Both the position numbers and the translations under genes were made by a program. From Tribonema minus (taxonomy: Eukaryota > Sar > Xanthophyceae > Tribonematales > Tribonemataceae), in contig JAFCMP010000117.1 of NCBI GenBank assembly GCA_017506865.1, positions 177,362 through 241,361 on the forward strand: DNA of 64,000 nt. The letters are read 5' to 3'. The notes beneath the pieces were generated by a model. It was not told the DNA's origin and did no database searches. It saw only the letters and a program-made list of their open reading frames with translations. Positions 1 to 64,000 of this stretch are shown here, in pieces; the first letter of the stretch is position 1; each line of letters opens with the position of its first letter.

Positions 1-2
1 AC

Positions 3-240
3 CTGCATTTCGCACTGCACGTCCTCCACTGGGCTCATGGGGGAGAAGCTCTGCTTGTGCAGGACGGTGATCGTGCTCGAGGTTTCAGGCAGTTTTGTCG
101 CTTCACATGCTCTCTCCTCGCCGCTCCTTGCCCCAGTCCGAGCACTCAGCATGCGCCTCTCCAGCGCCAACTGAGCCATCTCCTCCAGGTCAGGCGTCCT
201 CAGGTGCTTGAGCGGGGCACCTGGCGACGAGTACCTGGTA
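3..240 (-). CDS. Partial exon of an unidentified protein at the window edge
   Basis: Reading the minus strand from 240 downward gives an open frame of 79 codons after one leading base. It includes the stretches APLKHLRTPDLEEMAQLAL and TITVLHKQSFSPMSPVEDV. The segment starts directly after a good acceptor (minus-strand cgcag, AG at 242-241). It ends in CAG followed by GT at the very edge of the window, which could be a splice donor. The middle is Glu/Arg/Leu-rich and looks helical. I do not recognise the family. The rest of the gene lies outside the window or upstream on the minus strand, where I could not connect another exon. Coding status is inferred from the open frame, sensible composition and matching splice sites. 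Confidence 0.45.
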
Positions 241-1349
241 CTGCGCCTAGTGAGTGTGGCCTTTAGCTGTAATTGTGGCACGGGGTCCGAGCGTGTCCTC
301 CGATGCTGCTGACGGCTGGGCCCGCCGCTATCGCATGACATATCTCGCCAGCGCCGCCCTGCTCTGGCGGCCCTGGCTTGCCAGCCGCTGCACGTGAGGG
401 ATGTGTTTCAGGCCTCCGCTCTTCGAGAGCGTTCGGGCCCGAGGAACTTTTGTTCAGCGAGTTTGGTTGTGGGTGTTGGTGGTGGTGTCAAGAGGAAGGT
501 GCCTGTTTTGCGTTTGAGTCTCTCTTCGGAGAAGGATGTTGCATTGAGTGCACATCCAAAGAGAGGGCTTTTCGCGCCCCCTTTTGCGAAGCGAAATTGA
601 TAACAGGTACGCAGGCACAGTACAGGCAAGGCACCTCAGGCTTGCGGTAAGAAAATAAGAGGAAAAACGGCGATGTGGAATCGGGGAGGCCACTCAGTGG
701 CTGTGTGTTCACGCGAATAGAAAGCGCAGTTGTGTTGCAGATACCCCATAGCGCTGTTTTGCTCCGCGTGCATCTACATGTACATGTCAGATTGACTTCA
801 GGAAAGCCGCCCAAGCACGGCCTTTGCAACCCCAATGTGTAACACACAGACATAATTTTCTGAGCCTGCCCGACATTGGAAAAAAGAAAGTGCACTGGCA
901 ACATAGCCCCCGTAGTTTCGCAGGACATGCACAGCAGGCCATATGCCCTTGCAACCACGTACCTTCATGCGTATGGCTGCTGCCAGCCCAGCAGTGCAGA
1001 AGGACATGTGAGGGCCAACCCACCCTGAGCATGCACCGACCTTTGTGACCACTAAACACGTGAGACACATGTTCATGCCGATGATGTCATCACCCTCATG
1101 ATCACCGGCGGCAGCTGCTTACTGCAGACATGTTGTGCGCCCAGGTGTTGTCGATGCAACGCATCTCGGTCCTGTCTTGGTTGCCAATGTGGGAACTAGG
1201 GTGCGCCAGTCTCCTGTGTGTGTGTATGCCGTGTGTGTAGCTACCAGCCGCTGTTGACTACCTCACCCGCTCCTACCTCGACCCAGCAATGACCCGTGTG
1301 CCGTGAGAAAGGGTTTGCCCCCTACCTCCCATAACAACCCAAGTAGGCC
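241..1349. other. Intergenic or intronic DNA without a supportable gene
   Basis: Several overlapping short open frames occur on both strands, but none has family-like features. Positions 1142-1175 carry a sequence (GGTGTTGTCGATGCAACGCA) that recurs as one arm of the foldback at 62779-62898. Confidence 0.5.
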
Positions 1350-1796
1350 ACCATGAGGATCCCTTCCGCCCATCCGCGACCCTGAAACCCAAAAAGCAAC
1401 CGAGCACTTGTGCTAAAGTGAGGTCAGTCAAGACCCTCAAACTGTTGAATTTAGATAATAGTAGGTTGTTGGCCTCACTCAGACGCACCAGAGGAGCTCT
1501 TGGTTGTTGAAGTTGAGATGGGTGGAGCCGTGCTATTGCACGTTGAGCAGTGACATGACAGTTGAAGTTGGCATGAAGTTGAAGTTTGAATATCATCGTT
1601 GAAGTTCAATATCACATCAGGATCAATATCAACTTCAACAACTGAGTAGTCAGCAGATGCCCCTGACAAAGGGCTACAGCATGCCACAACCCAACTTCAA
1701 TATCAGTTCTGCCCTGCAGACTTTACTACTGGACAAGGGCCTCGGTTGCTTCTTGGCTTTCAGGGTCGCGGATGAGCGGAGCAGATCCTCATGGTT
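1350..1796. mobile_element. Candidate foldback/MITE-like element with about 55-bp inverted ends
   Basis: The segment near 1350-1405 (ccatgaggatc through to aaaaagcaaccgag) reappears as its reverse complement near 1738-1796 (cctcggttgcttc through to gatcctcatgg) with a few mismatches and one indel. The two arms enclose about 330 bp with no ORF of note. This is the shape of a small non-autonomous DNA transposon. I could not find a convincing target-site duplication, so the borders are approximate. Confidence 0.5.
1505..1640. repeat. Cluster of GTTGAAGTT / AACTTCAAC motifs
   Basis: At least six copies of the GTTGAAGTT word or its complement lie within about 135 bp, inside the candidate foldback element. 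The same word is scattered through introns and intergenic DNA across the window. Confidence 0.6.
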
Positions 1797-2577
1797 GGCA
1801 AGTACAAGCAGAGCAAGGCGCTAAGGCTTATAACATGGTTTTACAGGTATCGAAAAGTGATTAGCATGAAGCATCTATCTGCTGTGGCAGAATATGGCAT
1901 AAAGCCAGTGTAGCAGAATATGGCTAAATAGCACCCTCTAACCCTAGGGTCGCCTCACAACAATGTGAAGCTGACCACGCGGCATGAGCAGAGGTCAGAT
2001 GTCGCACACAACGATGCGGGCTGCTTCGTGGGGGTCATACACGTGATGTAACTGGCGAAATGTGTGATCCAGAACAAGTGTGTGAGGGCTCTTTTTGTGA
2101 TGCAAGTAGATGGGAACTGGAGGCCACTGACTGTCTGGCAGTCAAAGAATTGGAAAGCGCGAATGTGAACAAGTCAATTGTATATTGAAACAAGAACAGG
2201 GCGCGTGTGTCAAAATCAGGCTGCCGTGCATTGCCAACATCAGTGCTGCTGGCCTGTCCTGAAAGGCGTAGCATGCACTGGATCTGTGAGTGCAAGCGTG
2301 CACACAAGATGACATTGTATCCAATGGCATCACGAAGTTGACATGTCAGACGGATGCGATGCTCAGCTTGTCTACGGAATCTCTTGTTGCCGACTCCACA
2401 GAGTATGCGTTGCCCGCAGACGGTGAACACCACTGATGGCATGTGGATTGTCAACTTGTTGATGTGGCTGCATTCCATCCACAGAATCATGCGATGCTCT
2501 TTGTGGCCAGCGACCGCGCTCACCCTTTGTGCGCCACGCCTCGCTGCTGGTGGCACTACAGGCATCAGTGCACAGCG
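1797..2577. other. No supportable gene
   Basis: Open frames here (for example a 176-codon minus-strand frame at 2035-2565) have no recognisable motif and overlap other frames. I see no RNA gene or clear repeat. Confidence 0.4.
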
Positions 2578-2799
2578 GACGTTTGCGCATGCCGCGGAGG
2601 CGCTAGCGCAGCATCGCGACGGCGACGACTCTGTGCAGGGCTGGGACCTGTGGCGAGGTGGGATCAGCGTCGTCGATGCGCGTGGCGAGCTGCTGACCGG
2701 CGAGCAGCTCGCGGCAGCAGTGCTCAGGGCGGGCGGCGTGCAACAACTGCTGCTGGGAACCCGGGGCTATGGTGATTGGGACGCGAGCGTCGAGCTAGG
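2578..2799 (+). CDS. Possible coding exon, family unknown
   Basis: The plus strand after an acceptor-like cacag reads RTFAHAAEALAQ, then continues through GWDLWRGGISVVDARGEL and LRAGGVQQLLLGTRGYGD, ending near a GTGGGT donor-like site at 2800. The composition is protein-like, with alternating hydrophobic residues and a GWDLW stretch, and GC content rises sharply over this interval compared with its flanks. I could not extend it into neighbouring exons or assign a family. It may be an exon of the same gene as the EsV-1-7 reading frame beginning at 3434, but nothing in the sequence proves that. Confidence 0.3.
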
Positions 2800-3433
2800 G
2801 TGGGTGGGCAGCATGCTGATCTGTTGGCGTGTGGCGTCGCGTGAGGCATCATGCCCAGGACAGAGGATAAGATAGACTCATGGGCGCTGTGCACAACGAG
2901 CGGTGCTCTTGCTGGCAGTCAGGCTCGCCGGGAGTGCCGCTGCTGTCTCGGTGTGTTTTCTGGGAGTTACTGTAGCTTGCGAGGTACATCTGCTCACCAG
3001 TGCGTACATGACATCATGACCCTGTGTACACACGCATGGCAGTGCCGGTTGTCACATTGTCATGCGTTGACCTCAGCATGGCAACCAGTGGCATATAGTG
3101 GTGTCTGGTGGTATTTAGCATGGTGCATGGTGCTCTGTGATGCACCAGATTGAGTGTGCTTGTCAGTGGCACTTTCTGACCCACACTCAGTCAGAGTTAG
3201 GGTTAGGGCATATGGCCTAGGGTATTGCAGCAACCAGGGTTTGCCGCCATGGGCCGTTTTCACCCAGAATCCTGCATGCAACTTCAAGTGGGGGTGTGCC
3301 AAGCGCTCACCGCTATAGTCAAATCCCGTTTGTATAGGTCTTAGACAGCCCTTGGCGCTGCTAGCCTAGGGGAACACCATTGAAACACAAGAACATTTGA
3401 TCTGTCACATGACAGCACTGAGGCGGGTACCGA
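2800..3433. other. No supportable gene; short TTAGGG run
   Basis: The interval contains a TTAGGGTTAGGG-type run near 3197-3210 and a CAACTTCAAG motif near 3281. No convincing coding frame is visible. Confidence 0.4.
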
Positions 3434-3758
3434 ATGACATTAGCTGACGATGCACCCATTTCCTGTGTCCGTGTTCCGCTGCCAGTCTGTGGACATTGTC
3501 CTTGCGGGGAGCGGGCAGTGTACGCCCTGGCAGGAGTAAAGGCTGCCACACACTGTGCTGCACATAGGGCGGCCGGAATGTGCGACGTCAGGCGCAAGCT
3601 CTGCGCCGGCAACAACAGCACGTGCGATACGGTGCCGACCTTCGGCGAGGCCAGGGGGGCGCCCTGCACGCACTGCATCCACCACAAGACGCCGGAGATG
3701 GTGCGTACAAGGGGGCCGTTCTGCGCCGGCAACAACGGCACGTGCGATACGGTGCCGA
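3434..3758 (+). pseudogene. EsV-1-7 repeat protein gene, 5' part (split by retrotransposon)
   Basis: The frame from the ATG at 3434 encodes two complete cysteine-histidine repeats and the start of a third. The first repeat (from about 3493) and the second (from about 3598) follow the spacing C-x16-C-x2-H-x12-C, with a further upstream Cys. That is the EsV-1-7 motif, named from an Ectocarpus virus protein and found in the brown algal developmental regulator IMMEDIATE UPRIGHT. The biochemical function of the motif is unknown; zinc binding is plausible. The third repeat is cut at codon position 1 at base 3758, where a retrotransposon LTR begins. The repeat resumes in frame at 14787. The uninterrupted gene would have had 900 bp (299 codons plus stop) with seven repeats. 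The start codon is the first in-frame ATG; an upstream exon is possible. Confidence 0.8.
3755..3758. repeat. Target-site duplication, left copy (CCGA)
   Basis: CCGA precedes the left LTR and recurs directly after the right LTR at 14783-14786. Counting it once restores the interrupted EsV-1-7 reading frame exactly, which independently supports the 4-bp assignment. Four or five bp is normal for Ty3/gypsy elements. Confidence 0.85.
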
Positions 3759-4056
3759 TGTTTTATGAGAGCTCAGCGGTGTGCTACAGCATGCTAACTT
3801 ACCTTGTTGTCGGTGGAGGCCTGTGGAGGTGGGGGTGTCCTCAGCTATAGCTGTCTTGTGCCGAGACCGGAGGTAGAGAAAGAAGTGAGTGTGCAGCTGC
3901 CTTTTTGGCAAGTTGCAATTGGATCCTCGGCACAATCCAGGGGATCTGACTCAGGAGTAACATGTATGAAACCCTGCATCATCACCCGACATACCAGGGG
4001 TATGCCCTAATAATGGCATCATCAGACACGGATACCACAATGTACAATCCGTAACA
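3759..4056 (-). repeat. 3' LTR of the retrotransposon
   Basis: This 298-bp repeat begins TGTTTTATGAGAG on the plus strand and ends ATCCGTAACA. It matches 14485-14782 along its whole length by eye. In element orientation it begins TGTTACGGATT. Confidence 0.95.
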
Positions 4057-4071
4057 GCTCCCCCTTCTTCG
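4057..4071 (-). other. Polypurine tract and 3' untranslated segment
   Basis: On the minus strand the bases just upstream of the 3' LTR read GAAGAAGGGGGAGC, a typical polypurine tract that primes plus-strand DNA synthesis. About 180 bp of untranslated sequence (4072-4253) separates it from the stop codon of the polyprotein ORF. Confidence 0.85.
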
Positions 4072-4253
4072 ATTCGTCGTCGTCCTCGACGGCGGTATCA
4101 GGGATCAGCGCTGCAAACAGAGGCACATTGGGCCCACAGGACTCGCACGCTAAGACTCTATGTTGAACATGAGCGGCTGGTGTCAAGTAAAGCTGTGTTC
4201 GAGTCAGAGCGGTAGGAGGGATGGCGAGCCCCACAGGGTGAATCCGGGGGCGG

Positions 4254-7200
4254 CTAAAGCACAGCACGGATGTAAGCCAAGGAACTCTCAATGGACACGG
4301 GTGTGTCGGCTTGGTCGACAATGAGATTCCAAGTGCTATGGGGGGGATCCGTCAGCGGAGCGTTGGCGTCTTGCTCGTTGACTTTGTAGTACCCCTCACG
4401 CAAACGCAGGCGCCGTGGCCGTGCTTCGCCTGTGAACAGCACGTCGAAGGTGTGCCGTGAATGGCGAGGGTGGTACGCTACAAGGCGGCCGCGAGACCAA
4501 CCAGTGCAGCTGCTGTAGTACCGGATCACATCACCGACGTTGTCTGCACCGAAGTTGCGAGGTAGCAGAGGGCTGGTGACAAGAGTGATCTGCGGCTTGC
4601 TGGCGGTGATGCCGCGTCTCTGGGCTTTGCTCTTCACTGCTTCAGCCAGGGCAATGGCAGCCTTGACCTCAGTTGCGTTGAGCTCTTCCCATTCGCCATC
4701 GTCGTAGCGAGCGCGCCAGTAGGGGTGGAGGTAACCGCTGATTGCACCCCAGATGTACTCGCGTGAGCCAGAGGGGGTGGTCACCTCGCGCACCACTGTC
4801 GTGCCACGTGAAAACCGCTGTAGGGCCTCCTCAACCGAGAGCCGTCGCGTGGCTGGAGGCTCGGGGCGGCGCGCGTACAGGGGTATGGAGTCGCCATAAC
4901 GCAGCTCATACATGGCGTGGAATGTGTCAAGTACCCACGGCTGCGTCATTTCAAGCATGGCAGCTTCGCTGGTGAAGTCGCTCTGCTGGCCCGTTCTGTC
5001 GATGTAGCGGTACTGCCACTTGCCGTTGGGGCCGACGCGTCTGTCGACTATGCGTTCGAGCCATTCCTCATGGGGAAGATCTTGCAGTTGCGCTGCTGTG
5101 AGTTGCACGTGTGGAGATGTGTGCTCAAAGTGGCTGGGGCGGAGCCGGAAGGGCTTCATGTGCGTGACGTGCACAGATTTCTGTTTGATGCGGCTGCCCA
5201 TCATTCGACATGTGAAGGAGAGTCCTGAGTTACCTGCTTTTTCCATCACTTGCCAGGGCCCAGTGTACTTCTCGTCCATCTTGCGTGCGCGCTCTTCGAC
5301 TGGCTCTCGTCTGACGAGGACCCAATCTCCGATGGCGACGTTGACGGAGCGTTTGATAATGTCGTTTTGCTTTGCCACTTTGGCAGCACGCTTGCCGAAG
5401 GCTTCACTGATGACCTTTTCAGCCAACAACCGTGACTCAGCGCGCTTTTCGACCTCCGTGTGTAGGTCCATGGGACGGTCTGCGTGATGAAACGCGTCGT
5501 GCGGCAGGGTGGCTTCACGTCCGTAGACGCAGAAGAACGGTGACAGGCCCGTTTCGTCGCGAGGAGTTGCTCGCAGTTGAAACTGTAGTGTCTCGAGGCC
5601 TTCGTGCCAGTTGTCTTGGCGGTCGTTCACCCACAGGCGGAGTGATTGCAAGACGCGAGCGTTCATGCGTTCGGCGACGCCGTTGGTCTGGGGGTGGTAG
5701 CCACTGGTTTGGATCTTCTTCACGCCCATGCTGGTGCACAAGTCATGCACGACCCCAGCTATGAACTCTCCACCCTGATCAGTGACTATCTCTTCCACGA
5801 GGGCGCCTGCCTCTAGGATGACAGTGTAGAGGTGCGCTGACACCTCTTTGGAGTCTTTAGACTTGAGTGGGAAGAGCCACACAAAGCCAGACCTGGCCTC
5901 AACCACAGTAAGGATGTACTCAAACCCTCCTGCGCTCGAGCCCGGCGAGACTAGGTCTGCGTTGAGCCGTTGGAACATGCGAGTGGGGGGAAAGAGGTGT
6001 GTCCTGTACCGGGATGTGTTGGCCTTCTTGTTCAGCTGGCACGCCATGCAGCTGGTCACATAGGTGCGGATGTCATGGGCCATGCCAGTCCAGTAGTAGC
6101 GCTCAAACACACGAATGTGGGTGGCGCTGACGCCGGAGTGGCCCGCGCTGGCGTCGTCGTGGCACAGACGGAGCACCAGGGTGCGTAGCGCGGCAGGGAC
6201 GACCCATTGACACAGCACTTGTCCGCGTTTGGGATGGCTGCTTGCGAAGTGTATGAGGAGACCGTCGTGCTCAAGATTGTAGCACTCGCGTGCCACCATC
6301 AAGTGCACGGCAAGGTCTTTGTCCGTGGGCAGCTCCTTGTCAGCCAGCAGGCAAGTCACTGCACAGCAGAAGGGGTCGCGGCGCTGAAATTCGATGAAGG
6401 CCTCACGACTCAGCATGGCAGGTGTAGGCGGCGGTCCAGCACTGGCAGGATCTGGCTGCGCAGCAAGAGGCGTGGGCTCAGGCCGCGGCAGAGTGCGCTT
6501 ACGGGGGCGCTCACCGTCACAGTTGTTACGTGCAACGGCGGCGTCAGCGGGGTCCGCGTCGATTGTGGTGGCAGTGGTGGTGGCCACCTGGACGGCCTTT
6601 CCTGCGTTGCTGCGACGCTTCTTGCTTTGACGCCAGGGCTCGAAGTTGCCCAAGCCGAGGCTGTCCCTGTCCCCTTTGAAGTGTTCGTCAAGGAGAGCGT
6701 TCATGTGCATATCCATGGTGGCCGGGGTGAGCAGTGTGGCGGCTTCACCTAGTGCGACCTCACATGGGGACTCATCTGCGTGCATGTGGAGCAGCTGCTT
6801 TGCTTGCTCTGGGGTCACCTCGCTGAGGGACTGCGCGATGCCTCCAAAGCTGGCCAGGCAGGCTGCAAGCTCGTTAAGGCGGAAAGGCGTGCCCATAGAG
6901 TGCTGCACGACGTAGCCTTTGTATGAGGCCACGGTGGCGACGCGCTCGTCAGAGGGGCGCTGGCCGGGCTCCGTGGTGTCGGCTTGCTCCACTGCGTGTG
7001 TGGTGGCTGGGTCGTCTGCGAACTGCACACCTGACGGCGGCGCATCAAAAGTGGCAATGGAGTCTGGCCACTCCTCATCGGCATGGTCGACACGGCGGGG
7101 CGCGTCTAGCTCTGCCTGCTGAGGCAGCCGAGAGGGTCCATCGGCGTTGGAGTTGACCTTGCCAGGTCGGTGCTGGACGGTGATGTCGTACTCTTGTAGG

Positions 7201-10200
7201 CGCATTGCCCAGCGGAGCAGCTTGCCGTCATTCGATTGAAGTGTGAGGAGCCAGCGGAGGGCAGCTGCGTCGGTGACGACAGTGCATGGCCTGCCCCAGA
7301 CGTAAGGCCGAAAGTGGTTCATTGACAAGACTACTGCAAGACACTCGAGAGCTGTGGCTCCCATCTTGGCGTCCTGAACAGAGTTCATCTTTGAAAAGTA
7401 GCCCACAACGACCTCACGCTGCAAGGTCCCTTCAACCAGGCTAGTGCGCCCAGTGCAGGTTGGTGGCTTGGCTTTCATGAGCGGGCTGTCAAGCTCCGTG
7501 ACCGGCCGGAACTGCGTGAGAACACCGGCAGTGGCGACCTTGGAGGCGTCCGTGTAGAGCACGAAGGGCAGTGAGAAGTCGGGGTGCATCACTATGGAAG
7601 CGCTACACATCTCCTGCTTCAGCCGCTCAAAAGCGTCTCTGCGGCGTGCGTTCCACTCCATGCTCGCGCCATCCTTGGTGAGCTCGACAAGCGGGGCTGC
7701 GATGGCGCTAAAGTTGCGCACGTAGCGGCGGTAATAGTTGAACACGCCTAGAGCGACTTGTACGAGCCGCTTGTCTGCGAGGCCCCTAGCGTTGAGGGGT
7801 GCGCTCATGTCTGCCATTGCCTTCACCTTCTCAGGGTCAGGGCGAATGCCACCTGCACCAATGATATGTCCAAGGAACTTGACCTCAGAGCGGAAGAGTT
7901 GGCACTTCTTCCAGGCCACACTCATGCCTGCAGCCTCTATGCGCGTGAGAACTGCGTCAAGGTGCTGGAGGTGGGCCTCCATGTCGGTGTCATAGACGAG
8001 CACATCATCCACGTACACGGTTGCGTAGTCCTTCAGGGCTTCCTCGCCCAGCACACCGTGCATGAGTCGCGTAAATTGTGCAGGCAAGTTCACCAGGCCA
8101 AAAGGGGCCACAGTGTACTGCCAGAGTCCACCATCAGGCGTGCGGAACGCCGTTTTGGGCTTTGCGGACGCGGTGAGGGGCACCTGGTGGTAGCCAGCAG
8201 CCATGTCCAGCGTGCTGATCACCTTAGTGCCTTGCACTTTGTGCAGCATGTCATCTATGTTGCCCAGCCCGTGGCTGTCTCGCTTGGTGACAGAGTTCAG
8301 CTTGCGGAAGTCGATGCAGAAGCGAATCTTGTCACCCTGTCGTGCGAGAACGGGGTTGCAAGCCCAGGGGCTATTGGAGGGCTCAATCTGCTTGCGTGCG
8401 TGCATCTGAGCCACCTGTTGCATGATGTACTCAGCCTCTGCGCGGGCCCAACGTCTGGCTCTGTCCGCCATGGGCAATGCATCACCGGTGTCAATGTCGA
8501 ACTCGGTGGTGTCTGTGACGTGCGGGTTTTTTGGGTCAGCCGGGAAGCAGGCGCGATGCCGCTTCAAGACGTCAAAGACTCGGTCTGCCCATACTTGCCC
8601 CTTCGAGTCCTTCTCCTTGAGTATGGGGTTGAGTTGACCATCGGTCATGAGCATGGTGCGCAGCTCCTCATCCCCACAAACGTCTGAGACGGAGCTGTAT
8701 GCGTTCACTTGGGCGGCGGAGCCAAGTGAGCGCTGCGGACTGTGTGTGCCTGGCGCAGTGCTGGGGGAGTCTGACTCCTGTATGGGCGGTTCGGAGGCTA
8801 GGGCTTTGAGTGCAGCGTCTGCGGCCTGCCTGAACGCCTTCGACTGGTGGTGTCTGACTGCATATTCCAGCACGCGCTTCTGCAACTCACGTTTAAGCTG
8901 CTCTGTGTTCTGACTGGTCTGCTCATCAAGCTCAAGGATGTCCTCCTCTGTGGCAGGAATGGCTGTGCCCACAAAGGTGTTCTTGCCGATGAGGACAGGC
9001 AAGGAGCCAGTGTTGACAAGCTTGACCATGACAGGGTTGTTGGGTGCGACTGTGACCGCAGTGAAGGCTACGCGAAGGCCCTGCGCAGCTAGGCTCTCCA
9101 TCACCTGGTCATGGCTCGCATGAATCAAGGCAGTGTGCTCTGGCGTGTCCTTAGGAGGCGGGAACAGTGCGAGTTCGACCACTTGTTCTGAGAATGGTGA
9201 CATCACAACCTCTTCTAGGAGGCGCGCACTGCGTTTGGCAGTGGGCGGGGGAGCAGGGGCTGCGACAACTCTGTCCACGAGGCCCTTGAAGTTGCACAAC
9301 CTCGATGCCTTGTCGTCTAGCTTGTGCCGCATGGGGATGGCAACGCTGGAGTCTGGCGTGGGGAAGAACTCCATGGTAGAGTACGACAGGCTACTGCCAA
9401 AGCTCCCAAAGAAGTCGCCGCCGATGATGGCAGGCATGGGTATGTCGGTCACATAAAACCGATGACGAACGAGGGTCTTCCTGAACCGCAGAGTCATCTG
9501 CACCGCGCCGGTGATAGGGATGCGCGTTTTACTGTCTGCAAGTTCGATGGCGGTGAAGTCACCCTGTCGCAACGGTTGTACGCTACCTTCTGGGAGCCGT
9601 CTGCTCTGCTGTATGCTCAGCAGGCTCGCCGTGGCTCCGTTGTCCAGCATGCACTCCATGTTCAGCTCTTTGATGTCTCGCTGGTGGGGCATGCGTGTGA
9701 TGAGGTTGATGAACCGTTGAGCGCTGGGGCTGCCTGTGGCGTAGGCCACCTTCTCGCCTGGCTGCACAGGCACGTGAGAAAAGCTCAGCGCTGCGAGGTT
9801 CGCAAGGGGCTGTTGTTGAAGTTGAAGTTGGGGTTGTTGGAGTTCTCCCCCTTCTTCTGAGCAGTCCATGGGCTCAGTGTCAGAGTCAGCGTCTGCAGAG
9901 ACTGGGTCAGGTGCTGCATCTCTGAGAAAGCTGGGCGCGACCGCGTCTGTGTCGCTCTCCTGCTCACCAGTGTTGTCTGGCACTAAGTCGACTGCGGACA
10001 GTTTGGCACGTGCTGTGCTCTCACTGTCGCGGGAGATGCGTTGGACAGCGGTAATGCAGCGTTGCACGAGCGTGTGTTGCATCTCTCGTGAGGCCGTGCC
10101 GTCTGTGTGTTCAAGCGCGGCAGTGCTGCCAGTGTCAGCGAGCCACTCAGGTGTGGGCGAGTTGCGATCCAATGACATTGCAAAGCCATCATCAGAGGGG

Positions 10201-13200
10201 CTGGACTCTTGCATGTCAAAGATGCCACTGCACCATGCAGCAAGCAAGAATGCGTGGGCGACATCAGGCATGACAAGGTTGGCCAGCCAAAGCTGCAACT
10301 GCTCTTGGCTGCCAGTTGGCAAGTCAGACCTGTATGTCAGCATGAGCGCCATGTCGCGGGGGGTGACAGTCATAGCATCACGTACATCACATGCGTCATC
10401 GGGGGATGGGATGTAGTGAGCAGGGTTCACAGCAGGCAAGCCAGGCCAGCGACGCGTGGGGCTGCCAAACAGTCCATCAAGGTCATGCACGCCTTTGGAG
10501 GAACGCACGCGAGGGCGCAAGAAGCAACCGCGAACACGGCGTGGAACCTTCAGAACATGTCTCATGGAAAGTGGAATTCCATTATTGCACATGGCATTGA
10601 GGACTGCGCAAAGGCGCTGGAGCGCGGCCTTGACACCAAGGCGGTTGCGCACAATGAGGACGAGCGCGCGCGTACGCCTGCAGCAGGTGTCAAGCTCCGA
10701 TGCCTTGATGACTGTCTCTAACACTGCGTACCCATTGGCCAACAGGTGGGCCTTCCCCCTACCCCATGCTTGCGACTTGAGCATCTGCGGGACGTTCTCT
10801 GACAACACCAACTCAAGCTCTGCCTCCGTAACCACCTTGGCCAGCTTGTATGTCAGCTCCGCCGCCTCTCCCTCCACTCCCTCCCCGTTTGCAAAATCTG
10901 TGCAAAGGGTAGAGGACGTAGTGAGGTGAGGGCGCAGCTTGCGCAGTTGGTGGATGATGCGGGGATCATCAAATGACATGCACTGGGGTGCGGCAGACGT
11001 AGGGTGTGTCTCCCTATACGCGTCACACGTCTTCGCGCAGTTGTCAACAGCGAGCACTGTGTTGACATGCAAGCCAAGTTTACTTGCCTGCGCAAACCCT
11101 TCCTCCCAACCGCCTATCCCGCAGCACAGCGACGCGTGCGTGAGATGGCGCTCCATCGCCTGCTCCCTAGCACGCTCACTCATCTGAGGCGCGGCAGGGG
11201 TCGCAGCAGCAGGGGGAGGGGGAACAGCCACGTGAGGGCGTGCATGGAAGGGTGCCGGCGGTGCAGTCATGCCAGCGTCAGTAGGCGCAGATGCAGCAGA
11301 GGCATGCGCAGCATGCGGTATCACCGGTGCCGCAGGGGCACTCGCACCAGGCGTAGATGCCGATGCAGCGCGCGCAACGTGCAATGTCGCAGGTGCAGCA
11401 GGGGTACTTGCAACAGGCGTGGGTGCAGACACATTGGCAGGCTGAGCTACAGCAGACGACATGACGCCCAGCGCAGCAAGCATTGCGGTCGCGCAGCGGG
11501 GTGCGTGAACGCTTAAGCGGCTGTCGAGCACTGACTCACTGCGTTTGGTGGCCATGGCGGCGGCGATGGCTGCCTGGATGTCGGCCGTCCACGGCTGCAC
11601 TGCGGCAGCGGCCGCAGTGGGGGCTGGGGCTGGTGCCGGCGCCGCGGCAGCAGGTGCCTGGTACACGGTGGGCCAGGAGGGTGCGGGGCCGGCACCGTGC
11701 ATGGCAGCCAGCTGCGGGACCACTTGCGGCGGCATGGCATAGATGGGCGCTCCCTGCATCGCGAAGACAGGCGCGGCAGAGGCAGGCGGCGCAAGGTCGC
11801 GGCTGCGACTGCGCGACGGGGCGCGGCGGTTGTCCCGGCACTCAGAGCTTGCGTGATGATCGGCATACCGTTCGCCAGTGGTAACCATCACACCACAGCG
11901 CTTACATGTCCAGTTGTTGAACGGCTTGTAGGTCAAGCCGGGCTTAGGGTTAGAGGCCGGCTGGCCGTCCTGCGCTGCTTTGCGCTTGCCGGAATTGAGA
12001 GGCGTGGAAGGCGGCGCAGCAGCAGGGGCGCCCTTGCCATGGAGCACCGCAAGCTGCGCAAACGCCAACTCCGTGTTATCCGCCTCTAGTGCAGACCGGG
12101 CTGCTTGGACACACTCTTGCCGCTTAGCCTCCTTGGACGCCTTGCGCCGGGGAAGGCTTGCAGCATCAGGCGCCTGCGTAGGGGTGCCTTTAGGGGGGGT
12201 GACAGTGGCGATGACAGCGGGAGTGTCGTGAGCGCCAACGCTGTCTGGGAGCGGGATCCCATGCTCTTGCAAGTGAGTGCGCCAGACGGCGGCGGCGTGG
12301 TTCACGCTGACTGTGAGGGGGTCCTGCCAGAAGTTGTCACGCCTGTCCAGCTGAACCTTAACAAAGTCAGGCATGCAGCTGTAAAACTTCTCACGGCGAG
12401 TGGCCTCGTTAGAGCCCCCCTCTACACGCCGGCCATAAGTGTCAAGCCTGTTGGCAAAGTCACGCGGGGACTCAGCATGCCAGTCGTATACGAGGCGAGA
12501 CCACTCATCGCGCGCAGTATGGCGTGCAGTTTTGTCATCATATTTGGTTGTGAGGGCAGCTACGCGCTGGTCATAGGTGAGGGTGTCCCAGCCCGTGGTA
12601 ACCCCGTCAATGGTGGCAGAGAGCCCAGACACCTCAGCACGCTTGTCTGCAGGGATGGCAGCATCAAGAGCAACAGACCAATACTCCCTCTTCACGCCCC
12701 ACTGCTGCCACATGCGTTCACGTGAGGAAAGCGCAGATGTCAGCTGCAGCGGTTCAAGGCATAATGTGGAGGGGAGTTTGGCGATGATGTTCAGCTGTGC
12801 AACGCGCTCCCTGTCAGGATCGCGGGAGGGTGCGTCGCGAGGAGCGTCGTGGGCAGGCAAGGGGTTAGCAATACCTGCGCGAGCGTTGCGCTTGGCGGCG
12901 ATGGCGTTTACGACCTCTTCAGCGGTAGCGCCACCGTTGAGAAGGTTTAGGGCGTGAGTAGCTAGCTCGCGTAGGATGACCAGCTGAGCGCTGCTGGCCT
13001 CGCGGGGTGCCCTGTAAGAGATCAGCGCAGCGTCGAGCTCTGACTTGTCGGCGGAGAGAGCAGTGAGCTGCTCGCGGATATCGGCGCGCTCAGCGTCAGT
13101 GGCGGCCTTGACAAGAGACTTCTGAGCGCGTTGGATGTCGGCGTCCACGCACATCAGAGCAACCTTGAGCCGGTTAACGGCGTCAGAGGCTTGGCGCGAC

Positions 13201-13640
13201 TCCTCTGCGAGGGAGGTGTGCTCAGCGCGCAATGACACAAATAGCTCTTTGACTGCCACCGGAGCGTCTGTCGGGGGGTCAGGGATGAGAGCTATGGCCT
13301 TGGATGCGCGAACAAGCTCCCTGACGGTGGTGTCCTGTGCGCGACCAGGAGCGGGAGGAGTGCTAGAAAGTGCGTCTTGGCTACGGCTCACCGGGTTTTG
13401 CGCGGCGCGCTCGCTGCGTCCATCACCCTCCGAGGCGGAGTTGTCCGCGCCAGAGCGTGCACGGGGACGGCCAGCGGCTTCCTCCGCCTGCTTGGCAGCA
13501 GCTTCAGCAGCAGCAGCGGCAGTGGACGAACGCGGAGTGGTTGCAGGGGCTGCGACTCTGGCGGAGGCGGCACGCTTGCCATTGCCCCTGCGCTCAGCTC
13601 CCTGGATCCCAGCCGCGTTACCACTCTCATTGTTTGCCAT
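4254..13640 (-). CDS. Gag-MTase-Pol polyprotein of the LTR retrotransposon
   Basis: Single frame of 3128 residues from the ATG at 13640. Segments in order: a low-complexity, partly coiled N terminus; a Gag-like region (about 370-440); a C-x2-C-x12-H-x5-C zinc knuckle (C579, C582, H595, C601); a C5-methyltransferase-like domain (about 825-1140) with motif I SLCCGIGG at 837, Cys913 in LCTDF, ENV at 948, RRTR near 986 and a motif X-like LANLVMP near 1117; a retropepsin-like protease with D1333-N-G-A and IIGGDF near 1407; reverse transcriptase with YVDD at 1876-1879; RNase H (YTDAS near 2030); integrase with an HHCC zinc region (about 2494-2534) and D2562, D2621, E2657 (D-x58-D-x35-E); a GPY/F-like region near 2791; a chromodomain-like segment (about 2858-2905); and two Tudor-like segments (about 2960-2995 and 3037-3084). 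The frame is intact. The methyltransferase has LCT where active enzymes carry PCQ, so its activity is uncertain. Confidence 0.93.
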   Translation of the reverse strand: MANNESGNAAGIQGAERRGNGKRAASARVAAPATTPRSSTAAAAAEAAAKQAEEAAGRPRARSGADNSASEGDGRSERAAQNPVSRSQDALSSTPPAPGRAQDTTVRELVRASKAIALIPDPPTDAPVAVKELFVSLRAEHTSLAEESRQASDAVNRLKVALMCVDADIQRAQKSLVKAATDAERADIREQLTALSADKSELDAALISYRAPREASSAQLVILRELATHALNLLNGGATAEEVVNAIAAKRNARAGIANPLPAHDAPRDAPSRDPDRERVAQLNIIAKLPSTLCLEPLQLTSALSSRERMWQQWGVKREYWSVALDAAIPADKRAEVSGLSATIDGVTTGWDTLTYDQRVAALTTKYDDKTARHTARDEWSRLVYDWHAESPRDFANRLDTYGRRVEGGSNEATRREKFYSCMPDFVKVQLDRRDNFWQDPLTVSVNHAAAVWRTHLQEHGIPLPDSVGAHDTPAVIATVTPPKGTPTQAPDAASLPRRKASKEAKRQECVQAARSALEADNTELAFAQLAVLHGKGAPAAAPPSTPLNSGKRKAAQDGQPASNPKPGLTYKPFNNWTCKRCGVMVTTGERYADHHASSECRDNRRAPSRSRSRDLAPPASAAPVFAMQGAPIYAMPPQVVPQLAAMHGAGPAPSWPTVYQAPAAAAPAPAPAPTAAAAAVQPWTADIQAAIAAAMATKRSESVLDSRLSVHAPRCATAMLAALGVMSSAVAQPANVSAPTPVASTPAAPATLHVARAASASTPGASAPAAPVIPHAAHASAASAPTDAGMTAPPAPFHARPHVAVPPPPAAATPAAPQMSERAREQAMERHLTHASLCCGIGGWEEGFAQASKLGLHVNTVLAVDNCAKTCDAYRETHPTSAAPQCMSFDDPRIIHQLRKLRPHLTTSSTLCTDFANGEGVEGEAAELTYKLAKVVTEAELELVLSENVPQMLKSQAWGRGKAHLLANGYAVLETVIKASELDTCCRRTRALVLIVRNRLGVKAALQRLCAVLNAMCNNGIPLSMRHVLKVPRRVRGCFLRPRVRSSKGVHDLDGLFGSPTRRWPGLPAVNPAHYIPSPDDACDVRDAMTVTPRDMALMLTYRSDLPTGSQEQLQLWLANLVMPDVAHAFLLAAWCSGIFDMQESSPSDDGFAMSLDRNSPTPEWLADTGSTAALEHTDGTASREMQHTLVQRCITAVQRISRDSESTARAKLSAVDLVPDNTGEQESDTDAVAPSFLRDAAPDPVSADADSDTEPMDCSEEGGELQQPQLQLQQQPLANLAALSFSHVPVQPGEKVAYATGSPSAQRFINLITRMPHQRDIKELNMECMLDNGATASLLSIQQSRRLPEGSVQPLRQGDFTAIELADSKTRIPITGAVQMTLRFRKTLVRHRFYVTDIPMPAIIGGDFFGSFGSSLSYSTMEFFPTPDSSVAIPMRHKLDDKASRLCNFKGLVDRVVAAPAPPPTAKRSARLLEEVVMSPFSEQVVELALFPPPKDTPEHTALIHASHDQVMESLAAQGLRVAFTAVTVAPNNPVMVKLVNTGSLPVLIGKNTFVGTAIPATEEDILELDEQTSQNTEQLKRELQKRVLEYAVRHHQSKAFRQAADAALKALASEPPIQESDSPSTAPGTHSPQRSLGSAAQVNAYSSVSDVCGDEELRTMLMTDGQLNPILKEKDSKGQVWADRVFDVLKRHRACFPADPKNPHVTDTTEFDIDTGDALPMADRARRWARAEAEYIMQQVAQMHARKQIEPSNSPWACNPVLARQGDKIRFCIDFRKLNSVTKRDSHGLGNIDDMLHKVQGTKVISTLDMAAGYHQVPLTASAKPKTAFRTPDGGLWQYTVAPFGLVNLPAQFTRLMHGVLGEEALKDYATVYVDDVLVYDTDMEAHLQHLDAVLTRIEAAGMSVAWKKCQLFRSEVKFLGHIIGAGGIRPDPEKVKAMADMSAPLNARGLADKRLVQVALGVFNYYRRYVRNFSAIAAPLVELTKDGASMEWNARRRDAFERLKQEMCSASIVMHPDFSLPFVLYTDASKVATAGVLTQFRPVTELDSPLMKAKPPTCTGRTSLVEGTLQREVVVGYFSKMNSVQDAKMGATALECLAVVLSMNHFRPYVWGRPCTVVTDAAALRWLLTLQSNDGKLLRWAMRLQEYDITVQHRPGKVNSNADGPSRLPQQAELDAPRRVDHADEEWPDSIATFDAPPSGVQFADDPATTHAVEQADTTEPGQRPSDERVATVASYKGYVVQHSMGTPFRLNELAACLASFGGIAQSLSEVTPEQAKQLLHMHADESPCEVALGEAATLLTPATMDMHMNALLDEHFKGDRDSLGLGNFEPWRQSKKRRSNAGKAVQVATTTATTIDADPADAAVARNNCDGERPRKRTLPRPEPTPLAAQPDPASAGPPPTPAMLSREAFIEFQRRDPFCCAVTCLLADKELPTDKDLAVHLMVARECYNLEHDGLLIHFASSHPKRGQVLCQWVVPAALRTLVLRLCHDDASAGHSGVSATHIRVFERYYWTGMAHDIRTYVTSCMACQLNKKANTSRYRTHLFPPTRMFQRLNADLVSPGSSAGGFEYILTVVEARSGFVWLFPLKSKDSKEVSAHLYTVILEAGALVEEIVTDQGGEFIAGVVHDLCTSMGVKKIQTSGYHPQTNGVAERMNARVLQSLRLWVNDRQDNWHEGLETLQFQLRATPRDETGLSPFFCVYGREATLPHDAFHHADRPMDLHTEVEKRAESRLLAEKVISEAFGKRAAKVAKQNDIIKRSVNVAIGDWVLVRREPVEERARKMDEKYTGPWQVMEKAGNSGLSFTCRMMGSRIKQKSVHVTHMKPFRLRPSHFEHTSPHVQLTAAQLQDLPHEEWLERIVDRRVGPNGKWQYRYIDRTGQQSDFTSEAAMLEMTQPWVLDTFHAMYELRYGDSIPLYARRPEPPATRRLSVEEALQRFSRGTTVVREVTTPSGSREYIWGAISGYLHPYWRARYDDGEWEELNATEVKAAIALAEAVKSKAQRRGITASKPQITLVTSPLLPRNFGADNVGDVIRYYSSCTGWSRGRLVAYHPRHSRHTFDVLFTGEARPRRLRLREGYYKVNEQDANAPLTDPPHSTWNLIVDQADTPVSIESSLAYIRAVL

Positions 13641-14218
13641 CTGCTAAGACGAGAAAGTAGGGAGAGGGTGAGCTCCAAGACTTTGGTGCATGTAGTCAGT
13701 GGTGGTTTTTATGCTCATGCGTGTGGTCATGAACCAACAGGAGCAGCGGGCACAGCATCACATGTGCACTTTGCTGCCAGTAAACCACTCCTCCCCCCAT
13801 TGCGATATGATGCTGGGGTCGCTGCGAGAGGAATGGTGCATGTGAAGTCCACGGCCCTACCACCAAAGCCGTGGCGGCGTCATGACATGCAACACGGGTG
13901 GCCACCTGTACGCCTCGCATCTTGAGCGTGGAGAGGGCAGTGCCAGCGTCCGACGGCAGCTGGCGCGGCAGACAGTCTCTGTCAGGGCTGCCCTACTGAC
14001 TACATCACGTCAGCATTCAAGGCTCGATGGTCGATCATGGCAATGTGCGAGCACCTGGGTGCTGTCGGGACACACATGTGCGCATGCCTGCTTGAGCAAC
14101 ACAGGAGAGCAGCCGCGGGAGACTGCACGAGCCAGTGAATGCCGTCTGCTTCGCGCAAACACACACACACATATAAACTAGTGCCACTTCGCTTCGAAGG
14201 CGGAGCGTCCCACTTGAG

Positions 14219-14301
14219 GTTAGCTGGCCACGGTAGGCGGCCACGATGTGTACGGGTCAATTGTCGTTAGCTGGCCACGAGAGGCGGCCACGATGTGTAC
14301 G
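14219..14301. repeat. Two-copy tandem repeat in the element leader
   Basis: GTTAGCTGGCCACG followed by AGGCGGCCACGATGTGTAC occurs at 14219-14254 and again at 14266-14301 with two substitutions, a 47-bp period. Confidence 0.8.
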
Positions 14302-14310
14302 TTCAAGCGG

Positions 14311-14345
14311 TGCTACACTACGCTGTGCTACACTACGCTGTGCTA
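14311..14345. repeat. Short tandem repeat CTACACTACGCTGTG
   Basis: A 15-bp unit is repeated just over twice in the leader, downstream of the 5' LTR in element orientation. Confidence 0.75.
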
Positions 14346-14470
14346 CCCTGGAAGCCTACGGAGGGCGGTCGAGCTTAGCGTGGCTCCGCCATTGAGGCAG
14401 ACGACCGTGCACAACGCTGTGAACCGTTGCGAGGCCTCGCAGCTAAGGCGGAGGACACGCACAAGCGCCT

Positions 14471-14483
14471 GGTTCGAGTGCCA
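14471..14483 (-). other. Putative primer-binding site
   Basis: One base inside the 5' LTR boundary the minus strand reads TGGCACTCGAACC. It starts with the TGG that pairs with a tRNA CCA tail. The complementary tRNA end would be GGTTCGAGTGCCA. GGTTCGA normally belongs to the T-loop, further from the CCA end, so the primer may be an unusual tRNA or a tRNA fragment. Confidence 0.6.
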
Positions 14484-14484
14484 C

Positions 14485-14782
14485 TGTTTTATGAGAGCTC
14501 AGCGGTGTGCTACAGCATGCTAACTTACCTTGTTGTCGGTGGAGGCCTGTGGAGGTGGGGGTGTCCTCAGCTATAGCTGTCTTGTGCCGAGACCGGAGGT
14601 AGAGAAAGAAGTGAGTGTGCAGCTGCCTTTTTGGCAAGTTGCAATTGGATCCTCGGCACAATCCAGGGGATCTGACTCAGGAGTAACATGTATGAAACCC
14701 TGCATCATCACCCGACATACCAGGGGTATGCCCTAATAATGGCATCATCAGACACGGATACCACAATGTACAATCCGTAACA
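14485..14782 (-). repeat. 5' LTR of the retrotransposon
   Basis: Direct copy of 3759-4056 with the same 298-bp length and TG...CA ends. In element orientation this copy carries the promoter for the minus-strand polyprotein. Confidence 0.95.
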
Positions 14783-14786
14783 CCGA
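14783..14786. repeat. Target-site duplication, right copy (CCGA)
   Basis: CCGA immediately follows the right LTR and matches 3755-3758. Confidence 0.85.
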
Positions 14787-15361
14787 CCTTCGGCGAGGCC
14801 AGGGGGGCGCCCTGCACGCACTGCGTCCACCACAAGACGCCGGAGATGGTGCGTACAAGGGGGGCGTTCTGCGCCGGCAACAACGGCACGTGCGATACGC
14901 AGCCGAAGTTCGGCGCGGCCAGGGGGGCGCCCTGCACGCACTGCGTCCAGCACAAGACGCAGGAGATGGTGCGTGCGGCGGGGCCGTTCTGCGCCGGCAA
15001 CAACGGCACGTGCGATACGCAGCCGAAGTTCGGCGCGGCCAGGGGGGCGCCCTGCACGCACTGCGTCCAGCACAAGACGCAGGAGATGGTGCGTGCGGTG
15101 GGGCTGTTCTGCGCCGGCGACGACACGTGCCGTGTCGAGCCGAGCTTCGGCGAGGCCAGGGGGGCGGCCCGCACGCACTGCGTCCACCACAAGACGCAGG
15201 AGATGGTGCGTACAAGGGGGCCGTTCTGCGCCGGCGACGACACATGCAGTAAGCGGCCGAGGTTTGCCGACGCCACGGGGGAGCGCCCCAAGTACTGCGA
15301 CAAGCACAAGGGCCCGGGCATGGTTAATGTTGTGGACAAACCCCGCGCACGACGAAAATGA
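14787..15361 (+). pseudogene. EsV-1-7 repeat protein gene, 3' part (split by retrotransposon)
   Basis: The frame resumes at 14787 exactly where the left part stops and encodes the rest of repeat 3 plus repeats 4 to 7, ending in a basic tail (DKPRARRK) and TGA at 15359-15361. Each repeat keeps C-x16-C-x2-H; most keep H-x12-C. Repeats 4 and 5 are nearly identical at DNA level (117-bp period), which points to recent unit duplication. The last repeat is the most divergent (RPRFADATGERPKYCDKHK) and closest to the family consensus. Without the retrotransposon this and the segment at 3434-3758 form one open frame. Because the insertion looks very young, an intact allele may still exist in the population or on the homologous chromosome. 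Confidence 0.85.
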
Positions 15362-16097
15362 CACAAACAGCAGCACCAAGAGTGCGTGTGACTTCGACAC
15401 TGACTTCAGCAGTTGCACGTGCAACCACTTGTTTCCATGTCCATCCAATGGTGTGTTTGTCCATCCAATGGTGTGTTCGGCGCAATGACGGCATGGCTCA
15501 TCCATGCCAATCTTGTTGTTGCCGAGTGTATGCATGTTCTTGCCGAGGGGTTGTCAATGAGTGTCGATGCGCAGTGCATGCATGAGGTTATAGAATATCA
15601 AGCCTCCGCTTCTGCTTGCGTGTGCACCGCATCCTACTCACATGCAAGTTCAACTTTGTGTGCCATCCGCAATCCCACCTTGGCACCAACTTTGTGTCCA
15701 CTGTTGTGTGGTCTGTGTTCCGATGTCTATGCGTATAATTCGGGGGGAACACGTGAGTGTGAGATGACGAGTGATGCGGGAGGGAGATGCTATGTTGCAG
15801 GTGACTGGTAGCAGTCCCAGGAAAGAGCCTCAGAGAGAGAAACATTTTGGGGCATATTGAACCACAGAGGGGGTGCAGCTGTCCATGGGTGCTATTGGAA
15901 GGGCGTGGTTGGTCATGCTCCTATATCACCTACATGCAGCGGCGGCGCTGCTTGCTGTGCACATGTGTGTTTTCAACAAGTACGTACGTGCTGCCATGCC
16001 TGGTCAGGGGGAAAAAAAAAAAAGCCTTCAGCTCACCGAACTTCACTTCCATGCCGCGGCGAAGTGCCAGCCAGCAGCAACGCCGCTCAACCTCAGC
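15362..16097. other. Intergenic; small direct repeat
   Basis: A 20-bp unit (TCCATCCAATGGTGTGTT) occurs twice near 15440-15478. A poly-A run lies at 16012-16023. The next gene's frame stays open upstream to an ATG at 15885, but family comparison favours the start at 16098. Confidence 0.5.
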
Positions 16098-19053
16098 ATG
16101 TCAGAAGCTGGAGGCTGCTGTGTGCGGACCTTGCTGGCGCCAACTCCACATGGCAAGGCGGCGGCCTCAGGTAGATTTGGCGCGATGGCCTGGGTTGCTG
16201 TCGCCAGCGGCACGACATTGGAGTTGTGGATGAAGCCTGCACCACAGGATCATCTGCGCGGCGCTCATGGAGCGGCCTGCGATGGCGGCGAGGGACTGGT
16301 CCGCCTGCAGTCGACAGATATGCATCAGGGGGTGCTGGCAGTTGCAGCAGTGCCATTGGGCTGCCAGCGCGAAGGCATTTTTGTACTGACAAGTGCCGCC
16401 GGTGCAGTCGCAGGTTCTGCAGATTGGTGCTTGATGGAGCTCAGCGAATCTCAGCTACTGAATACGCTGCTGACTGGCCGCCTGGTCGCACCTGCTGCAG
16501 CTACACAAGCACTGCATTGCAGTGTTTCCGCTGCCGATGTCGGCAGCACGACAACTGGAACCACCGTGCTAGCGGTTGCTGCATTTGCCAGCACAATTCA
16601 TATTCTGAGACTTACCAGCACTCTTCATTCATCCGACACTAGCAGCTGGCAGCTGCAGTCATGCACGGCTGTTGCATTTGAACCCAGTGCCGGCGACTCC
16701 GATGCTCTTGCGCTAACGCCAAACGCTGATCCGCCTGCAGCTATCCGTCTTGCCCGTGCCATGGATGGCACTCTGCCGCAGGGAGAAGCGGAGTGGTTCT
16801 TCGGCTGCACACAGCACCTGCGGTACTGCATCGCAGATCTGGCGTTCATACCGTGCGCTGCTGCTGCTGCTGCTGGCGCTGGTGCGGATTTAGATTCCCC
16901 CCCCGGCAGTGCCTGCCCAGACAGCAGCACTGCTGTGCTGGCCGTCCTCTATACTGATGCCACTTGCGCTGATGACCAGACGCCCCCTGCCACGCACTTG
17001 GCCACGTTGAGCATCACCACACACAACGGCAGCGCTCAGGCCATCAGGCAGGGCCCCTGGACTGTGCGCCATGTCGATCCCTGCACGCGGATCGTTCCCT
17101 GGTACAGCTGCGGTCATGACAGTTGCTGCAGCGGCAGCGGCGCCTCCGCAACGCGCCACGGCAGCGGCAGGCCCACTGTGAGTGGCGCTGGTGCTGGCGG
17201 CAGCAGCCGCAGCTTTGGCGCAGATTCCGGCAGCAGCACCAGGAATGCAGGACGCGGCGGCAGCGGTGGCGGCAGCGGCGGCGGCGGCAGTGGCGGCGGC
17301 GGCGGTGATGGCGGTCGCGGAGGCTGCTGCAGTGAGGGCTGCGGCGGCGGCGTTCTTCTCTTGCAGAGCACTGGCGCGCAGCTCAACGATGACCAGGGCC
17401 CGATCGCCGCGTGTACCTGGGAACGCTCCACCGCCAGCGCCGCCGCTGCACATGTCCCCCTGCCCCAGCAGCACACGCTACCAGCGCCGCGCGGCAGAGC
17501 AGGAGGCGTCCTGTACATGGACGAGGCTGGGAGCGTGTGGCTCGTCCACTGCGAGGCGGGCTGCGTGCCGGGCACCGTGACGCTGGTGCGGCGCGCCGTG
17601 CAGCGCTGCCGCTGCGGCGGCGCGGCACGCGAGCCCGCGTTGGACAGGCTCGCTCAAGCCGGCGATGACGGCCACGCGTGCTGCCTCATGGCCGTGGGGA
17701 CCGACGGGCTTGTGTGGGGCTTCTGGCAGGATGGCGTGCAGCGCCTCATGCAGCTGGAATGCGATTTACGGATGGACAGCTGCAGCAGCGGCGGTGGCGG
17801 CGGCAGCAGCGGCGGCAGCAGCATCGGCGCTGCAAGCGCCAGGGCAGCTGCGCAACTGACCGAACTATCGTGCGACAGCGGCGGCGGCGGCGGCTGCAGC
17901 GACGCGGTCGTTGCGATAGCAGCGGTGGACGACAACAGCAGCGGTGGCGGCGGTTTCAAGGCAGCGGTGCTGACCGGTGCGGCTGGCGATAGTGGCGGCG
18001 GCGGCGGCGCTGTGGCCCTGGTAGAGTTTGGGCACCACATGGTGGTCAACGCTCAGGTGCATACACGCATTCGCGGCAGTTGCACATGTCTCTATGCTTA
18101 CGCTCATGTATAGATGGCGTTCGATGACACTGAGATTAGGGTCTCCACTGCCCGTGTGCCGCAGGATGATCATGGACGCTGCATCTGGGGATGGTGATGT
18201 GCTTCCTGGCATTTGGCTTGCATTCACGTCCTGTCAAGACATTGGCTGGTGGCGTTAGGAACAACGCACGTGTTGGCAGTGCCCTCATTACTAGCGTGGT
18301 GTATTTGGTCGCCTTTTTCTCAATGAACACCGGCAGCTGTTGGTACTTGGTACAGTCCATAAAAAGACGCTCTCGCGCCCTGATGTGTCCATGTTGAATT
18401 GACAGGATCTCCCCACCCCCACCACGAGCCTCGCTGCTCGGTCGCGTATGCCCCCTACAACGCGACTGCCGGTCATTCACCTCCGCGCGGGCGCGCTGCT
18501 TTCCTTTCTGCGCTGGACGCATGTTTTGAGCACTGCCTCACTACCACTCCTCGCACCGGTGCTGCAGGGCAGCACATGCCTGACCGGCAGGGTGACGCTC
18601 CACGCGGCAGCGCTCGGCGCGTGCGGGCGGCGACTGCTCCTCTTCTCGGACGCGCTGCGCCGCGAAACGCGCGCCATGATTGTTTCCTCCGACGGCAGCG
18701 CGGCGCCGGCACCACCGGAGAGCAGCGGCGCCGCTGGCAGCGGCGCCGCGGCGCCCGCCTGCCGCGGCGCTGCTTTCAGTCGCCGCGGTGCGACGCTGCT
18801 GCTGGCAGCGCTGCCCGGAACCCACGCGCTGCTGCTGCAAGTGACGGACGCCGCCGTGCACGTGCTGCTGAACGGTGACTGCAGCGGCAGCGGCAGTGGC
18901 GGCAGCGACGTGACGCCAACGGCGAGCTGCTGCCTTGAGGTGTGGCGCGCCGCCGGCGCTGCGCTGCTGAGCCACGCTGCTGCTGATACGGCACTGGTGG
19001 CGGTGGCGGCGGGGGCGGACCTGACAGTGCTGTCGCTCAGCACAGCCACAGAC

Positions 19054-19087
<34 letters not shown>

Positions 19088-21534
19088 TGGCGCCTGCCGC
19101 CGTCGTGGCGCCGCGCGAGCTGGACGGCCAGGTGGCCGCGCTGGCGCTGCGCGGCGCAGTCATCGCCGCAGCCCTGTGGGACTGCGCCGAGCTGCGCCTC
19201 CTTCGAGTGTCGCCTGCGGCGGGCGTGGTCGATGTGGTGCGCGCTGCCGTGCCGCGCGGCACCAGCGCTCAGCAGCCGCTCGCCCCCGCCGCGCAGATCC
19301 TCGCTCTGGCGTTCGCGGGCGCGCACGGCAGCAGCACGCCGCCGCAGCTGGTGGTCGGGTGCGCCGATGGCTCCGTGCACGTGTGCGCATGCTCCGACTG
19401 TGAGGTGGAGTGGCTCGCCTCCTTCGTCGTGGGCAGCGGGCCGGTGACGCTTCATGCTTGCTGCGACAGCCGCAGCGGCGCCGGCAGCAGTCGCAGCAGC
19501 AGCGGCGTCAGCGACGGCAGCAACGTTCCCTCCGAGTTTGTGTTTGTGAATGGGACGTGTGACGCCATACTGGAGATAGGGCGTGGCGCCGACAGCAGCA
19601 GGTGCATGCGCGTATGCGCTGCCGCAGGCGGCCTGCAGAGGCAATCCGTCACTCCACTACCTCCCGCGGGCAACACTGCCGCCGCCGCCGCCGTGACATT
19701 CGCCTGGCTGCAGCACGGCAGCGCCGGGCCGCCGCTCGACGCCGCCGTGCCTCTGGACCTATGCCTTGGCACTCTGGACTGCGGCGCGGCGGCGGCAGCG
19801 GCGGTGGTGCCGGTGCGCGCGCCGATCGCACACGGCAGCGCGGCCCTCTGCCTTGCCGTCGCGCCGCGCAGTGGCCACGTCGTCGTCGCCACGCAGCGCG
19901 CCGGCGGCGACTGCTGCGCGCTGAGCGTCTACGACGCCGCCACGCTGGCGCTGCGCTTCGAGACCGCGTGGCCTCCGCCGCCGCGGCGGCGTGCAGCGCT
20001 CATCTGGTCCGTGGCCGCGCTGCAGGGGTACCCGCACGCGGCGGCTGCGGGGGCGGCGGGGGCGCAGGCCGGGGGCGAGCTGATCGCTGTCATGACCGTT
20101 GAGACCCCGTTTGAGGAGGCACGGCGGGAGGGGCCGCTGCCGCCTGCGCCGCGCAGCCACGTCGATGTCGTGGAGCTGATCGCGCGGCGCCGCAGCAGCA
20201 GCGGTGGAGACGGCGGCAGCGACGGCGGCTGGCACACTGGGCTGGAGTCCTGTGGCACGGGCGTTGCGCTTGAAGGAGGGTGTTACTTGACGGTGCCACT
20301 GCCGAGCAGCCGCTTGGCCGCTGCTGTCGATGATACCATCGTGGTTCTTGGCTGGAAGACTGGCGGAAGCAGCAACAGCCATGATGATCGCGGCAGCAGC
20401 AGTGCCAGCGCCATTTATGCTGGTGCCCGTAGCAGCGCCAGCAGCAGCAGCAGCAGCAGCAAGGACACGGTAACATTCCAACAGCTGTCGTGTACTGCCG
20501 CCGGTGGTGGTGGGTGTGCAAGCGGCGGCGGCGGCGGCGGCGGTGGATGCGTAACCGCTCTGGCAGCAAGTGGCGCGTGCATCGCGGCAGCGCAGCTCCT
20601 CAGCGGCGTCACCGTGTACGCCATTGACGATTGCACCAGCGCGCTGACGCCGACGGCGCGCTTCCCCTGCGGCGGCGCGGCTGTCATCACCAGCATCGCT
20701 CTGCACGCGGACGTGCGCCAGCGGTCGTGTGCAGCGGCAGCGGCGCCGCCGCTGCTGCTGCTGACGCTGTGCGATCAGGCCACCGGCACCGTTGCGATGC
20801 TCGCGTGCGGCGGCGTGTGCGGCAGTTGTGCGCCGCAGCTGGAGACAGTGTCGGTGTGGCGCGCGGCGGGGGCGGCAACGTGCATGTGCGCGACTGCGCG
20901 GGGGGACGCCGTGCTGGTGGGGGGGGCTGGGGGCGCGCTTCTGCTGCAGCAGGTACGTGTGGCCTGCTGGGGTTTGTGTGAGCGCTGCTGCATGCGTAGT
21001 CTGGCACTCACGGCAGGCTTGTGGTGCTTAAAAACTACGGTCGTGGTGGATGCAAGCACTCTGAGACTGGAATGCGTGCATGCTTTCATCTGCAGTGGTG
21101 CCAGTTCTTGAAGCACCCAATTGATGTGTACATGTGCTGCGGTACTGTGCAGGGGCGCAGCAGTCACTGGGAAGTTGACAGGCAGCGGGCCCGTGCCGCT
21201 GGCACCAAATTCACTGACACTTCTCCCTGCGTTTCTGTTGCTGTAGACGCTGCGTGGCAATGCCTATGACGACCTGGCGGTCGTGCAGCAGCAGCTGCTG
21301 CAGCGCGGCTCTGGTGCGGAGCATCGCCACGAGACCTGCAGCGCTGCTGCGCCCGATGGTAGTGCGCGCTGCTTCGCCAGCAGCGGCGGCAGCACGGTGC
21401 GGCCCATCGCGCGCTGCGTCAGCGGCGACCTGCTGCTGCGCGGCGCGGCGCAGCTGCGGCGCGGCTCAGCGGGCGATGATGATGACGATGCTCAGGCGAC
21501 GCTGAGGCGGCACCTCTCTACCCTCTGCATTTAG
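16098..21534 (+). CDS. DDB1/CPSF160/SF3B3-family beta-propeller protein
   Basis: Three exons, 16098-18056, 18406-20952 and 21247-21534, all joined in phase 0 by GT-AG introns, encode about 1597 residues. The N-terminal part aligns by eye with the MMS1/DDB1 propeller: VAVASGTTLELW about 40 residues in, then LAVLYTDATCADDQ and the conserved GPW followed by a GG strand. The end of exon 3 (VSGDLLLRGAAQL) matches the CPSF_A C-terminal pattern GDL(I/L), and QQQLLQRG before it resembles CPSF160. Members are scaffolds in CUL4 ubiquitin ligases (DDB1), pre-mRNA 3' processing (CPSF160) or the U2 snRNP (SF3B3). Which paralogue this is cannot be decided by eye. Long Gly/Ser/Ala inserts explain the extra length. 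The ATG at 16098 places the first conserved strand where DDB1 has it; an in-frame ATG at 15885 is the alternative. Confidence 0.72.
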
Positions 21535-22886
21535 TGCAGAAAGCGCCAGCTGTGCTTGACACCGGCTGAGCTGAGCTTGTGTGCAGTGCCCGCAGAAAGC
21601 GCGAGCACGGCTTGGCACCATCTGAGCTGAGCTTGCTCCCGCATGCGTCTTTCCGCGACTTGAGGCTGGTGCATGCTCGCAAGTGCTGGTGTTGTAGGTA
21701 CATAGGTACGAGCGCACTGTGCTGGTCCTGTATGTATGCGCAATGCGGCAGCACTCGCGCCGCAAACAGCAGTGCTGGCTGGTCTCAAGAGACTTGCACA
21801 AACTGCAAGGACTGGTCAGAGCGTGCCATAAATAAATGTGTCAGAGCGTGTCTTCAAGATGTGAGTGTTTGTGCATACTGACAACAGTCAATGAACGAAT
21901 TACACCCCCCCTGCTGCATTTTGTCCCCTTTGGCAAAGCGAGGGGTGGGCATTACAGCATTTACGTCTTCTTCTTGTACTTGCACGTCGAAGGCCCCTTG
22001 CCTCAGCTATTCTCCATCGTTTGCGGGCAGCACCCCCTGTCTCCGCACTTTGAGGCTTTCAAGCGCAGCTGGTCTTGCTGGTAATCCTGGCATGCATTTG
22101 TGTGCGTGTGTGCATGTGCATGCCACTGCATGCGCGCTTGACACCTTGCGTGAATAGCAGCAGTCAGCGGCGCGGCGCATGTGGCAACTGGGACTGAGCG
22201 GCGCGATTCACAAGATAGCTCGATGCTGTCCCTCACGATGGACAGGCTGCGTAGACCAATGGTCCATGACTATTGATCAAATGTTGTCATAGTGCTTATG
22301 GTATCTAACAATTGCTGCCGTGGTGTATACGAATAAATGTGGCTGCGTGAGACACAGTGAGCATGACTGTCATGTTTGCGGGAGCGCTCGGAGCACACGG
22401 GAGCTGCCGGCATGGCTTGACGTGTGCGCGGTCAAGGGCGTGCGCATCGGGCTTGGCGCTGGAGCTGAGTATGCAGTGCTCAACATATACAGTGTGTGGG
22501 GGGTATATGCGGTGTGCAGAAAGCGCCAGCTGTATTGGCATGGCTCAACAGGTGTGCGTTGCCGTGTTCAGAAAGCGCAAGCAATGCTCGGCACCATCTA
22601 GGCGTCTTCTTCGCACAGCTAGCCACGCCACGTGCTGTGCGGCTTACCTTACTCTGCCTAAAGCAAGTGATCATGGCCTCCACGGCATGTACCTCACTCA
22701 TCGGATCGTAATCACGGTGGTCCAACAGCTGCATCCACTTCTCAACAAGCTGCGGCCCCCTGCCGACCACGCTCAGCACACTTTGTTATCAACCGCGCAT
22801 GCCGACGCACAAAAGCAACGCTCAGCATATCCCTGGCGTGAATGTCGACAACACTTCAAGCAGGCAGGCTTTCGCTGAGTAGTTGG
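21535..22886. other. Intergenic DNA with dispersed short repeats
   Basis: GCAGAAAGCGCCAGCTGTG-like units occur at about 21536 and 21593 (a tandem pair sharing GAGCTGAGCTTG) and again near 22513 and 22569. No gene is supportable. Confidence 0.5.
21536..21640. repeat. Two-copy tandem repeat, about 57 bp
   Basis: GCAGAAAGCGC...GGC(A/T)...CTGAGCTGAGCTTG is present twice in a row, diverged by several substitutions. Related single units lie near 22513-22600. Confidence 0.65.
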
Positions 22887-23212
22887 GCCACGTTGTTTGT
22901 CAATGTGATGGAGAAGCTCGATGACATGACACCCTTTGTACTCACGAGAAAGGTTCGCCAGAGACGCAAGATCGTCTCCATCTGATCGACAACCAAGGTG
23001 ACGCTGGGGACAACGATGGCTAGGAGGCTTTCGCTGCTAAGGAGTGCTACAATGGATAGGTGGAGGCTTGATCCATCGTTGTTCCAGCATCACCTTGAGT
23101 GTTGGTAAAGATGGACACGATATTCCGCCTCTGGCGATCCTGAGTCGCGTGTCGATAGGGCGACATGTCGTCCAGCTTCTCCATCACATTGGCACACGAC
23201 GTGGTCCGGAAC
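22887..23212. repeat. Inverted duplication with about 140-bp arms
   Basis: The left arm (22887-23030) reads CAATGTGATGGAGAAGCTCG onward. The right arm (23056-23212) is its diverged reverse complement. Only about 25 bp separate them. In translation the right arm (minus strand) reads VMEKLDDMSPYR...RQRRNIVSIF and the left arm (plus strand) VMEKLDDMTPF...VRQRRKIVSI then stop. The duplicated unit was therefore coding, with one copy now broken. I do not recognise the protein. Confidence 0.7.
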
Positions 23213-23427
23213 GAGAGTGCACGGCAAACCACACGCGCGATGATCGCTGGCAGGACGCTGACGCCACTTGTCGCCAGCGCTGACATGCTTGGGGTGAGGC
23301 TCATGACGAGTGCGGGAGCATGAATCAGTGAGGACAGGTAATCCTTGAGGCGACAGTCTCCACAGACGGGATGCACTGAGCCTGGTACACTGAAGTGCCC
23401 ATCAAGGTCAACGCGCCAGGCGAACAC
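23047..23427 (-). CDS. Hypothetical protein fragment including the inverted-repeat arm
   Basis: A 126-codon minus-strand frame reads PAIIARVVCRALSF...VMEKLDDMSPYR...TNTQGDAGTTMDQAS. It is the better-preserved copy of the unit duplicated in inverted orientation at 22887-23030. Shared protein-level similarity between the arms (conservative changes, matching frame) suggests it was once selected as coding. No start context, splice sites or family could be established, so it may be a fragment of a degenerate mobile element. Confidence 0.25.
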   Translation of the reverse strand: MFAWRVDLDGHFSVPGSVHPVCGDCRLKDYLSSLIHAPALVMSLTPSMSALATSGVSVLPAIIARVVCRALSFRTTSCANVMEKLDDMSPYRHATQDRQRRNIVSIFTNTQGDAGTTMDQASTYPL

Positions 23428-23989
23428 CTGCTTTCGTCACTGCTGTGTAAGCATACACACAGGCAATGTCGGGCTGAAAGCAAAAATGCCCTGTAGGCGG
23501 CTTCGCACAGATTCAGCGCCACGCCACTCGCAGCGCGCCGCCACTTGCTCCCCCCCCTCCCTAGTGAACGTTGATCACAAGTTGAGTCAAAACTGGCAAC
23601 TTGGCCCAGTTCCGACGATGCACTTGCACTTTTGGAGGCATCGACCTGACGCTCTTGTCGAGACGACGCGCGTCATTGATTTTCAACAAGAACTGAAGCA
23701 ACGAACCAGATGCGATGGTGATCGCAGAATCGAGAATAAAAGGTTGAAGTTTTGCAGTTCGAGTTCCGTCGACAGTCTCACGCCCTGTGCACGTGACAGA
23801 GCCCACTGACACAACAACAGTATTCAACACGGGCATTTGGGGCCTCTGCTGCACTTTCGGCGCGCATTGGCTTGGAAGTCGATCACTTATCGTCGACCTC
23901 TTTAGTGCCTCCTCGTCTTCCGATGTACCAGCAGCAGGCACAGTAGTGTCGTGACCAGGCTAAAGCTAACCGACTTTCCTCGCTGAGAG
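23213..23989. other. No supportable gene beyond the fragment above
   Basis: A minus-strand 126-codon frame at 23561-23941 exists but has no recognisable motif or splice context. Confidence 0.35.
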
Positions 23990-24874
23990 GACAAGAAACC
24001 TCCTGCATCTGCATCGACTCGCCGGCGGCAGAACTGGTCGAGCAGCCGTACAGCACAACAGGCGAGGAGGCGCGCCACCTACAGGTAGGCAACTGATGAT
24101 GGAAAGCAGGTCTTGTTACACCATGCAGTCTCGGGCGTTTTGCTGGTGTGACTGCAACGAAACGAATTACCCTGAGGGAAGCCCAATCAATCTTTGTTCG
24201 CGTGCAAACGCAGACTGAACAAAAGTAGATGTGATCACAACAGTTGACCAGTGGCTGAGCATGCAGGTGCTACAAGGGCTGTGTTGTTACAATTGCATTG
24301 CAAAATGGTTTTATCGTGCCCTTTGCAGACAATATCATTCACAACAAACTCTCGCTTGTTGCTATTGTTGCCTGAGCTCCTCATCGGCAGTCAGGCGCGG
24401 CACTGTGATGCTGCTGTGCGCTGCATGCCTTTCGTCTTGCGTTTCAGCCAGCAGCATTAGCAGCATGCGCAGTAGTGTCTGCTTTGTATGGCGCTTGCCC
24501 TGCTGTGTCAGCAGCATGCACGCAGCAGCAGATAAGATACAGCGGCAGGGCAATGCTCGGGTTCATGCAGTTGGCTTTCCTCCATGACACTGTCCATTGA
24601 AGAACGGTAGGTTGGAGCATTACCGTGAAGAGGCTGGATCATAAACGGCTCATATCATGCATACTTGAGGTCAACGCCCGTCAAGGGCTCACTCAATTCC
24701 GTGCTGCTTCGTGTTGGCCCAAGATATCACTTGCGTTGCAACGCATTTGCTCCAATTTTATCCCTTGGCTGCGCAGGGCTGGTGTTGTGCAGCTCACGTC
24801 ATGGTACTAATTAATACTTGTGCCTTAGTAGTGCCGTTTGTGGTGCTGTTGCTGCCGCCGACGTTTGCAGGAAA

Positions 24875-25294
24875 ATGTCACAGTAGCCTCGAACTCTGTT
24901 TGAGAATCAGACGGGGCAGCCGATCGTCATCGCGTTCATGCTCTGCAAAGGGTGTGAGTATACACGAGGAGCCATAGAGCCAGGCCAGACTGTGCAGTTC
25001 TCGACTATGCCATACCTGTATGACATCACTGTTAGCAAGGCGGACCGCGACGACGCCCAGGCTGCACAGACTGTGCGGTCAACATACAACTCCAAAGACG
25101 GGAAAAAGTGGATAGTCGAGTGCAAGCCAAACGGGAGGTTTCGTCTGCGCAATCCAGACGCTGAGACTGGCCCAAACTGGTGCACACGCGCCGCTACATA
25201 TGTTGCGCACATGTTTCAACCGACCGTGCGCCATGACCCTGCTGAGGCGCAGCCGCTCATGCACCCAAGCACTGCTGCACAGGACATAACATAA
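24875..25294 (+). pseudogene. Small paralogue, copy A, with early stop codon
   Basis: This is the copy-A counterpart of the gene at 27678-28088. The ATG after gcag|GAAA is conserved, but the fourth codon is TAG where copy B has TGG, so the frame opens MSQ-stop. Downstream the reading frame stays open to 25294 and is clearly homologous (EYTR, IEPGQT, MPYLYDI, GKKWIVECKPNGRFRLR). Translation could restart at the ATG at 24938, losing about 21 residues. The retained frame suggests recent inactivation or use of the downstream start. The family is unknown. Confidence 0.6.
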
Positions 25295-25581
25295 CCAGCT
25301 TTATCAACGATGGATGTACAAGTATATATACAATGTCCGTCTGACACCGGCGTTGTGCAGATTTTCAGCAAAGCTGTGTGCTTCATGTTGACTATACGGA
25401 CCGCAATTGTACATTGACATTGTACAGTGTATTTGCGTGCTGGAGCCAGTGGTGCCAGCCATTCTGAGGCCATGCACCATAACTCGGCCTGTCTTCAGGC
25501 TGACGCTACCTACCGTGAGAGCTCTTGGACGAGCAAAGTGGTAGAGATCTGTGTCAAAGACTGTGTGCGCTGCGCAGCCAG

Positions 25582-25620
25582 CTATGGTGTGAATGCATAT
25601 ATATATATGCATATGCATGC
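25582..25620. repeat. AT microsatellite
   Basis: GCATATATATATATGCATATGCATGC, a short alternating AT run with palindromic ends. Confidence 0.8.
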
Positions 25621-26110
25621 GCTGGACCGTCATACACTGGGTTTCCGAGCCTGCTTCTGCACTGTCAACCGCCACTGCCTTGCATGCGGCGGCCACGCAG
25701 TTCAGGCTGTGACGTGCGCACATGAACTGTGTACGTCAGGTGCAGGCAGGACATATGAACAGAGGATGCACAGAACGCTCGACTCCACGCCTCGCACTGA
25801 AAACCAGCCTCAAATCTTTATATGATACACAACATACCACACGGGGGGGGTCGCGCCGCGTGCGCTGTGCCCCTCCGCAATTGCGCGCACGCTCGAAGCG
25901 GCAACCGGTGCCGCTCGCCGGTGCGGTACGCGCATGCGGGCCAGCGAATCATAAAATCATCTGCTGCTAATCTCTGAGTGGGTGCGCGCGCGGCGCGGCT
26001 GCGAACGACGTCGCGCACGCGCGGGATGCGGCGGCAAAGCGCTGCCACCGCCGCGGCTGCAGCTGCTGCCGCTGCCGCTGCCGCCGCCGCCGCAGTACAG
26101 GGGGGGGGGA

Positions 26111-26699
26111 GACAGGCCGGGGGGCACAGGGTGATGGGTGGGCTCTTTGCGATTACACGTTGTCGAGAAGTTCTGGGCAGGTGGGTAGAGCGCGTCCCAG
26201 TTTACTTCGCAAACTTCAAGAATAAATAGTTGAACTCCTCACCTGCGACAGAGGCTTGGTCACAGGCTCCACCGCATCGCCAGGTGGTGAGTGTTACCTT
26301 GTGCTTTGTGTCGACTATCTCGCAGCCCCCCCTGTTCTGTTGCCAAAACTCTGAAGGCGAGCCCCTTCGACAACAGAGGTTCAACACAAGCAGATTTCTG
26401 CCAGCATTAGTAATTGATGCCAGCTTTAGTAATTGATGCCAGCGGCATCCTCGGCGCGTTTGAGGGTGTTCAACCTGCCTCTTGCTGATGCCACAAAGGC
26501 TAAGGTCACGACGTTCTCCGATGCCGAAACTCCGAGTACGGCAGTACGGCAGCAGGCGAAGTTTGTTGCTTGATGGCGCACTGGCAGAGGCCTGCGAACC
26601 ACTCTCGTACTCTCCACTGGGACACTTGCCAACCTCTACTGCGATCCGCCTTCTCTGCACCAGCAGGACCAAGAAAGCCGCTGCACTGGCATGGTGCTG
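26111..26699. other. Spacer between the duplication copies
   Basis: A 228-codon minus-strand frame (26202-26888) covers most of this spacer and contains a donor-like site (CAG|GTGAGG, minus) near 26247. Its translation is low-information and I do not support it as a gene. Confidence 0.35.
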
Positions 26700-27677
26700 A
26701 TCGTCGCCGGGGGCAGCAGTGATTGAGCAGCTGGACAGTCTGGCCCAGCAGCGAGGAACGCAAACGAGCTGGCCCTGAGAGGCGCGCCACCTGCTGCAGG
26801 TATGCCAACTGGTGGCATGCTGAAAACAGGGTCTATTCACACCATGAAGCCTGGGCATGTCTTCCAACAGTGCCTGCAACAAATTCAATTACTCACAAAA
26901 AACGCACGCGCCAGATCAAACATCGTACTCGTGGAAACGCAGACTCAACCATAGTAGGTTAGATCACAACACTTGATCAGTGTTGGCCGAGTGTGCAGGT
27001 GCTACAAGGGGGCGGTGTTGTCGCATTTGCATTGTGAAACGTTCCTTCACGTTGCTGGTGGCAGACAATACAATTCACAACGACAACTCTCGCTTGTCTC
27101 TGTTGCCTCAGTCAGGCGCGGCACTGTGATGCTGCTGTACATGCTCTACATGCCGTTCGTCTTGCTTTGTAGCCAGCAGCAGCAGCAGCAGCAGCATGCG
27201 CAGCAGCGTCTGCTTTGTCTGGTGCTTGCCCTGCTGTGTCAGCAGCATGCACGCAGCAGCAGAGCAGCTACAGCGGCAGGGTGCTCAGGTTCTTGCAGTT
27301 GGCTTTCCTCCATGATCTGTTCGTTGAAGAACGGTTTGATTGTAGCAGTACCGTGAGGAGTCTGGGTCGTAAACGGCCCATATCATGCATACTTGAGGTC
27401 AGCGCGCTTCAAGGGTTCACTCAATTCCGTGCTGCTTCGTATTGGCCAAGAGATATCACATTGTTGTGCAGCGCATTAGCACCAATGTTTTGGTTCTTGG
27501 CTGGGGGGGGGGGTGGCGTTGTGCGGTACATGTCTCCATACTACTAGGATTGGTGCCTGATTTATGCTGTCCGTGGTCAGGGCTGGCGTTGTGCGGCTCA
27601 CGTGTCTATACTACTGAGTTGCAAGCCTCATGAGTGCTGATCGTGGTGCTGTTGCTGCTGCCGGCGTACGCAGGAAA

Positions 27678-28088
27678 ATGTCACAGTGGCCGAAAACTCT
27701 GTTTGAGAATCAGACGGGGCAGCCGATCGTCATCGCGTTTGTGGTCTGCAAAGGGTTCGAGTATACACGCTCAGGAACCATAGAGCCAGGCCAGACTGAG
27801 CAGTTCTCGTCTATGCCATACCTGTATGACATTATTGTCACCAAGGCGGGCCACGACGACGCCGCGGCTGCGCAGACTGTGCGATCGATCTACTGTTTCG
27901 ATGACGGGAAAAAGTGGATAGTCGAGTGCAAGCCGAACGGGAGGTTTCGCCTGCGCAAGCCAGACACCGAGACTGGCCCAAACTGGTTCACACGCGCCGC
28001 CACATGCGTTGCGCACATGTTTCAACCTGCGGCGCACCATGATCCTGCTGAGGCACAGCCGCTCATGCACTCAAGCACTGCTACATAG
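27678..28088 (+). CDS. Small protein of unknown family (copy B, intact)
   Basis: The frame of 136 residues starts at the ATG at 27678, which directly follows a strong acceptor-like site (gtacgcag|GAAAATG) also present in the paralogue, so the 5' untranslated region is probably spliced. Visible features are LFENQTGQPIVIAFVVCKG, then TIEPGQTEQF, MPYLYDIIVTK, GKKWIVECKPNGRFRLR and PNWFTRAATCVAHMF. Alternating hydrophobic residues suggest a compact beta-rich fold; there is no signal peptide or membrane segment. Protein-level conservation with the duplicated copy shows it was a real gene. An in-frame upstream ATG at 27630 would add 16 residues but lies before the inferred acceptor. I do not recognise a family. 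Confidence 0.65.
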   Translation: MSQWPKTLFENQTGQPIVIAFVVCKGFEYTRSGTIEPGQTEQFSSMPYLYDIIVTKAGHDDAAAAQTVRSIYCFDDGKKWIVECKPNGRFRLRKPDTETGPNWFTRAATCVAHMFQPAAHHDPAEAQPLMHSSTAT

Positions 28089-29127
28089 GACATACACGCA
28101 CTGCTACATCGGACATACATAGCCAGCTTCAACCATAAATGGATGTACACATACACATGTCCATTTGTGCGGTTCTTCAAGCAAGGCTGTGTGCCTTTGT
28201 GTCCGTTTGTGTGCTTTTCAGCGAGGCTATGTGCAACTATGTTGACTTTGCAGACCGTTGGTACAAAGGGGGGGGGGGAGGCAGATGTGTTGCGCAAGGC
28301 CGGGCTAGCTAAGCGCCAGATCCTATTGAGCTGAGCATGTCGCTGGCGCGGGAGTTGGCGGAGCGCATCATGGCGTACACAGAATGCTGGGCTGTGTTGC
28401 AGCGCCGGTATCCAAGCTCCTAGGGCACAGTGCAGACTAGGCTGCTGCGTTGACGCAAACTTTTTGATTGCATAGGCAACCCGGCCTCCCTTGGGCCTTC
28501 ATAAATACAAGTCCATACGTACAATGGCAGCGCACAGTTCATTGCATGCTGAAGCCAGGCACTATAATGCGGCCTTTCTTCAGGCTGCTGCTACCGCGTG
28601 AGCGCATGCATGTGCACGGTGGTGGATATATGCGTGCATGAGAAGCCAGCGATGTGAATGAATGCACTGGACCGCCATTTGCTGGTACTGAGCCTGTTTT
28701 TGCACTGTCAACCGCCACTGCATTGCATGTAGCGGCCAAAGAGGTCAGGCTGTGACGTGCGCACATAAAATGCGTACGCAAGGTGCAGGCAGGACATACA
28801 GACGACGCACAGAACGCCCGACTCCACGCCTCACACTGAAAACCAGCCTCGAATCTTTATGTGATACACAACATACCACAGGGGGGGTTCGCGCCACGTG
28901 CGCTGTGCCCCTCCGCAATGGCGCGCACGCTCGCAGCGGCGACCGGTGCCGCTCGCCGATGCGGTTTGCGCATGGCGCATGCGGGCCAGCGAAACATAAA
29001 ATCATCTGCTGCTAATCTGAGTGGGTGCGCGCGCGGCGCGGCTGCAAACGACGCCGCGCTGCTGCGCGCGCGCACGAGAGGTGCGGCGGCAGAGCACTGC
29101 CGCCGCTGCTACCGCTGCAACAAGAGT

Positions 29128-29150
29128 ACGGGGGGGGGGGGGGGGGGGGA
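29128..29150. repeat. G homopolymer
   Basis: An almost unbroken run of about 22 G followed by further G-rich sequence. Potential G-quadruplex on the plus strand and a likely site of length error. Confidence 0.85.
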
Positions 29151-29820
29151 GGGGGCGGCGGGCGGGCTCTTATACAACTACACGTGCGGAAAAGACTCTA
29201 TCGCGGTGGCGACGGCGGAGGCGGCAACGGCGTCTAAGGGTGCGGCGGGGCGAGCGGCGCGGGGGCGGTGTGCTGCTGCTCAGCAAACCGCCCGCGCGAG
29301 CGAGGCGCCGTTCGAACCAGCGCAACCGCTGGCTTCGCTGCCAAAGTCGCGATAGGAACGCGCTCGCAATGACTCACTCCCCACCGCACCACATCTAACG
29401 TGGCCACGACAACTCCGCTCATCGCCCATTGTCCTCCCAATTTGTCCCCCTTGCCCCCCCCCCCTCGGCTCCCCCCTCCCCGCCACCCCCTGCGCGTGCA
29501 ATGCCTCAGCCATAGCTGCCGCAGCAGCAGCGCTGCAGGTTCCGCTGCCTGATCACAGCAGCATCCATGCCCTGCCATCCTGCAAAGCTCAGCGCCGCCG
29601 AAGCCAGAGTTGGCGCTGTCCCTGCTGCCGTCTGCCTCCTCGGCGACGCCGGGTGCAGCTGCTGCTGCGGCGCCGCCGTGCCACGAATCAGCCGCGCCTG
29701 CTGTGCATCGCTGCTCGCGCGCCACGCGCCGCACACAAGGTGCTCGGGGCTGACATGGGCGAGCCAGCGTGTTCAACGACAACGTCCAGCATGTATACAC
29801 GGTGAAGCACACCGCCCTGC
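29151..29820. other. GC-rich intergenic DNA
   Basis: Several long overlapping frames exist because of high GC, none convincing. A C-rich tract lies at 29447-29480. This is downstream of the Rab gene. Confidence 0.4.
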
Positions 29821-32541
29821 TCACTGCCCGACTGCCGCGCCCAGCGGGCCTCGCCAGCGCCAACCTCGCCGCCGCCGTGTCGCTGCGCCGCCGCCGCCGC
29901 CGCCGCCCTGCCGCCGCCACTGCAACTCCCGCCCCCCCTCCAGCGCACCCCCGGGGGCAGCCCCCGCCCCCGCGCCGTCACGACACGACGCACGCCGCGC
30001 CAAAGAGGTTGAGGCACACGTTGCCAGAGCGCGCGCGCGCGCGCGCGCGTCGTCGTCCGGGAGGCCGACCCCCGCGAGGTCGAAGCTGCGCGTGAGCGCG
30101 CGCGCGTGGAGCGTGTTGTACTCCACCGCGGGCGCGCGCGGCGCGTCGGCGACGCGCTCCCCCGTCCAGATGTTCTCGTACGACCAGCCGCCGGCGCGCA
30201 GCGTCGACTCAACGCGCACCCAGCCCTCCGGCGGCGGGTCCGAGTCGCCGGCGCCCGCATCCGCGCCGCCGCCGCCGCCGCCGCTGTCCATGCGGCGCAG
30301 CAGGATGCCCGCGGCGCTGCTGCTTGAGCCGTCGCTGTAGCGCCGCTTGCCCTCCGGCAGGAGGCGCGCGACGGCCATGATGAGGCGCCGGAACGCCGTC
30401 TCCACGTTCTCGCCCGTCGCCGCGCTCGTCTGCGCGGGGCGGGGGTCAGGGGGGGCAGCAGGCGCGCAGCATGAGCGCGTTTGAGGCGTGCGGTAAACGG
30501 TCGTGTCGGGGGGGGGAGGGGGCGTGGTTCACAGCCGCATGGTTTTGAGTGCTGCTGCGTGCATGTTGCAGCGGTTGATGATGAAGCATTCGGTGGTGAT
30601 GTTGAAGTTATGCCCTGCTGCCGCGCTCGCCTGCGCGCGCGGCGCGACACGTCAGCTCACGCGAGCGCTTAGATCCAGGCTGAGCTCAGTGCGGTACGAC
30701 TGCAACCGCGCTACGCAGGAGGGACTCTGTGGCCGAGTCGCCGTCTCGGTGTGCGATTCTCCTCCGCCGCGATGAAACGGGTAAAACGGCACGCTTGAGA
30801 TGCAATCCCGTTGCCACGCCTCCTGATTAGCGCAAGCGCGCGGCGCAGGGTGACACAGGCCCAGCAGCATGATGAGGGGGGCACTACACCACTGGAGTGC
30901 TATCGCGCTGAAACTTTAACATGTACTTCAACATCTGCAACTGATGCGTTGCTAAACCACCTCGACGTTTCCGGTAGCTCGAAGCCAGTGCATCTGTTGA
31001 CTGTCAGATGACCGCAATGTTGCCGCGCTCAAGGGCAAGCGACAGCGCAGTCAAGCACGTCTGCTTGAGTGGCGGGCATCCCGCGGCCATGGCACATACT
31101 CATGGACGCTGTGCCGCGCGTGGGCTACGTCTGCTGCATCGGCGGCGCGCTCTATACCAATTCTAAAACAACTTCAAGTTGGAAGTTGGTTCAGGCCAAG
31201 ACTCTGCGCCCTGTTGCTCCCAGCGCGCTGCACAGCTGCTGCACAACTGCGAACAGCAAGGCTGTTGCAGGATGTCCCCTTGTGCCCGAACTGACACCGT
31301 GACACTTGCGGAAAGTGCAGACAACGGTCTGCACTGCTGCGGCTGTGGATGTTACGGAGCGGCCACTGCTGCTGCTGCGGCGGCGACAGCTTTGCACGTT
31401 GGTGCACTGTGCCGCGCATGTGCACACACTGCCAACAGTCATATCGTGACAGCGACATGGGGCGCAGCGCACTTGCCTCTTGCATGTGATGGCATACGTC
31501 GGCAGCGCTGCATGCACTACTGTTCAGCTGTGGGCATTGCGCTGCGGTCGTGCTGATGATCATCACATCAGCGACGAGTAGAGATGACTGCAAGGAAATC
31601 CTACTCATGCGGTCAGTGCGCACGGCTTTGCGGGGCTGAAGTTGCAGCGCAACTTCAACTGACAGCGCAGCCCGCCTCCTGCCGCGTCACACGTGCGCAG
31701 AACCGCCAAATCGTCAGATGCATGCAGCTGCCTTCTTGACAGAGCAGCTGACAGAGCAGCAAAGCTGCAAAGCACATCCCGCAATGCGTGAGCTTTGCAA
31801 TTGCCGCAATGCCGGAAGCCAGTAGTTGGATGGTAAGCTTAACAACTGGAGTGAATGAGCAGACCACTGCTTGCACTGTATTCTCCTCGCAACGTCCCGC
31901 CGAAGCTCTGCCATGACAAAACGATCATCAGTAGTTGGCAGTTGTCCTCGGTCTTCAACCACACCCCTCGAGCCTCTTGTGAAAAAGGGTACGATTCAAG
32001 TGTCGAAAGAGAATGCATTTGCGGCGCTCACCTCGACAAAGTCCATGCCGTGCGCCTCCGCCAGCGCCAGCCCCTCCGCGGTGGGCACGCACCTCCCCTC
32101 CTCCGCCAGATCGCTCTTGTTGGCAATCAGCGACAGAGCTATGTTCCTGTGAGCGTTGTCCCGCACCTGCTTGAGCCATCGTTTGATGGCGTCAAATGAC
32201 GCCCTGTCCGTGACATCGTACACCAGCATCGCCCCCACGGCTCCCCGGTAGTACGCCTGCGTGAGGGTGCTGTAGCGGTCCTGCCCTGCAGTGTCCCAGA
32301 TCTGGGCCTTGAGGCGGGCGCCGCCGTAGTACGCGAGTTCCCTCGTTGCAAACTCCATGCCGACCGTCTTGGTGGCCTCTGGGGAGAACTGGTCCTGAGC
32401 AAACCGCAGTACTAGCTGGCTCTTGCCCACATTGGTGTCGCCTACCAGGACGAACTTGAGGACGTACTGCTGCCCCTCGGCCTCCCCCGCAGCCGCCTTG
32501 CGCGGCGCTGCTCGCGGTGCTGCTCCAACTGCCTGCGGCAT
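29821..32541 (-). CDS. Rab-family small GTPase with WW-like C-terminal extension
   Basis: Exon 1 (32541-32032, 170 codons) and exon 2 (30429-29821) are joined in phase 0 across a 1,602-bp GT-AG intron. The G domain is complete: GDTNVGKSQ (P loop), the switch I Thr in TKTVGMEF, WDTAGQDRY, the Rab-type YYRGAVGAMLVYDVT, NKSDL, and ETSA formed across the splice junction, followed by the usual ENVETAFRRLI helix. Rab proteins control vesicle traffic. Instead of a short tail ending in prenylated cysteines, exon 2 continues with a Gly-rich linker and PPPEGWVRVESTLRAGGWSY...TGE, which resembles a WW domain lacking its second Trp. The frame then runs through a GC microsatellite into low complexity, so the true C terminus is uncertain; another intron may exist. 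Confidence 0.8.
30026..30048. repeat. GC dinucleotide microsatellite
   Basis: An uninterrupted GC alternation inside the annotated 3' exon of the Rab gene. Slippage here would change the frame of the tail. Confidence 0.85.
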
Positions 32542-33153
32542 GGCTGCCTACTGCCATGCCGTGGCAGCCCACTGCCCCCCGCGCAACACTCACCGCCTGC
32601 TCCTCGCAGGAAAATACGAGCACTACCAAGGCGAAGCAGAACAGGTTGAGGCGACCCCACTTCCTTGGATAGATTAACTTTGCTGTAGTTTGCTCAAGCG
32701 TAGCAAAGCGATCAGATCATGCCATTTGGAGCCCTGTCGAGCCGTTTGGTGCCAAGCTGAACGTCGCGTGAGACAAAAAAAACAGTGCTCACCTTCGCAA
32801 CTGCACGTTCACCTTTCTTGATGACTGGGTGTACCTAGACCAGGAAGTAATGAGGGTGGATGTTGAAGCAGTGGGGCGGTCATGAAAATCGGGCAAAGCG
32901 TGCGCCTGTCAGTGATGAATGTATTCATCAGATAATGCAACATCATGCAAGCGAGATGACCAGCAACAGAGTGCCACGGCGCGACGAGCCGCATGCAAAC
33001 GCAAATGTGAAAACTCCAACCCTCGTACATTGCGGTAGCAGACCGCGGCCAAAGCATGTTCTGCCGCAGCTGCAAACATCGGCGAATTGCACTGCCAACC
33101 TCACAATTCACATCTATGCGAACGCTGCGCCGCCAGCCCCCCCCCCGGCGCCC
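32542..33153. other. Intergenic, upstream of the Rab gene and downstream of the RCC1-like gene
   Basis: It must hold the Rab promoter and the RCC1-like 3' end. I see no recognisable motif. Confidence 0.4.
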
Positions 33154-34251
33154 TCACGCAACCTGGAACCCGTCCGGCACGCGCTCCGCGCCGCTGGCGC
33201 TGCCCCAGCACTGCAGACCGCCGTCCGCGCCGATGCCGCACGCGTGCGCGTGCGCGATGACCAGCTCGTAGAACGGCCCGCGCGAGCTCGTGCGCGTGGC
33301 CCCCCAGCACGCCGCCGTGTCGTCGACGGCGGAGATCGCGCACGTCGAGTACGCGCCGCACGACACCTGGCGGAAGGGCCCCGCGCGCGGCGCGGCCTCG
33401 CCGTCGAAGTTGCGCCCCCAGCAGACGACGTCGCCGCCGCCGCCATTGCCGCTCTTGCTGCCGCTTTTGCCAGTGACGGCGGCGGCGGCGACGGTGACGC
33501 CGCAGGCGTGGCCCGTCGGCGAGGCGTCGATCTGGCGGAACTGCACGCCCTCGGGCGGCGACGCCTGGCCGAGCGAGTCGTCGCCCCAACACTGCGCGAG
33601 GCCGTTGCGGCGCAACGCGCACGAGAAGGTCCCCCCCGCCGCCACCTGCACGAAGTCCGCGCCGCCGGGGTGGCGGCACTTGCCAAAGGCGTTGTCACCC
33701 CAGCAGACGACGGTGCCGTGCTCTGTGAGCGCGCACGTGTGCGCGCTGCCCGCGCTGACCTGCTGGTACAGCCCCCCGGGCGCCCCCCTGAACGCCCCCC
33801 AGCAGGCCAGCGTCTGGTCCACCTTCACCCCGCAGGTGTGGGAGGTCCCCGCGCTGAGCTGCACGAACATGGCGTCGTCTGGGGGGGCGCTCTGCCCCTT
33901 GTCGTTGCGCCCCCAGCACCGCGCGGGGCCGCCCAGCTCAACCCCCGGGCGGCTTTCCAGAGCGCACGTGTGCTGAGGCCCCAGCGCCACGGTGATGGAG
34001 TCCGGGTCCGTGTGGAAGCCGTCGGGGAGCTCTGGGAAGAGGGATTTCAGGTGCTTGCTGCGGGAGATGGTGGCGGGTGAGGAATCTATCCCCTGCCCTG
34101 CTGCTGAATGCAGTGCCAACAGAAGCGAGCAGCAGCACGAGAAGCTGGATCTCGCCGTCGCTCGCGGTCGCTTGCAGCCATGTGATCTCATCAATGACGA
34201 TGTGGGGTGCTGTTGTATGAGTGAGTGACCTTGTGGAGATGATGGCACCAT
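33154..34251 (-). CDS. Secreted or lumenal RCC1-like beta-propeller protein
   Basis: One exon of 365 codons from the ATG at 34251; the ATG at 34191 (MRSHGCKR) gives a shorter protein with a more typical signal peptide (SCCCSLLLALHSAAG). After the signal come seven repeats built on (H)TCA/G...CWG...(G) with a P-rich turn, for example HTCGVKVDQTLACWG and FSCALRRNGLAQCWG. This is the Cys-containing RCC1_2/BLIP-II type of seven-bladed propeller; the paired Cys in each blade suggest disulfides and so a secretory-pathway location. The function cannot be inferred beyond ligand or protein binding. It is transcribed away from the Ufd1-like gene; the two start codons are 117 bp apart. Confidence 0.75.
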   Translation of the reverse strand: MVPSSPQGHSLIQQHPTSSLMRSHGCKRPRATARSSFSCCCSLLLALHSAAGQGIDSSPATISRSKHLKSLFPELPDGFHTDPDSITVALGPQHTCALESRPGVELGGPARCWGRNDKGQSAPPDDAMFVQLSAGTSHTCGVKVDQTLACWGAFRGAPGGLYQQVSAGSAHTCALTEHGTVVCWGDNAFGKCRHPGGADFVQVAAGGTFSCALRRNGLAQCWGDDSLGQASPPEGVQFRQIDASPTGHACGVTVAAAAVTGKSGSKSGNGGGGDVVCWGRNFDGEAAPRAGPFRQVSCGAYSTCAISAVDDTAACWGATRTSSRGPFYELVIAHAHACGIGADGGLQCWGSASGAERVPDGFQVA

Positions 34252-34368
34252 AAGCCTGCAGCTGTGCGAGAACCAAGCTTACGCTTTGCAACAGTTGCAC
34301 AAGGTCAACGTGAAGTTCGTGACAAACTTCAAGGGCGGATTTCATGAAGTGACCTGCAAGACACGGCC
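34252..34368. promoter_or_regulatory. Short divergent intergenic region
   Basis: Only 117 bp (177 bp if the RCC1-like protein starts at 34191) separate the start codons of two divergent genes, so a shared bidirectional promoter is likely. It contains two GAAGTT/AACTTC words (CGTGAAGTTCG and CAAACTTCAAGG) 14 bp apart. Confidence 0.5.
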
Positions 34369-37300
34369 ATGGGCGGCTCCTTCAGAGTCCGCGTGCTGCA
34401 GCCTCTGCCCTTGGTTCTACTGGTTTTGACTGTCCTGACTTTTGCAGCAACGGCTTCAGCAGCAGCACAGACAGCAGCAGGAACGCCCACCGCTCGCAAG
34501 GCACAAAAAAGCGGTACGAAAAATGGCAAGAAGCGCCCGCATCCCAGTAAGACTGCTGGGAAATCCCCTGTCAAGGACATCAGGGCTCACAGCATCGAAG
34601 ACAGCGCGGCTGAAGCAAGGAGCAACAAAGACCACGTGTCACTGGCGGGAGTGCAATTGGCAGAGCTGGAGCAGGAGCTTGAGGACATCAACGTCATGAA
34701 CAAGTATGACAGGAAGATGGACAGGCTTCTGCTTGTGATGCCGCTAACGGATTCGTTTGAGCCAGCGGTGGGGCAGTTCGGCCACGGCCATCTGCAGACG
34801 AGCGACAGGGTCAGCTTGCCACAATCTGTGCTGAAAGAGGTAAGGAAGGCCGTGTGTGCTGTCCATGGTTGCCAACACGCCTGTTGCTCGCACACGGAGG
34901 TCACTTCATGTCAATCACCACCAGCCCATGCCTTCTCAGCTGGTGGCTGCGGTGCGGCAATGGCAAGCATGTGCATATAGCAGCTGGCGAGGGACGACGT
35001 GCGATGGGCTTCACCTGCATCAACCATCCATGGTGCGCCTGCTTGCTCGCCGCCATGTGCTGTGTCCCGCTCACACGCACCATGTATGCACCATCCGCGA
35101 CACTGCCCGCAGGTGCAACATCGGAAGCTGGAGTTCCCCTGGCAGTTTGAAATTCAGGTGAGGCGGCAGCTGCTAAGCGGAGGTGCTGTCGCTGCGAGCG
35201 TCAGTGCGGCCTTCGCTGCGTGCCTCGCTGTTACGCGCGTACCTCATCAACAATAGTACTAGTCATACGCGCGCCGGGTGTGCTACATGTGCCTTGCGTG
35301 TCATGGTTGTCTCAAGGTCTCTTGCGCGCCTGACGCCTGAGTGCACGTCACAGCGCACAGCCCAAGCTTCAGATGATGACAGCGTCTACCAAACAGCCTC
35401 TGCTTTGCGCTGCCGGATGCGCCCCCACCCTACTGTTGCTCACACGCATGCGTACGGGCTCGGCTTTGTGCGCTTCTCATGCACGGCACGGTCGTGGCGC
35501 CACCCCCAACGCGCCCCGCGACTCTGACTCGCACTCCGATCACTCAAGACTTGCGTCCTTCCATCGCCGCCTGCTCCAACCCAAACACCAGCCGTTCCTC
35601 GCCCATGCGCCGCCTACTCCGATCCCTAAGCAGCAGTGCATGCACCAAACAATGCTTGCGTGCATGTGTGCACTATGTCCGCGCTTACCCTGACCCCGTG
35701 CAGCGCGTGTGCCGCTGACGCAAACCCATGTGCCGCGCCCGCTCTAACCCTAACCCTATCCAACCCTAACCCTGCGCAGCGCGCATGCACCAAACAATGC
35801 TCGCGTATGCGTACACTGCGTCCGCTGAGACCCTCACCCTAAGAAGTGCCTGCACAGCTGACGCCCACCCACGCCTGCTCCAACCCCTACCTCGCGCAGC
35901 GCGTGCACCGGCGCGGCCCCGGCGACTACCTGCCCGTGGAGCTGTCCATGCCGACGCGCGACGATCTGGCGGGGCGGACCGAGATGCCGCAGCTGAGCAG
36001 GGTCACGTGCTCGCCGCTGGACGCGCGCGCGCCGGAGCAGGTATATATGTACTAGAAATATGATACCTACGTGCCCCACATGCGCTAGGGACGCGGCGCG
36101 TCGGGCACTGTGGTAATGCGGGTGGTGAAGTGATGCCCTCTGCGCGCTAGACGCGGCGTCGCGCATGGTAGGTTCTGATGAGCTATCACTGATGTATACT
36201 CATAATACATGCCCTGTGCACAGTGTTTCGTCATCAGCTGTCAACCCATCTGATATGATCATCTGATCTGATGCCTGCTGCGCGCTAGACGCGACGTCAT
36301 GCATTCTCCTTTTCGATCAGCTGTCGCTGACCTGAAGGATTCAGCGCATCTCAACAGCAACAGTGCTCGACCGCTCAGCTGCCACCCGACCGTGGAGCTG
36401 AAGGTTCAACCAAATCTTTGCGCGCAGTGCGCATGTCACCACGTCCTCAGTGCGGTTCAGCCCTGGGGTAGACACTGAAGAGAGTGGGGACCTTTGCAAT
36501 ACTGCTCAATGGGCACCTTTAGCAGGCGAGCAAGATGTATGCAACTCAACATTTGTAGCTCTAGCCCTAGGCCAATAGCTTGCCAGCGGTTGAAAGTGAT
36601 ACACTGCTCTGTGCTCCTGCTCCCTGGTACCGTGCAGTATATATTCATCCCGGACTGGATGATGAAGAGCCTGCGACTCAAGCCCAGGGACATCGTCCAG
36701 TTGAGATACAAGGTAATGCCATGTCAACCCGACCCTGATCTGACGCTTAAAGTTGCTTAGAGCCTTTTTGGCAGGTTTTGTGTGGATATGGTATATGTAG
36801 TTAGAGTCATCGTATACTGTACAGTTGATGGCTCCATGTACACAAGAATGAGAACATCGTGCGGTATACTGTACAGTTGATGGCTCCATGTACACAAGAA
36901 TGAGAACATCGTGCGGTGAAGGTGCTGCTAAGAGCCTTGCTGGTGCGCTGGGCCTCTCGACGGATGTTCTTTGACCCGTCGAATTGAAACGTCATGCGTA
37001 TCAAGTACTTGATAAAGAGCTCTACATGTTGCAAAGTGTTGTGTGCTTTACCACTTTGCAACTTCAAAAACATCAGTATGCATCCACACCTGTCAAGTAT
37101 TTGCAAATTCTAATGTGTGAAGTTCATTCTGCAGCAGTTTGTGATGCAAATGCATACCACCAGGGAGGCGACGTTCTGCGATCGTGCTGTCATATGCGCA
37201 GTTTTCTTCGTGAAGTGTTCAGAGATGACACAATGTAGTGCACTTGTCAGCCGTGCTCATCAGGTGCACAGCCCGACAGGCGCACACAAGTTTATGCTGT

Positions 37301-40027
37301 GCCCCGCTTCATCCTTCCTGACATCGGGCTGCAGTTCCTGACTGTAGGAAGAATGCATGCAGAGCCTCGCCACCACACTTGTGACGTCACCTCTGGTCTG
37401 ATGCCAGCGGCTGCTGTGTCCAATGGTTAACGTGCACTTGAGCTGCGACCTCCGCATGCTTGACACTGTCAGTTCGTGAAGCCTCATGCTTCTACTCGGA
37501 TGCTCGTACTGTGTATTGGACGGCGTCGCGCGCTTTGTGCGCGAGGCGACGGCCCCTCTTGCTGCAGCGCGCCGTCAGCGGATCCCGCGCAGCGCAGCGC
37601 GATCCGTGGCACATGCGGCCATGAGCGGGACGCGCTTTGTCTATCACTTGAACAATGTGGCCAGTGTGTTGGCCCTCTGAACCTTATTGTAATCCAGGTA
37701 ACAACATTCCAGCCAGCGATGCGTGCGCGCTCACGCATGCTGCGGTACGAGCCTCAGACGCCGGCACCAGCACGCTTGACGATGGCCCCTCTTCGGCCGT
37801 CGGCGTGCTTCCGGAGTTGCGCCTCAGGGCAGCGCGTCCGCGAACAGACAGGCATGTGCGTTCATGCACTCCGACACGCGCATTTATTCGCTCCGCCCGT
37901 GGCGCCCCACCCCCCGCTCCCCCTGTTGCGCGCGCGCAGAACCTGCCGCAGTCGACGGGGTGCGTGCACCTCCAGGCGCACTCGGAGTCGGCCGCGACGT
38001 CGCACGCCGTGCTGGAGGAGGAGCTGCGGCACTACAGGTACGTGGGTAGGTAGGTACAATAGCAGATGATGGCGCGCTGAACGCTGCTGACGGCCGCGAT
38101 GTCGCTGCGGCACTGCAGGTACGGGGGGGGGGGGGAGGTATGTAGGTAGGTAGCGTGTGACGCGGCTGAGCGCTGCTGACGGCCGCGGCATCGCATGCCG
38201 TGCTGGAGGAGGAGCTGCGGCACTACAGGTAGGTGGGGTAGGCAGGTATAGTTGCGTCTGACGGGGTGCTGAGCGCTGCTGACAGTCGTGACGTCGCACG
38301 CCGCGCTGGTGGAGGAGCTGCGGCACTACAGGTACGTGGGGTATGTAGGTAGGTAGCGTCCTGACGCACTCTGAGCACTGCTGCTGACGCGGCGGCGGCG
38401 CGGCGCAGCGGAGTGCGCTCGACGTTGCGGCGTCAGGCAGCTGACACGCGCGCGCATTGGCGGTCCGGCGGCGTGTGTGACATGACACGCTGTTTTTCCG
38501 GTGCGCCCACCATTGCGGGGGGGGAGGGGTACACAGCTCCATGGCATCTGAAGAGCAGTGCATGCAGGACGGTACTGCGCCGTGTCGTGCAGCAGCATTT
38601 CAACTACTAGGTAGGAATGTGGTGCCGGCGGCGGGCGCCCTTACTCTGATCTGCTGCGAACACAGGTGCTGTGTTGGCGAGAGGGCGCTTGATGGATTTA
38701 GAGAGCCCGTCTCGGTGTGATCCGCAGTTGAGCACTGATATAATGAGAGCACTTCAATACACACCCGCAGTAGAAAAGCTGTGGTATAGGACGGGCAGGC
38801 GGAAGTGACCATGTGCGGTCTGTATGCATGTTTGAGACGTGACGCGCTTGCGTCTGACCGTGTGGTGGCGGGGCAGCTCGTCCGTGTAATCCGTGTAATC
38901 ATGTCATGTTCAGTCAATACGATGCTGATGTACGATACGCGCTGTTAACGGTGCTGCTGCCCTCAATCATGCTCATTCGTGTTTCCGGTGGCGCATGTTG
39001 GCGAATGCCATGTCAGCACAGACTGGCCTTCGTTGCCATGGGCCGCCTGCTTTGCGCCGTTCGTTGCCACGGGCCGCCTGCTTTGCGCCGGTCGCCATGA
39101 TGCACCTCAAGCGCGCGTCGAGATCACATGTTTAGAACTCACACACATAAACGACCGCTCATCACCCTGTCGCGCGCTGCCTGTACGCAGCTCGCTGACG
39201 GCCGGGACGACCATCAGCTTTGTGTTCAACCCGCAAGGGGCGGAGCTGGGGGGCGCGAAGGGGGCCAAGGGCAAGGCCAAGAAGGGGGTGGGGGCGCGGC
39301 GCGAGGTGAAGATCAACGTCGTGCAGTGCGTGGATGCCGGGGGGCGAGCAGTGGAGAGCGTGTGCATACAGGTGAGTGAACTCCCCCCCTTTCTTCTTGA
39401 GACGAAACGTGATCGCTGCCGGAGAGACGGATGGAGCGTACGGTGGTCAGGCACTGGCGAGCACTGGGGCATGCCGCAAGCGGCAGCCGCTTCTGCCAAG
39501 CGCACACCAGAAATGCACCGCAGCAATGCGCGCCCAGGGCGTTGTCACAAGAATTCATCTCGGCATCTGTGCACGACAGGCGTTGACGGTACACGACACG
39601 CCTCAGTGCTTGTACGTACGACAACTGTTGTCGTACAGGCACTGAGATGCGTCGTGGCAACTGGTGTCGTGCGGGTACTGAGATTCGTTGCACCAACATC
39701 ACCTCCCTACCTACAGTAGTAGCAGTGTCGTACAGGCAGCGAGGTGCGCTGCATCGACGGAAGGTGCTGCGCTGACAAACACTGAGGTCACTGTCTTGCA
39801 CCGTGCCACTTCACTACCCACTCGTAACTATCACAACACTGTTCGGGTGCTCGCAGGACGCCGACGTCGGGACGGACTGGTTGAAACCTCTGGACAAGCT
39901 CAAGAAGAAAAAGGCGGCTGCGCAGCCGGCGCCGCGCGGCGCGGCGGCAGCGGTCAAGGGGAGGCGCGCAGCGGAACGCAAGGCCGCCGCAGCCGGCGAC
40001 GTGGACGCGAGCGCAGCGCAACACTGA
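34369..40027 (+). CDS. Ufd1-domain protein with N-terminal signal peptide
   Basis: Seven exons: 34369-34839, 35113-35157, 35900-36040, 36638-36712, 37940-38037, 39191-39371, 39857-40027, with consistent phases, giving about 393 residues. The start has a clear signal peptide (LPLVLLVLTVLTFAATASA) and then a basic, Ser/Thr/Lys-rich stretch. The Ufd1 fold follows: DRVSLPQSVLKEV..., YIFIPDWMMKSLRLKPRDIVQ, the segment ending SHAVLEEELRHY joined to SSLTAGT, then a DADVGTDW end resembling the Ufd1 D-x-V-D-F region, and a Lys/Ala-rich tail. Ufd1 partners Npl4 and Cdc48 in extracting ubiquitylated proteins. A signal-peptide-bearing Ufd1 is a hallmark of SELMA, the ERAD-derived import machinery of red-type secondary plastids; that role is inferred. 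The introns carry tandem copies of exon edges. Confidence 0.8.
35690..35930. repeat. Three copies of the exon-3 acceptor edge of the Ufd1-like gene
   Basis: GTGCAG|CGCGTGTGCC (AG at 35702-35703) and GCGCAG|CGCGCATGCACC (AG at 35778-35779) precede the authentic CGCGCAG|CGCGTGCACCGG (AG at 35898-35899). Upstream pyrimidine-rich sequence (ACCCTGACCCC, AACCCTAACCCT, CAACCCCTACCTC) is also repeated. Each copy keeps an AG acceptor. Confidence 0.6.
35744..35773. repeat. Interstitial CCCTAA telomere-like tract
   Basis: TAACCCTAACCCT, an interruption, then AACCCTAACCCT, inside intron 2 of the Ufd1-like gene and upstream of an acceptor copy. It may serve as a pyrimidine tract. Confidence 0.75.
36100..36310. 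repeat. Degenerate repeats in intron 3 of the Ufd1-like gene
   Basis: The unit GATGCC...GCGCGCTAGACGCG(G/A)CGTC followed by ATCA/AGCT...TCGCTGA occurs near 36131 and 36268, with a weaker copy near 36085. Confidence 0.55.
36810..36917. repeat. Perfect two-copy tandem repeat, about 52 bp
   Basis: GTATACTGTACAGTTGATGG through GAGAACATCGTGCG is repeated twice without visible change, in intron 4 of the Ufd1-like gene. Confidence 0.85.
37990..38345. repeat. Four tandem copies of the exon-5 donor edge of the Ufd1-like gene
   Basis: The authentic exon end GAGCTGCGGCACTACAG|GTACGTGGG (donor GT at 38038) is followed by copies with donors at 38119, 38229 and 38332. Each copy also repeats upstream exon sequence (CGTCGCACGCCG) and downstream intron sequence (GTAGGTAGG). 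All four keep AG|GT. Confidence 0.8.
39560..39780. repeat. Foldback repeat in the last intron of the Ufd1-like gene
   Basis: CTCAGTGCTTGTACGTACGACAAC is followed by its near reverse complement TGTTGTCGTACAGGCACTGAG, with further partial copies (GTCGTGCGGGTACTGAG, GTCGTACAGGCAGCGAG) to about 39760. CGTTGCACCAACATC and GCTGCATCGACGGAAGG near the right end resemble arm sequences of the foldback at 62779-62898. Confidence 0.6.
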
Positions 40028-41946
40028 GCATCATCGGGTCGGTGACTCTCCCCCAAAGCACCTTTCATGAATATCACATGAGGAACCGGATTGTCGCATT
40101 CGGTCCCCCTTGTGCCCTGTGTTGATGTAGCAATGGACTCGGAGCAGGTCCAACCCGTCACTGGGCATCTCTTGCGAGACATGTCTGGATCATTGAGTTG
40201 CATTGCTGGCTTCGATTGTAGCAATAGTGCGCCGCATAACCTTCAGGTTTGGGCTGTAGTTGGATCCAAATCGCACCTCTCAAAACACTTATTAAAGTTA
40301 CTATAGTCTGCGTTGTGCAGGGTGCAACTGGGTTGGGGGCTGTACGATTCTGTAAGTGTGGTCAGGATACTGGGATTGGGATCAGGAGGGTCATGCTGAT
40401 CTAGGGCTTGGAATCTCGGGATCCCTCCTGTTAGGACAGCAAAGAGGGCAGGGGTTGCAACATGTGCACCGCGACGCAGATTGAGTGCTGGTGTACGGCA
40501 AGTATGTTACGCTTTCTCTGCAGGTGCCGGGGCTGCCAGGCTGGTGATCAATCCGTAAGGCTCTGCTCGCAACTTCAAGTTGGTGTGACAGTCCCAAAAA
40601 TCAGACATTTATAGCAGAAATCCGAATGCTGTGCTGAGTACATTCATCAACAACTTGAAGGTCTGCATCGGAGCCACCTCAAATTTTTCAGAGGGGGGTG
40701 GACAGTCGATGCAGGTATATATGGCTTCGATGCAGTTCCCAGGCACATGTGAAGGTAGGTTCACACTGATGACACGCAATCGTGACTCATTATTCGCACT
40801 GAAAGCTGAGTAGCCAAAGCCCTGTTGCAGTGAATATTACATGACTTGTAGTGATATTCTCCCCACCTGAAGTTGGAGCACAGCACGGAAAACTCAAGCC
40901 CCACTCACAAGTCATGATGAAGGTTAACCCATGTCATCATTGCCAGGCCCTGCAGTCATGAATCGCGGGTCAGTTTTTCCGAAAAAAACGTGAACTGCGA
41001 TTTCATTTTTGTTGACAGAGCAGCATTTCATGAACCATGATGATCCTGCATTGACTGCCGCAGCCTACATAAAAACCTCATGTAAGCGAATGGCGTGTGT
41101 GTTTACATGTGGCGACAGAGCACCGGTTAGGCGTCTATATACTCTCGCCGACACTGCTCAGCATGTCATATGCCTTCAGGCACCTCCCCAACGGTGCAAC
41201 AAACACTTCAACTTGAAGGTAAAGAGAAGATGCCGAGAGATGCCCCGTGTCTGGCGTTTCAAGGTCAAGGTGTGTGTCGAGTTCAACGAAGCCAACGAAG
41301 CACACACCTAGTGTCCTAGTGAGTGTGTACACATCGACCGTAGTCCACTGCAGGCTGATCATCGGCTATGAGCCTTTCAACATCGCATCTAGATGTTTCT
41401 TTTTTCGTGGCTGGCTGTTCAACACACGCATCATGAAGGTGTGGAAGGTGTGTCGCTTGCTTGCAACACGTGAGAGACCCAAGAAACTATCTTTCTTGCC
41501 GGACTGAAGGCAGCGCAAGCGCCTGCTACTTACATCACGAGCGGCTCCCGCTGCGGCTGCCATCTGTGCATCAAGCACACGAATCGTCGACGACGAGCCG
41601 CCGCCGGCGGCACTGAAAATTCATCGGGATCGTGACATCAGTTCCTCCTGCGACAGCGCCGTCATGATGGCCCCGGGCCTGCGGGAAGACTGAGGAAGCA
41701 AGATTGAGATCAGCACCCAGTTCAGCACCAGATGCCTCCCGCTCTGAATCGAGCTCCGTGAGCCAGGGCGCTGTCTGCCGGCTGCTGAGGTTCAACGTCA
41801 TTTTTGATGCCGCAGCCACAGTGACTGGCACTGCCAGGTGGTGGGACCGTGCCGGAAGCCGAGGAATCGGATTCAGGCAGCCTGATCACTGACAGCCGGA
41901 GCTCAGGTACTATAAATGCGTGTGATCTACTGAAAATCAATGACAT
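40028..41946. other. Intergenic DNA, no supportable gene
   Basis: Near-palindromic CAACTTCAAGTTGG occurs at 40570, and related words lie at 40654, 40870 and 41206. Open frames are short and without motifs. GC content falls progressively toward 42 kb. Confidence 0.4.
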
Positions 41947-44208
41947 GTGACAATGAGTTTGCCTCTGAGTCAGTCACTGTGGTCTACTAGTGTAACAGGA
42001 CCTGTTGTCCCCCGGGGGCCCCATAATATGTTCTGACAAACGGAATCCGATTCCGAAGTGTAGTACTTAGTAATACTCGACAATGTTCTGAATCACTAAA
42101 CTGATTTATTACTAATAGTATTAGTAGCTACTGTAACAGGGACTGTCGCTGTATAATAACGTTCAGTTTTACTGATGCAGGAATCATTATTACTTTCAAA
42201 TTGTCACACGTTAAACTTGTCAAGATGCAAGATTAACCTTTTAAAAGATCAACGGTCATCATAGCAATATATTATGCTGAACATTCGCCATCTGGGCTCT
42301 TTCAAGCCCTAAGTAAGCGACTGTCACAGTGACACCATTTGAATTGCAAAAACGGACCTGAATTAAAAACGGGACTCAGGCTGGTGTGGACTCTGCAAAA
42401 TTTAATGTCATTCAATGGACTAACTTAAAGTCTTCTCTAAATTGTGATGATGTGGGTGTAATAGTCGAAATGCTCAGAAACAACTTGGAAATAATGTAGC
42501 TGAAACTTTCAAGTATTTATTTTCTACGCTCAGGATCTTGAGATATACCATGTTGAACTTGGGCTTGAACATTAACCTCAACTGTGAACCTTCGCTAAGT
42601 ACAGAAGTTCTACTCCATGTTGAAGTTTGAAAAGTGCTCAGTGCTTATTATGGAATTGTTACCAACTTCAACACTGGTCCTTTAATCTAATAAACTCAAC
42701 ATCATGTATGAATTCAGCAGCGAACGCTGGCAGGGTTCAACCAGACTTTGCCATGGCAACTTTGAAAGTGGTTTGATGCTGGGTCCCGTTTTTCCAAATT
42801 GAATTGGGGTCCCGTTTTTGCAATAATAATTATTCAATCCTGACTCAACTGTTGATAATAAAAAAGCACAGGTCCTGGGCTACTAGTAGTACAGTAACTC
42901 CCGAAGTCAATGTTGACAACCCTACTCAGTAAAAGCTACTGGCCGCCACCTGGTGCCTCAGAGTCTGTGGCACACGTACGGGATACTGATGCCGTATTAG
43001 CAACAGGTAATTACTGTTACTGTAACAGCCTGAGTAGAACCAGCCTGAGGCCTCACTGACTCACTGGCAGGCTCCCGGAGCTCGCCTGCCTTGAGGCTCT
43101 GTATTAATTTATTATTCAATCACATAGTGACTCACTGGCCCACTGGCAGGGTAACTTAATTGAATACGACGTATATGAAGTTTCAGAACCAGTTACTTTG
43201 AGAAGAAAGAAAAAAAATCAAGTCCAATATCAGCTTCAATATGAGTCCTGATTCATGCTGCCGCATGCACTGCATGTCCAGTCACAGTCACTGCCAGTGT
43301 GGTCTGCAGCAGCTGTTACAGCAACAATTGTTGTAGCAACGGCACTGCATATGGCATAAAATCTTACTTGCAAAAGCAGTTGTTTGTTGAATTATTATAA
43401 ATAAATAGATGATATCATTTATATAGCACTAGTGCTTAGTCTAAATCCAAATTTAACACTGTCCTACTTACTTAGTCTAGTGTAATAGTAGCAGCCTGAG
43501 CCTGAGGACCTCAGACTCTGAGGCCATGTTTGAATATTTAATCTCAAAGTCAGTATGCCAATTTGAACTTTTATTTGCGAGAAACAGGACATCGAGTCAA
43601 CCTACTAGTAGGCAGCCTCAGCTGCCTTGCCACCGTGGCTGAGTGGACCAGGTCCAAGACAGTCTGACTCAGTGGTTTTAAAACCTGCCAGTGCCACCTG
43701 GTCCAGTGGTGTGAAACCTTCCACTGCACTCGACATCGTGAGTAATACTATCATAATTGACATGCCTTGAGAAATTTCAAATTAATAAAACTGTAAATTT
43801 GTAGCAAGAAAAATAAGTTGTTGCTTGAAAAAAATCAAGTTTGTTTTCTAATTTTAAATTAGATTTTTTTGTTTCAAAAATAGTTTGTCTTTGCAACTTC
43901 CACAGTGTTATTTATTTATTTATACAAATAACATTATCATAAAATACAGAGTGCGACTGACTACAGCATTAATTTACATTGTAATTCATCAACTATATTT
44001 CAAATTCAATTTGTTGCTTATTATTTTCAAGAATCATGATGACCCATGTAGTATATAAATGATACGTTGTAATACTATACAGTATACTTCGAAGTACATA
44101 CATTAGTAGTCATTCCATACATCATGAAATTGCAACAGCCGGCTTGGGGCCATGACCTGGCAGCGCCAGACTGCTCTGTCAGTCTCATGAGTGACTGTCA
44201 CATTCAAT
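41947..44208. other. AT-rich tract lacking open reading frames
   Basis: For about 2.26 kb there is no open frame of 60 codons on either strand, whereas the rest of the window is full of them. By eye the tract is markedly AT-richer than its surroundings, with runs such as TTATTTATTTATTTATAC near 43907. Recurrent words are TGTAACAG (41992, 42133, 43018), CTCACTGGC (43070-43145) and AGCCTGAG (43027, 43495). A short inverted repeat CGGAATCCGATTCCG lies at 42040. No gene, LTR or TIR structure could be recognised. Candidates include an AT-rich regulatory or centromere-like region, or a decayed element. Confidence 0.65.
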
Positions 44209-44511
44209 TCAATTGATGTGACATTGACAAGTTGTCAATTTGGTCCGCACTGCTGCTTGCCCCGCGGCACGCACACCGCCTGCCAGTGGCATTAATCGCC
44301 AAACCACTGGCCGAGGGCACGGCATCATGAACATCAAAAGACCGTCACGGTGATGATCATAATATTTCAACATGTAATTATATTTTTCTACTTTGAGAGT
44401 TTTGACCTTAGAGTTTGTCATCATGTGATGATCGTCGGTACCGGCGCAGGGCCCCGGCAACAACGGCGGCAGTCGCTCAGGCTACGACTCGGATCATCTC
44501 AATCGACTCGG

Positions 44512-47500
44512 ATGGAGCTTCGCAGTGGCAGCAACGGTAACGACGGCAGCCGTAATGGTTGCAGCCTGAACGAAGGTGCAGCTGATAGCGTCGCGGACTC
44601 TGAAGACACTGGCAGCACCCGCTCCGATGCTGCCGTGACCGACAGTGACACGTTGTCAGCCAGTGGAAGCGCTCAGGGTAGTACTGCACCCACTGGCGGT
44701 GCGGCCAACTTGACCCTGCTGCAGCCTGAGCAACTTGAGCTGTCCCAGCTCCACGCCTTTGAGTCTTGAACAGCCGCAGCGGCCGCCGCAGCGGCAACTC
44801 GAACGCGCGGCATACACACCGCCGCCACAGCAGCAGCAGCAGCAGCAGCAGCAGTCCCCCGAGGGCACGATCGCGGCCCGGGGCGCCGCGTCCTCACAGG
44901 CACAACGGTCACCAGTGCTACTAGTACAACTTCAAGTTGATGTTCAACGACCTCAGGCTGAAGTTGAGGCAACTCAAGCTGTCACAGCAGCAGCTGCTGC
45001 AGCAAACTTTAAGGTTGATACTATCATTAGTAAGCGGGGGCAGCGGCGCTCGCAGCCGGTGCGCTGGAATGAGGACGAAGACGAGCGGCTGCGCTGCGCG
45101 GTCGCGACGTTCGGCGGCAAGAGCTGGCCGCGCGCCGCGGCGGCGGTCGGCACCAAGACCGCGACGCAGTGCATGCAGCGCTGGCGGCGCGCGCTGCAGC
45201 CCGACATGCGCAAGGGGCGCTGGCGCGACGAGGAGGACGCGCTGCTGCTGGATCTGATGACTCGCGGGCACGACTCGTGGTCGGAGTTTGTGAGTCGCGT
45301 CACTCAGTCTGACGCTGTGGCGGTTGAACTTCAAGTGCGAACCTGTTACAGTTAGTAACTGTAGGCTACGTTACTGATACTGCTGTTGCTGTGTACATCA
45401 TCGACGGCTGTGGTGACAGCAGCGGTCGTGGCAGCAGCAGCAGCGATCATGAACATCCGCTGCAGTGCGGTACTGCGTGCAATCAAAACGCTTGTATACT
45501 GTGGCAGCCAGCATCAGATCCTGGAGCCATCGGCAAATGGTTCATTCAGGAGACCTTTCTGCACTCAGTCTGCATGAGCCTCTGAGTCAGCCGCTGCGGC
45601 TCATGCGCAGCGTGCCACAGTGTGATGGCAGCGTCGAAGAGGAATGAACAAATTCGTCGTTTCACAGCAGCTGCACCTCATCTGACGAGATGCTGAGGCA
45701 ATGCTGCAGCACACAGTTGGCGTGGTCCGCAAACTTCGACAAGCGTCCCTGGCGGGCTCAGGACTCTCAAAAATAAAGAGTCTTCAGGCATTCCAACCTA
45801 TCTGTCAGGCTGAGCACGCACTTCAAGGTACGATACACAATGCCCTTAATCTGCTCATTTCGTCAAGCCTGAGGGCATGTGCCGCAGTGCCGTAATGTCA
45901 TTGTGCTTCAATGCGTGCCTCTGACGCTTCCTGCGCCCCCCCCCCCCCCCCTCCCCCCGCCCCCCTCCCCCCTGCGCCAGGCGCGCCACATCCCCGGGCG
46001 CAGCGCCAAGCAGTGCCGCGAGCGCTGGCGCCACCACCTCGACCCCGCCGTGAGCAGGGCGCGCTTCACGCCCGCGGAGGACGCCGTCGTCGTCGCCATG
46101 CAGGCCGCGCGCGGCAACGCGTGGGCGCGCATCGCCGCACGCCTGCCGGGCCGCACCGAGAACACCGTCAAGACGCGCTGGACGGCGCTGCGGCGCGCGG
46201 CAGCGGCGGCGGCGGCGGCGGCGGCAGCGGCAGCGGCGGCGGCTGCCCAGGCAGCGGTGGCCGCCAGTCTGGAGCCATTGGCGGAGGCGGCTGCGGCGGC
46301 GGCGGCGGCGGCGGCGGCGATGGACGAGGATCGCCGCCAGGACAGCGATGCGCCGCCATTCGCCGATCTGACGCCACTGCCGCCACCGCTGCAGCGGCAG
46401 CAGGAGCACAAAGTGGGCCAGCACGCGCATCAACTGCCGCAGGGTTATCGTGACACGCAGCAGCTGGCGCTGCTGCCGCCGCTGTCGCCGCCGCCGCCGC
46501 CGCCGCCGCTGGTGCAGCAGCAGCACTGGTGGCGCCAGCGCCTCCCAGTGCTGCGTCCGCCCGCAGACGTTGCGCTGCGCTGCGGCCTCGCGGCTGCACC
46601 GCCGGCACTTCAGGCAGCTCACTCGCCCTGCTCGACAGCTATAGCAGCAACTTCAACATTGCCGTCCACAGCGCTCGTCCCGCCCCCATATGCCGCGCTG
46701 AGCGCGGCGCGCACGCGGCCCGCGGCGGCCGCAGCCGCCGCTCCATTCGCATGGCACGACGCGCCGCTGAGCTGGGATGCACCGCAGCGCGCGGCGGCGC
46801 CCGCTGATGCAGCGGACGCGTGCAGCGGCGGCGGCGACGCGCTGACGCCGTCTGTCGATAGCAGTCTCGACGGGGAGTCGTCTGTGTCGCCATGGCGTTC
46901 CGAGTCCTGCTGCGCGCCCGTGCCGCATGACGCCGCCGCCGCCGCGGAGCAGCTGCTGCTGCGGCCGCCGGCGGTCAAGAGGTGGGCGACTGCCGCAGTT
47001 GTATCCTTCATCAATTGCCAGCGTGCGCAACGCTCAGCATACATGCAGGGCCCTGTCAACCTGAACACTGCTTGCGCCATTCTCGCAAAAGTTGAAATAC
47101 TAGTGTCATTCCATTGTGCCCCTGTGCGTCGCTCAGCTGGCCGTTCAAAGGGGCGGTAGGATGCTTTCTCAGCCGCCCCGCCCGCATCGACTTCAAGCCA
47201 GCGTTCCCCCCCCCCGCTCCGAGTCACTCACCCCCTCAACGCGCCGCCCGCCCGCTCGTGCACCGCAGCGTCTGCGCGCCCTCGGCGCACCTGCAGCAGC
47301 AGCAGCAGCAGCACATGCACGCCACCTCAGCAGGTCCCGGCGCCTTTGCCTTTGGCGCCCTCGCGCCCCACGATAATTTCCCAGTGGGCCACTATATCGG
47401 CCAGCCCCTAGCGTCGTCGCTGCCGTACCCCATGGACGCGGCGCGCGGCGCGGTGTACTGGGCGCGGTGCTCGCCGCGCGCCGCCGCCTCAACGCTCTCC

Positions 47501-48193
47501 GGCAAACTTCAACTGGACACATTGTCGCCAGATGGCGGCTACCATTTCGTGCCGTGCGGAGCCGCCGCCGCCAGCGGCGGCACTGCTGACGCCGCCGGTT
47601 ACCAAATCGGCGCGCCGTGCGCAGCCACCACCGCTGCCACCCTCCGCGGCTGGCCGCCCGTGCCGCAGCATCCGCACTGGACGACCGCGTTTCATGCGCA
47701 ACCCGGCATGTTCGGGCAGGCGCAGTTCGATTGCGCCCTTGCCGGCATGGGCCCGTGGCAGATGCAGATGGTTCCGCCGCTGCTGCTGCCACCGCCGCCG
47801 CTGCTGCTGCCGCCGCCGCCGCCGCTGCTGCTGCCGCCGTGTGCCATGCCGGCGGGCAGCAGCGACGCCGCCGACGACAGCGGCGCCAGCACAGACGGCG
47901 TTCTCGCCGCTGACATGCTGGCAATGTCTGCTGCGCTGCTGTCGCCGACAGCGGCGGAGGCGGCTGCGGCGGCGGCAGCGGCGGCGCCGCCCGCCGACAC
48001 GCGCCCCGCCATTGCCGCGCCGCGGCCGCGCACGCCGTCGTCCACGCAGCGCGGCGGGTTCTGGTGGGCGGCGGAGGCGCATGCGCAGCAGCCTGCGGCG
48101 GCGGCGGCGGCAGCGGTGGAGTGCTGGCCTTCTTGGGCGGACGACTTCATGTGCGACTCCCTGTGCGATTCCGACTCGGAGTCCGGCGATTAG
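44512..48193 (+). CDS. R1R2R3-type MYB transcription factor
   Basis: Exon 1 ends at 45289 (donor GTGAGT), exon 2 is 45981-46981, exon 3 runs from 47269 (or 47173) to the TAG at 48193; phases agree. Three MYB repeats are visible: VRWNEDEDERLRCAVATFGGKSWPRAA ending QCMQRWRRAL, then RKGRWRDEEDALLLDLM...WSEF spliced to ARHIPGRSAKQCRERWRHHL, then ARFTPAEDAVVVAMQ...WARIAARLPGRTENTVKTRW. The third repeat has the classic W-IA-LPGRT-N-KTRW pattern. Three-repeat MYBs regulate G2/M genes in plants and animals. The C terminus is long, Ala/Pro/Gln-rich and acidic at the end. The N terminus is uncertain: an ATG at 44512 opens a Ser/Asp-rich frame that stops at 44769 in a different frame from the MYB repeats, so an indel, a short intron or another start is needed. 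Confidence 0.8.
45937..45980. promoter_or_regulatory. C-homopolymer-rich pyrimidine tract before a MYB acceptor
   Basis: A run of 16 C followed by more C/T lies directly before the acceptor gcgccag at 45980. Similar C-rich tracts precede the last MAT1 acceptor, so C-rich pyrimidine tracts may be normal for splicing in this genome. Confidence 0.6.
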
Positions 48194-50774
48194 AGCAGGG
48201 TCTTCGCGACGAGTCATTCGAATGGGGAGTCCCTGCATATCAGGCAGAGCAGCCACGCAGCCGCGGCAGCGGACCGTGTGGCGTCGACGCTGCCTGCTCG
48301 CGCACAACGTCCTGGCCATGCTTCAAAAAAAAAAAGCAGAGCGCCTGAGAAGACGTGCGCGGGACCCAAAGCGCGCCCGCAAGCACCTGACTCATTAGGC
48401 TGCCGGCTTCAACATGAAGTCCCCCTCCGCGTGCAGCCCATGTTACCTATTCCATTTTAAAGTAGTAAAGCGTCCTTGCCGTCGGTTGCGCAGCGGCGCA
48501 ACGCAACAGGTCGATGGAAAGCGACCGCGTGTAAAGGGAGGGGCCACTTCAGCCGCTTGACACTCACCCCCACTTGCCCCATGGGCAGGCACTACCATGT
48601 ATACGAGTGCGTTTTGCAAACAGAGAGCGTGTGCACTCATGTGCCAGTACTGTCGTGAAAGTAGGTCGACATCTGTGTCCGTCGTTGATATGTAGCTGCA
48701 CATTGTAGACACCCTAGTGCGTTGAAACCTTGCCTGCGCAGCATGGCAGGCTCCTTTTGCTAATACCACCATGAGTTTTTGCGTCAAACATGCAGTGAAT
48801 GCTCTGCTCTGCGCAGCATATGCATGCGCACGAACGGCCGCTGGCTTGATTGGCAATGCGTTGTCCGACCCACAAGGATCGTTTCAATCACACCTGTATT
48901 CCAATGAGTTCACCACAAGTGTTTGGGCTGTCACTGAGCTGTGTGTGCTCTTTAACTCCTGAACCAGAAATATTATTGTACATGTCGGCAAGACATATTT
49001 TGTCACCATACAGTGGGCCACCACAGGATCAAACGTGTTGGTTTTGTCGACGCATGCGACAGGTCTGTCCGCTTGGGGCACATCAATGAAAACATTGTGA
49101 GCGTCATGCTGGAGGCGGCACAGCGCTCTCACTCCGCAGTGCGCGCATGTCATGAAGCTCGCATCACCATTACCATTTGTCAACACCATACAGCAGCCAG
49201 GTCACCGGTGACGTTAAATCAAGCAAGTACTGCTGCAGAGATTGAAGCAGCAAAGCACGGCCATGTTCCCTCCATGTACAGCTCTCATGGGTAGTGTGCG
49301 CCGAAACTCAAGCCGCAGTGACATTGAACCAAAACAGGCAGGGAGCAGCCAAGCACGACCGTGCCTGTTCCATCCACAGCTCTCATTAATACTATGCACC
49401 GTCACTCAAGCCGCAATGTCTACGACTACACCACACGGCGCGTTCAAACTGCAAGAGAACTACCGCACCCGCACCGCTGCGTGCACCCACCCAACAGTTG
49501 TGGAATGCAGAGCAACAGGCTGTGTGTAGAGAGCGGCCTTGCGGGCGCTGAGCTATTGACAGCGCTGCAGTGCAGCGGCTGCACGGCAGTGGTCCACAGG
49601 TCCGCAAAACACCACAGTCCACGCTCAAAGGCGATTGGCTTGCAGTTGCGATTCGCGGCAACAAACAGCGTCAGTGCTCGGAGGTGTTGCTGCTCGCTGC
49701 ACGACATGAGAGCACGGTGGCTGCACAGGCGCTCGAGCTGCCGCGCCAATGACCGCTGCTGCGGCAGCAGCGTGTGCCGCCGCAGCGGCACACGCAGCAG
49801 CGGCACCAGCAGCAGCGGCAGCGGCAGCGGCGGTCACAGCGGCGGCAGCGCTGCCATGGCGGCAGCGGCGGTCACAGCAGCGGCCCCGCTGCCACCAGCT
49901 GCAGCATGCTCTAGCAGCCGTGATGCCTGGCTGCAGGTTGGCGGGAGGCGTGCGTGCAAGTGCGGTGCCCTTGTTCAGCGCGACTGACGTGTGAAAGGCG
50001 GTCGCGCAGCAGCTCCGCCGTCGCTGCGGCGCTGCAGCTGCGGGGCCGTGGCAGCGGCGAGCCACTGCACAGGGCTGCCTGCGCAGGCGGCGCGGCGGCA
50101 GCGCCGCGCGTACAATGCGCACTCCAGGGGCCGCAGCCGTGCACGCCGCCAGGCAGCGTGCGACTCTCAACAGGGGCGTGCCTCAAACCTCACACCCAGC
50201 TGCAACGCACGCTGCCGACGCAATGCGAGGATCGCTCCGGTGCGGCGATGGCAGCACGAGCGCTGTGTGGCCCCGCCCCTGAGCTCACGGGCCCCGGCGC
50301 AGCGGCGGATTGCGGGGTGCGCGCCCTGCGGGCTGCAGCGCCCCCGTCACAGCGCGGCGCAACGCAGTGCGGTGTGCACACGATCGGCGCGGCAGAGGCA
50401 GCGGGCCTCGGGCGGCGCAGGGATGCGGCGCGCCTGCTTCGCCGACCGCCGTGCAAGCGCGAGGTCGAGGAACGCGGCGCTGCGCCAAAGTTGGCCGATG
50501 CGTGGCGCCGCGCGGCCCCCTACAGCGAGAGGCGCGGTGCAGGCTGTCGCGGCGTGGTGGCGCTGGCGCACGCGCATCGATCGGTCCCTGCTCGCGGCCG
50601 TCCGCCGGCGGCGCGCGCCTCAACGCGCTGCTCACGGGGACGCCTCGCACCGGCGCGCAGGCCAGCGCCGCAGAGCGCAACAGCGGGGGAGGGGGGGCAT
50701 CGCCCAATCGCGCCCGCTTTGCACGCCCGCACCCCCAGCCCTGCACCTAGGGCTATGTACGAGAGAGGGCCGCG
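48194..50774. other. Region between convergent MYB and MAT1 genes
   Basis: No gene is supportable. It contains a two-copy repeat (49252-49420) and a GCAGCGGCA-type trinucleotide-rich tract at 49740-49910 that generates long artefactual frames. Confidence 0.45.
49252..49420. repeat. Two-copy tandem repeat, about 100 bp
   Basis: AAGCACGGCC...TCCATGTACAGCTCTCAT...CACTCAAGCCGCA-type sequence occurs at about 49252-49321 and 49353-49417 with moderate divergence. Confidence 0.65.
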
Positions 50775-53700
50775 TCACTGTGCCACGGGCGCGCCGCCGC
50801 CGTCGAACAGGCTGCCGCACGCCTCGAACCAGTTGCGGCGCATGCCGTCAGCGCGCGAGGGGGCGCCGCCGGCGTCGCGGCGCGCGGCGGCGCGCGCGCG
50901 CGGCGGCATGTTCTCGTACAGGCGCTTCGTCGCCGAGTGCAGGATGGGCTGCGGCAGCGGCGCGTTGATCTGGATGAGCATACGCTGGCCGGGCAGCAGC
51001 GCGCCGGCGGGGGCGGCGCCGCCGCCGCCGTCTGCGCCGCCGCCATCGCCGAGGACCAGGACGTCCATGAGCGTGGAGGTGACGGCCTCTGGGAGGGGGG
51101 GGGGGGGAGGATGAGGGGGGGGGAGGGGGGTCAGCGGGGGATGCATGCGACAGGGGGGGGGGGCGGGGGGGGGCGAGGGGGGGTGGCGCGGGATGCATGC
51201 GGTAGTGAGGTGCTGCTCGAATGGTGTATGCGTCTATTGTGCGGCAGGGCATGCGTGCGCATGTGTGTTGTGTGCGGGGGGGGGAGGGGGGGGGGGGGAG
51301 GCTAAGCTTCCGATGCTTCAAACTTTTGGGTCAATGTGCGTGTTTGGGGGGAGGGGGGGGAGGGGGGCGGCAGGGCCTTGACACTACAGTCAGGCGCCGA
51401 TGCAGTGGGCCAGCGGGCACGGCGTCTCCCCGCAATACTATATGCGCTCGTTGGATTCGGAAACTTGCACTTTGGGAGTACTTCAGCAGCAGCGCGCGTC
51501 GGAGTCTGTGAGCGCATCCTAGCTCAGACAAGCACAGCGCACATCTGCGTCAAGTTGCAGCTCCTCCCGCCCGCCCCCTCCCCGCGCGCCGCCACCTGGA
51601 CGGTGCGTGATGTATCACACACTGCTCCAGCCGCCGCTGCAGTCTTGTTAGCCGCCTTGTGTGCCTGTTGCTACACACCGATAAGCACCACACGAATGCG
51701 TCGCGCATTGCTGCCGCCGCTAAGACTGCCACTGCATGCTCCGTGGTATATACAGTTCCACACAAACCGCCCTCCCCTCTGACTAAACTTCAACGGGCTG
51801 CTATCCGCACCCTCCACTGCCCCGGCTGCAGCTGCTGCGGCTCTGCGCGCTGCGCGTTTCACACCACCGCAGCGACGCAAACAGCGCAAGCAACGCATTG
51901 CACGGCTGCGCGCTTGCGCGCTGTAGCGCTGTTGCGGACGCCGCAGCGGCGCATTCAGCGCAGAGGTGCGGCGCGGCGCAGTGCGGCCGCGTTAAACTTG
52001 AACTGCTGTGGACACGGGAGCCTAGTGCAATTTGAAGTTGTGAGTCTTGAAGTTGTGGGCGCGCACCTCGCTCCCCCAGCGCCACCTCCACGGCCTCGGC
52101 GTGCATCTTGCGCCGCTTGAGGCGCAGGCGCTGCGCCTCGGCCTGCTTGTCGTGCTTGCGCGTCTCCTCCTGCTGCGCGTGCGCGGCGATGGTCTGCTCC
52201 ACGACGCGCTGCGTGTCCATGTCGCGCGCCTGGTTCTGGATGATCTCCTCCCTGCGCGTACGCGTAATTGCAGGTTATGGGTACAAGTGTATGTGTACGA
52301 AGTGACTTGCTGTCTGTTATCACCGAGCCCCAGCCTGCACTTCAGAGTTGAAGACCTGACAGTACATACTTCAGAGTACAATGGTCTGCTCCACGACGCG
52401 CTGCGTGTCCATGTCGCGCGCCTGGTTCTGGATGATCTCCTCCCTGCGCGGTACGCGTAATTGTGAGCGGCGGTGGATACGTATATGTGTTCACAACGAT
52501 GTGGCAAACTCAATGTGTCATTGAGCCTCAGCCGCCAATGCAGAGGTGGTCGCTGCTTGAAGTTTTGATAAACATACATGCCACTGCAGTGTCCGCTTCG
52601 CTACTAGTAAGTGCTGCGAGTCCAGGTGGAGCGCCTAAAATTCCAACGCTCTCGTCCCTGCCCCAAAGCGCAAATTGTGGTATGCGTCCATGTACCTCCA
52701 TGTCTATCTATGAATGCGTATATGACACGCACTCGTCACATGACAGAGCTTCGGCATGCGCAGCGGAAGCCGGTTAGGGTTAGGGTTAGGGTTACGCCCT
52801 TCACCGGTCACATTGTGCGCTGCAAACCCCACGCGTCGTGCCGAAGCTGCTACATCCAGTTCCCCCTTGCGGCAGCGCTCATTGCCTGTGCGCGTCCTTG
52901 TATGCCCGTATTTTCGCAAGGCACGCCTCGACCCCTACGCGTAGGGTTGAAGTTACTACTACCCTCCACACAGCAGCGCCTGTACGCGTCCCCGTCCTTG
53001 GCCGAGGCACGCCTAAACACAACACACCCTGTATTGTTGAAGTTACTACTTTGAGCTTGCCCTCCTGGCAGCAGCGCTCATCACCTGTGCGCGTCCTCGT
53101 ACACGCGGATCTTGGCAGGCACGCCTCAACGTCGACGCCGTCAGTGAGGTCGTAGACGACTCATTATATAATATGAGACAACTATGCGCTTATTGTTTGT
53201 TCATGTTACTACTTCAACTTCAGCAGCGCTCATCACCTGTGCGCGTCCTCGTACGCGCGGATCTTGGCCAGGCACGCCTCAACGTCGACGCCGTTGGTGA
53301 GGTCATATATGAATTACCTATTGCGCTTATTTTTTGTTGTGTTGAAGCTACTACTTCAACTGCATCAGCGCTCGTCACCTGTGCGCGTCCTCGTACGCGC
53401 GGATCTTGGCCAGGCATGCCTCGACGTCCACGCCGTTAGTGAGGTCATAGATGAGGTCCTCCACCTCCGCCAGGTAGTTGTTGTACTCCAGCAGCGTCTC
53501 AAAGTCCTCCTCCGTCTTGTTGAAGCTGCGACCAATGCACCAGGGTGAACGGCGCGACGCATCGTCAAATTTCAACGTTGTTTCCAGGGAAGCGGCGCGA
53601 CGCATCGTCAAACTTCAACAGTTGACGCCAGGGAAGCGGCGCGACACGTCAAACTTCAAATGTATTGTGCACGGAGTGGCGCAGTCGTGGCACCGCGGCG

Positions 53701-55869
53701 TGCTGTGCGGGGAGTCTCGCAGCTGCGAGGAGTGGCGGCGCTTTCTCTGTCTGCTGGCGCGGCAATTGCGCGCGCTTCTCGACAGATGCAGTGTGATGAA
53801 GTCATACCTCAGGGGAAGCGTGACGACGCGTAGAGTGCAACTGAACCTCAAAGTATGCGCGGCGCATGGAGTACGTCTTTGCCAGTACCTGTTTGCCAGT
53901 GGCGACGCGAGCGGCGTCGGCAGTGAGAGTTCGCGTGCAGGCCGAAGTAGGTATCTGTAAGTGGTGCCAATGATTTCGCAACCTCGCTCCGCAGCAGTGC
54001 ATGCATGATGCCGCCGTATTTCCGTGATGCATTACGGCGTCAGCTTGAGCTGCCCATCATGATCAGCAAGGATAGGCGCAGCGACGTCATCGCAGCAGCG
54101 CTTGTCAAGTCCATTCTCGGTAGCGCTCTCACTTTTTTGAGGTAAAAGCTACATCATATCAGTTGTCACAATGCACCAGGCGTCTTCCAAGGAAGGCGTC
54201 GTTCCAAGTGAGCTGCAGCTCATACCCTGCTCCACAAGTATTGAGCGCTCTGCTGCTGAGCGCTGCACTGCCTCCCTTAGGTTGGCAGTCGCGCAGCCAC
54301 GATGGCCGTGCGTAGTGCTTGTCTGTTGCATCTGCCCCCGAAAAACTGTACGCACAGCATTTTGCGAAGTCACTCCAGGTGACAGACTGCCCACGATCTT
54401 GTGTTCTTCTGCTGAGCATCATCCTTGCCTTCCGCGTCACTCCAGCGTGGCGTCAATGCTACTTACCCTCTTGGCCGCCTGGCAGTGCCATCGCGCTGAT
54501 ATTCATCTGAGTGGCTTCAGCAGATGCATGTGCACAAATGTCAATCTCACAGCTTGCACGGAGTGTACTTCGACGTACACAGCCATGACACCCAAAACGC
54601 AATATAAAAAGTATTCCCCACCGTTGCCTGCTGCAATATTGATCGACACGTGGACTGTGAACTACTGCACACGGTGCGTGAGCTGTTCTGCACAGCGAGC
54701 TCAGTCTTAATGCTTCATGCCTCTACATGTGTCGCTGCATCTCCGTATGCGCATGTCACTCACACTCTGATATCTCCTCCTGCGGTGCGTCAACTCCTTC
54801 TGCCACAGCCATGTATGTATGCTCATGTCACTCACATTTTGAGTATCCTCCTGCGGTGCGTTGCGCATTCTGCTCACATTTGAGCATCCTCCTGCGGTGC
54901 GTCAACGTATTCCGCACGGCGAGCCCTTGATACTTTGAATGATACTTCGAAGTATGCTTCTGCATGCGCATGTCACTCACATTTTGAGTATCCTCCTGCG
55001 GTGTGTAAGCTCCTTCTGCACAGCGAGTTCGTCCAGTGTCTTCTGCGTCAGCCCGGTTCGCTTGACGTCCTTCTTGCACTTGGGGCACTGGAACACCTTC
55101 TTGCGCGAGAACTCGCGGTCGCAGCACGAGCCGCAGCTGCGGTTACGGCAGTTATGCACGCCAGTGCTCAGCTCTGTGATGATGCGCATTGTGAGGAACG
55201 CGAGAACTTGCGGTCGCAGCAAGAGCCGCAGCTGCAGTTACGGCAGTTACGCACACACAGCGCTCAGCTCTGTGTTCCGTGTCAGGAGGAACTCCGCACA
55301 ACGTGCGACCACTTGTGCTCAGAGACTGCACTGGTCACATCCTGAGTCTAATGGTGACATGCGCATCAGCAGTGGTATAACACGGCTCTAAGCCTTGGCT
55401 TGCTGTGGGCGTATGCTATCGTGTACGTACATTTGGAGACCCTTGCAGGGTGAGCAAAGTACACAAGAACATGAGCCATTCAACAAAGTGTGCCACCATC
55501 TAATACACCCCGTGTTGCCCATTTGTATGTACCCTGGCGTGTGCATGATAGGCATGGCCCGGGCATGAAAGTTAATGAAATGAGCGACGATCATGCACCC
55601 GAGCGTGCTCTCTTCTAAATGAAATGGGGAAAACTGAGATGCGCAGTACAGATGCCATATCCCAGTGGATGACATGTACGATCCCTAAATCGTCTGGCTT
55701 CAATGCCATCAGAAAGCTGGGGTATTGTAAGAGAGAGAATTTTTTGGACAAAAACTCACAATTTGTGGCCGCACAGGTTGTTGACGAGCAGCTTGTCCTG
55801 CGTGATCTTGTCCTCGCTCTTGCAGATGGAGCAGACATCTTCGTCCATGAGTCCGGCGTCGTACCCCAT
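50775..55869 (-). CDS. MNAT1: MAT1, CDK-activating kinase assembly factor (TFIIH subunit)
   Basis: Five minus-strand exons: 55869-55760, 55136-54981, 53525-53379, 52251-52067, 51088-50775. All junctions are GT-AG with matching phases, giving 303 residues against 309 in human MAT1. The N-terminal RING finger spans exons 1-2: DVCSICKSED...LCGHK then FCGSCCDREFSRKKVFQCPKC. The MAT1-specific motif follows (KELTHRRRILK, FNKTEEDFETLLEYNNYLAEVEDLIYDLTNGVD), then a long charged coiled coil (EEIIQNQARDMDTQRVVEQ...KHDKQAEAQRLRLKRRK) and a C-terminal segment ending WFEACGSLFDGG like the family's final helix. MAT1 stabilises CDK7-cyclin H and anchors it to TFIIH for transcription and cell-cycle control. 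The start may instead be the in-frame ATG at 55953 or 55848. Most of its introns contain copies of adjacent exon edges. Confidence 0.92.
51089..51375. repeat. G-rich (C-rich on the coding strand) low-complexity tract in the last MAT1 intron
   Basis: Repeated runs of 6 to 13 G broken by A or T. On the coding strand this is a very long C-rich pyrimidine stretch leading to the last acceptor (AG at 51090-51089). It has quadruplex potential on the plus strand. Confidence 0.75.
52178..52460. repeat. Two copies of the MAT1 exon-4 acceptor edge
   Basis: ATGGTCTGCTCCACGACGCG through CTCCTCCCTGCGCG-TACGCGTAATT occurs at 52190-52268 (authentic exon, acceptor at 52253-52252) and at 52381-52460 (intron copy). 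About 70 bp of exon and 15 bp of intron are duplicated almost without change, except for one extra G beside the acceptor. Confidence 0.85.
52774..52794. repeat. Interstitial TTAGGG telomere-like tract
   Basis: Three and a half perfect TTAGGG units inside MAT1 intron 3. Confidence 0.85.
52880..53460. repeat. Tandem copies of the MAT1 exon-3 donor edge
   Basis: The authentic exon end (53379-53460 on the plus map, TCACCTGTGCGCGTCCTCGT onward) is repeated at about 53233-53305 and 53091-53160, with weaker, older copies near 52975 and 52885. Each clear copy retains the donor (minus CACAG|GTGA) and GTTGAAGTTACTACTT-like intron sequence beside it. The period is about 142 bp. Confidence 0.85.
53537..53660. 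repeat. Three-copy tandem repeat upstream of MAT1 exon 3
   Basis: CCAGGGAAGCGGCGCGACGC then ATCGTCAAACTTCAAC, a unit of about 45 bp, occurs three times just upstream of the exon-3 acceptor. Confidence 0.8.
54741..55030. repeat. Copies of the MAT1 exon-2 donor edge
   Basis: The authentic end (CACTCACATTTTGAGTATCC then TCCTGCGGTG, from 54973) recurs near 54826 almost exactly, and in diverged form near 54756 and 54867. The 54826 copy keeps the donor sequence AAAAT|GTGAGT on the minus strand. Confidence 0.8.
55108..55262. repeat. Two copies of the MAT1 exon-2 acceptor edge
   Basis: CGCGAGAACTCGCGGTCGCA through GCTCAGCTCTGTG at 55106-55177 is repeated at about 55198-55272 with few changes. The acceptor region (minus CCGTAACCGCAG|CTGCGG) is preserved as CCGTAACTGCAG|CTGCGG in the intron copy. 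Confidence 0.8.
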
Positions 55870-56499
55870 ACTGGCTGCTCCCTGCAGTCGCTGCGCCCTG
55901 GCAGATTCTCTGCGCAGAGATTCCGAGCTTTTCCAGCGCCAAGAACAACACACACCAGAGTGTATATCACAGTTTTTGGCAAGTTGTAAACTTCACCTCG
56001 CTGTTGAAGTTTGTGGAACTGTGAACCACTCACAGTTGCGATTGCACAGGCTACCAACATCACAACAACCACCCGGCTGCGCAAAATTCAAGCCGCCGCC
56101 TCTTCTGATACCCGCTGTGAGCCAGGTGAGAATTCAACTTCAATTATAAGGCACTCTGCGCGTCGGCGTGCGTTGCTAGAGCAGCTTCTTGAGCTCACTC
56201 AAAAAAAATCATGACGCAAGGAATGCTTGTCTTGGCGCATTCGTCTCATCATGGTTTATTAAAGTGCGTGCTACGATTTGTACCCAAGTAATTGGTCCTC
56301 CTGACTGTCTGGTGTAGCTCTGGGCGACATGAGTATACATCAGCCCGACTCGTGAATCACCTCACTCAGTGCTGCAACAGGCCATGTCAGTCAGAACCTC
56401 AGCGTCACGCAGAATCGCTGCACTGTACGACATTGTCTCGCTGCCTCACTCAACTGCAAACGTTACTGCTCCGGGCTCTGTCCAGTTCACAGCACTGCA
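55870..56499. promoter_or_regulatory. Divergent intergenic region between MAT1 and the WKF gene
   Basis: About 630 bp holding both promoters. It includes CTGTTGAAGTTTG (56003) and CAACTTCAATTATAAGG (56135). No TATA box or other core element is certain. Confidence 0.4.
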
Positions 56500-58064
56500 A
56501 TGGCAAAGACGCAGCAGAAGTCCAGGAAGAAGCGGGTGGCGGCGCACATCAGGGCTGCTCAGGAGAAGAGGAAGTACAAGGCCGCAGAGGCAGGCGACGA
56601 CGTGCACGTGCCTAAGCTTGGCGCTAAGCGGCCCAGGACAGGTGGGCACCCGGGATCGCAGGGCACCCTGCACGACTGCTTTGTTTACAATAGCTTTTGA
56701 CTGGTGCTCTGATTTGCACCGGGGATCACAAGGCACCCTGCATGATGGCACTGGTCACAATGGCTTCAGAATGATACATTTCTTGCACATGCACGACTCC
56801 GAGCAGCCACAGGCGGGAGCGATGTACACATCCGGCCGCACAGCCGGCTGATGGTCGCAATCTGCAATACTGACTGGATGCCCAGGAATCTTCCTGGCTC
56901 TGTGTGCGGGCCGTCTTGGGCTTGCAAACGCTTGCAGGGCCTCCGCGCCTACCAATATGTGTAGTCTGTCTACCAATATGTGTAGTTTGTATGCTGTGAT
57001 TACGCGGCTGCTGCAACATCGACCACTACACCCCTGTCATTCGAGCCCTCTACCATGCGTGCGATGCCTCAACTACCCTGCTTGAAACACCGTTTCTTAC
57101 TGCGCTGTGCTACCGGCACTCCTCAGAAGCGGTAAAGGCGGCCGCCTCAGCAGACGATGGCGCGAGCGAGGCTAAGCACACAGCGCAGGCCAGGGCGCTG
57201 CGCGAGATGAGCGAAGCCAAACAGTACCTTAGGGCATGGAAGCAGAAGGAGGACGGTCAAAATAGTGGCTGGAAGTTCAACAAAAAGGTGAAGAATATTG
57301 TGCGCGCTTCTTCAGTCGCTGCCTCGTGCATGGGTCATGTACTTAAGTAATACAATCCCCTGGCAGCGCATGGCTGCATGTCAAATGTAATGGTGGCACA
57401 GGGCCACATGCATGCTGTAGGAGCCCCGCCCGCTGCATCAGCAGGTGACGATTTGATGTCTAGCGCGCACCCTTGCTACTTTGTGTTGATCATCAAGAGC
57501 CACCGTGTTCTCCAGTGGTACGACTTGTTGTGCAAGTCTGCTGCGCGGCCTCTGCAGCTGATGGCAATGGTGACGGCGTCCGCACTCAGGGACAGCCAGC
57601 CAGCCAGCCCACCTGGAGGTGCAGTTTTGCTGCTCATCACATTCTTCAGAAGTACGTGCGCGTGTAACTGCCAACGACATTTCTCTTGCCATCGCTGACG
57701 CGACGCTCTCGCGCCCACGCACGCGCGTGCTCAGGTGCAGGTCTGGCTGATACGGCACATGTACGACAGCGCGCGTGTCGACAAGAAGGACTTCAAGCTG
57801 CTCGCCGCGTACCTCGACGGCATGCAGGGCGCGGCGCGGCAGAGGCTCGCTGCGGAAGCGCGCGACGCCATTGAGAAGTGCGCGCCATTGCTGGATGATG
57901 ATGCGGGGGGGCAGGGCGAACATGGGGGTGGCAAGGGGGGGTTTCAGTTTGGGTTTGAAGAAGAGCAAGCGGAGGGGGGGGGGGCAGGGCCGGATGTGGT
58001 AGATAAGAAGACGGCGCGACTGATGCATGCGCGCGCGCTGCTGGTGGCGGAGGCGCTTGCGTAG
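56500..58064 (+). CDS. WKF-domain protein (C7orf50-like)
   Basis: Three exons, 56500-56641, 57151-57287 and 57735-58064, with phases 1, 0 and end, give 202 residues. The N terminus is very basic (AKTQQKSRKKRVAAH). The WKF domain is formed across the exon 2-3 junction: GWKFNKK joined to VQVWLIRHMYDSARVDKK, then FKLLAAYLDGMQGAARQRL. This matches the signature W-K-F-N-K-x-x-Q-x-W-L-x-R-H-M-Y-D of the C7orf50/DUF2373 family, which is nucleolar and linked to ribosome biogenesis in animals and yeast. A Gly-rich acidic linker and an Ala/Leu helix end the protein. Placing the acceptor at 57734 rather than six bases later keeps the family spacing. Confidence 0.85.
56642..56775. repeat. Two-copy tandem repeat after the WKF exon 1
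   Basis: GCACCCGGGATCGCAGGGCA then CCCTGCACGA...ACAATAGCTTTT is repeated at about 56712 as GCACCGGGGATCACAAGGCA..., a 65-70 bp unit starting at the donor site. Confidence 0.75.
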
Positions 58065-58486
58065 ACATCTTGGTGGGGGGCCGCGTAATCATGTTCAATG
58101 TCACCATCTCATGATGTAGTGTATGACGATGGGTGTGCTGAGTATGGCTTTTCCTCTTCTTTGTGGAGTTCATTTTGTGGCATGGGCTCCTTCTGTTTGT
58201 TGAGAGTGCGCGTGTTGGAGCATGCTTGAACTGACGCCAATGATGGTGGCGTCTGCTGCTGGTTCTCATGTAGAATGTAGACAAGCGCATGCTCAGGTCC
58301 TTCGTCCCAAAAGAAAGCTGCCACTGCGCGCCGCCTTCAATTGTTGTGAGGGCACATGGCAAAAACGTGCTATACTCTCTGTGTGCAACAGTCAGGTGCA
58401 CCGTCACCGTCTTCGCCTTCTTCAACTTCAATGCATCTGTTGAAGTGCGTGAAGTGTGCCAGAATATGAGGAAAGAGCGCTCAGCA

Positions 58487-61400
58487 ATGGTCTGTCGTTG
58501 TCCCTTCTTTGCGACTCTGGCTCTGGCTTGTCTGCTGGCCCCTGCGACATGCTTCAACAGCGCTTGTAGCAGCTTCACTTCACATTATCAAGCCCAGCCA
58601 CTGCAGCTCTCGCCAGCACACCAACGAGCGCAGTATGGCGGCAGGCACAAGCTTCAGCGCAGCAACAGCCCTAGCATGGCCCTAAAATTCAAGAGAAGAC
58701 GCACTCAAAACGTTACTGGCAATCTCTTCGTTGACGAGTCCTGCATAGACTGCGACGCCTGTCGGTGGATGGCCCCAGCCACGTACAAGCGAGTGGGGCT
58801 AGGCGCAGCAGTGCATAAACAGCCGGGAACAGAGAGCGAGGTGCAAGGTGCGCTCAGGGCCGTGCTAGCCTGCCCCACGGGCTCCATACGCTCGCTGAAG
58901 GGGGATCCCAGGGTCAAGGCTGCCTTTACGCAGTTCCCGGTGGCGGTGGCGCCGGATCAGCTGAAGGGGATCTTCCACTTGGGGTTTCACACGGTGGCGT
59001 CAGGCGGCTCTACTCCGTATCTCATTGTGCCGCCGAGCAGGCAGAACATCATGGTGGATGTGCCGCGGTGAGTGTTCGAGGGTGTGGTACTCGGAGACAT
59101 ACTCGTGACTGGCACACTGGTAGGATCGCATCGTGGCGGCGCTGCGACCGCGGCTCGCTCGCAAGTGAGTGCGCAAGCGTGCTGTCGCATGCCAGGTGAT
59201 CGTTGCACGACGCCCATGCATTAGCCGCAGCACGCAGGCAGGTGGCAACTGAATACCTGCACATCTGCTGCATGCACGACGCCGCGGTTACACAGACGCC
59301 GCTGCCGCATGCACGCCTCTGTGTCATCGCCGTCACGGCAGCGCCGCGGACACAGCGCGCTGCAGGCCCTGCTTGCAACACACGCGGCTGGCCGCGCATT
59401 CACCAATCGCCCTGATAAACGACACACCACACATCTCAGCCTGCCACCACCACTGCTCGTGCATCCGCCGTCTGTCTCACTTGCCACCGCCACCATCGCG
59501 CGCTGTGCCCGTTGCCCCCTGCGCGCGCGCTGCCGCACAGCTACTCCAAGCGGCTCGCAGACCTCGTGGACGCGGCGGGCGGCGTGCGCTACCTGTTCCT
59601 CACGCACGGCGACAACGCGCACGGGCACGCGGCGTGGAAGGCGCGCTTCCCCGCGGCGGAGCGCGTCATGCACGCCTTCGACACGCTGCCGCACACGCGC
59701 AGGGTGGAGCGCCGCATCGACGGCGACGGGCCGTGGCAGGTGCGTGCCGCGCGCGTGTAGAGTAGGTGTGTACTACTGTGGGGGATAGGGTTTGGAGCGG
59801 GGCTGGGGCAAGGGCTAGGGGCATTGCAAGGCGGTGCCGGGCTGGCCGCTGGCGGCGCTGGCTACGGCGCTGGCGCTGCCGCGGCCTCGAGGCGGAGACG
59901 CGGAGCGCACTCGCGCTTGGCGTTCAAGGCGTGGGGAAGTCAGATGCTGGCAGGGCATGGCTTGTGCCTTTGCGTTCAGGCGATCAGGCAGCCGACGCCA
60001 CGTTCCTCATCAGATGTTCTTGCGGCGCTGAAGTCGTCCCCGGCGGACGCGCGCGACGACGTGCGCCAGGCTGGCGGTCTCCTATCTCTACCTTCACTGC
60101 TCAGGGCGCTCACGGACCCGGTGCGGCTGTGTCTGCCGCAGCTGCGCGCGGTGCATTCACTACGCGACCACCACACATGCATACGCACCCGATGCCCAGA
60201 TCACAGCGCAGCGCAGTTGCGGCTCTCGGGAGCATGCCTCTACAGCGCCGTGTCTCACGCGAACGCGCCTGTAGCACCAACGGAACACGAGTCGCCGCCG
60301 GGCACAGCGGACCGCGCAGGCAGCGGAATGCGCCCCTGATCGCGGCGCAGCGGCTGCTCTGCGGTCACGTTTGCATGAAGCGCCTGCATCGAAGACCTAG
60401 TCGCGCCGTGAACAGCGGACCGCGCAAACGCCAGCTGCCGCGCACCCTACCCTCACAAGCCTCCTCAGTGGTCGCTGCGCCCGCCACACGCATTGAAGAC
60501 CCAGGCACCGTGCACAGCAGACCTCGCAAACGCGAGCCGCCAAGCGCCCTCATCAGGCCCCTGCGCGCCCCTCCCTGCACGCGCCCCCAAGGGCATTTCT
60601 TTGCTATGACTCGACACTTCAAAGCACTTGGCAGAAAGAACAGTATGACCTCACGGGTCGTATTTTTGACATTGAATATGACGCTGCCACCGCAGCTGGA
60701 CCCCGAGGGCACCGCCAAGATCGTCTACACGCCCGGTCACACGTACGGGTCGTGCGCGCTGCTGTACGCGCCCGCGCGCGCGCTCTTCACAGGCGACGCC
60801 GTGGGCTGGTCGTGGCGCCGCGACGCGCTCGACGGCTGGAGCCGCGAGAACAGGGCCGGGCTGCCGCGCCAGGCGGCGTCCATGCGGGCGCTCGCGGAGG
60901 TAGGCCTGTGGCGCGCGCTTTCAGATGGGCGTGCTGCTGATGTGTATGTAGATACCTCGAAGTACGCAGTTGGCAGGGTATGGTGCGCAGAGTGGGAGGG
61001 GGGCTGCCGCGCCAGGCGGCGCCGATGAGGGCGCCGGCGGAGGTGCATGGCGCCTTTTCATATCGCTTTGCTGTTGGAGCGCACGCTTGTTTGCGATCAC
61101 CTAATGTGCAGAACGGCTTGCAGAACGTTCAGAGGCGGGCTGCCGCGCCAGGCGGCGTTCATGAGGGCGCTGGCGGAGGTGCGTCGTGGCGCGCCCTTTC
61201 TATTTCCTGGTGTGCATGTATTGGTGTCGGCAGGGTACTGTGCGCAGAGTGGAGGTGGGTTGGCGCGCAGTCTTGGATCGCTGCGCTGGTGAGAAGTACG
61301 TATGTACCTCGAAGTGCGCAGTTGGCAGAGTATAGTGCACAGGACGGGGCGGTGCTGCCGCGCCAGGCGGCGTCCATGAGGGCGCTGGCAGAGCTGCGTA

Positions 61401-62667
61401 GCACGCAGTCTCGGATTGCTTCGGTGGTGAGAAGTACGTTTATACATCGAAGCATGCAGTTGGCAGAGTACAGTGCACAGAATAGGACGGGGGCTGCCGC
61501 GCCAGGCGGCGTCGATGCGGGCGCTGGCGGAGGTGGGGTCAGCGCGCGGTGCCGGATGTCATCAGATCGGCGTTGTTGATGCGCACAATCGGCAGGGTGT
61601 AGTGGACAGAACGGAAGAGCGGCGGCCGCGCCAGGCGGCGCCTATGCGGGCGCTGGCGGAGGTCCGTGGCGCGCCCTTTCTATTTCTTGATGTGTTGTAT
61701 GTATGGCATGTTCTTCGAAGTATGCGATCGGCAGGGTATAGTGCGCAGAACAGGGCGGGGAGGCCGCGCCAAGCGGCGTCGATGCGGGCGCTGACGGAGG
61801 TGGGTTGGCGCGCGCCGTCTCAGATCGCTTCGCTGGTGATGCGTATGCATGAATGCGGCCGGCAGCGTATAAAGTGCGCAGAGCGGGGCGGGGCTGGCGC
61901 GCGGCCATGCGTGCGCTGACGGAGGAGGGTTGTTGGCGTGCGGTGCCGGATGTCAGGTCGCGGCGCGCTGTTGATGTGCGCGCGTGTTCGCGATCGGCAG
62001 GGTACAGTGCACAGAATGGGAGGCGGCGGCCGCGCCAGGCGGCGTCCGTGAGGGGCGCTGACGGAGGTGCGTGGTGGCAACGGCGCGCTGTTGGTGTACG
62101 CGTGCGTTTGTGGAGGGTGCAGGACGGGGCGGGGCTCCCACGGCAGGCGCCGTTTGCAAGGGCGCTGGCAGAAGTGGGTGGCATTGCATGCTGTTCATGT
62201 GTGTGTAAGCATACACAGCTCGGTGCTCTGTGTACCTACGTGTGGCGTGCGGCGGCGGGCGCGCATGCGCCAACGCGTTATCGCCTACAGCATGAATGGT
62301 GAGCTCATTAGGGCTGAGACGGATCTCAATAGCTTGGCGCCCACTCTCCTTGCAGTATGAGGGTCTTGGCGCGTTGTCGCCTTTGTCCTCGCTGGATGTC
62401 ACAGAGACACCAGGCACACAGTGGCGAACAATGCAGATTTTCAAGTGGCAGTCAAAGCAGTTCTTCACATCCCTACTTGAAGAGTTCTCACATTGTGACC
62501 CAACTTATGCTATCTGTGTACTGTGCGTGCGAATGCAGGAGGACTTCGAGTGGATGCTGCCGGGGCGCGGCAGACAGTTGAAGTTTGCCAACGCAGACGA
62601 GCGGCGCGGGCAGCTGCTGGAGGCGGCAGACGCCTTTGAGGCAGCCGGGCAATCATTCACATTGTGA
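58487..62667 (+). CDS. Plastid-type ferredoxin/metallo-beta-lactamase fusion protein
   Basis: Four exons, 58487-59067, 59541-59739, 60696-60899 and 62539-62667, with matching phases, give 370 residues. The N terminus is a signal peptide (FFATLALACLLAPATC) followed by F and a Ser/Gln-rich stretch, the form of a bipartite presequence for a secondary plastid. A single [4Fe-4S] ferredoxin domain follows (ESCIDCDACRWMAPA ... ACPTGSI). Then comes a metallo-beta-lactamase fold: VDVPRYSKRLADLV, FLTHGDNAHGHAAWK (metal motif), VYTPGHTYGSCALLY, ALFTGDAVG, and a final FEWMLPGRGRQ in which R replaces the usual H of PGHG. This ferredoxin-MBL architecture is known from plant and algal chloroplast proteins of uncertain hydrolase function. 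An ATG at 58466 in the same frame would add seven residues. The third intron is filled with exon-edge copies. Confidence 0.88.
60855..62180 (+). repeat. Ten-copy array of the MBL exon-3 donor edge
   Basis: The authentic exon end GGGCTGCCGCGCCAGGCGGC, GTCCATGCGGGCGCTCGCGGAG|GT (GT at 60900) is followed by nine degenerate copies of the same 40-45 bp plus flanking intron (GATCGGCAGGGTA-TAGTGCGCAGA). Copies end near 61043, 61180, 61393, 61533, 61662, 61800, 61927, 62067 and 62174. Spacing is roughly 110-210 bp. At least seven keep GT at the donor position; the one near 61393 has lost it (GAGCTGCG). Confidence 0.9.
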
Positions 62668-63079
62668 CACAACACACATTGCATGATGCAACACTGCAAC
62701 TCGAGCTTGGCAACTGTTTTTTCTCTTTGACGTCAGCTGGGTTGCAACCGTTGAACAGCAACATTTGCCTGTGCGCCCGGGTGTTGTCGACACAACGCGC
62801 CTCGGTACCTGTATGAGCATCTATACGAGTATCGTACAGGTACCGTGGCGCGCGATACTCACACAGGAACTAAAATGCGTTGCATCGACAACACCTGACG
62901 TGTCTTTGCTTTGTGCAAGGCGGCCATTCAAACGGCTTGCAACATCATGTCTGTGCACGTGCCTGCATGGGTGCCTGATTGTGCGATTTCTGTCAGTACT
63001 TAAGTGGCGTGTCATGCGCTGCAGTGAAGCTGTGGTTGTCGTTGCTCATCGGACGTGCGGCAGCAGCAGCGCAGTGCTA
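62668..63079. other. Intergenic, downstream of the MBL gene
   Basis: No gene. It contains the foldback at 62779-62898. Confidence 0.5.
62779..62898. repeat. Foldback repeat
   Basis: GGTGTTGTCGACACAACGCG, then CTCGGTACCTGTAT, is mirrored by GTACAGGTACCG and, further right, GCGTTGCATCGACAACACC. The right arm is nearly identical to the unpaired sequence at 1142-1162, pointing to a dispersed hairpin family. Confidence 0.7.
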
Positions 63080-63625
63080 CTGCGGATTTCACAATGAATG
63101 ATTGGGAAAAAAAAACAAGAAAACACGATGAAAAATAAGAAAAACACGATGGAAAACACGATGAAAAACACGATTGTTTTTGCTGCATTCACGGCAACCT
63201 GGAGAGCCGCACGGTCGTATTGCACAACATCAGCGCATGCGCGGCGCTGTAAACATGTCAGCATTCGATTGCACGCCTTGCTGCTGCGTTTTAGTGCGCT
63301 TTGCATGGCGGGCGACTCAGCTGTCTGAATTAACCCGGCTGCTGCTCGTGTTCTTAAGTAACCACGCGCTGTGGGTCGTTTGGCGGCGCGCCATCCGCTG
63401 AGCGCCAGCAGAATGCATCATTCAATAGATTGCTGCACTCGGCGCTCGCTTACATCAGGTTTACAAGCAGCAACCTGTCCCTACCATGCAGCTTCAAGTG
63501 TGTCTCTTCGGGTCGATTCTTGTTTTCGCTGCTTGTTTTTCATCGTGTTTTCCATCGTGTTTTTCTTGTTTTTCATCGTGTTTTCTTGTTTTTGTTTTCC
63601 CAATCATTCATGTTGAAATCCGCAG
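63080..63625. mobile_element. MITE or foldback element with about 100-bp terminal inverted repeats
   Basis: The left end CTGCGGATTTCACAATGAAT, GATTGGGAAAA... is mirrored by ...TTTTCCCAATC, ATTCATGTTGAAATCCGCAG at 63595-63625. Both arms contain repeated ACACGATGAAAA units (63120-63175, and as TTTTCATCGTGT at 63535-63590). The 360-bp centre has no coding capacity. Clear TIRs without a transposase fit a non-autonomous DNA transposon. No certain target duplication was seen. The 30-aa Lys/Asn-rich frames within the arms are artefacts of the repeats. Confidence 0.75.
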
Positions 63626-63806
63626 CAGGTTAAAAGTTGGTCAACAGGATTAGGGCTTGGGGATAAGATTAGGGGCTTAAATCAACCCAGCAGTGCTCAA
63701 TTGTAGCTATGTGATCACACACATGGCATGCTTGCTGGCTGGCTAGAATTCAACGCTGAGATCAGGCGGCACATGGCACGTTTCGGAAGCAGTGCCAGCT
63801 CAGCGA

Positions 63807-63998
63807 TCAAGTAAACATGGCAATGTTTGCGAGGACGAACAGAGAGGACACCACCAGCAGCAAGAGGCCACATCTTCCATAGCGATCGCCAACGGTAATG
63901 GGATTGTGATGACCGCCGGACAGTTGAGCGCTGCTGTCGCAAGCGCCCACTTTCTTTTCATGCCGCGAGCACAGGAAACGACGACCATCACGCCGCAC
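63807..63998 (-). CDS. Possible C-terminal part of a membrane protein at the window edge
   Basis: A minus-strand frame reads ...ITVGDRYGRCGLLLLVVSSLFVLANIAMFT-stop. The last 22 residues form a plausible membrane helix. The frame is open to the window edge, so the ATG near 63998 need not be the start. No family is recognised, and chance cannot be excluded. Confidence 0.25.
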   Translation of the reverse strand: MRRDGRRFLCSRHEKKVGACDSSAQLSGGHHNPITVGDRYGRCGLLLLVVSSLFVLANIAMFT

Positions 63999-64000
63999 GT

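Follow-up and report, generated by a model that had tools for sequence, protein, structure and literature searches.

Minisatellites and other tandem repeats under unequal exchange are direct tandem units, tens to hundreds of base pairs long, that undergo turnover. The arrays of Tribonema minus described here are direct tandem units of like size, also with turnover, and differ in that some start inside an exon, so that one unit is under coding constraint. A tandem duplication that spans an intron-exon border has been described in a potato RdRp gene (PMC4974935). According to the available part of that report, the duplicated unit holds an exon edge, splice signals and neighbouring intron, as in Tribonema, but in potato a new intron arose whereas in Tribonema up to nine copies add length to introns already present. 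Hence, the statement in a preliminary description of this DNA that no named phenomenon matches was too strong. The Rogers model derives new introns from tandem duplication of proto-splice sites in exons, with cases in Drosophila (PMC2891723). As set out in the accessible text, a short tandem duplication there also adds splice sites without altering the protein, but it copies exon sequence and the new intron forms between the copies, whereas the Tribonema unit straddles an existing junction. No new intron between duplicated splice motifs was found in Tribonema, as the deposited gene models place all copies within a single intron. Introners likewise are repeated sequences with splice sites inside genes; in the part of the source at hand (PMC9860276) they form dispersed families, whereas each Tribonema unit occurs at its own locus only. 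In open-access papers we found no description of exon-edge copying in Tribonema.

The sequence is a 64,000-nt stretch of the T. minus genome (the window), and Table 1 gives its features in + strand positions of the window. It carries a UFD1-like gene, a MAT1 gene and a ferredoxin-metallo-beta-lactamase (MBL) gene. The spliced UFD1-like model is the deposited protein P0061 (100% identity over 393/393 aa). The MAT1 model agrees with deposited protein P0055 over the shared residues and matches the MAT1 chains of solved structures. The MBL model starts upstream of the deposited start and is identical to P0001 (307 aa) from the first methionine of the latter.

Table 1 Genes, copied exon edges and related repeats in the window (+ strand positions).
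Feature	Span	Strand	Exons, copies and evidence
UFD1-like gene, 7 exons	34369..40028	+	exons 34369-34839, 35113-35157, 35900-36040, 36638-36712, 37940-38037, 39191-39371, 39857-40028
Tandem repeat upstream of UFD1 exon 3 acceptor (35900)	35630..35899	+	weak case; pair 35630-35728 / 35776-35871, 75% identity
Perfect 52-bp tandem duplication wholly within a UFD1 intron	36812..36917	+	
UFD1 exon 5 donor edge (exon end 38037) and copies	37989..38351	+	copies about 38076-38119 (partial), 38165-38248, 38268-38351; copied ends near 38118 (partial), 38228, 38331; direct repeats, BLAST pairs, array alignment
MAT1 gene	50779..55869	-	exons 55869-55760, 55136-54981, 53525-53379, 52251-52067, 51088-50779
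MAT1 exon 2 acceptor edge (55136) and one upstream intronic copy	55101..55254	-	copy 55199-55254, copied edge near 55231; 56-nt repeat, 93%
MAT1 exon 2 donor edge (54981) and copies	54745..55027	-	copies near 54877, 54835, 54763
MAT1 exon 3 donor edge (53379) and copies	52862..53454	-	copies near 53237, 53085, 52886; additional weak copy near 52979
MAT1 exon 4 acceptor edge (52251) and upstream intronic copy	52189..52450	-	copy 52381-52450; clear copied edge near 52443, weak one near 52653
Ferredoxin-MBL gene	58487..62666	+	exons 58487-59067, 59541-59739, 60696-60899, 62539-62666
MBL exon 3 donor edge (60899), then nine intronic copies	60857..62183	+	copied exon ends 61042, 61178, 61393, 61532, 61661, 61799, 61924, 62066, 62173; spacings 107-215, mostly 125-143

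At least seven copied exon edges had been reported in these genes. At six of them we found tandem duplication spanning the splice junction, with one to nine direct, adjacent intronic copies that contain exon edge, splice site and intron. The seventh, the UFD1 exon 3 acceptor, holds only in part: the repeat has an acceptor-like motif and copies no more than about 12 nt of exon, as judged by eye. Divergence among copies is graded, and this supports the earlier view that the process is recurrent. In clear cases the duplicated units range from tens to about 330 bp. Similarity did not fall consistently with distance from the exon across arrays (by eye). The same anatomy is seen in a DEAD-box helicase gene on another contig (L030), and exon-edge copying is not peculiar to the three named genes. 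Nor is duplication confined to exon edges: young tandem pairs lie wholly inside introns (52 bp, perfect; 74 bp at 97%; 77 bp at 100%), and the 52-bp UFD1 pair is an example of the same process as the junction-spanning copies. At each copied edge the deposited proteins agree with the splice site proximal to the exon and none of them contains the copies.

Duplication was surveyed in 314 kb of the 158-Mb genome, a non-random choice of three contigs that includes the window's own. About 9% of intron-interior points in this sample fall in a local duplication, and local shuffles gave no pairs at a score of 40 or more and, at score 44, placed 0/831 and 0/1536 anchors in a duplication. The BLAST pair list on which the survey rests misses some short periods; the perfect pair at 36812, for example, is absent from it. 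Local pairs were almost all direct (173 direct vs 2 inverted), and template-switch repair, which should give inverted copies too, is not indicated. Assembly error would be another source of repeats. A few pairs are indeed identical (the 52-bp pair at 36812 and MAT1 exon 4), and the T. minus assembly was left out of a gene-cluster analysis for quality, according to the available part of the report (PMC12459048). However, most copies are diverged with indels, unlike assembly error, and the same anatomy recurs on other contigs, and we give an artefact almost no weight.

The units might also be introners or other mobile elements carrying splice sites, as repeated units with splice-like ends occur in several introns and two palindrome-like words recur in introns. 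However, an assembly-wide search, which skips simple repeats and very common words, found the MBL and UFD1 arrays at no other place and, for the MAT1 stretch, no more than a matching word of 30 nt. Each unit copies the edge of its own neighbouring exon, and all are direct and adjacent. We rejected introners, as no unit was found dispersed at many loci, and consider mobile elements of any such kind extremely unlikely.

The preliminary description held that chance duplication would not straddle junctions so often and proposed a genome-wide test of junction overlap. In the 314 kb, a point test of overlap gave equal rates within error: 27/283 junctions lay in a local duplication versus 680/7406 intron-interior points (ratio 1.04, CI 0.63-1.68), the junctions outside the three genes being predictions of a self-trained gene finder that works without RNA and takes some intronic copies as exons. 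A stricter score gave a ratio of 1.31 (CI 0.78-2.25). By anchor type the counts were 13/141 for donors, 14/136 for acceptors and 139/1536 for interior points. Within the three genes, where junctions were curated, the counts were 5/22 junctions and 455/1875 interior points; the 22 are those testable, since masking of simple repeats took out 4/26, including two at UFD1 (the exon 3 acceptor and the exon 5 donor).

Counting by clusters of duplications left a small excess. In the whole sample 24/54 clusters straddle a junction versus 18.0 expected (P 0.037), and with stricter exons 14/36 versus 8.5 (P 0.025). Without the window the counts were 20/46 versus 15.8 (P 0.10) and, with stricter exons, 11/28 versus 6.8 (P 0.048). 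The excess is thus 1.3- to 1.6-fold, with P 0.025-0.14 depending on the set, before any correction for the slower divergence of pairs anchored in an exon. In the three genes 7/12 clusters straddle versus 2.5 expected (P 0.003), a figure from genes picked because they straddle and from a hand-compiled list in which intron-internal repeats may be missing. These cluster counts are what favours a duplication mechanism aimed at junctions, tied for example to transcription, R-loops or splicing intermediates, that would preferentially copy exon edges. Against it, point rates at junctions and in intron interiors are the same within error, also inside the three genes, and many duplications (17/54 clusters) lie wholly inside introns. 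Moreover, this slower divergence could produce an excess of roughly that size, a point made by argument rather than from a fitted model. Targeting of junctions is not supported by points and is left with a small excess by clusters, and we regard an aimed mechanism as very unlikely.

The reading that we prefer, with a probability of roughly 0.7, is pervasive tandem duplication filtered by selection, in which copies survive because splicing removes them. Short tandem duplications would arise frequently in T. minus. Those in coding sequence would mostly be purged by selection and those within introns would be neutral. Junction-straddling duplications would be neutral too, provided that splicing uses the copy of the site next to the exon, since the surplus exon edge then leaves with the intron. 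The copy in the intron would be a dead, decaying exon edge, and further rounds would build arrays. As the real exon is one member of each straddling pair and is constrained, such pairs should stay recognisable longer than intron-internal pairs. In favour of this reading are the point rates at junctions and in intron interiors, the direct and locus-specific copies, the young pairs inside introns and the deposited proteins; the cluster excess, the third-position bias of all private changes and the conservation of exon parts count against it.

Alternatively, the copies may be functional and kept by selection, as alternative or cassette exon ends or as decoy splice sites. Their exon parts are conserved, between copies too, the gene finder calls several of them exons, and the GT or AG is kept in 20/23 listed copies. 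The last figure is close to what we estimate the divergence of the copies would leave, and selection for decoy splice sites, one of the explanations first offered, is not indicated by it. In helicase copies c1 and c2 the private changes are at third positions only (4/4). However, private changes in 12 younger copies of four arrays numbered 5/6/7 at codon positions 1/2/3. The total over all copies was 28/20/39, with a bias to third positions (P 0.043); this set takes in the oldest copies and a poorly aligned array. In the MBL array the GT is kept in 7/9 exon 3 donor copies; old copies have lost it (2/9) or have indels in the exon part. Given that the deposited proteins lack the copies as well, we think function unlikely.

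The divergence of exon and intron parts bears on the same choice. Over 33 junction hits exon identity exceeded intron identity (0.78 vs 0.72, Wilcoxon P 0.017). Between the real exon edge and its copies the exon/intron divergence ratio was 0.60-0.61 in 4/7 validated arrays, near the expectation for a neutral copy of a constrained parent, and was 0.30, 0.23 and 0 in the other three. When copies were compared with one another, exon parts were less diverged than intron parts in 5/5 validated arrays, and in these arrays gaps per site were 0.012 in exon parts versus 0.173 in intron parts. Over 23 predicted arrays the excess likeness of exon parts was small. Pooled exon/intron totals were set aside because two repeat-rich genes on one contig (C529) dominate them. 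In a control of 25 intron-only pairs the two halves of one duplication often differed in divergence (low/high half ratio 0.67), and so single arrays prove little. The exon parts of the copies are nonetheless unusually conserved, and this is a residual puzzle for the neutral filter.

Exchange offers one answer. In MAT1 exon 4 the repeat is identical over 70 nt (66/66 in the BLAST pair), and beside this exon part the homologous intron part differs at 25/85 sites. A single clock for the unit is rejected (P 4e-6), and the contrast suggests, from sequence comparison, gene conversion between the exon and its copy. In some arrays such exchange between exon and copy, by gene conversion or re-duplication, probably made the exon part alike again.

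Tandem duplication had also been put forward as a route of intron growth, and this is possible. Introns with a duplication have a median length of 717 (58 introns) versus 572.5 for those without (110). However, the duplicated fraction showed no rise with intron length over four length bins (0.084, 0.065, 0.107 and 0.083), and growth by duplication is therefore not shown. A bolder proposal, tentative and on balance rather doubtful, is that recurrent tandem duplication is a leading source of intron length in Tribonema and that exon edges and the copies of them in introns make up small families, homogenised by gene conversion, from which alternative exons could be recruited.

The results set apart two readings, aimed copying of splice junctions and ordinary duplication on which splicing acts as a filter. 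The argument that a constrained parent keeps its copy recognisable for longer holds for every survey of exon remnants within introns. With about 9% of sampled intron-interior points in a local duplication, T. minus provides a good genome in which to measure intron growth and to test for conversion of exon copies. If the bolder proposal were true, an exon and its own intron would evolve in concert, and spare exon edges would stay close to living sequence.

The UFD1-like (UFD1), MAT1 (minus strand) and ferredoxin-metallo-beta-lactamase (MBL) genes were spliced by hand and the models compared with deposited proteins. The deposited ferredoxin-MBL protein of T. minus, a xanthophyte, was 100% identical to the window gene. 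The UFD1 model agreed with its deposited protein P0061 over all 393 shared residues, the MBL model with P0001 from that protein's own first methionine onward, and the MAT1 model with P0055 from the start methionine of that protein up to and including exon 5. The intronic copies are absent from these three proteins, which are deposited gene models; the annotation thus uses the exon-proximal splice site at every copied edge.

Direct repeats confirmed intronic copies at six exon edges of the three genes, from one clear copy (the MAT1 exon 2 and exon 4 acceptors) to nine (the MBL exon 3 donor). The preliminary description had counted at least seven edges; at the seventh, the acceptor of UFD1 exon 3, there is a tandem repeat to which the exon contributes at most about 12 nt. 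The same anatomy was found in a DEAD-box helicase gene spotted among 110 six-frame matches to Helicase_C, where three clear tandem copies and a decayed fourth come after the exon end, inside the next intron. GT or AG was kept in 20 of the 23 listed copies (20 copies in the window, 3 at the helicase locus). No comparable copy series appeared among 131 kinase or 36 DEAD matches, tables that reveal only copies of profile-matching length. Five contigs of the assembly (C144, C223, C278, C90 and C179) carry, in long open frames, kinase and helicase matches that score equally or almost so; they are possibly duplicated contigs or integrated foreign DNA.

Local pairs in the sample were 173 direct and 2 inverted, pairs inside one array being non-independent, and three intron-internal pairs are fresh (Table). 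The data fit tandem duplication through slippage or microhomology, a mechanism that we infer. A duplication crossing a junction could persist because the protein would be unaltered if the exon-proximal site were used, whereas one within an exon mostly could not. Dispersed mobile units were excluded at the sensitivity of the search: the rest of the assembly has no match to the MBL and UFD1 arrays and shares only a 30-nt word with the MAT1 stretch.

Table. Locations of repeats and other sequence features
Location	Feature
Window 36812	Fresh intron-internal pair, 52 bp twice, perfect
C22	Fresh intron-internal pair, 74 bp, 97% identity
C529	Fresh intron-internal pair, 77 bp, 100%, 6 nt common to both ends
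C157:538901-540500	DEAD-box helicase array (L030)
Window 52774-52791, 3197-3208	TTAGGG runs
C22 stretch 66830-68064, 74970, 76287, 81083, 91133	TTAGGG runs
C529 and C117 upstream stretches	TTAGGG runs
Window 14783-15310	About four 120-bp tandem units within a predicted coding exon, length keeping frame; probably a protein repeat
Window 63106-63174, 63534-63593	Short-unit repeats AAAACACGATGA and TGTTTTTCATCG, partly reverse complements, facing, about 400 bp between
Window 42001-44000	GC 39% over 2 kb vs about 60% in the surrounding region

Telomere-like TTAGGG runs of two or more units occur 17 times in 314 kb, every one in predicted introns (shuffle, 0). Seven of these runs are no more than 100 nt from a local duplication, but three of the seven share one array; 9-18% of each segment is that close to one. 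The runs may be a trace of DNA break repair. The palindrome TACTTCGAAGTA occurs six times, in MAT1 and MBL introns and elsewhere in the 314 kb, versus 0 in the shuffle (29 versus 4 with two mismatches allowed).

How often junctions are hit bears on whether selection filters such duplications or the duplications are aimed at junctions. The sample was 314 kb of the T. minus assembly, window included, with junctions predicted by a self-trained gene finder written for the purpose; local shuffles gave no duplications at the scores used. BLAST pairs spanned 15/176 donors and 17/176 acceptors, with intron-interior points at 7.3%. By local alignment, duplications lay at 13/141 donors and 14/136 acceptors versus 139/1536 interior anchors; exon-interior anchors scored equally often (63/639), part of these being repeat-rich coding exons, for example on C529. 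The claim that straddling exceeds chance found no support in the same-intron comparison (27/283 junctions versus 680/7406 interior points, ratio 1.04, CI 0.63-1.68). The ratio was 1.31 (CI 0.78-2.25) at a stricter score and 1.12-1.50, with wide intervals, for stricter exon sets, and in the three genes alone 5/22 junctions and 455/1875 interior points lay in a duplication.

Counts of whole clusters retained a small excess, and are less favourable to selection acting on untargeted duplications than the point counts. In the sample 24/54 clusters straddled a junction versus 18.0 expected (P 0.037), with 14/36 versus 8.5 (P 0.025) for stricter exons and 21/45 versus 15.5 (P 0.042) for a stricter score. 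The corresponding values without the window were 20/46 versus 15.8 (P 0.10), 11/28 versus 6.8 (P 0.048) and 17/39 versus 13.6 (P 0.14). In the three genes, which were chosen for straddling, 7/12 hand-listed clusters straddled where random placement at viable positions would give 2.5 (P 0.003), or 6/11 without the weak cluster (P 0.009). A 1.3- to 1.6-fold excess can arise without targeting, because a pair with one real exon diverges more slowly and is detectable longer; this correction is an argument with no fitted model behind it.

If the copies were neutral, the exon/intron divergence ratio between real exon and copy should reflect constraint on the real exon. This ratio was 0.60, 0.61, 0.61, 0.60, 0.30, 0.23 and 0 in the seven validated arrays, and the value of about 0.6 in four of the seven speaks for neutrality. 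So do the loss of GT in 2/9 MBL copies, two MBL copies whose exon part carries indels, and the private changes of twelve younger copies (5/6/7 by codon position), a tally that omits each array's oldest copy as well as the MAT1 exon 2 array, which aligned badly. However, all private copy changes pooled gave 28/20/39 (P 0.043), exon parts diverged less than intron parts between copies in 5/5 validated arrays, and 33 junction hits had higher identity in exon (0.78) than in intron (0.72; P 0.017). Gaps per site in those five arrays were 0.012 in exon parts versus 0.173 in intron parts; the 23 predicted arrays showed a small exon/intron difference (0.20 versus 0.24). At MAT1 exon 4 the exon part matches its copy at 66/66 sites, and 25/85 aligned sites differ in the intron part of the unit, an alignment reached by 0/500 shuffles. 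Under one clock for the unit, this contrast has P 4e-6. From the sequence, the simplest account of this case would be either gene conversion or another round of partial duplication.

Published reports describe duplication across an intron-exon boundary in potato (PMC4974935) and intron gain in Drosophila through tandem duplication of a coding stretch that contains a proto-splice site (PMC2891723). The T. minus copies differ from the cases as described there in that they sit in existing introns, with no new intron shown. With the conservation of the exon parts unexplained, the T. minus pattern is real, recurrent and of a known kind.
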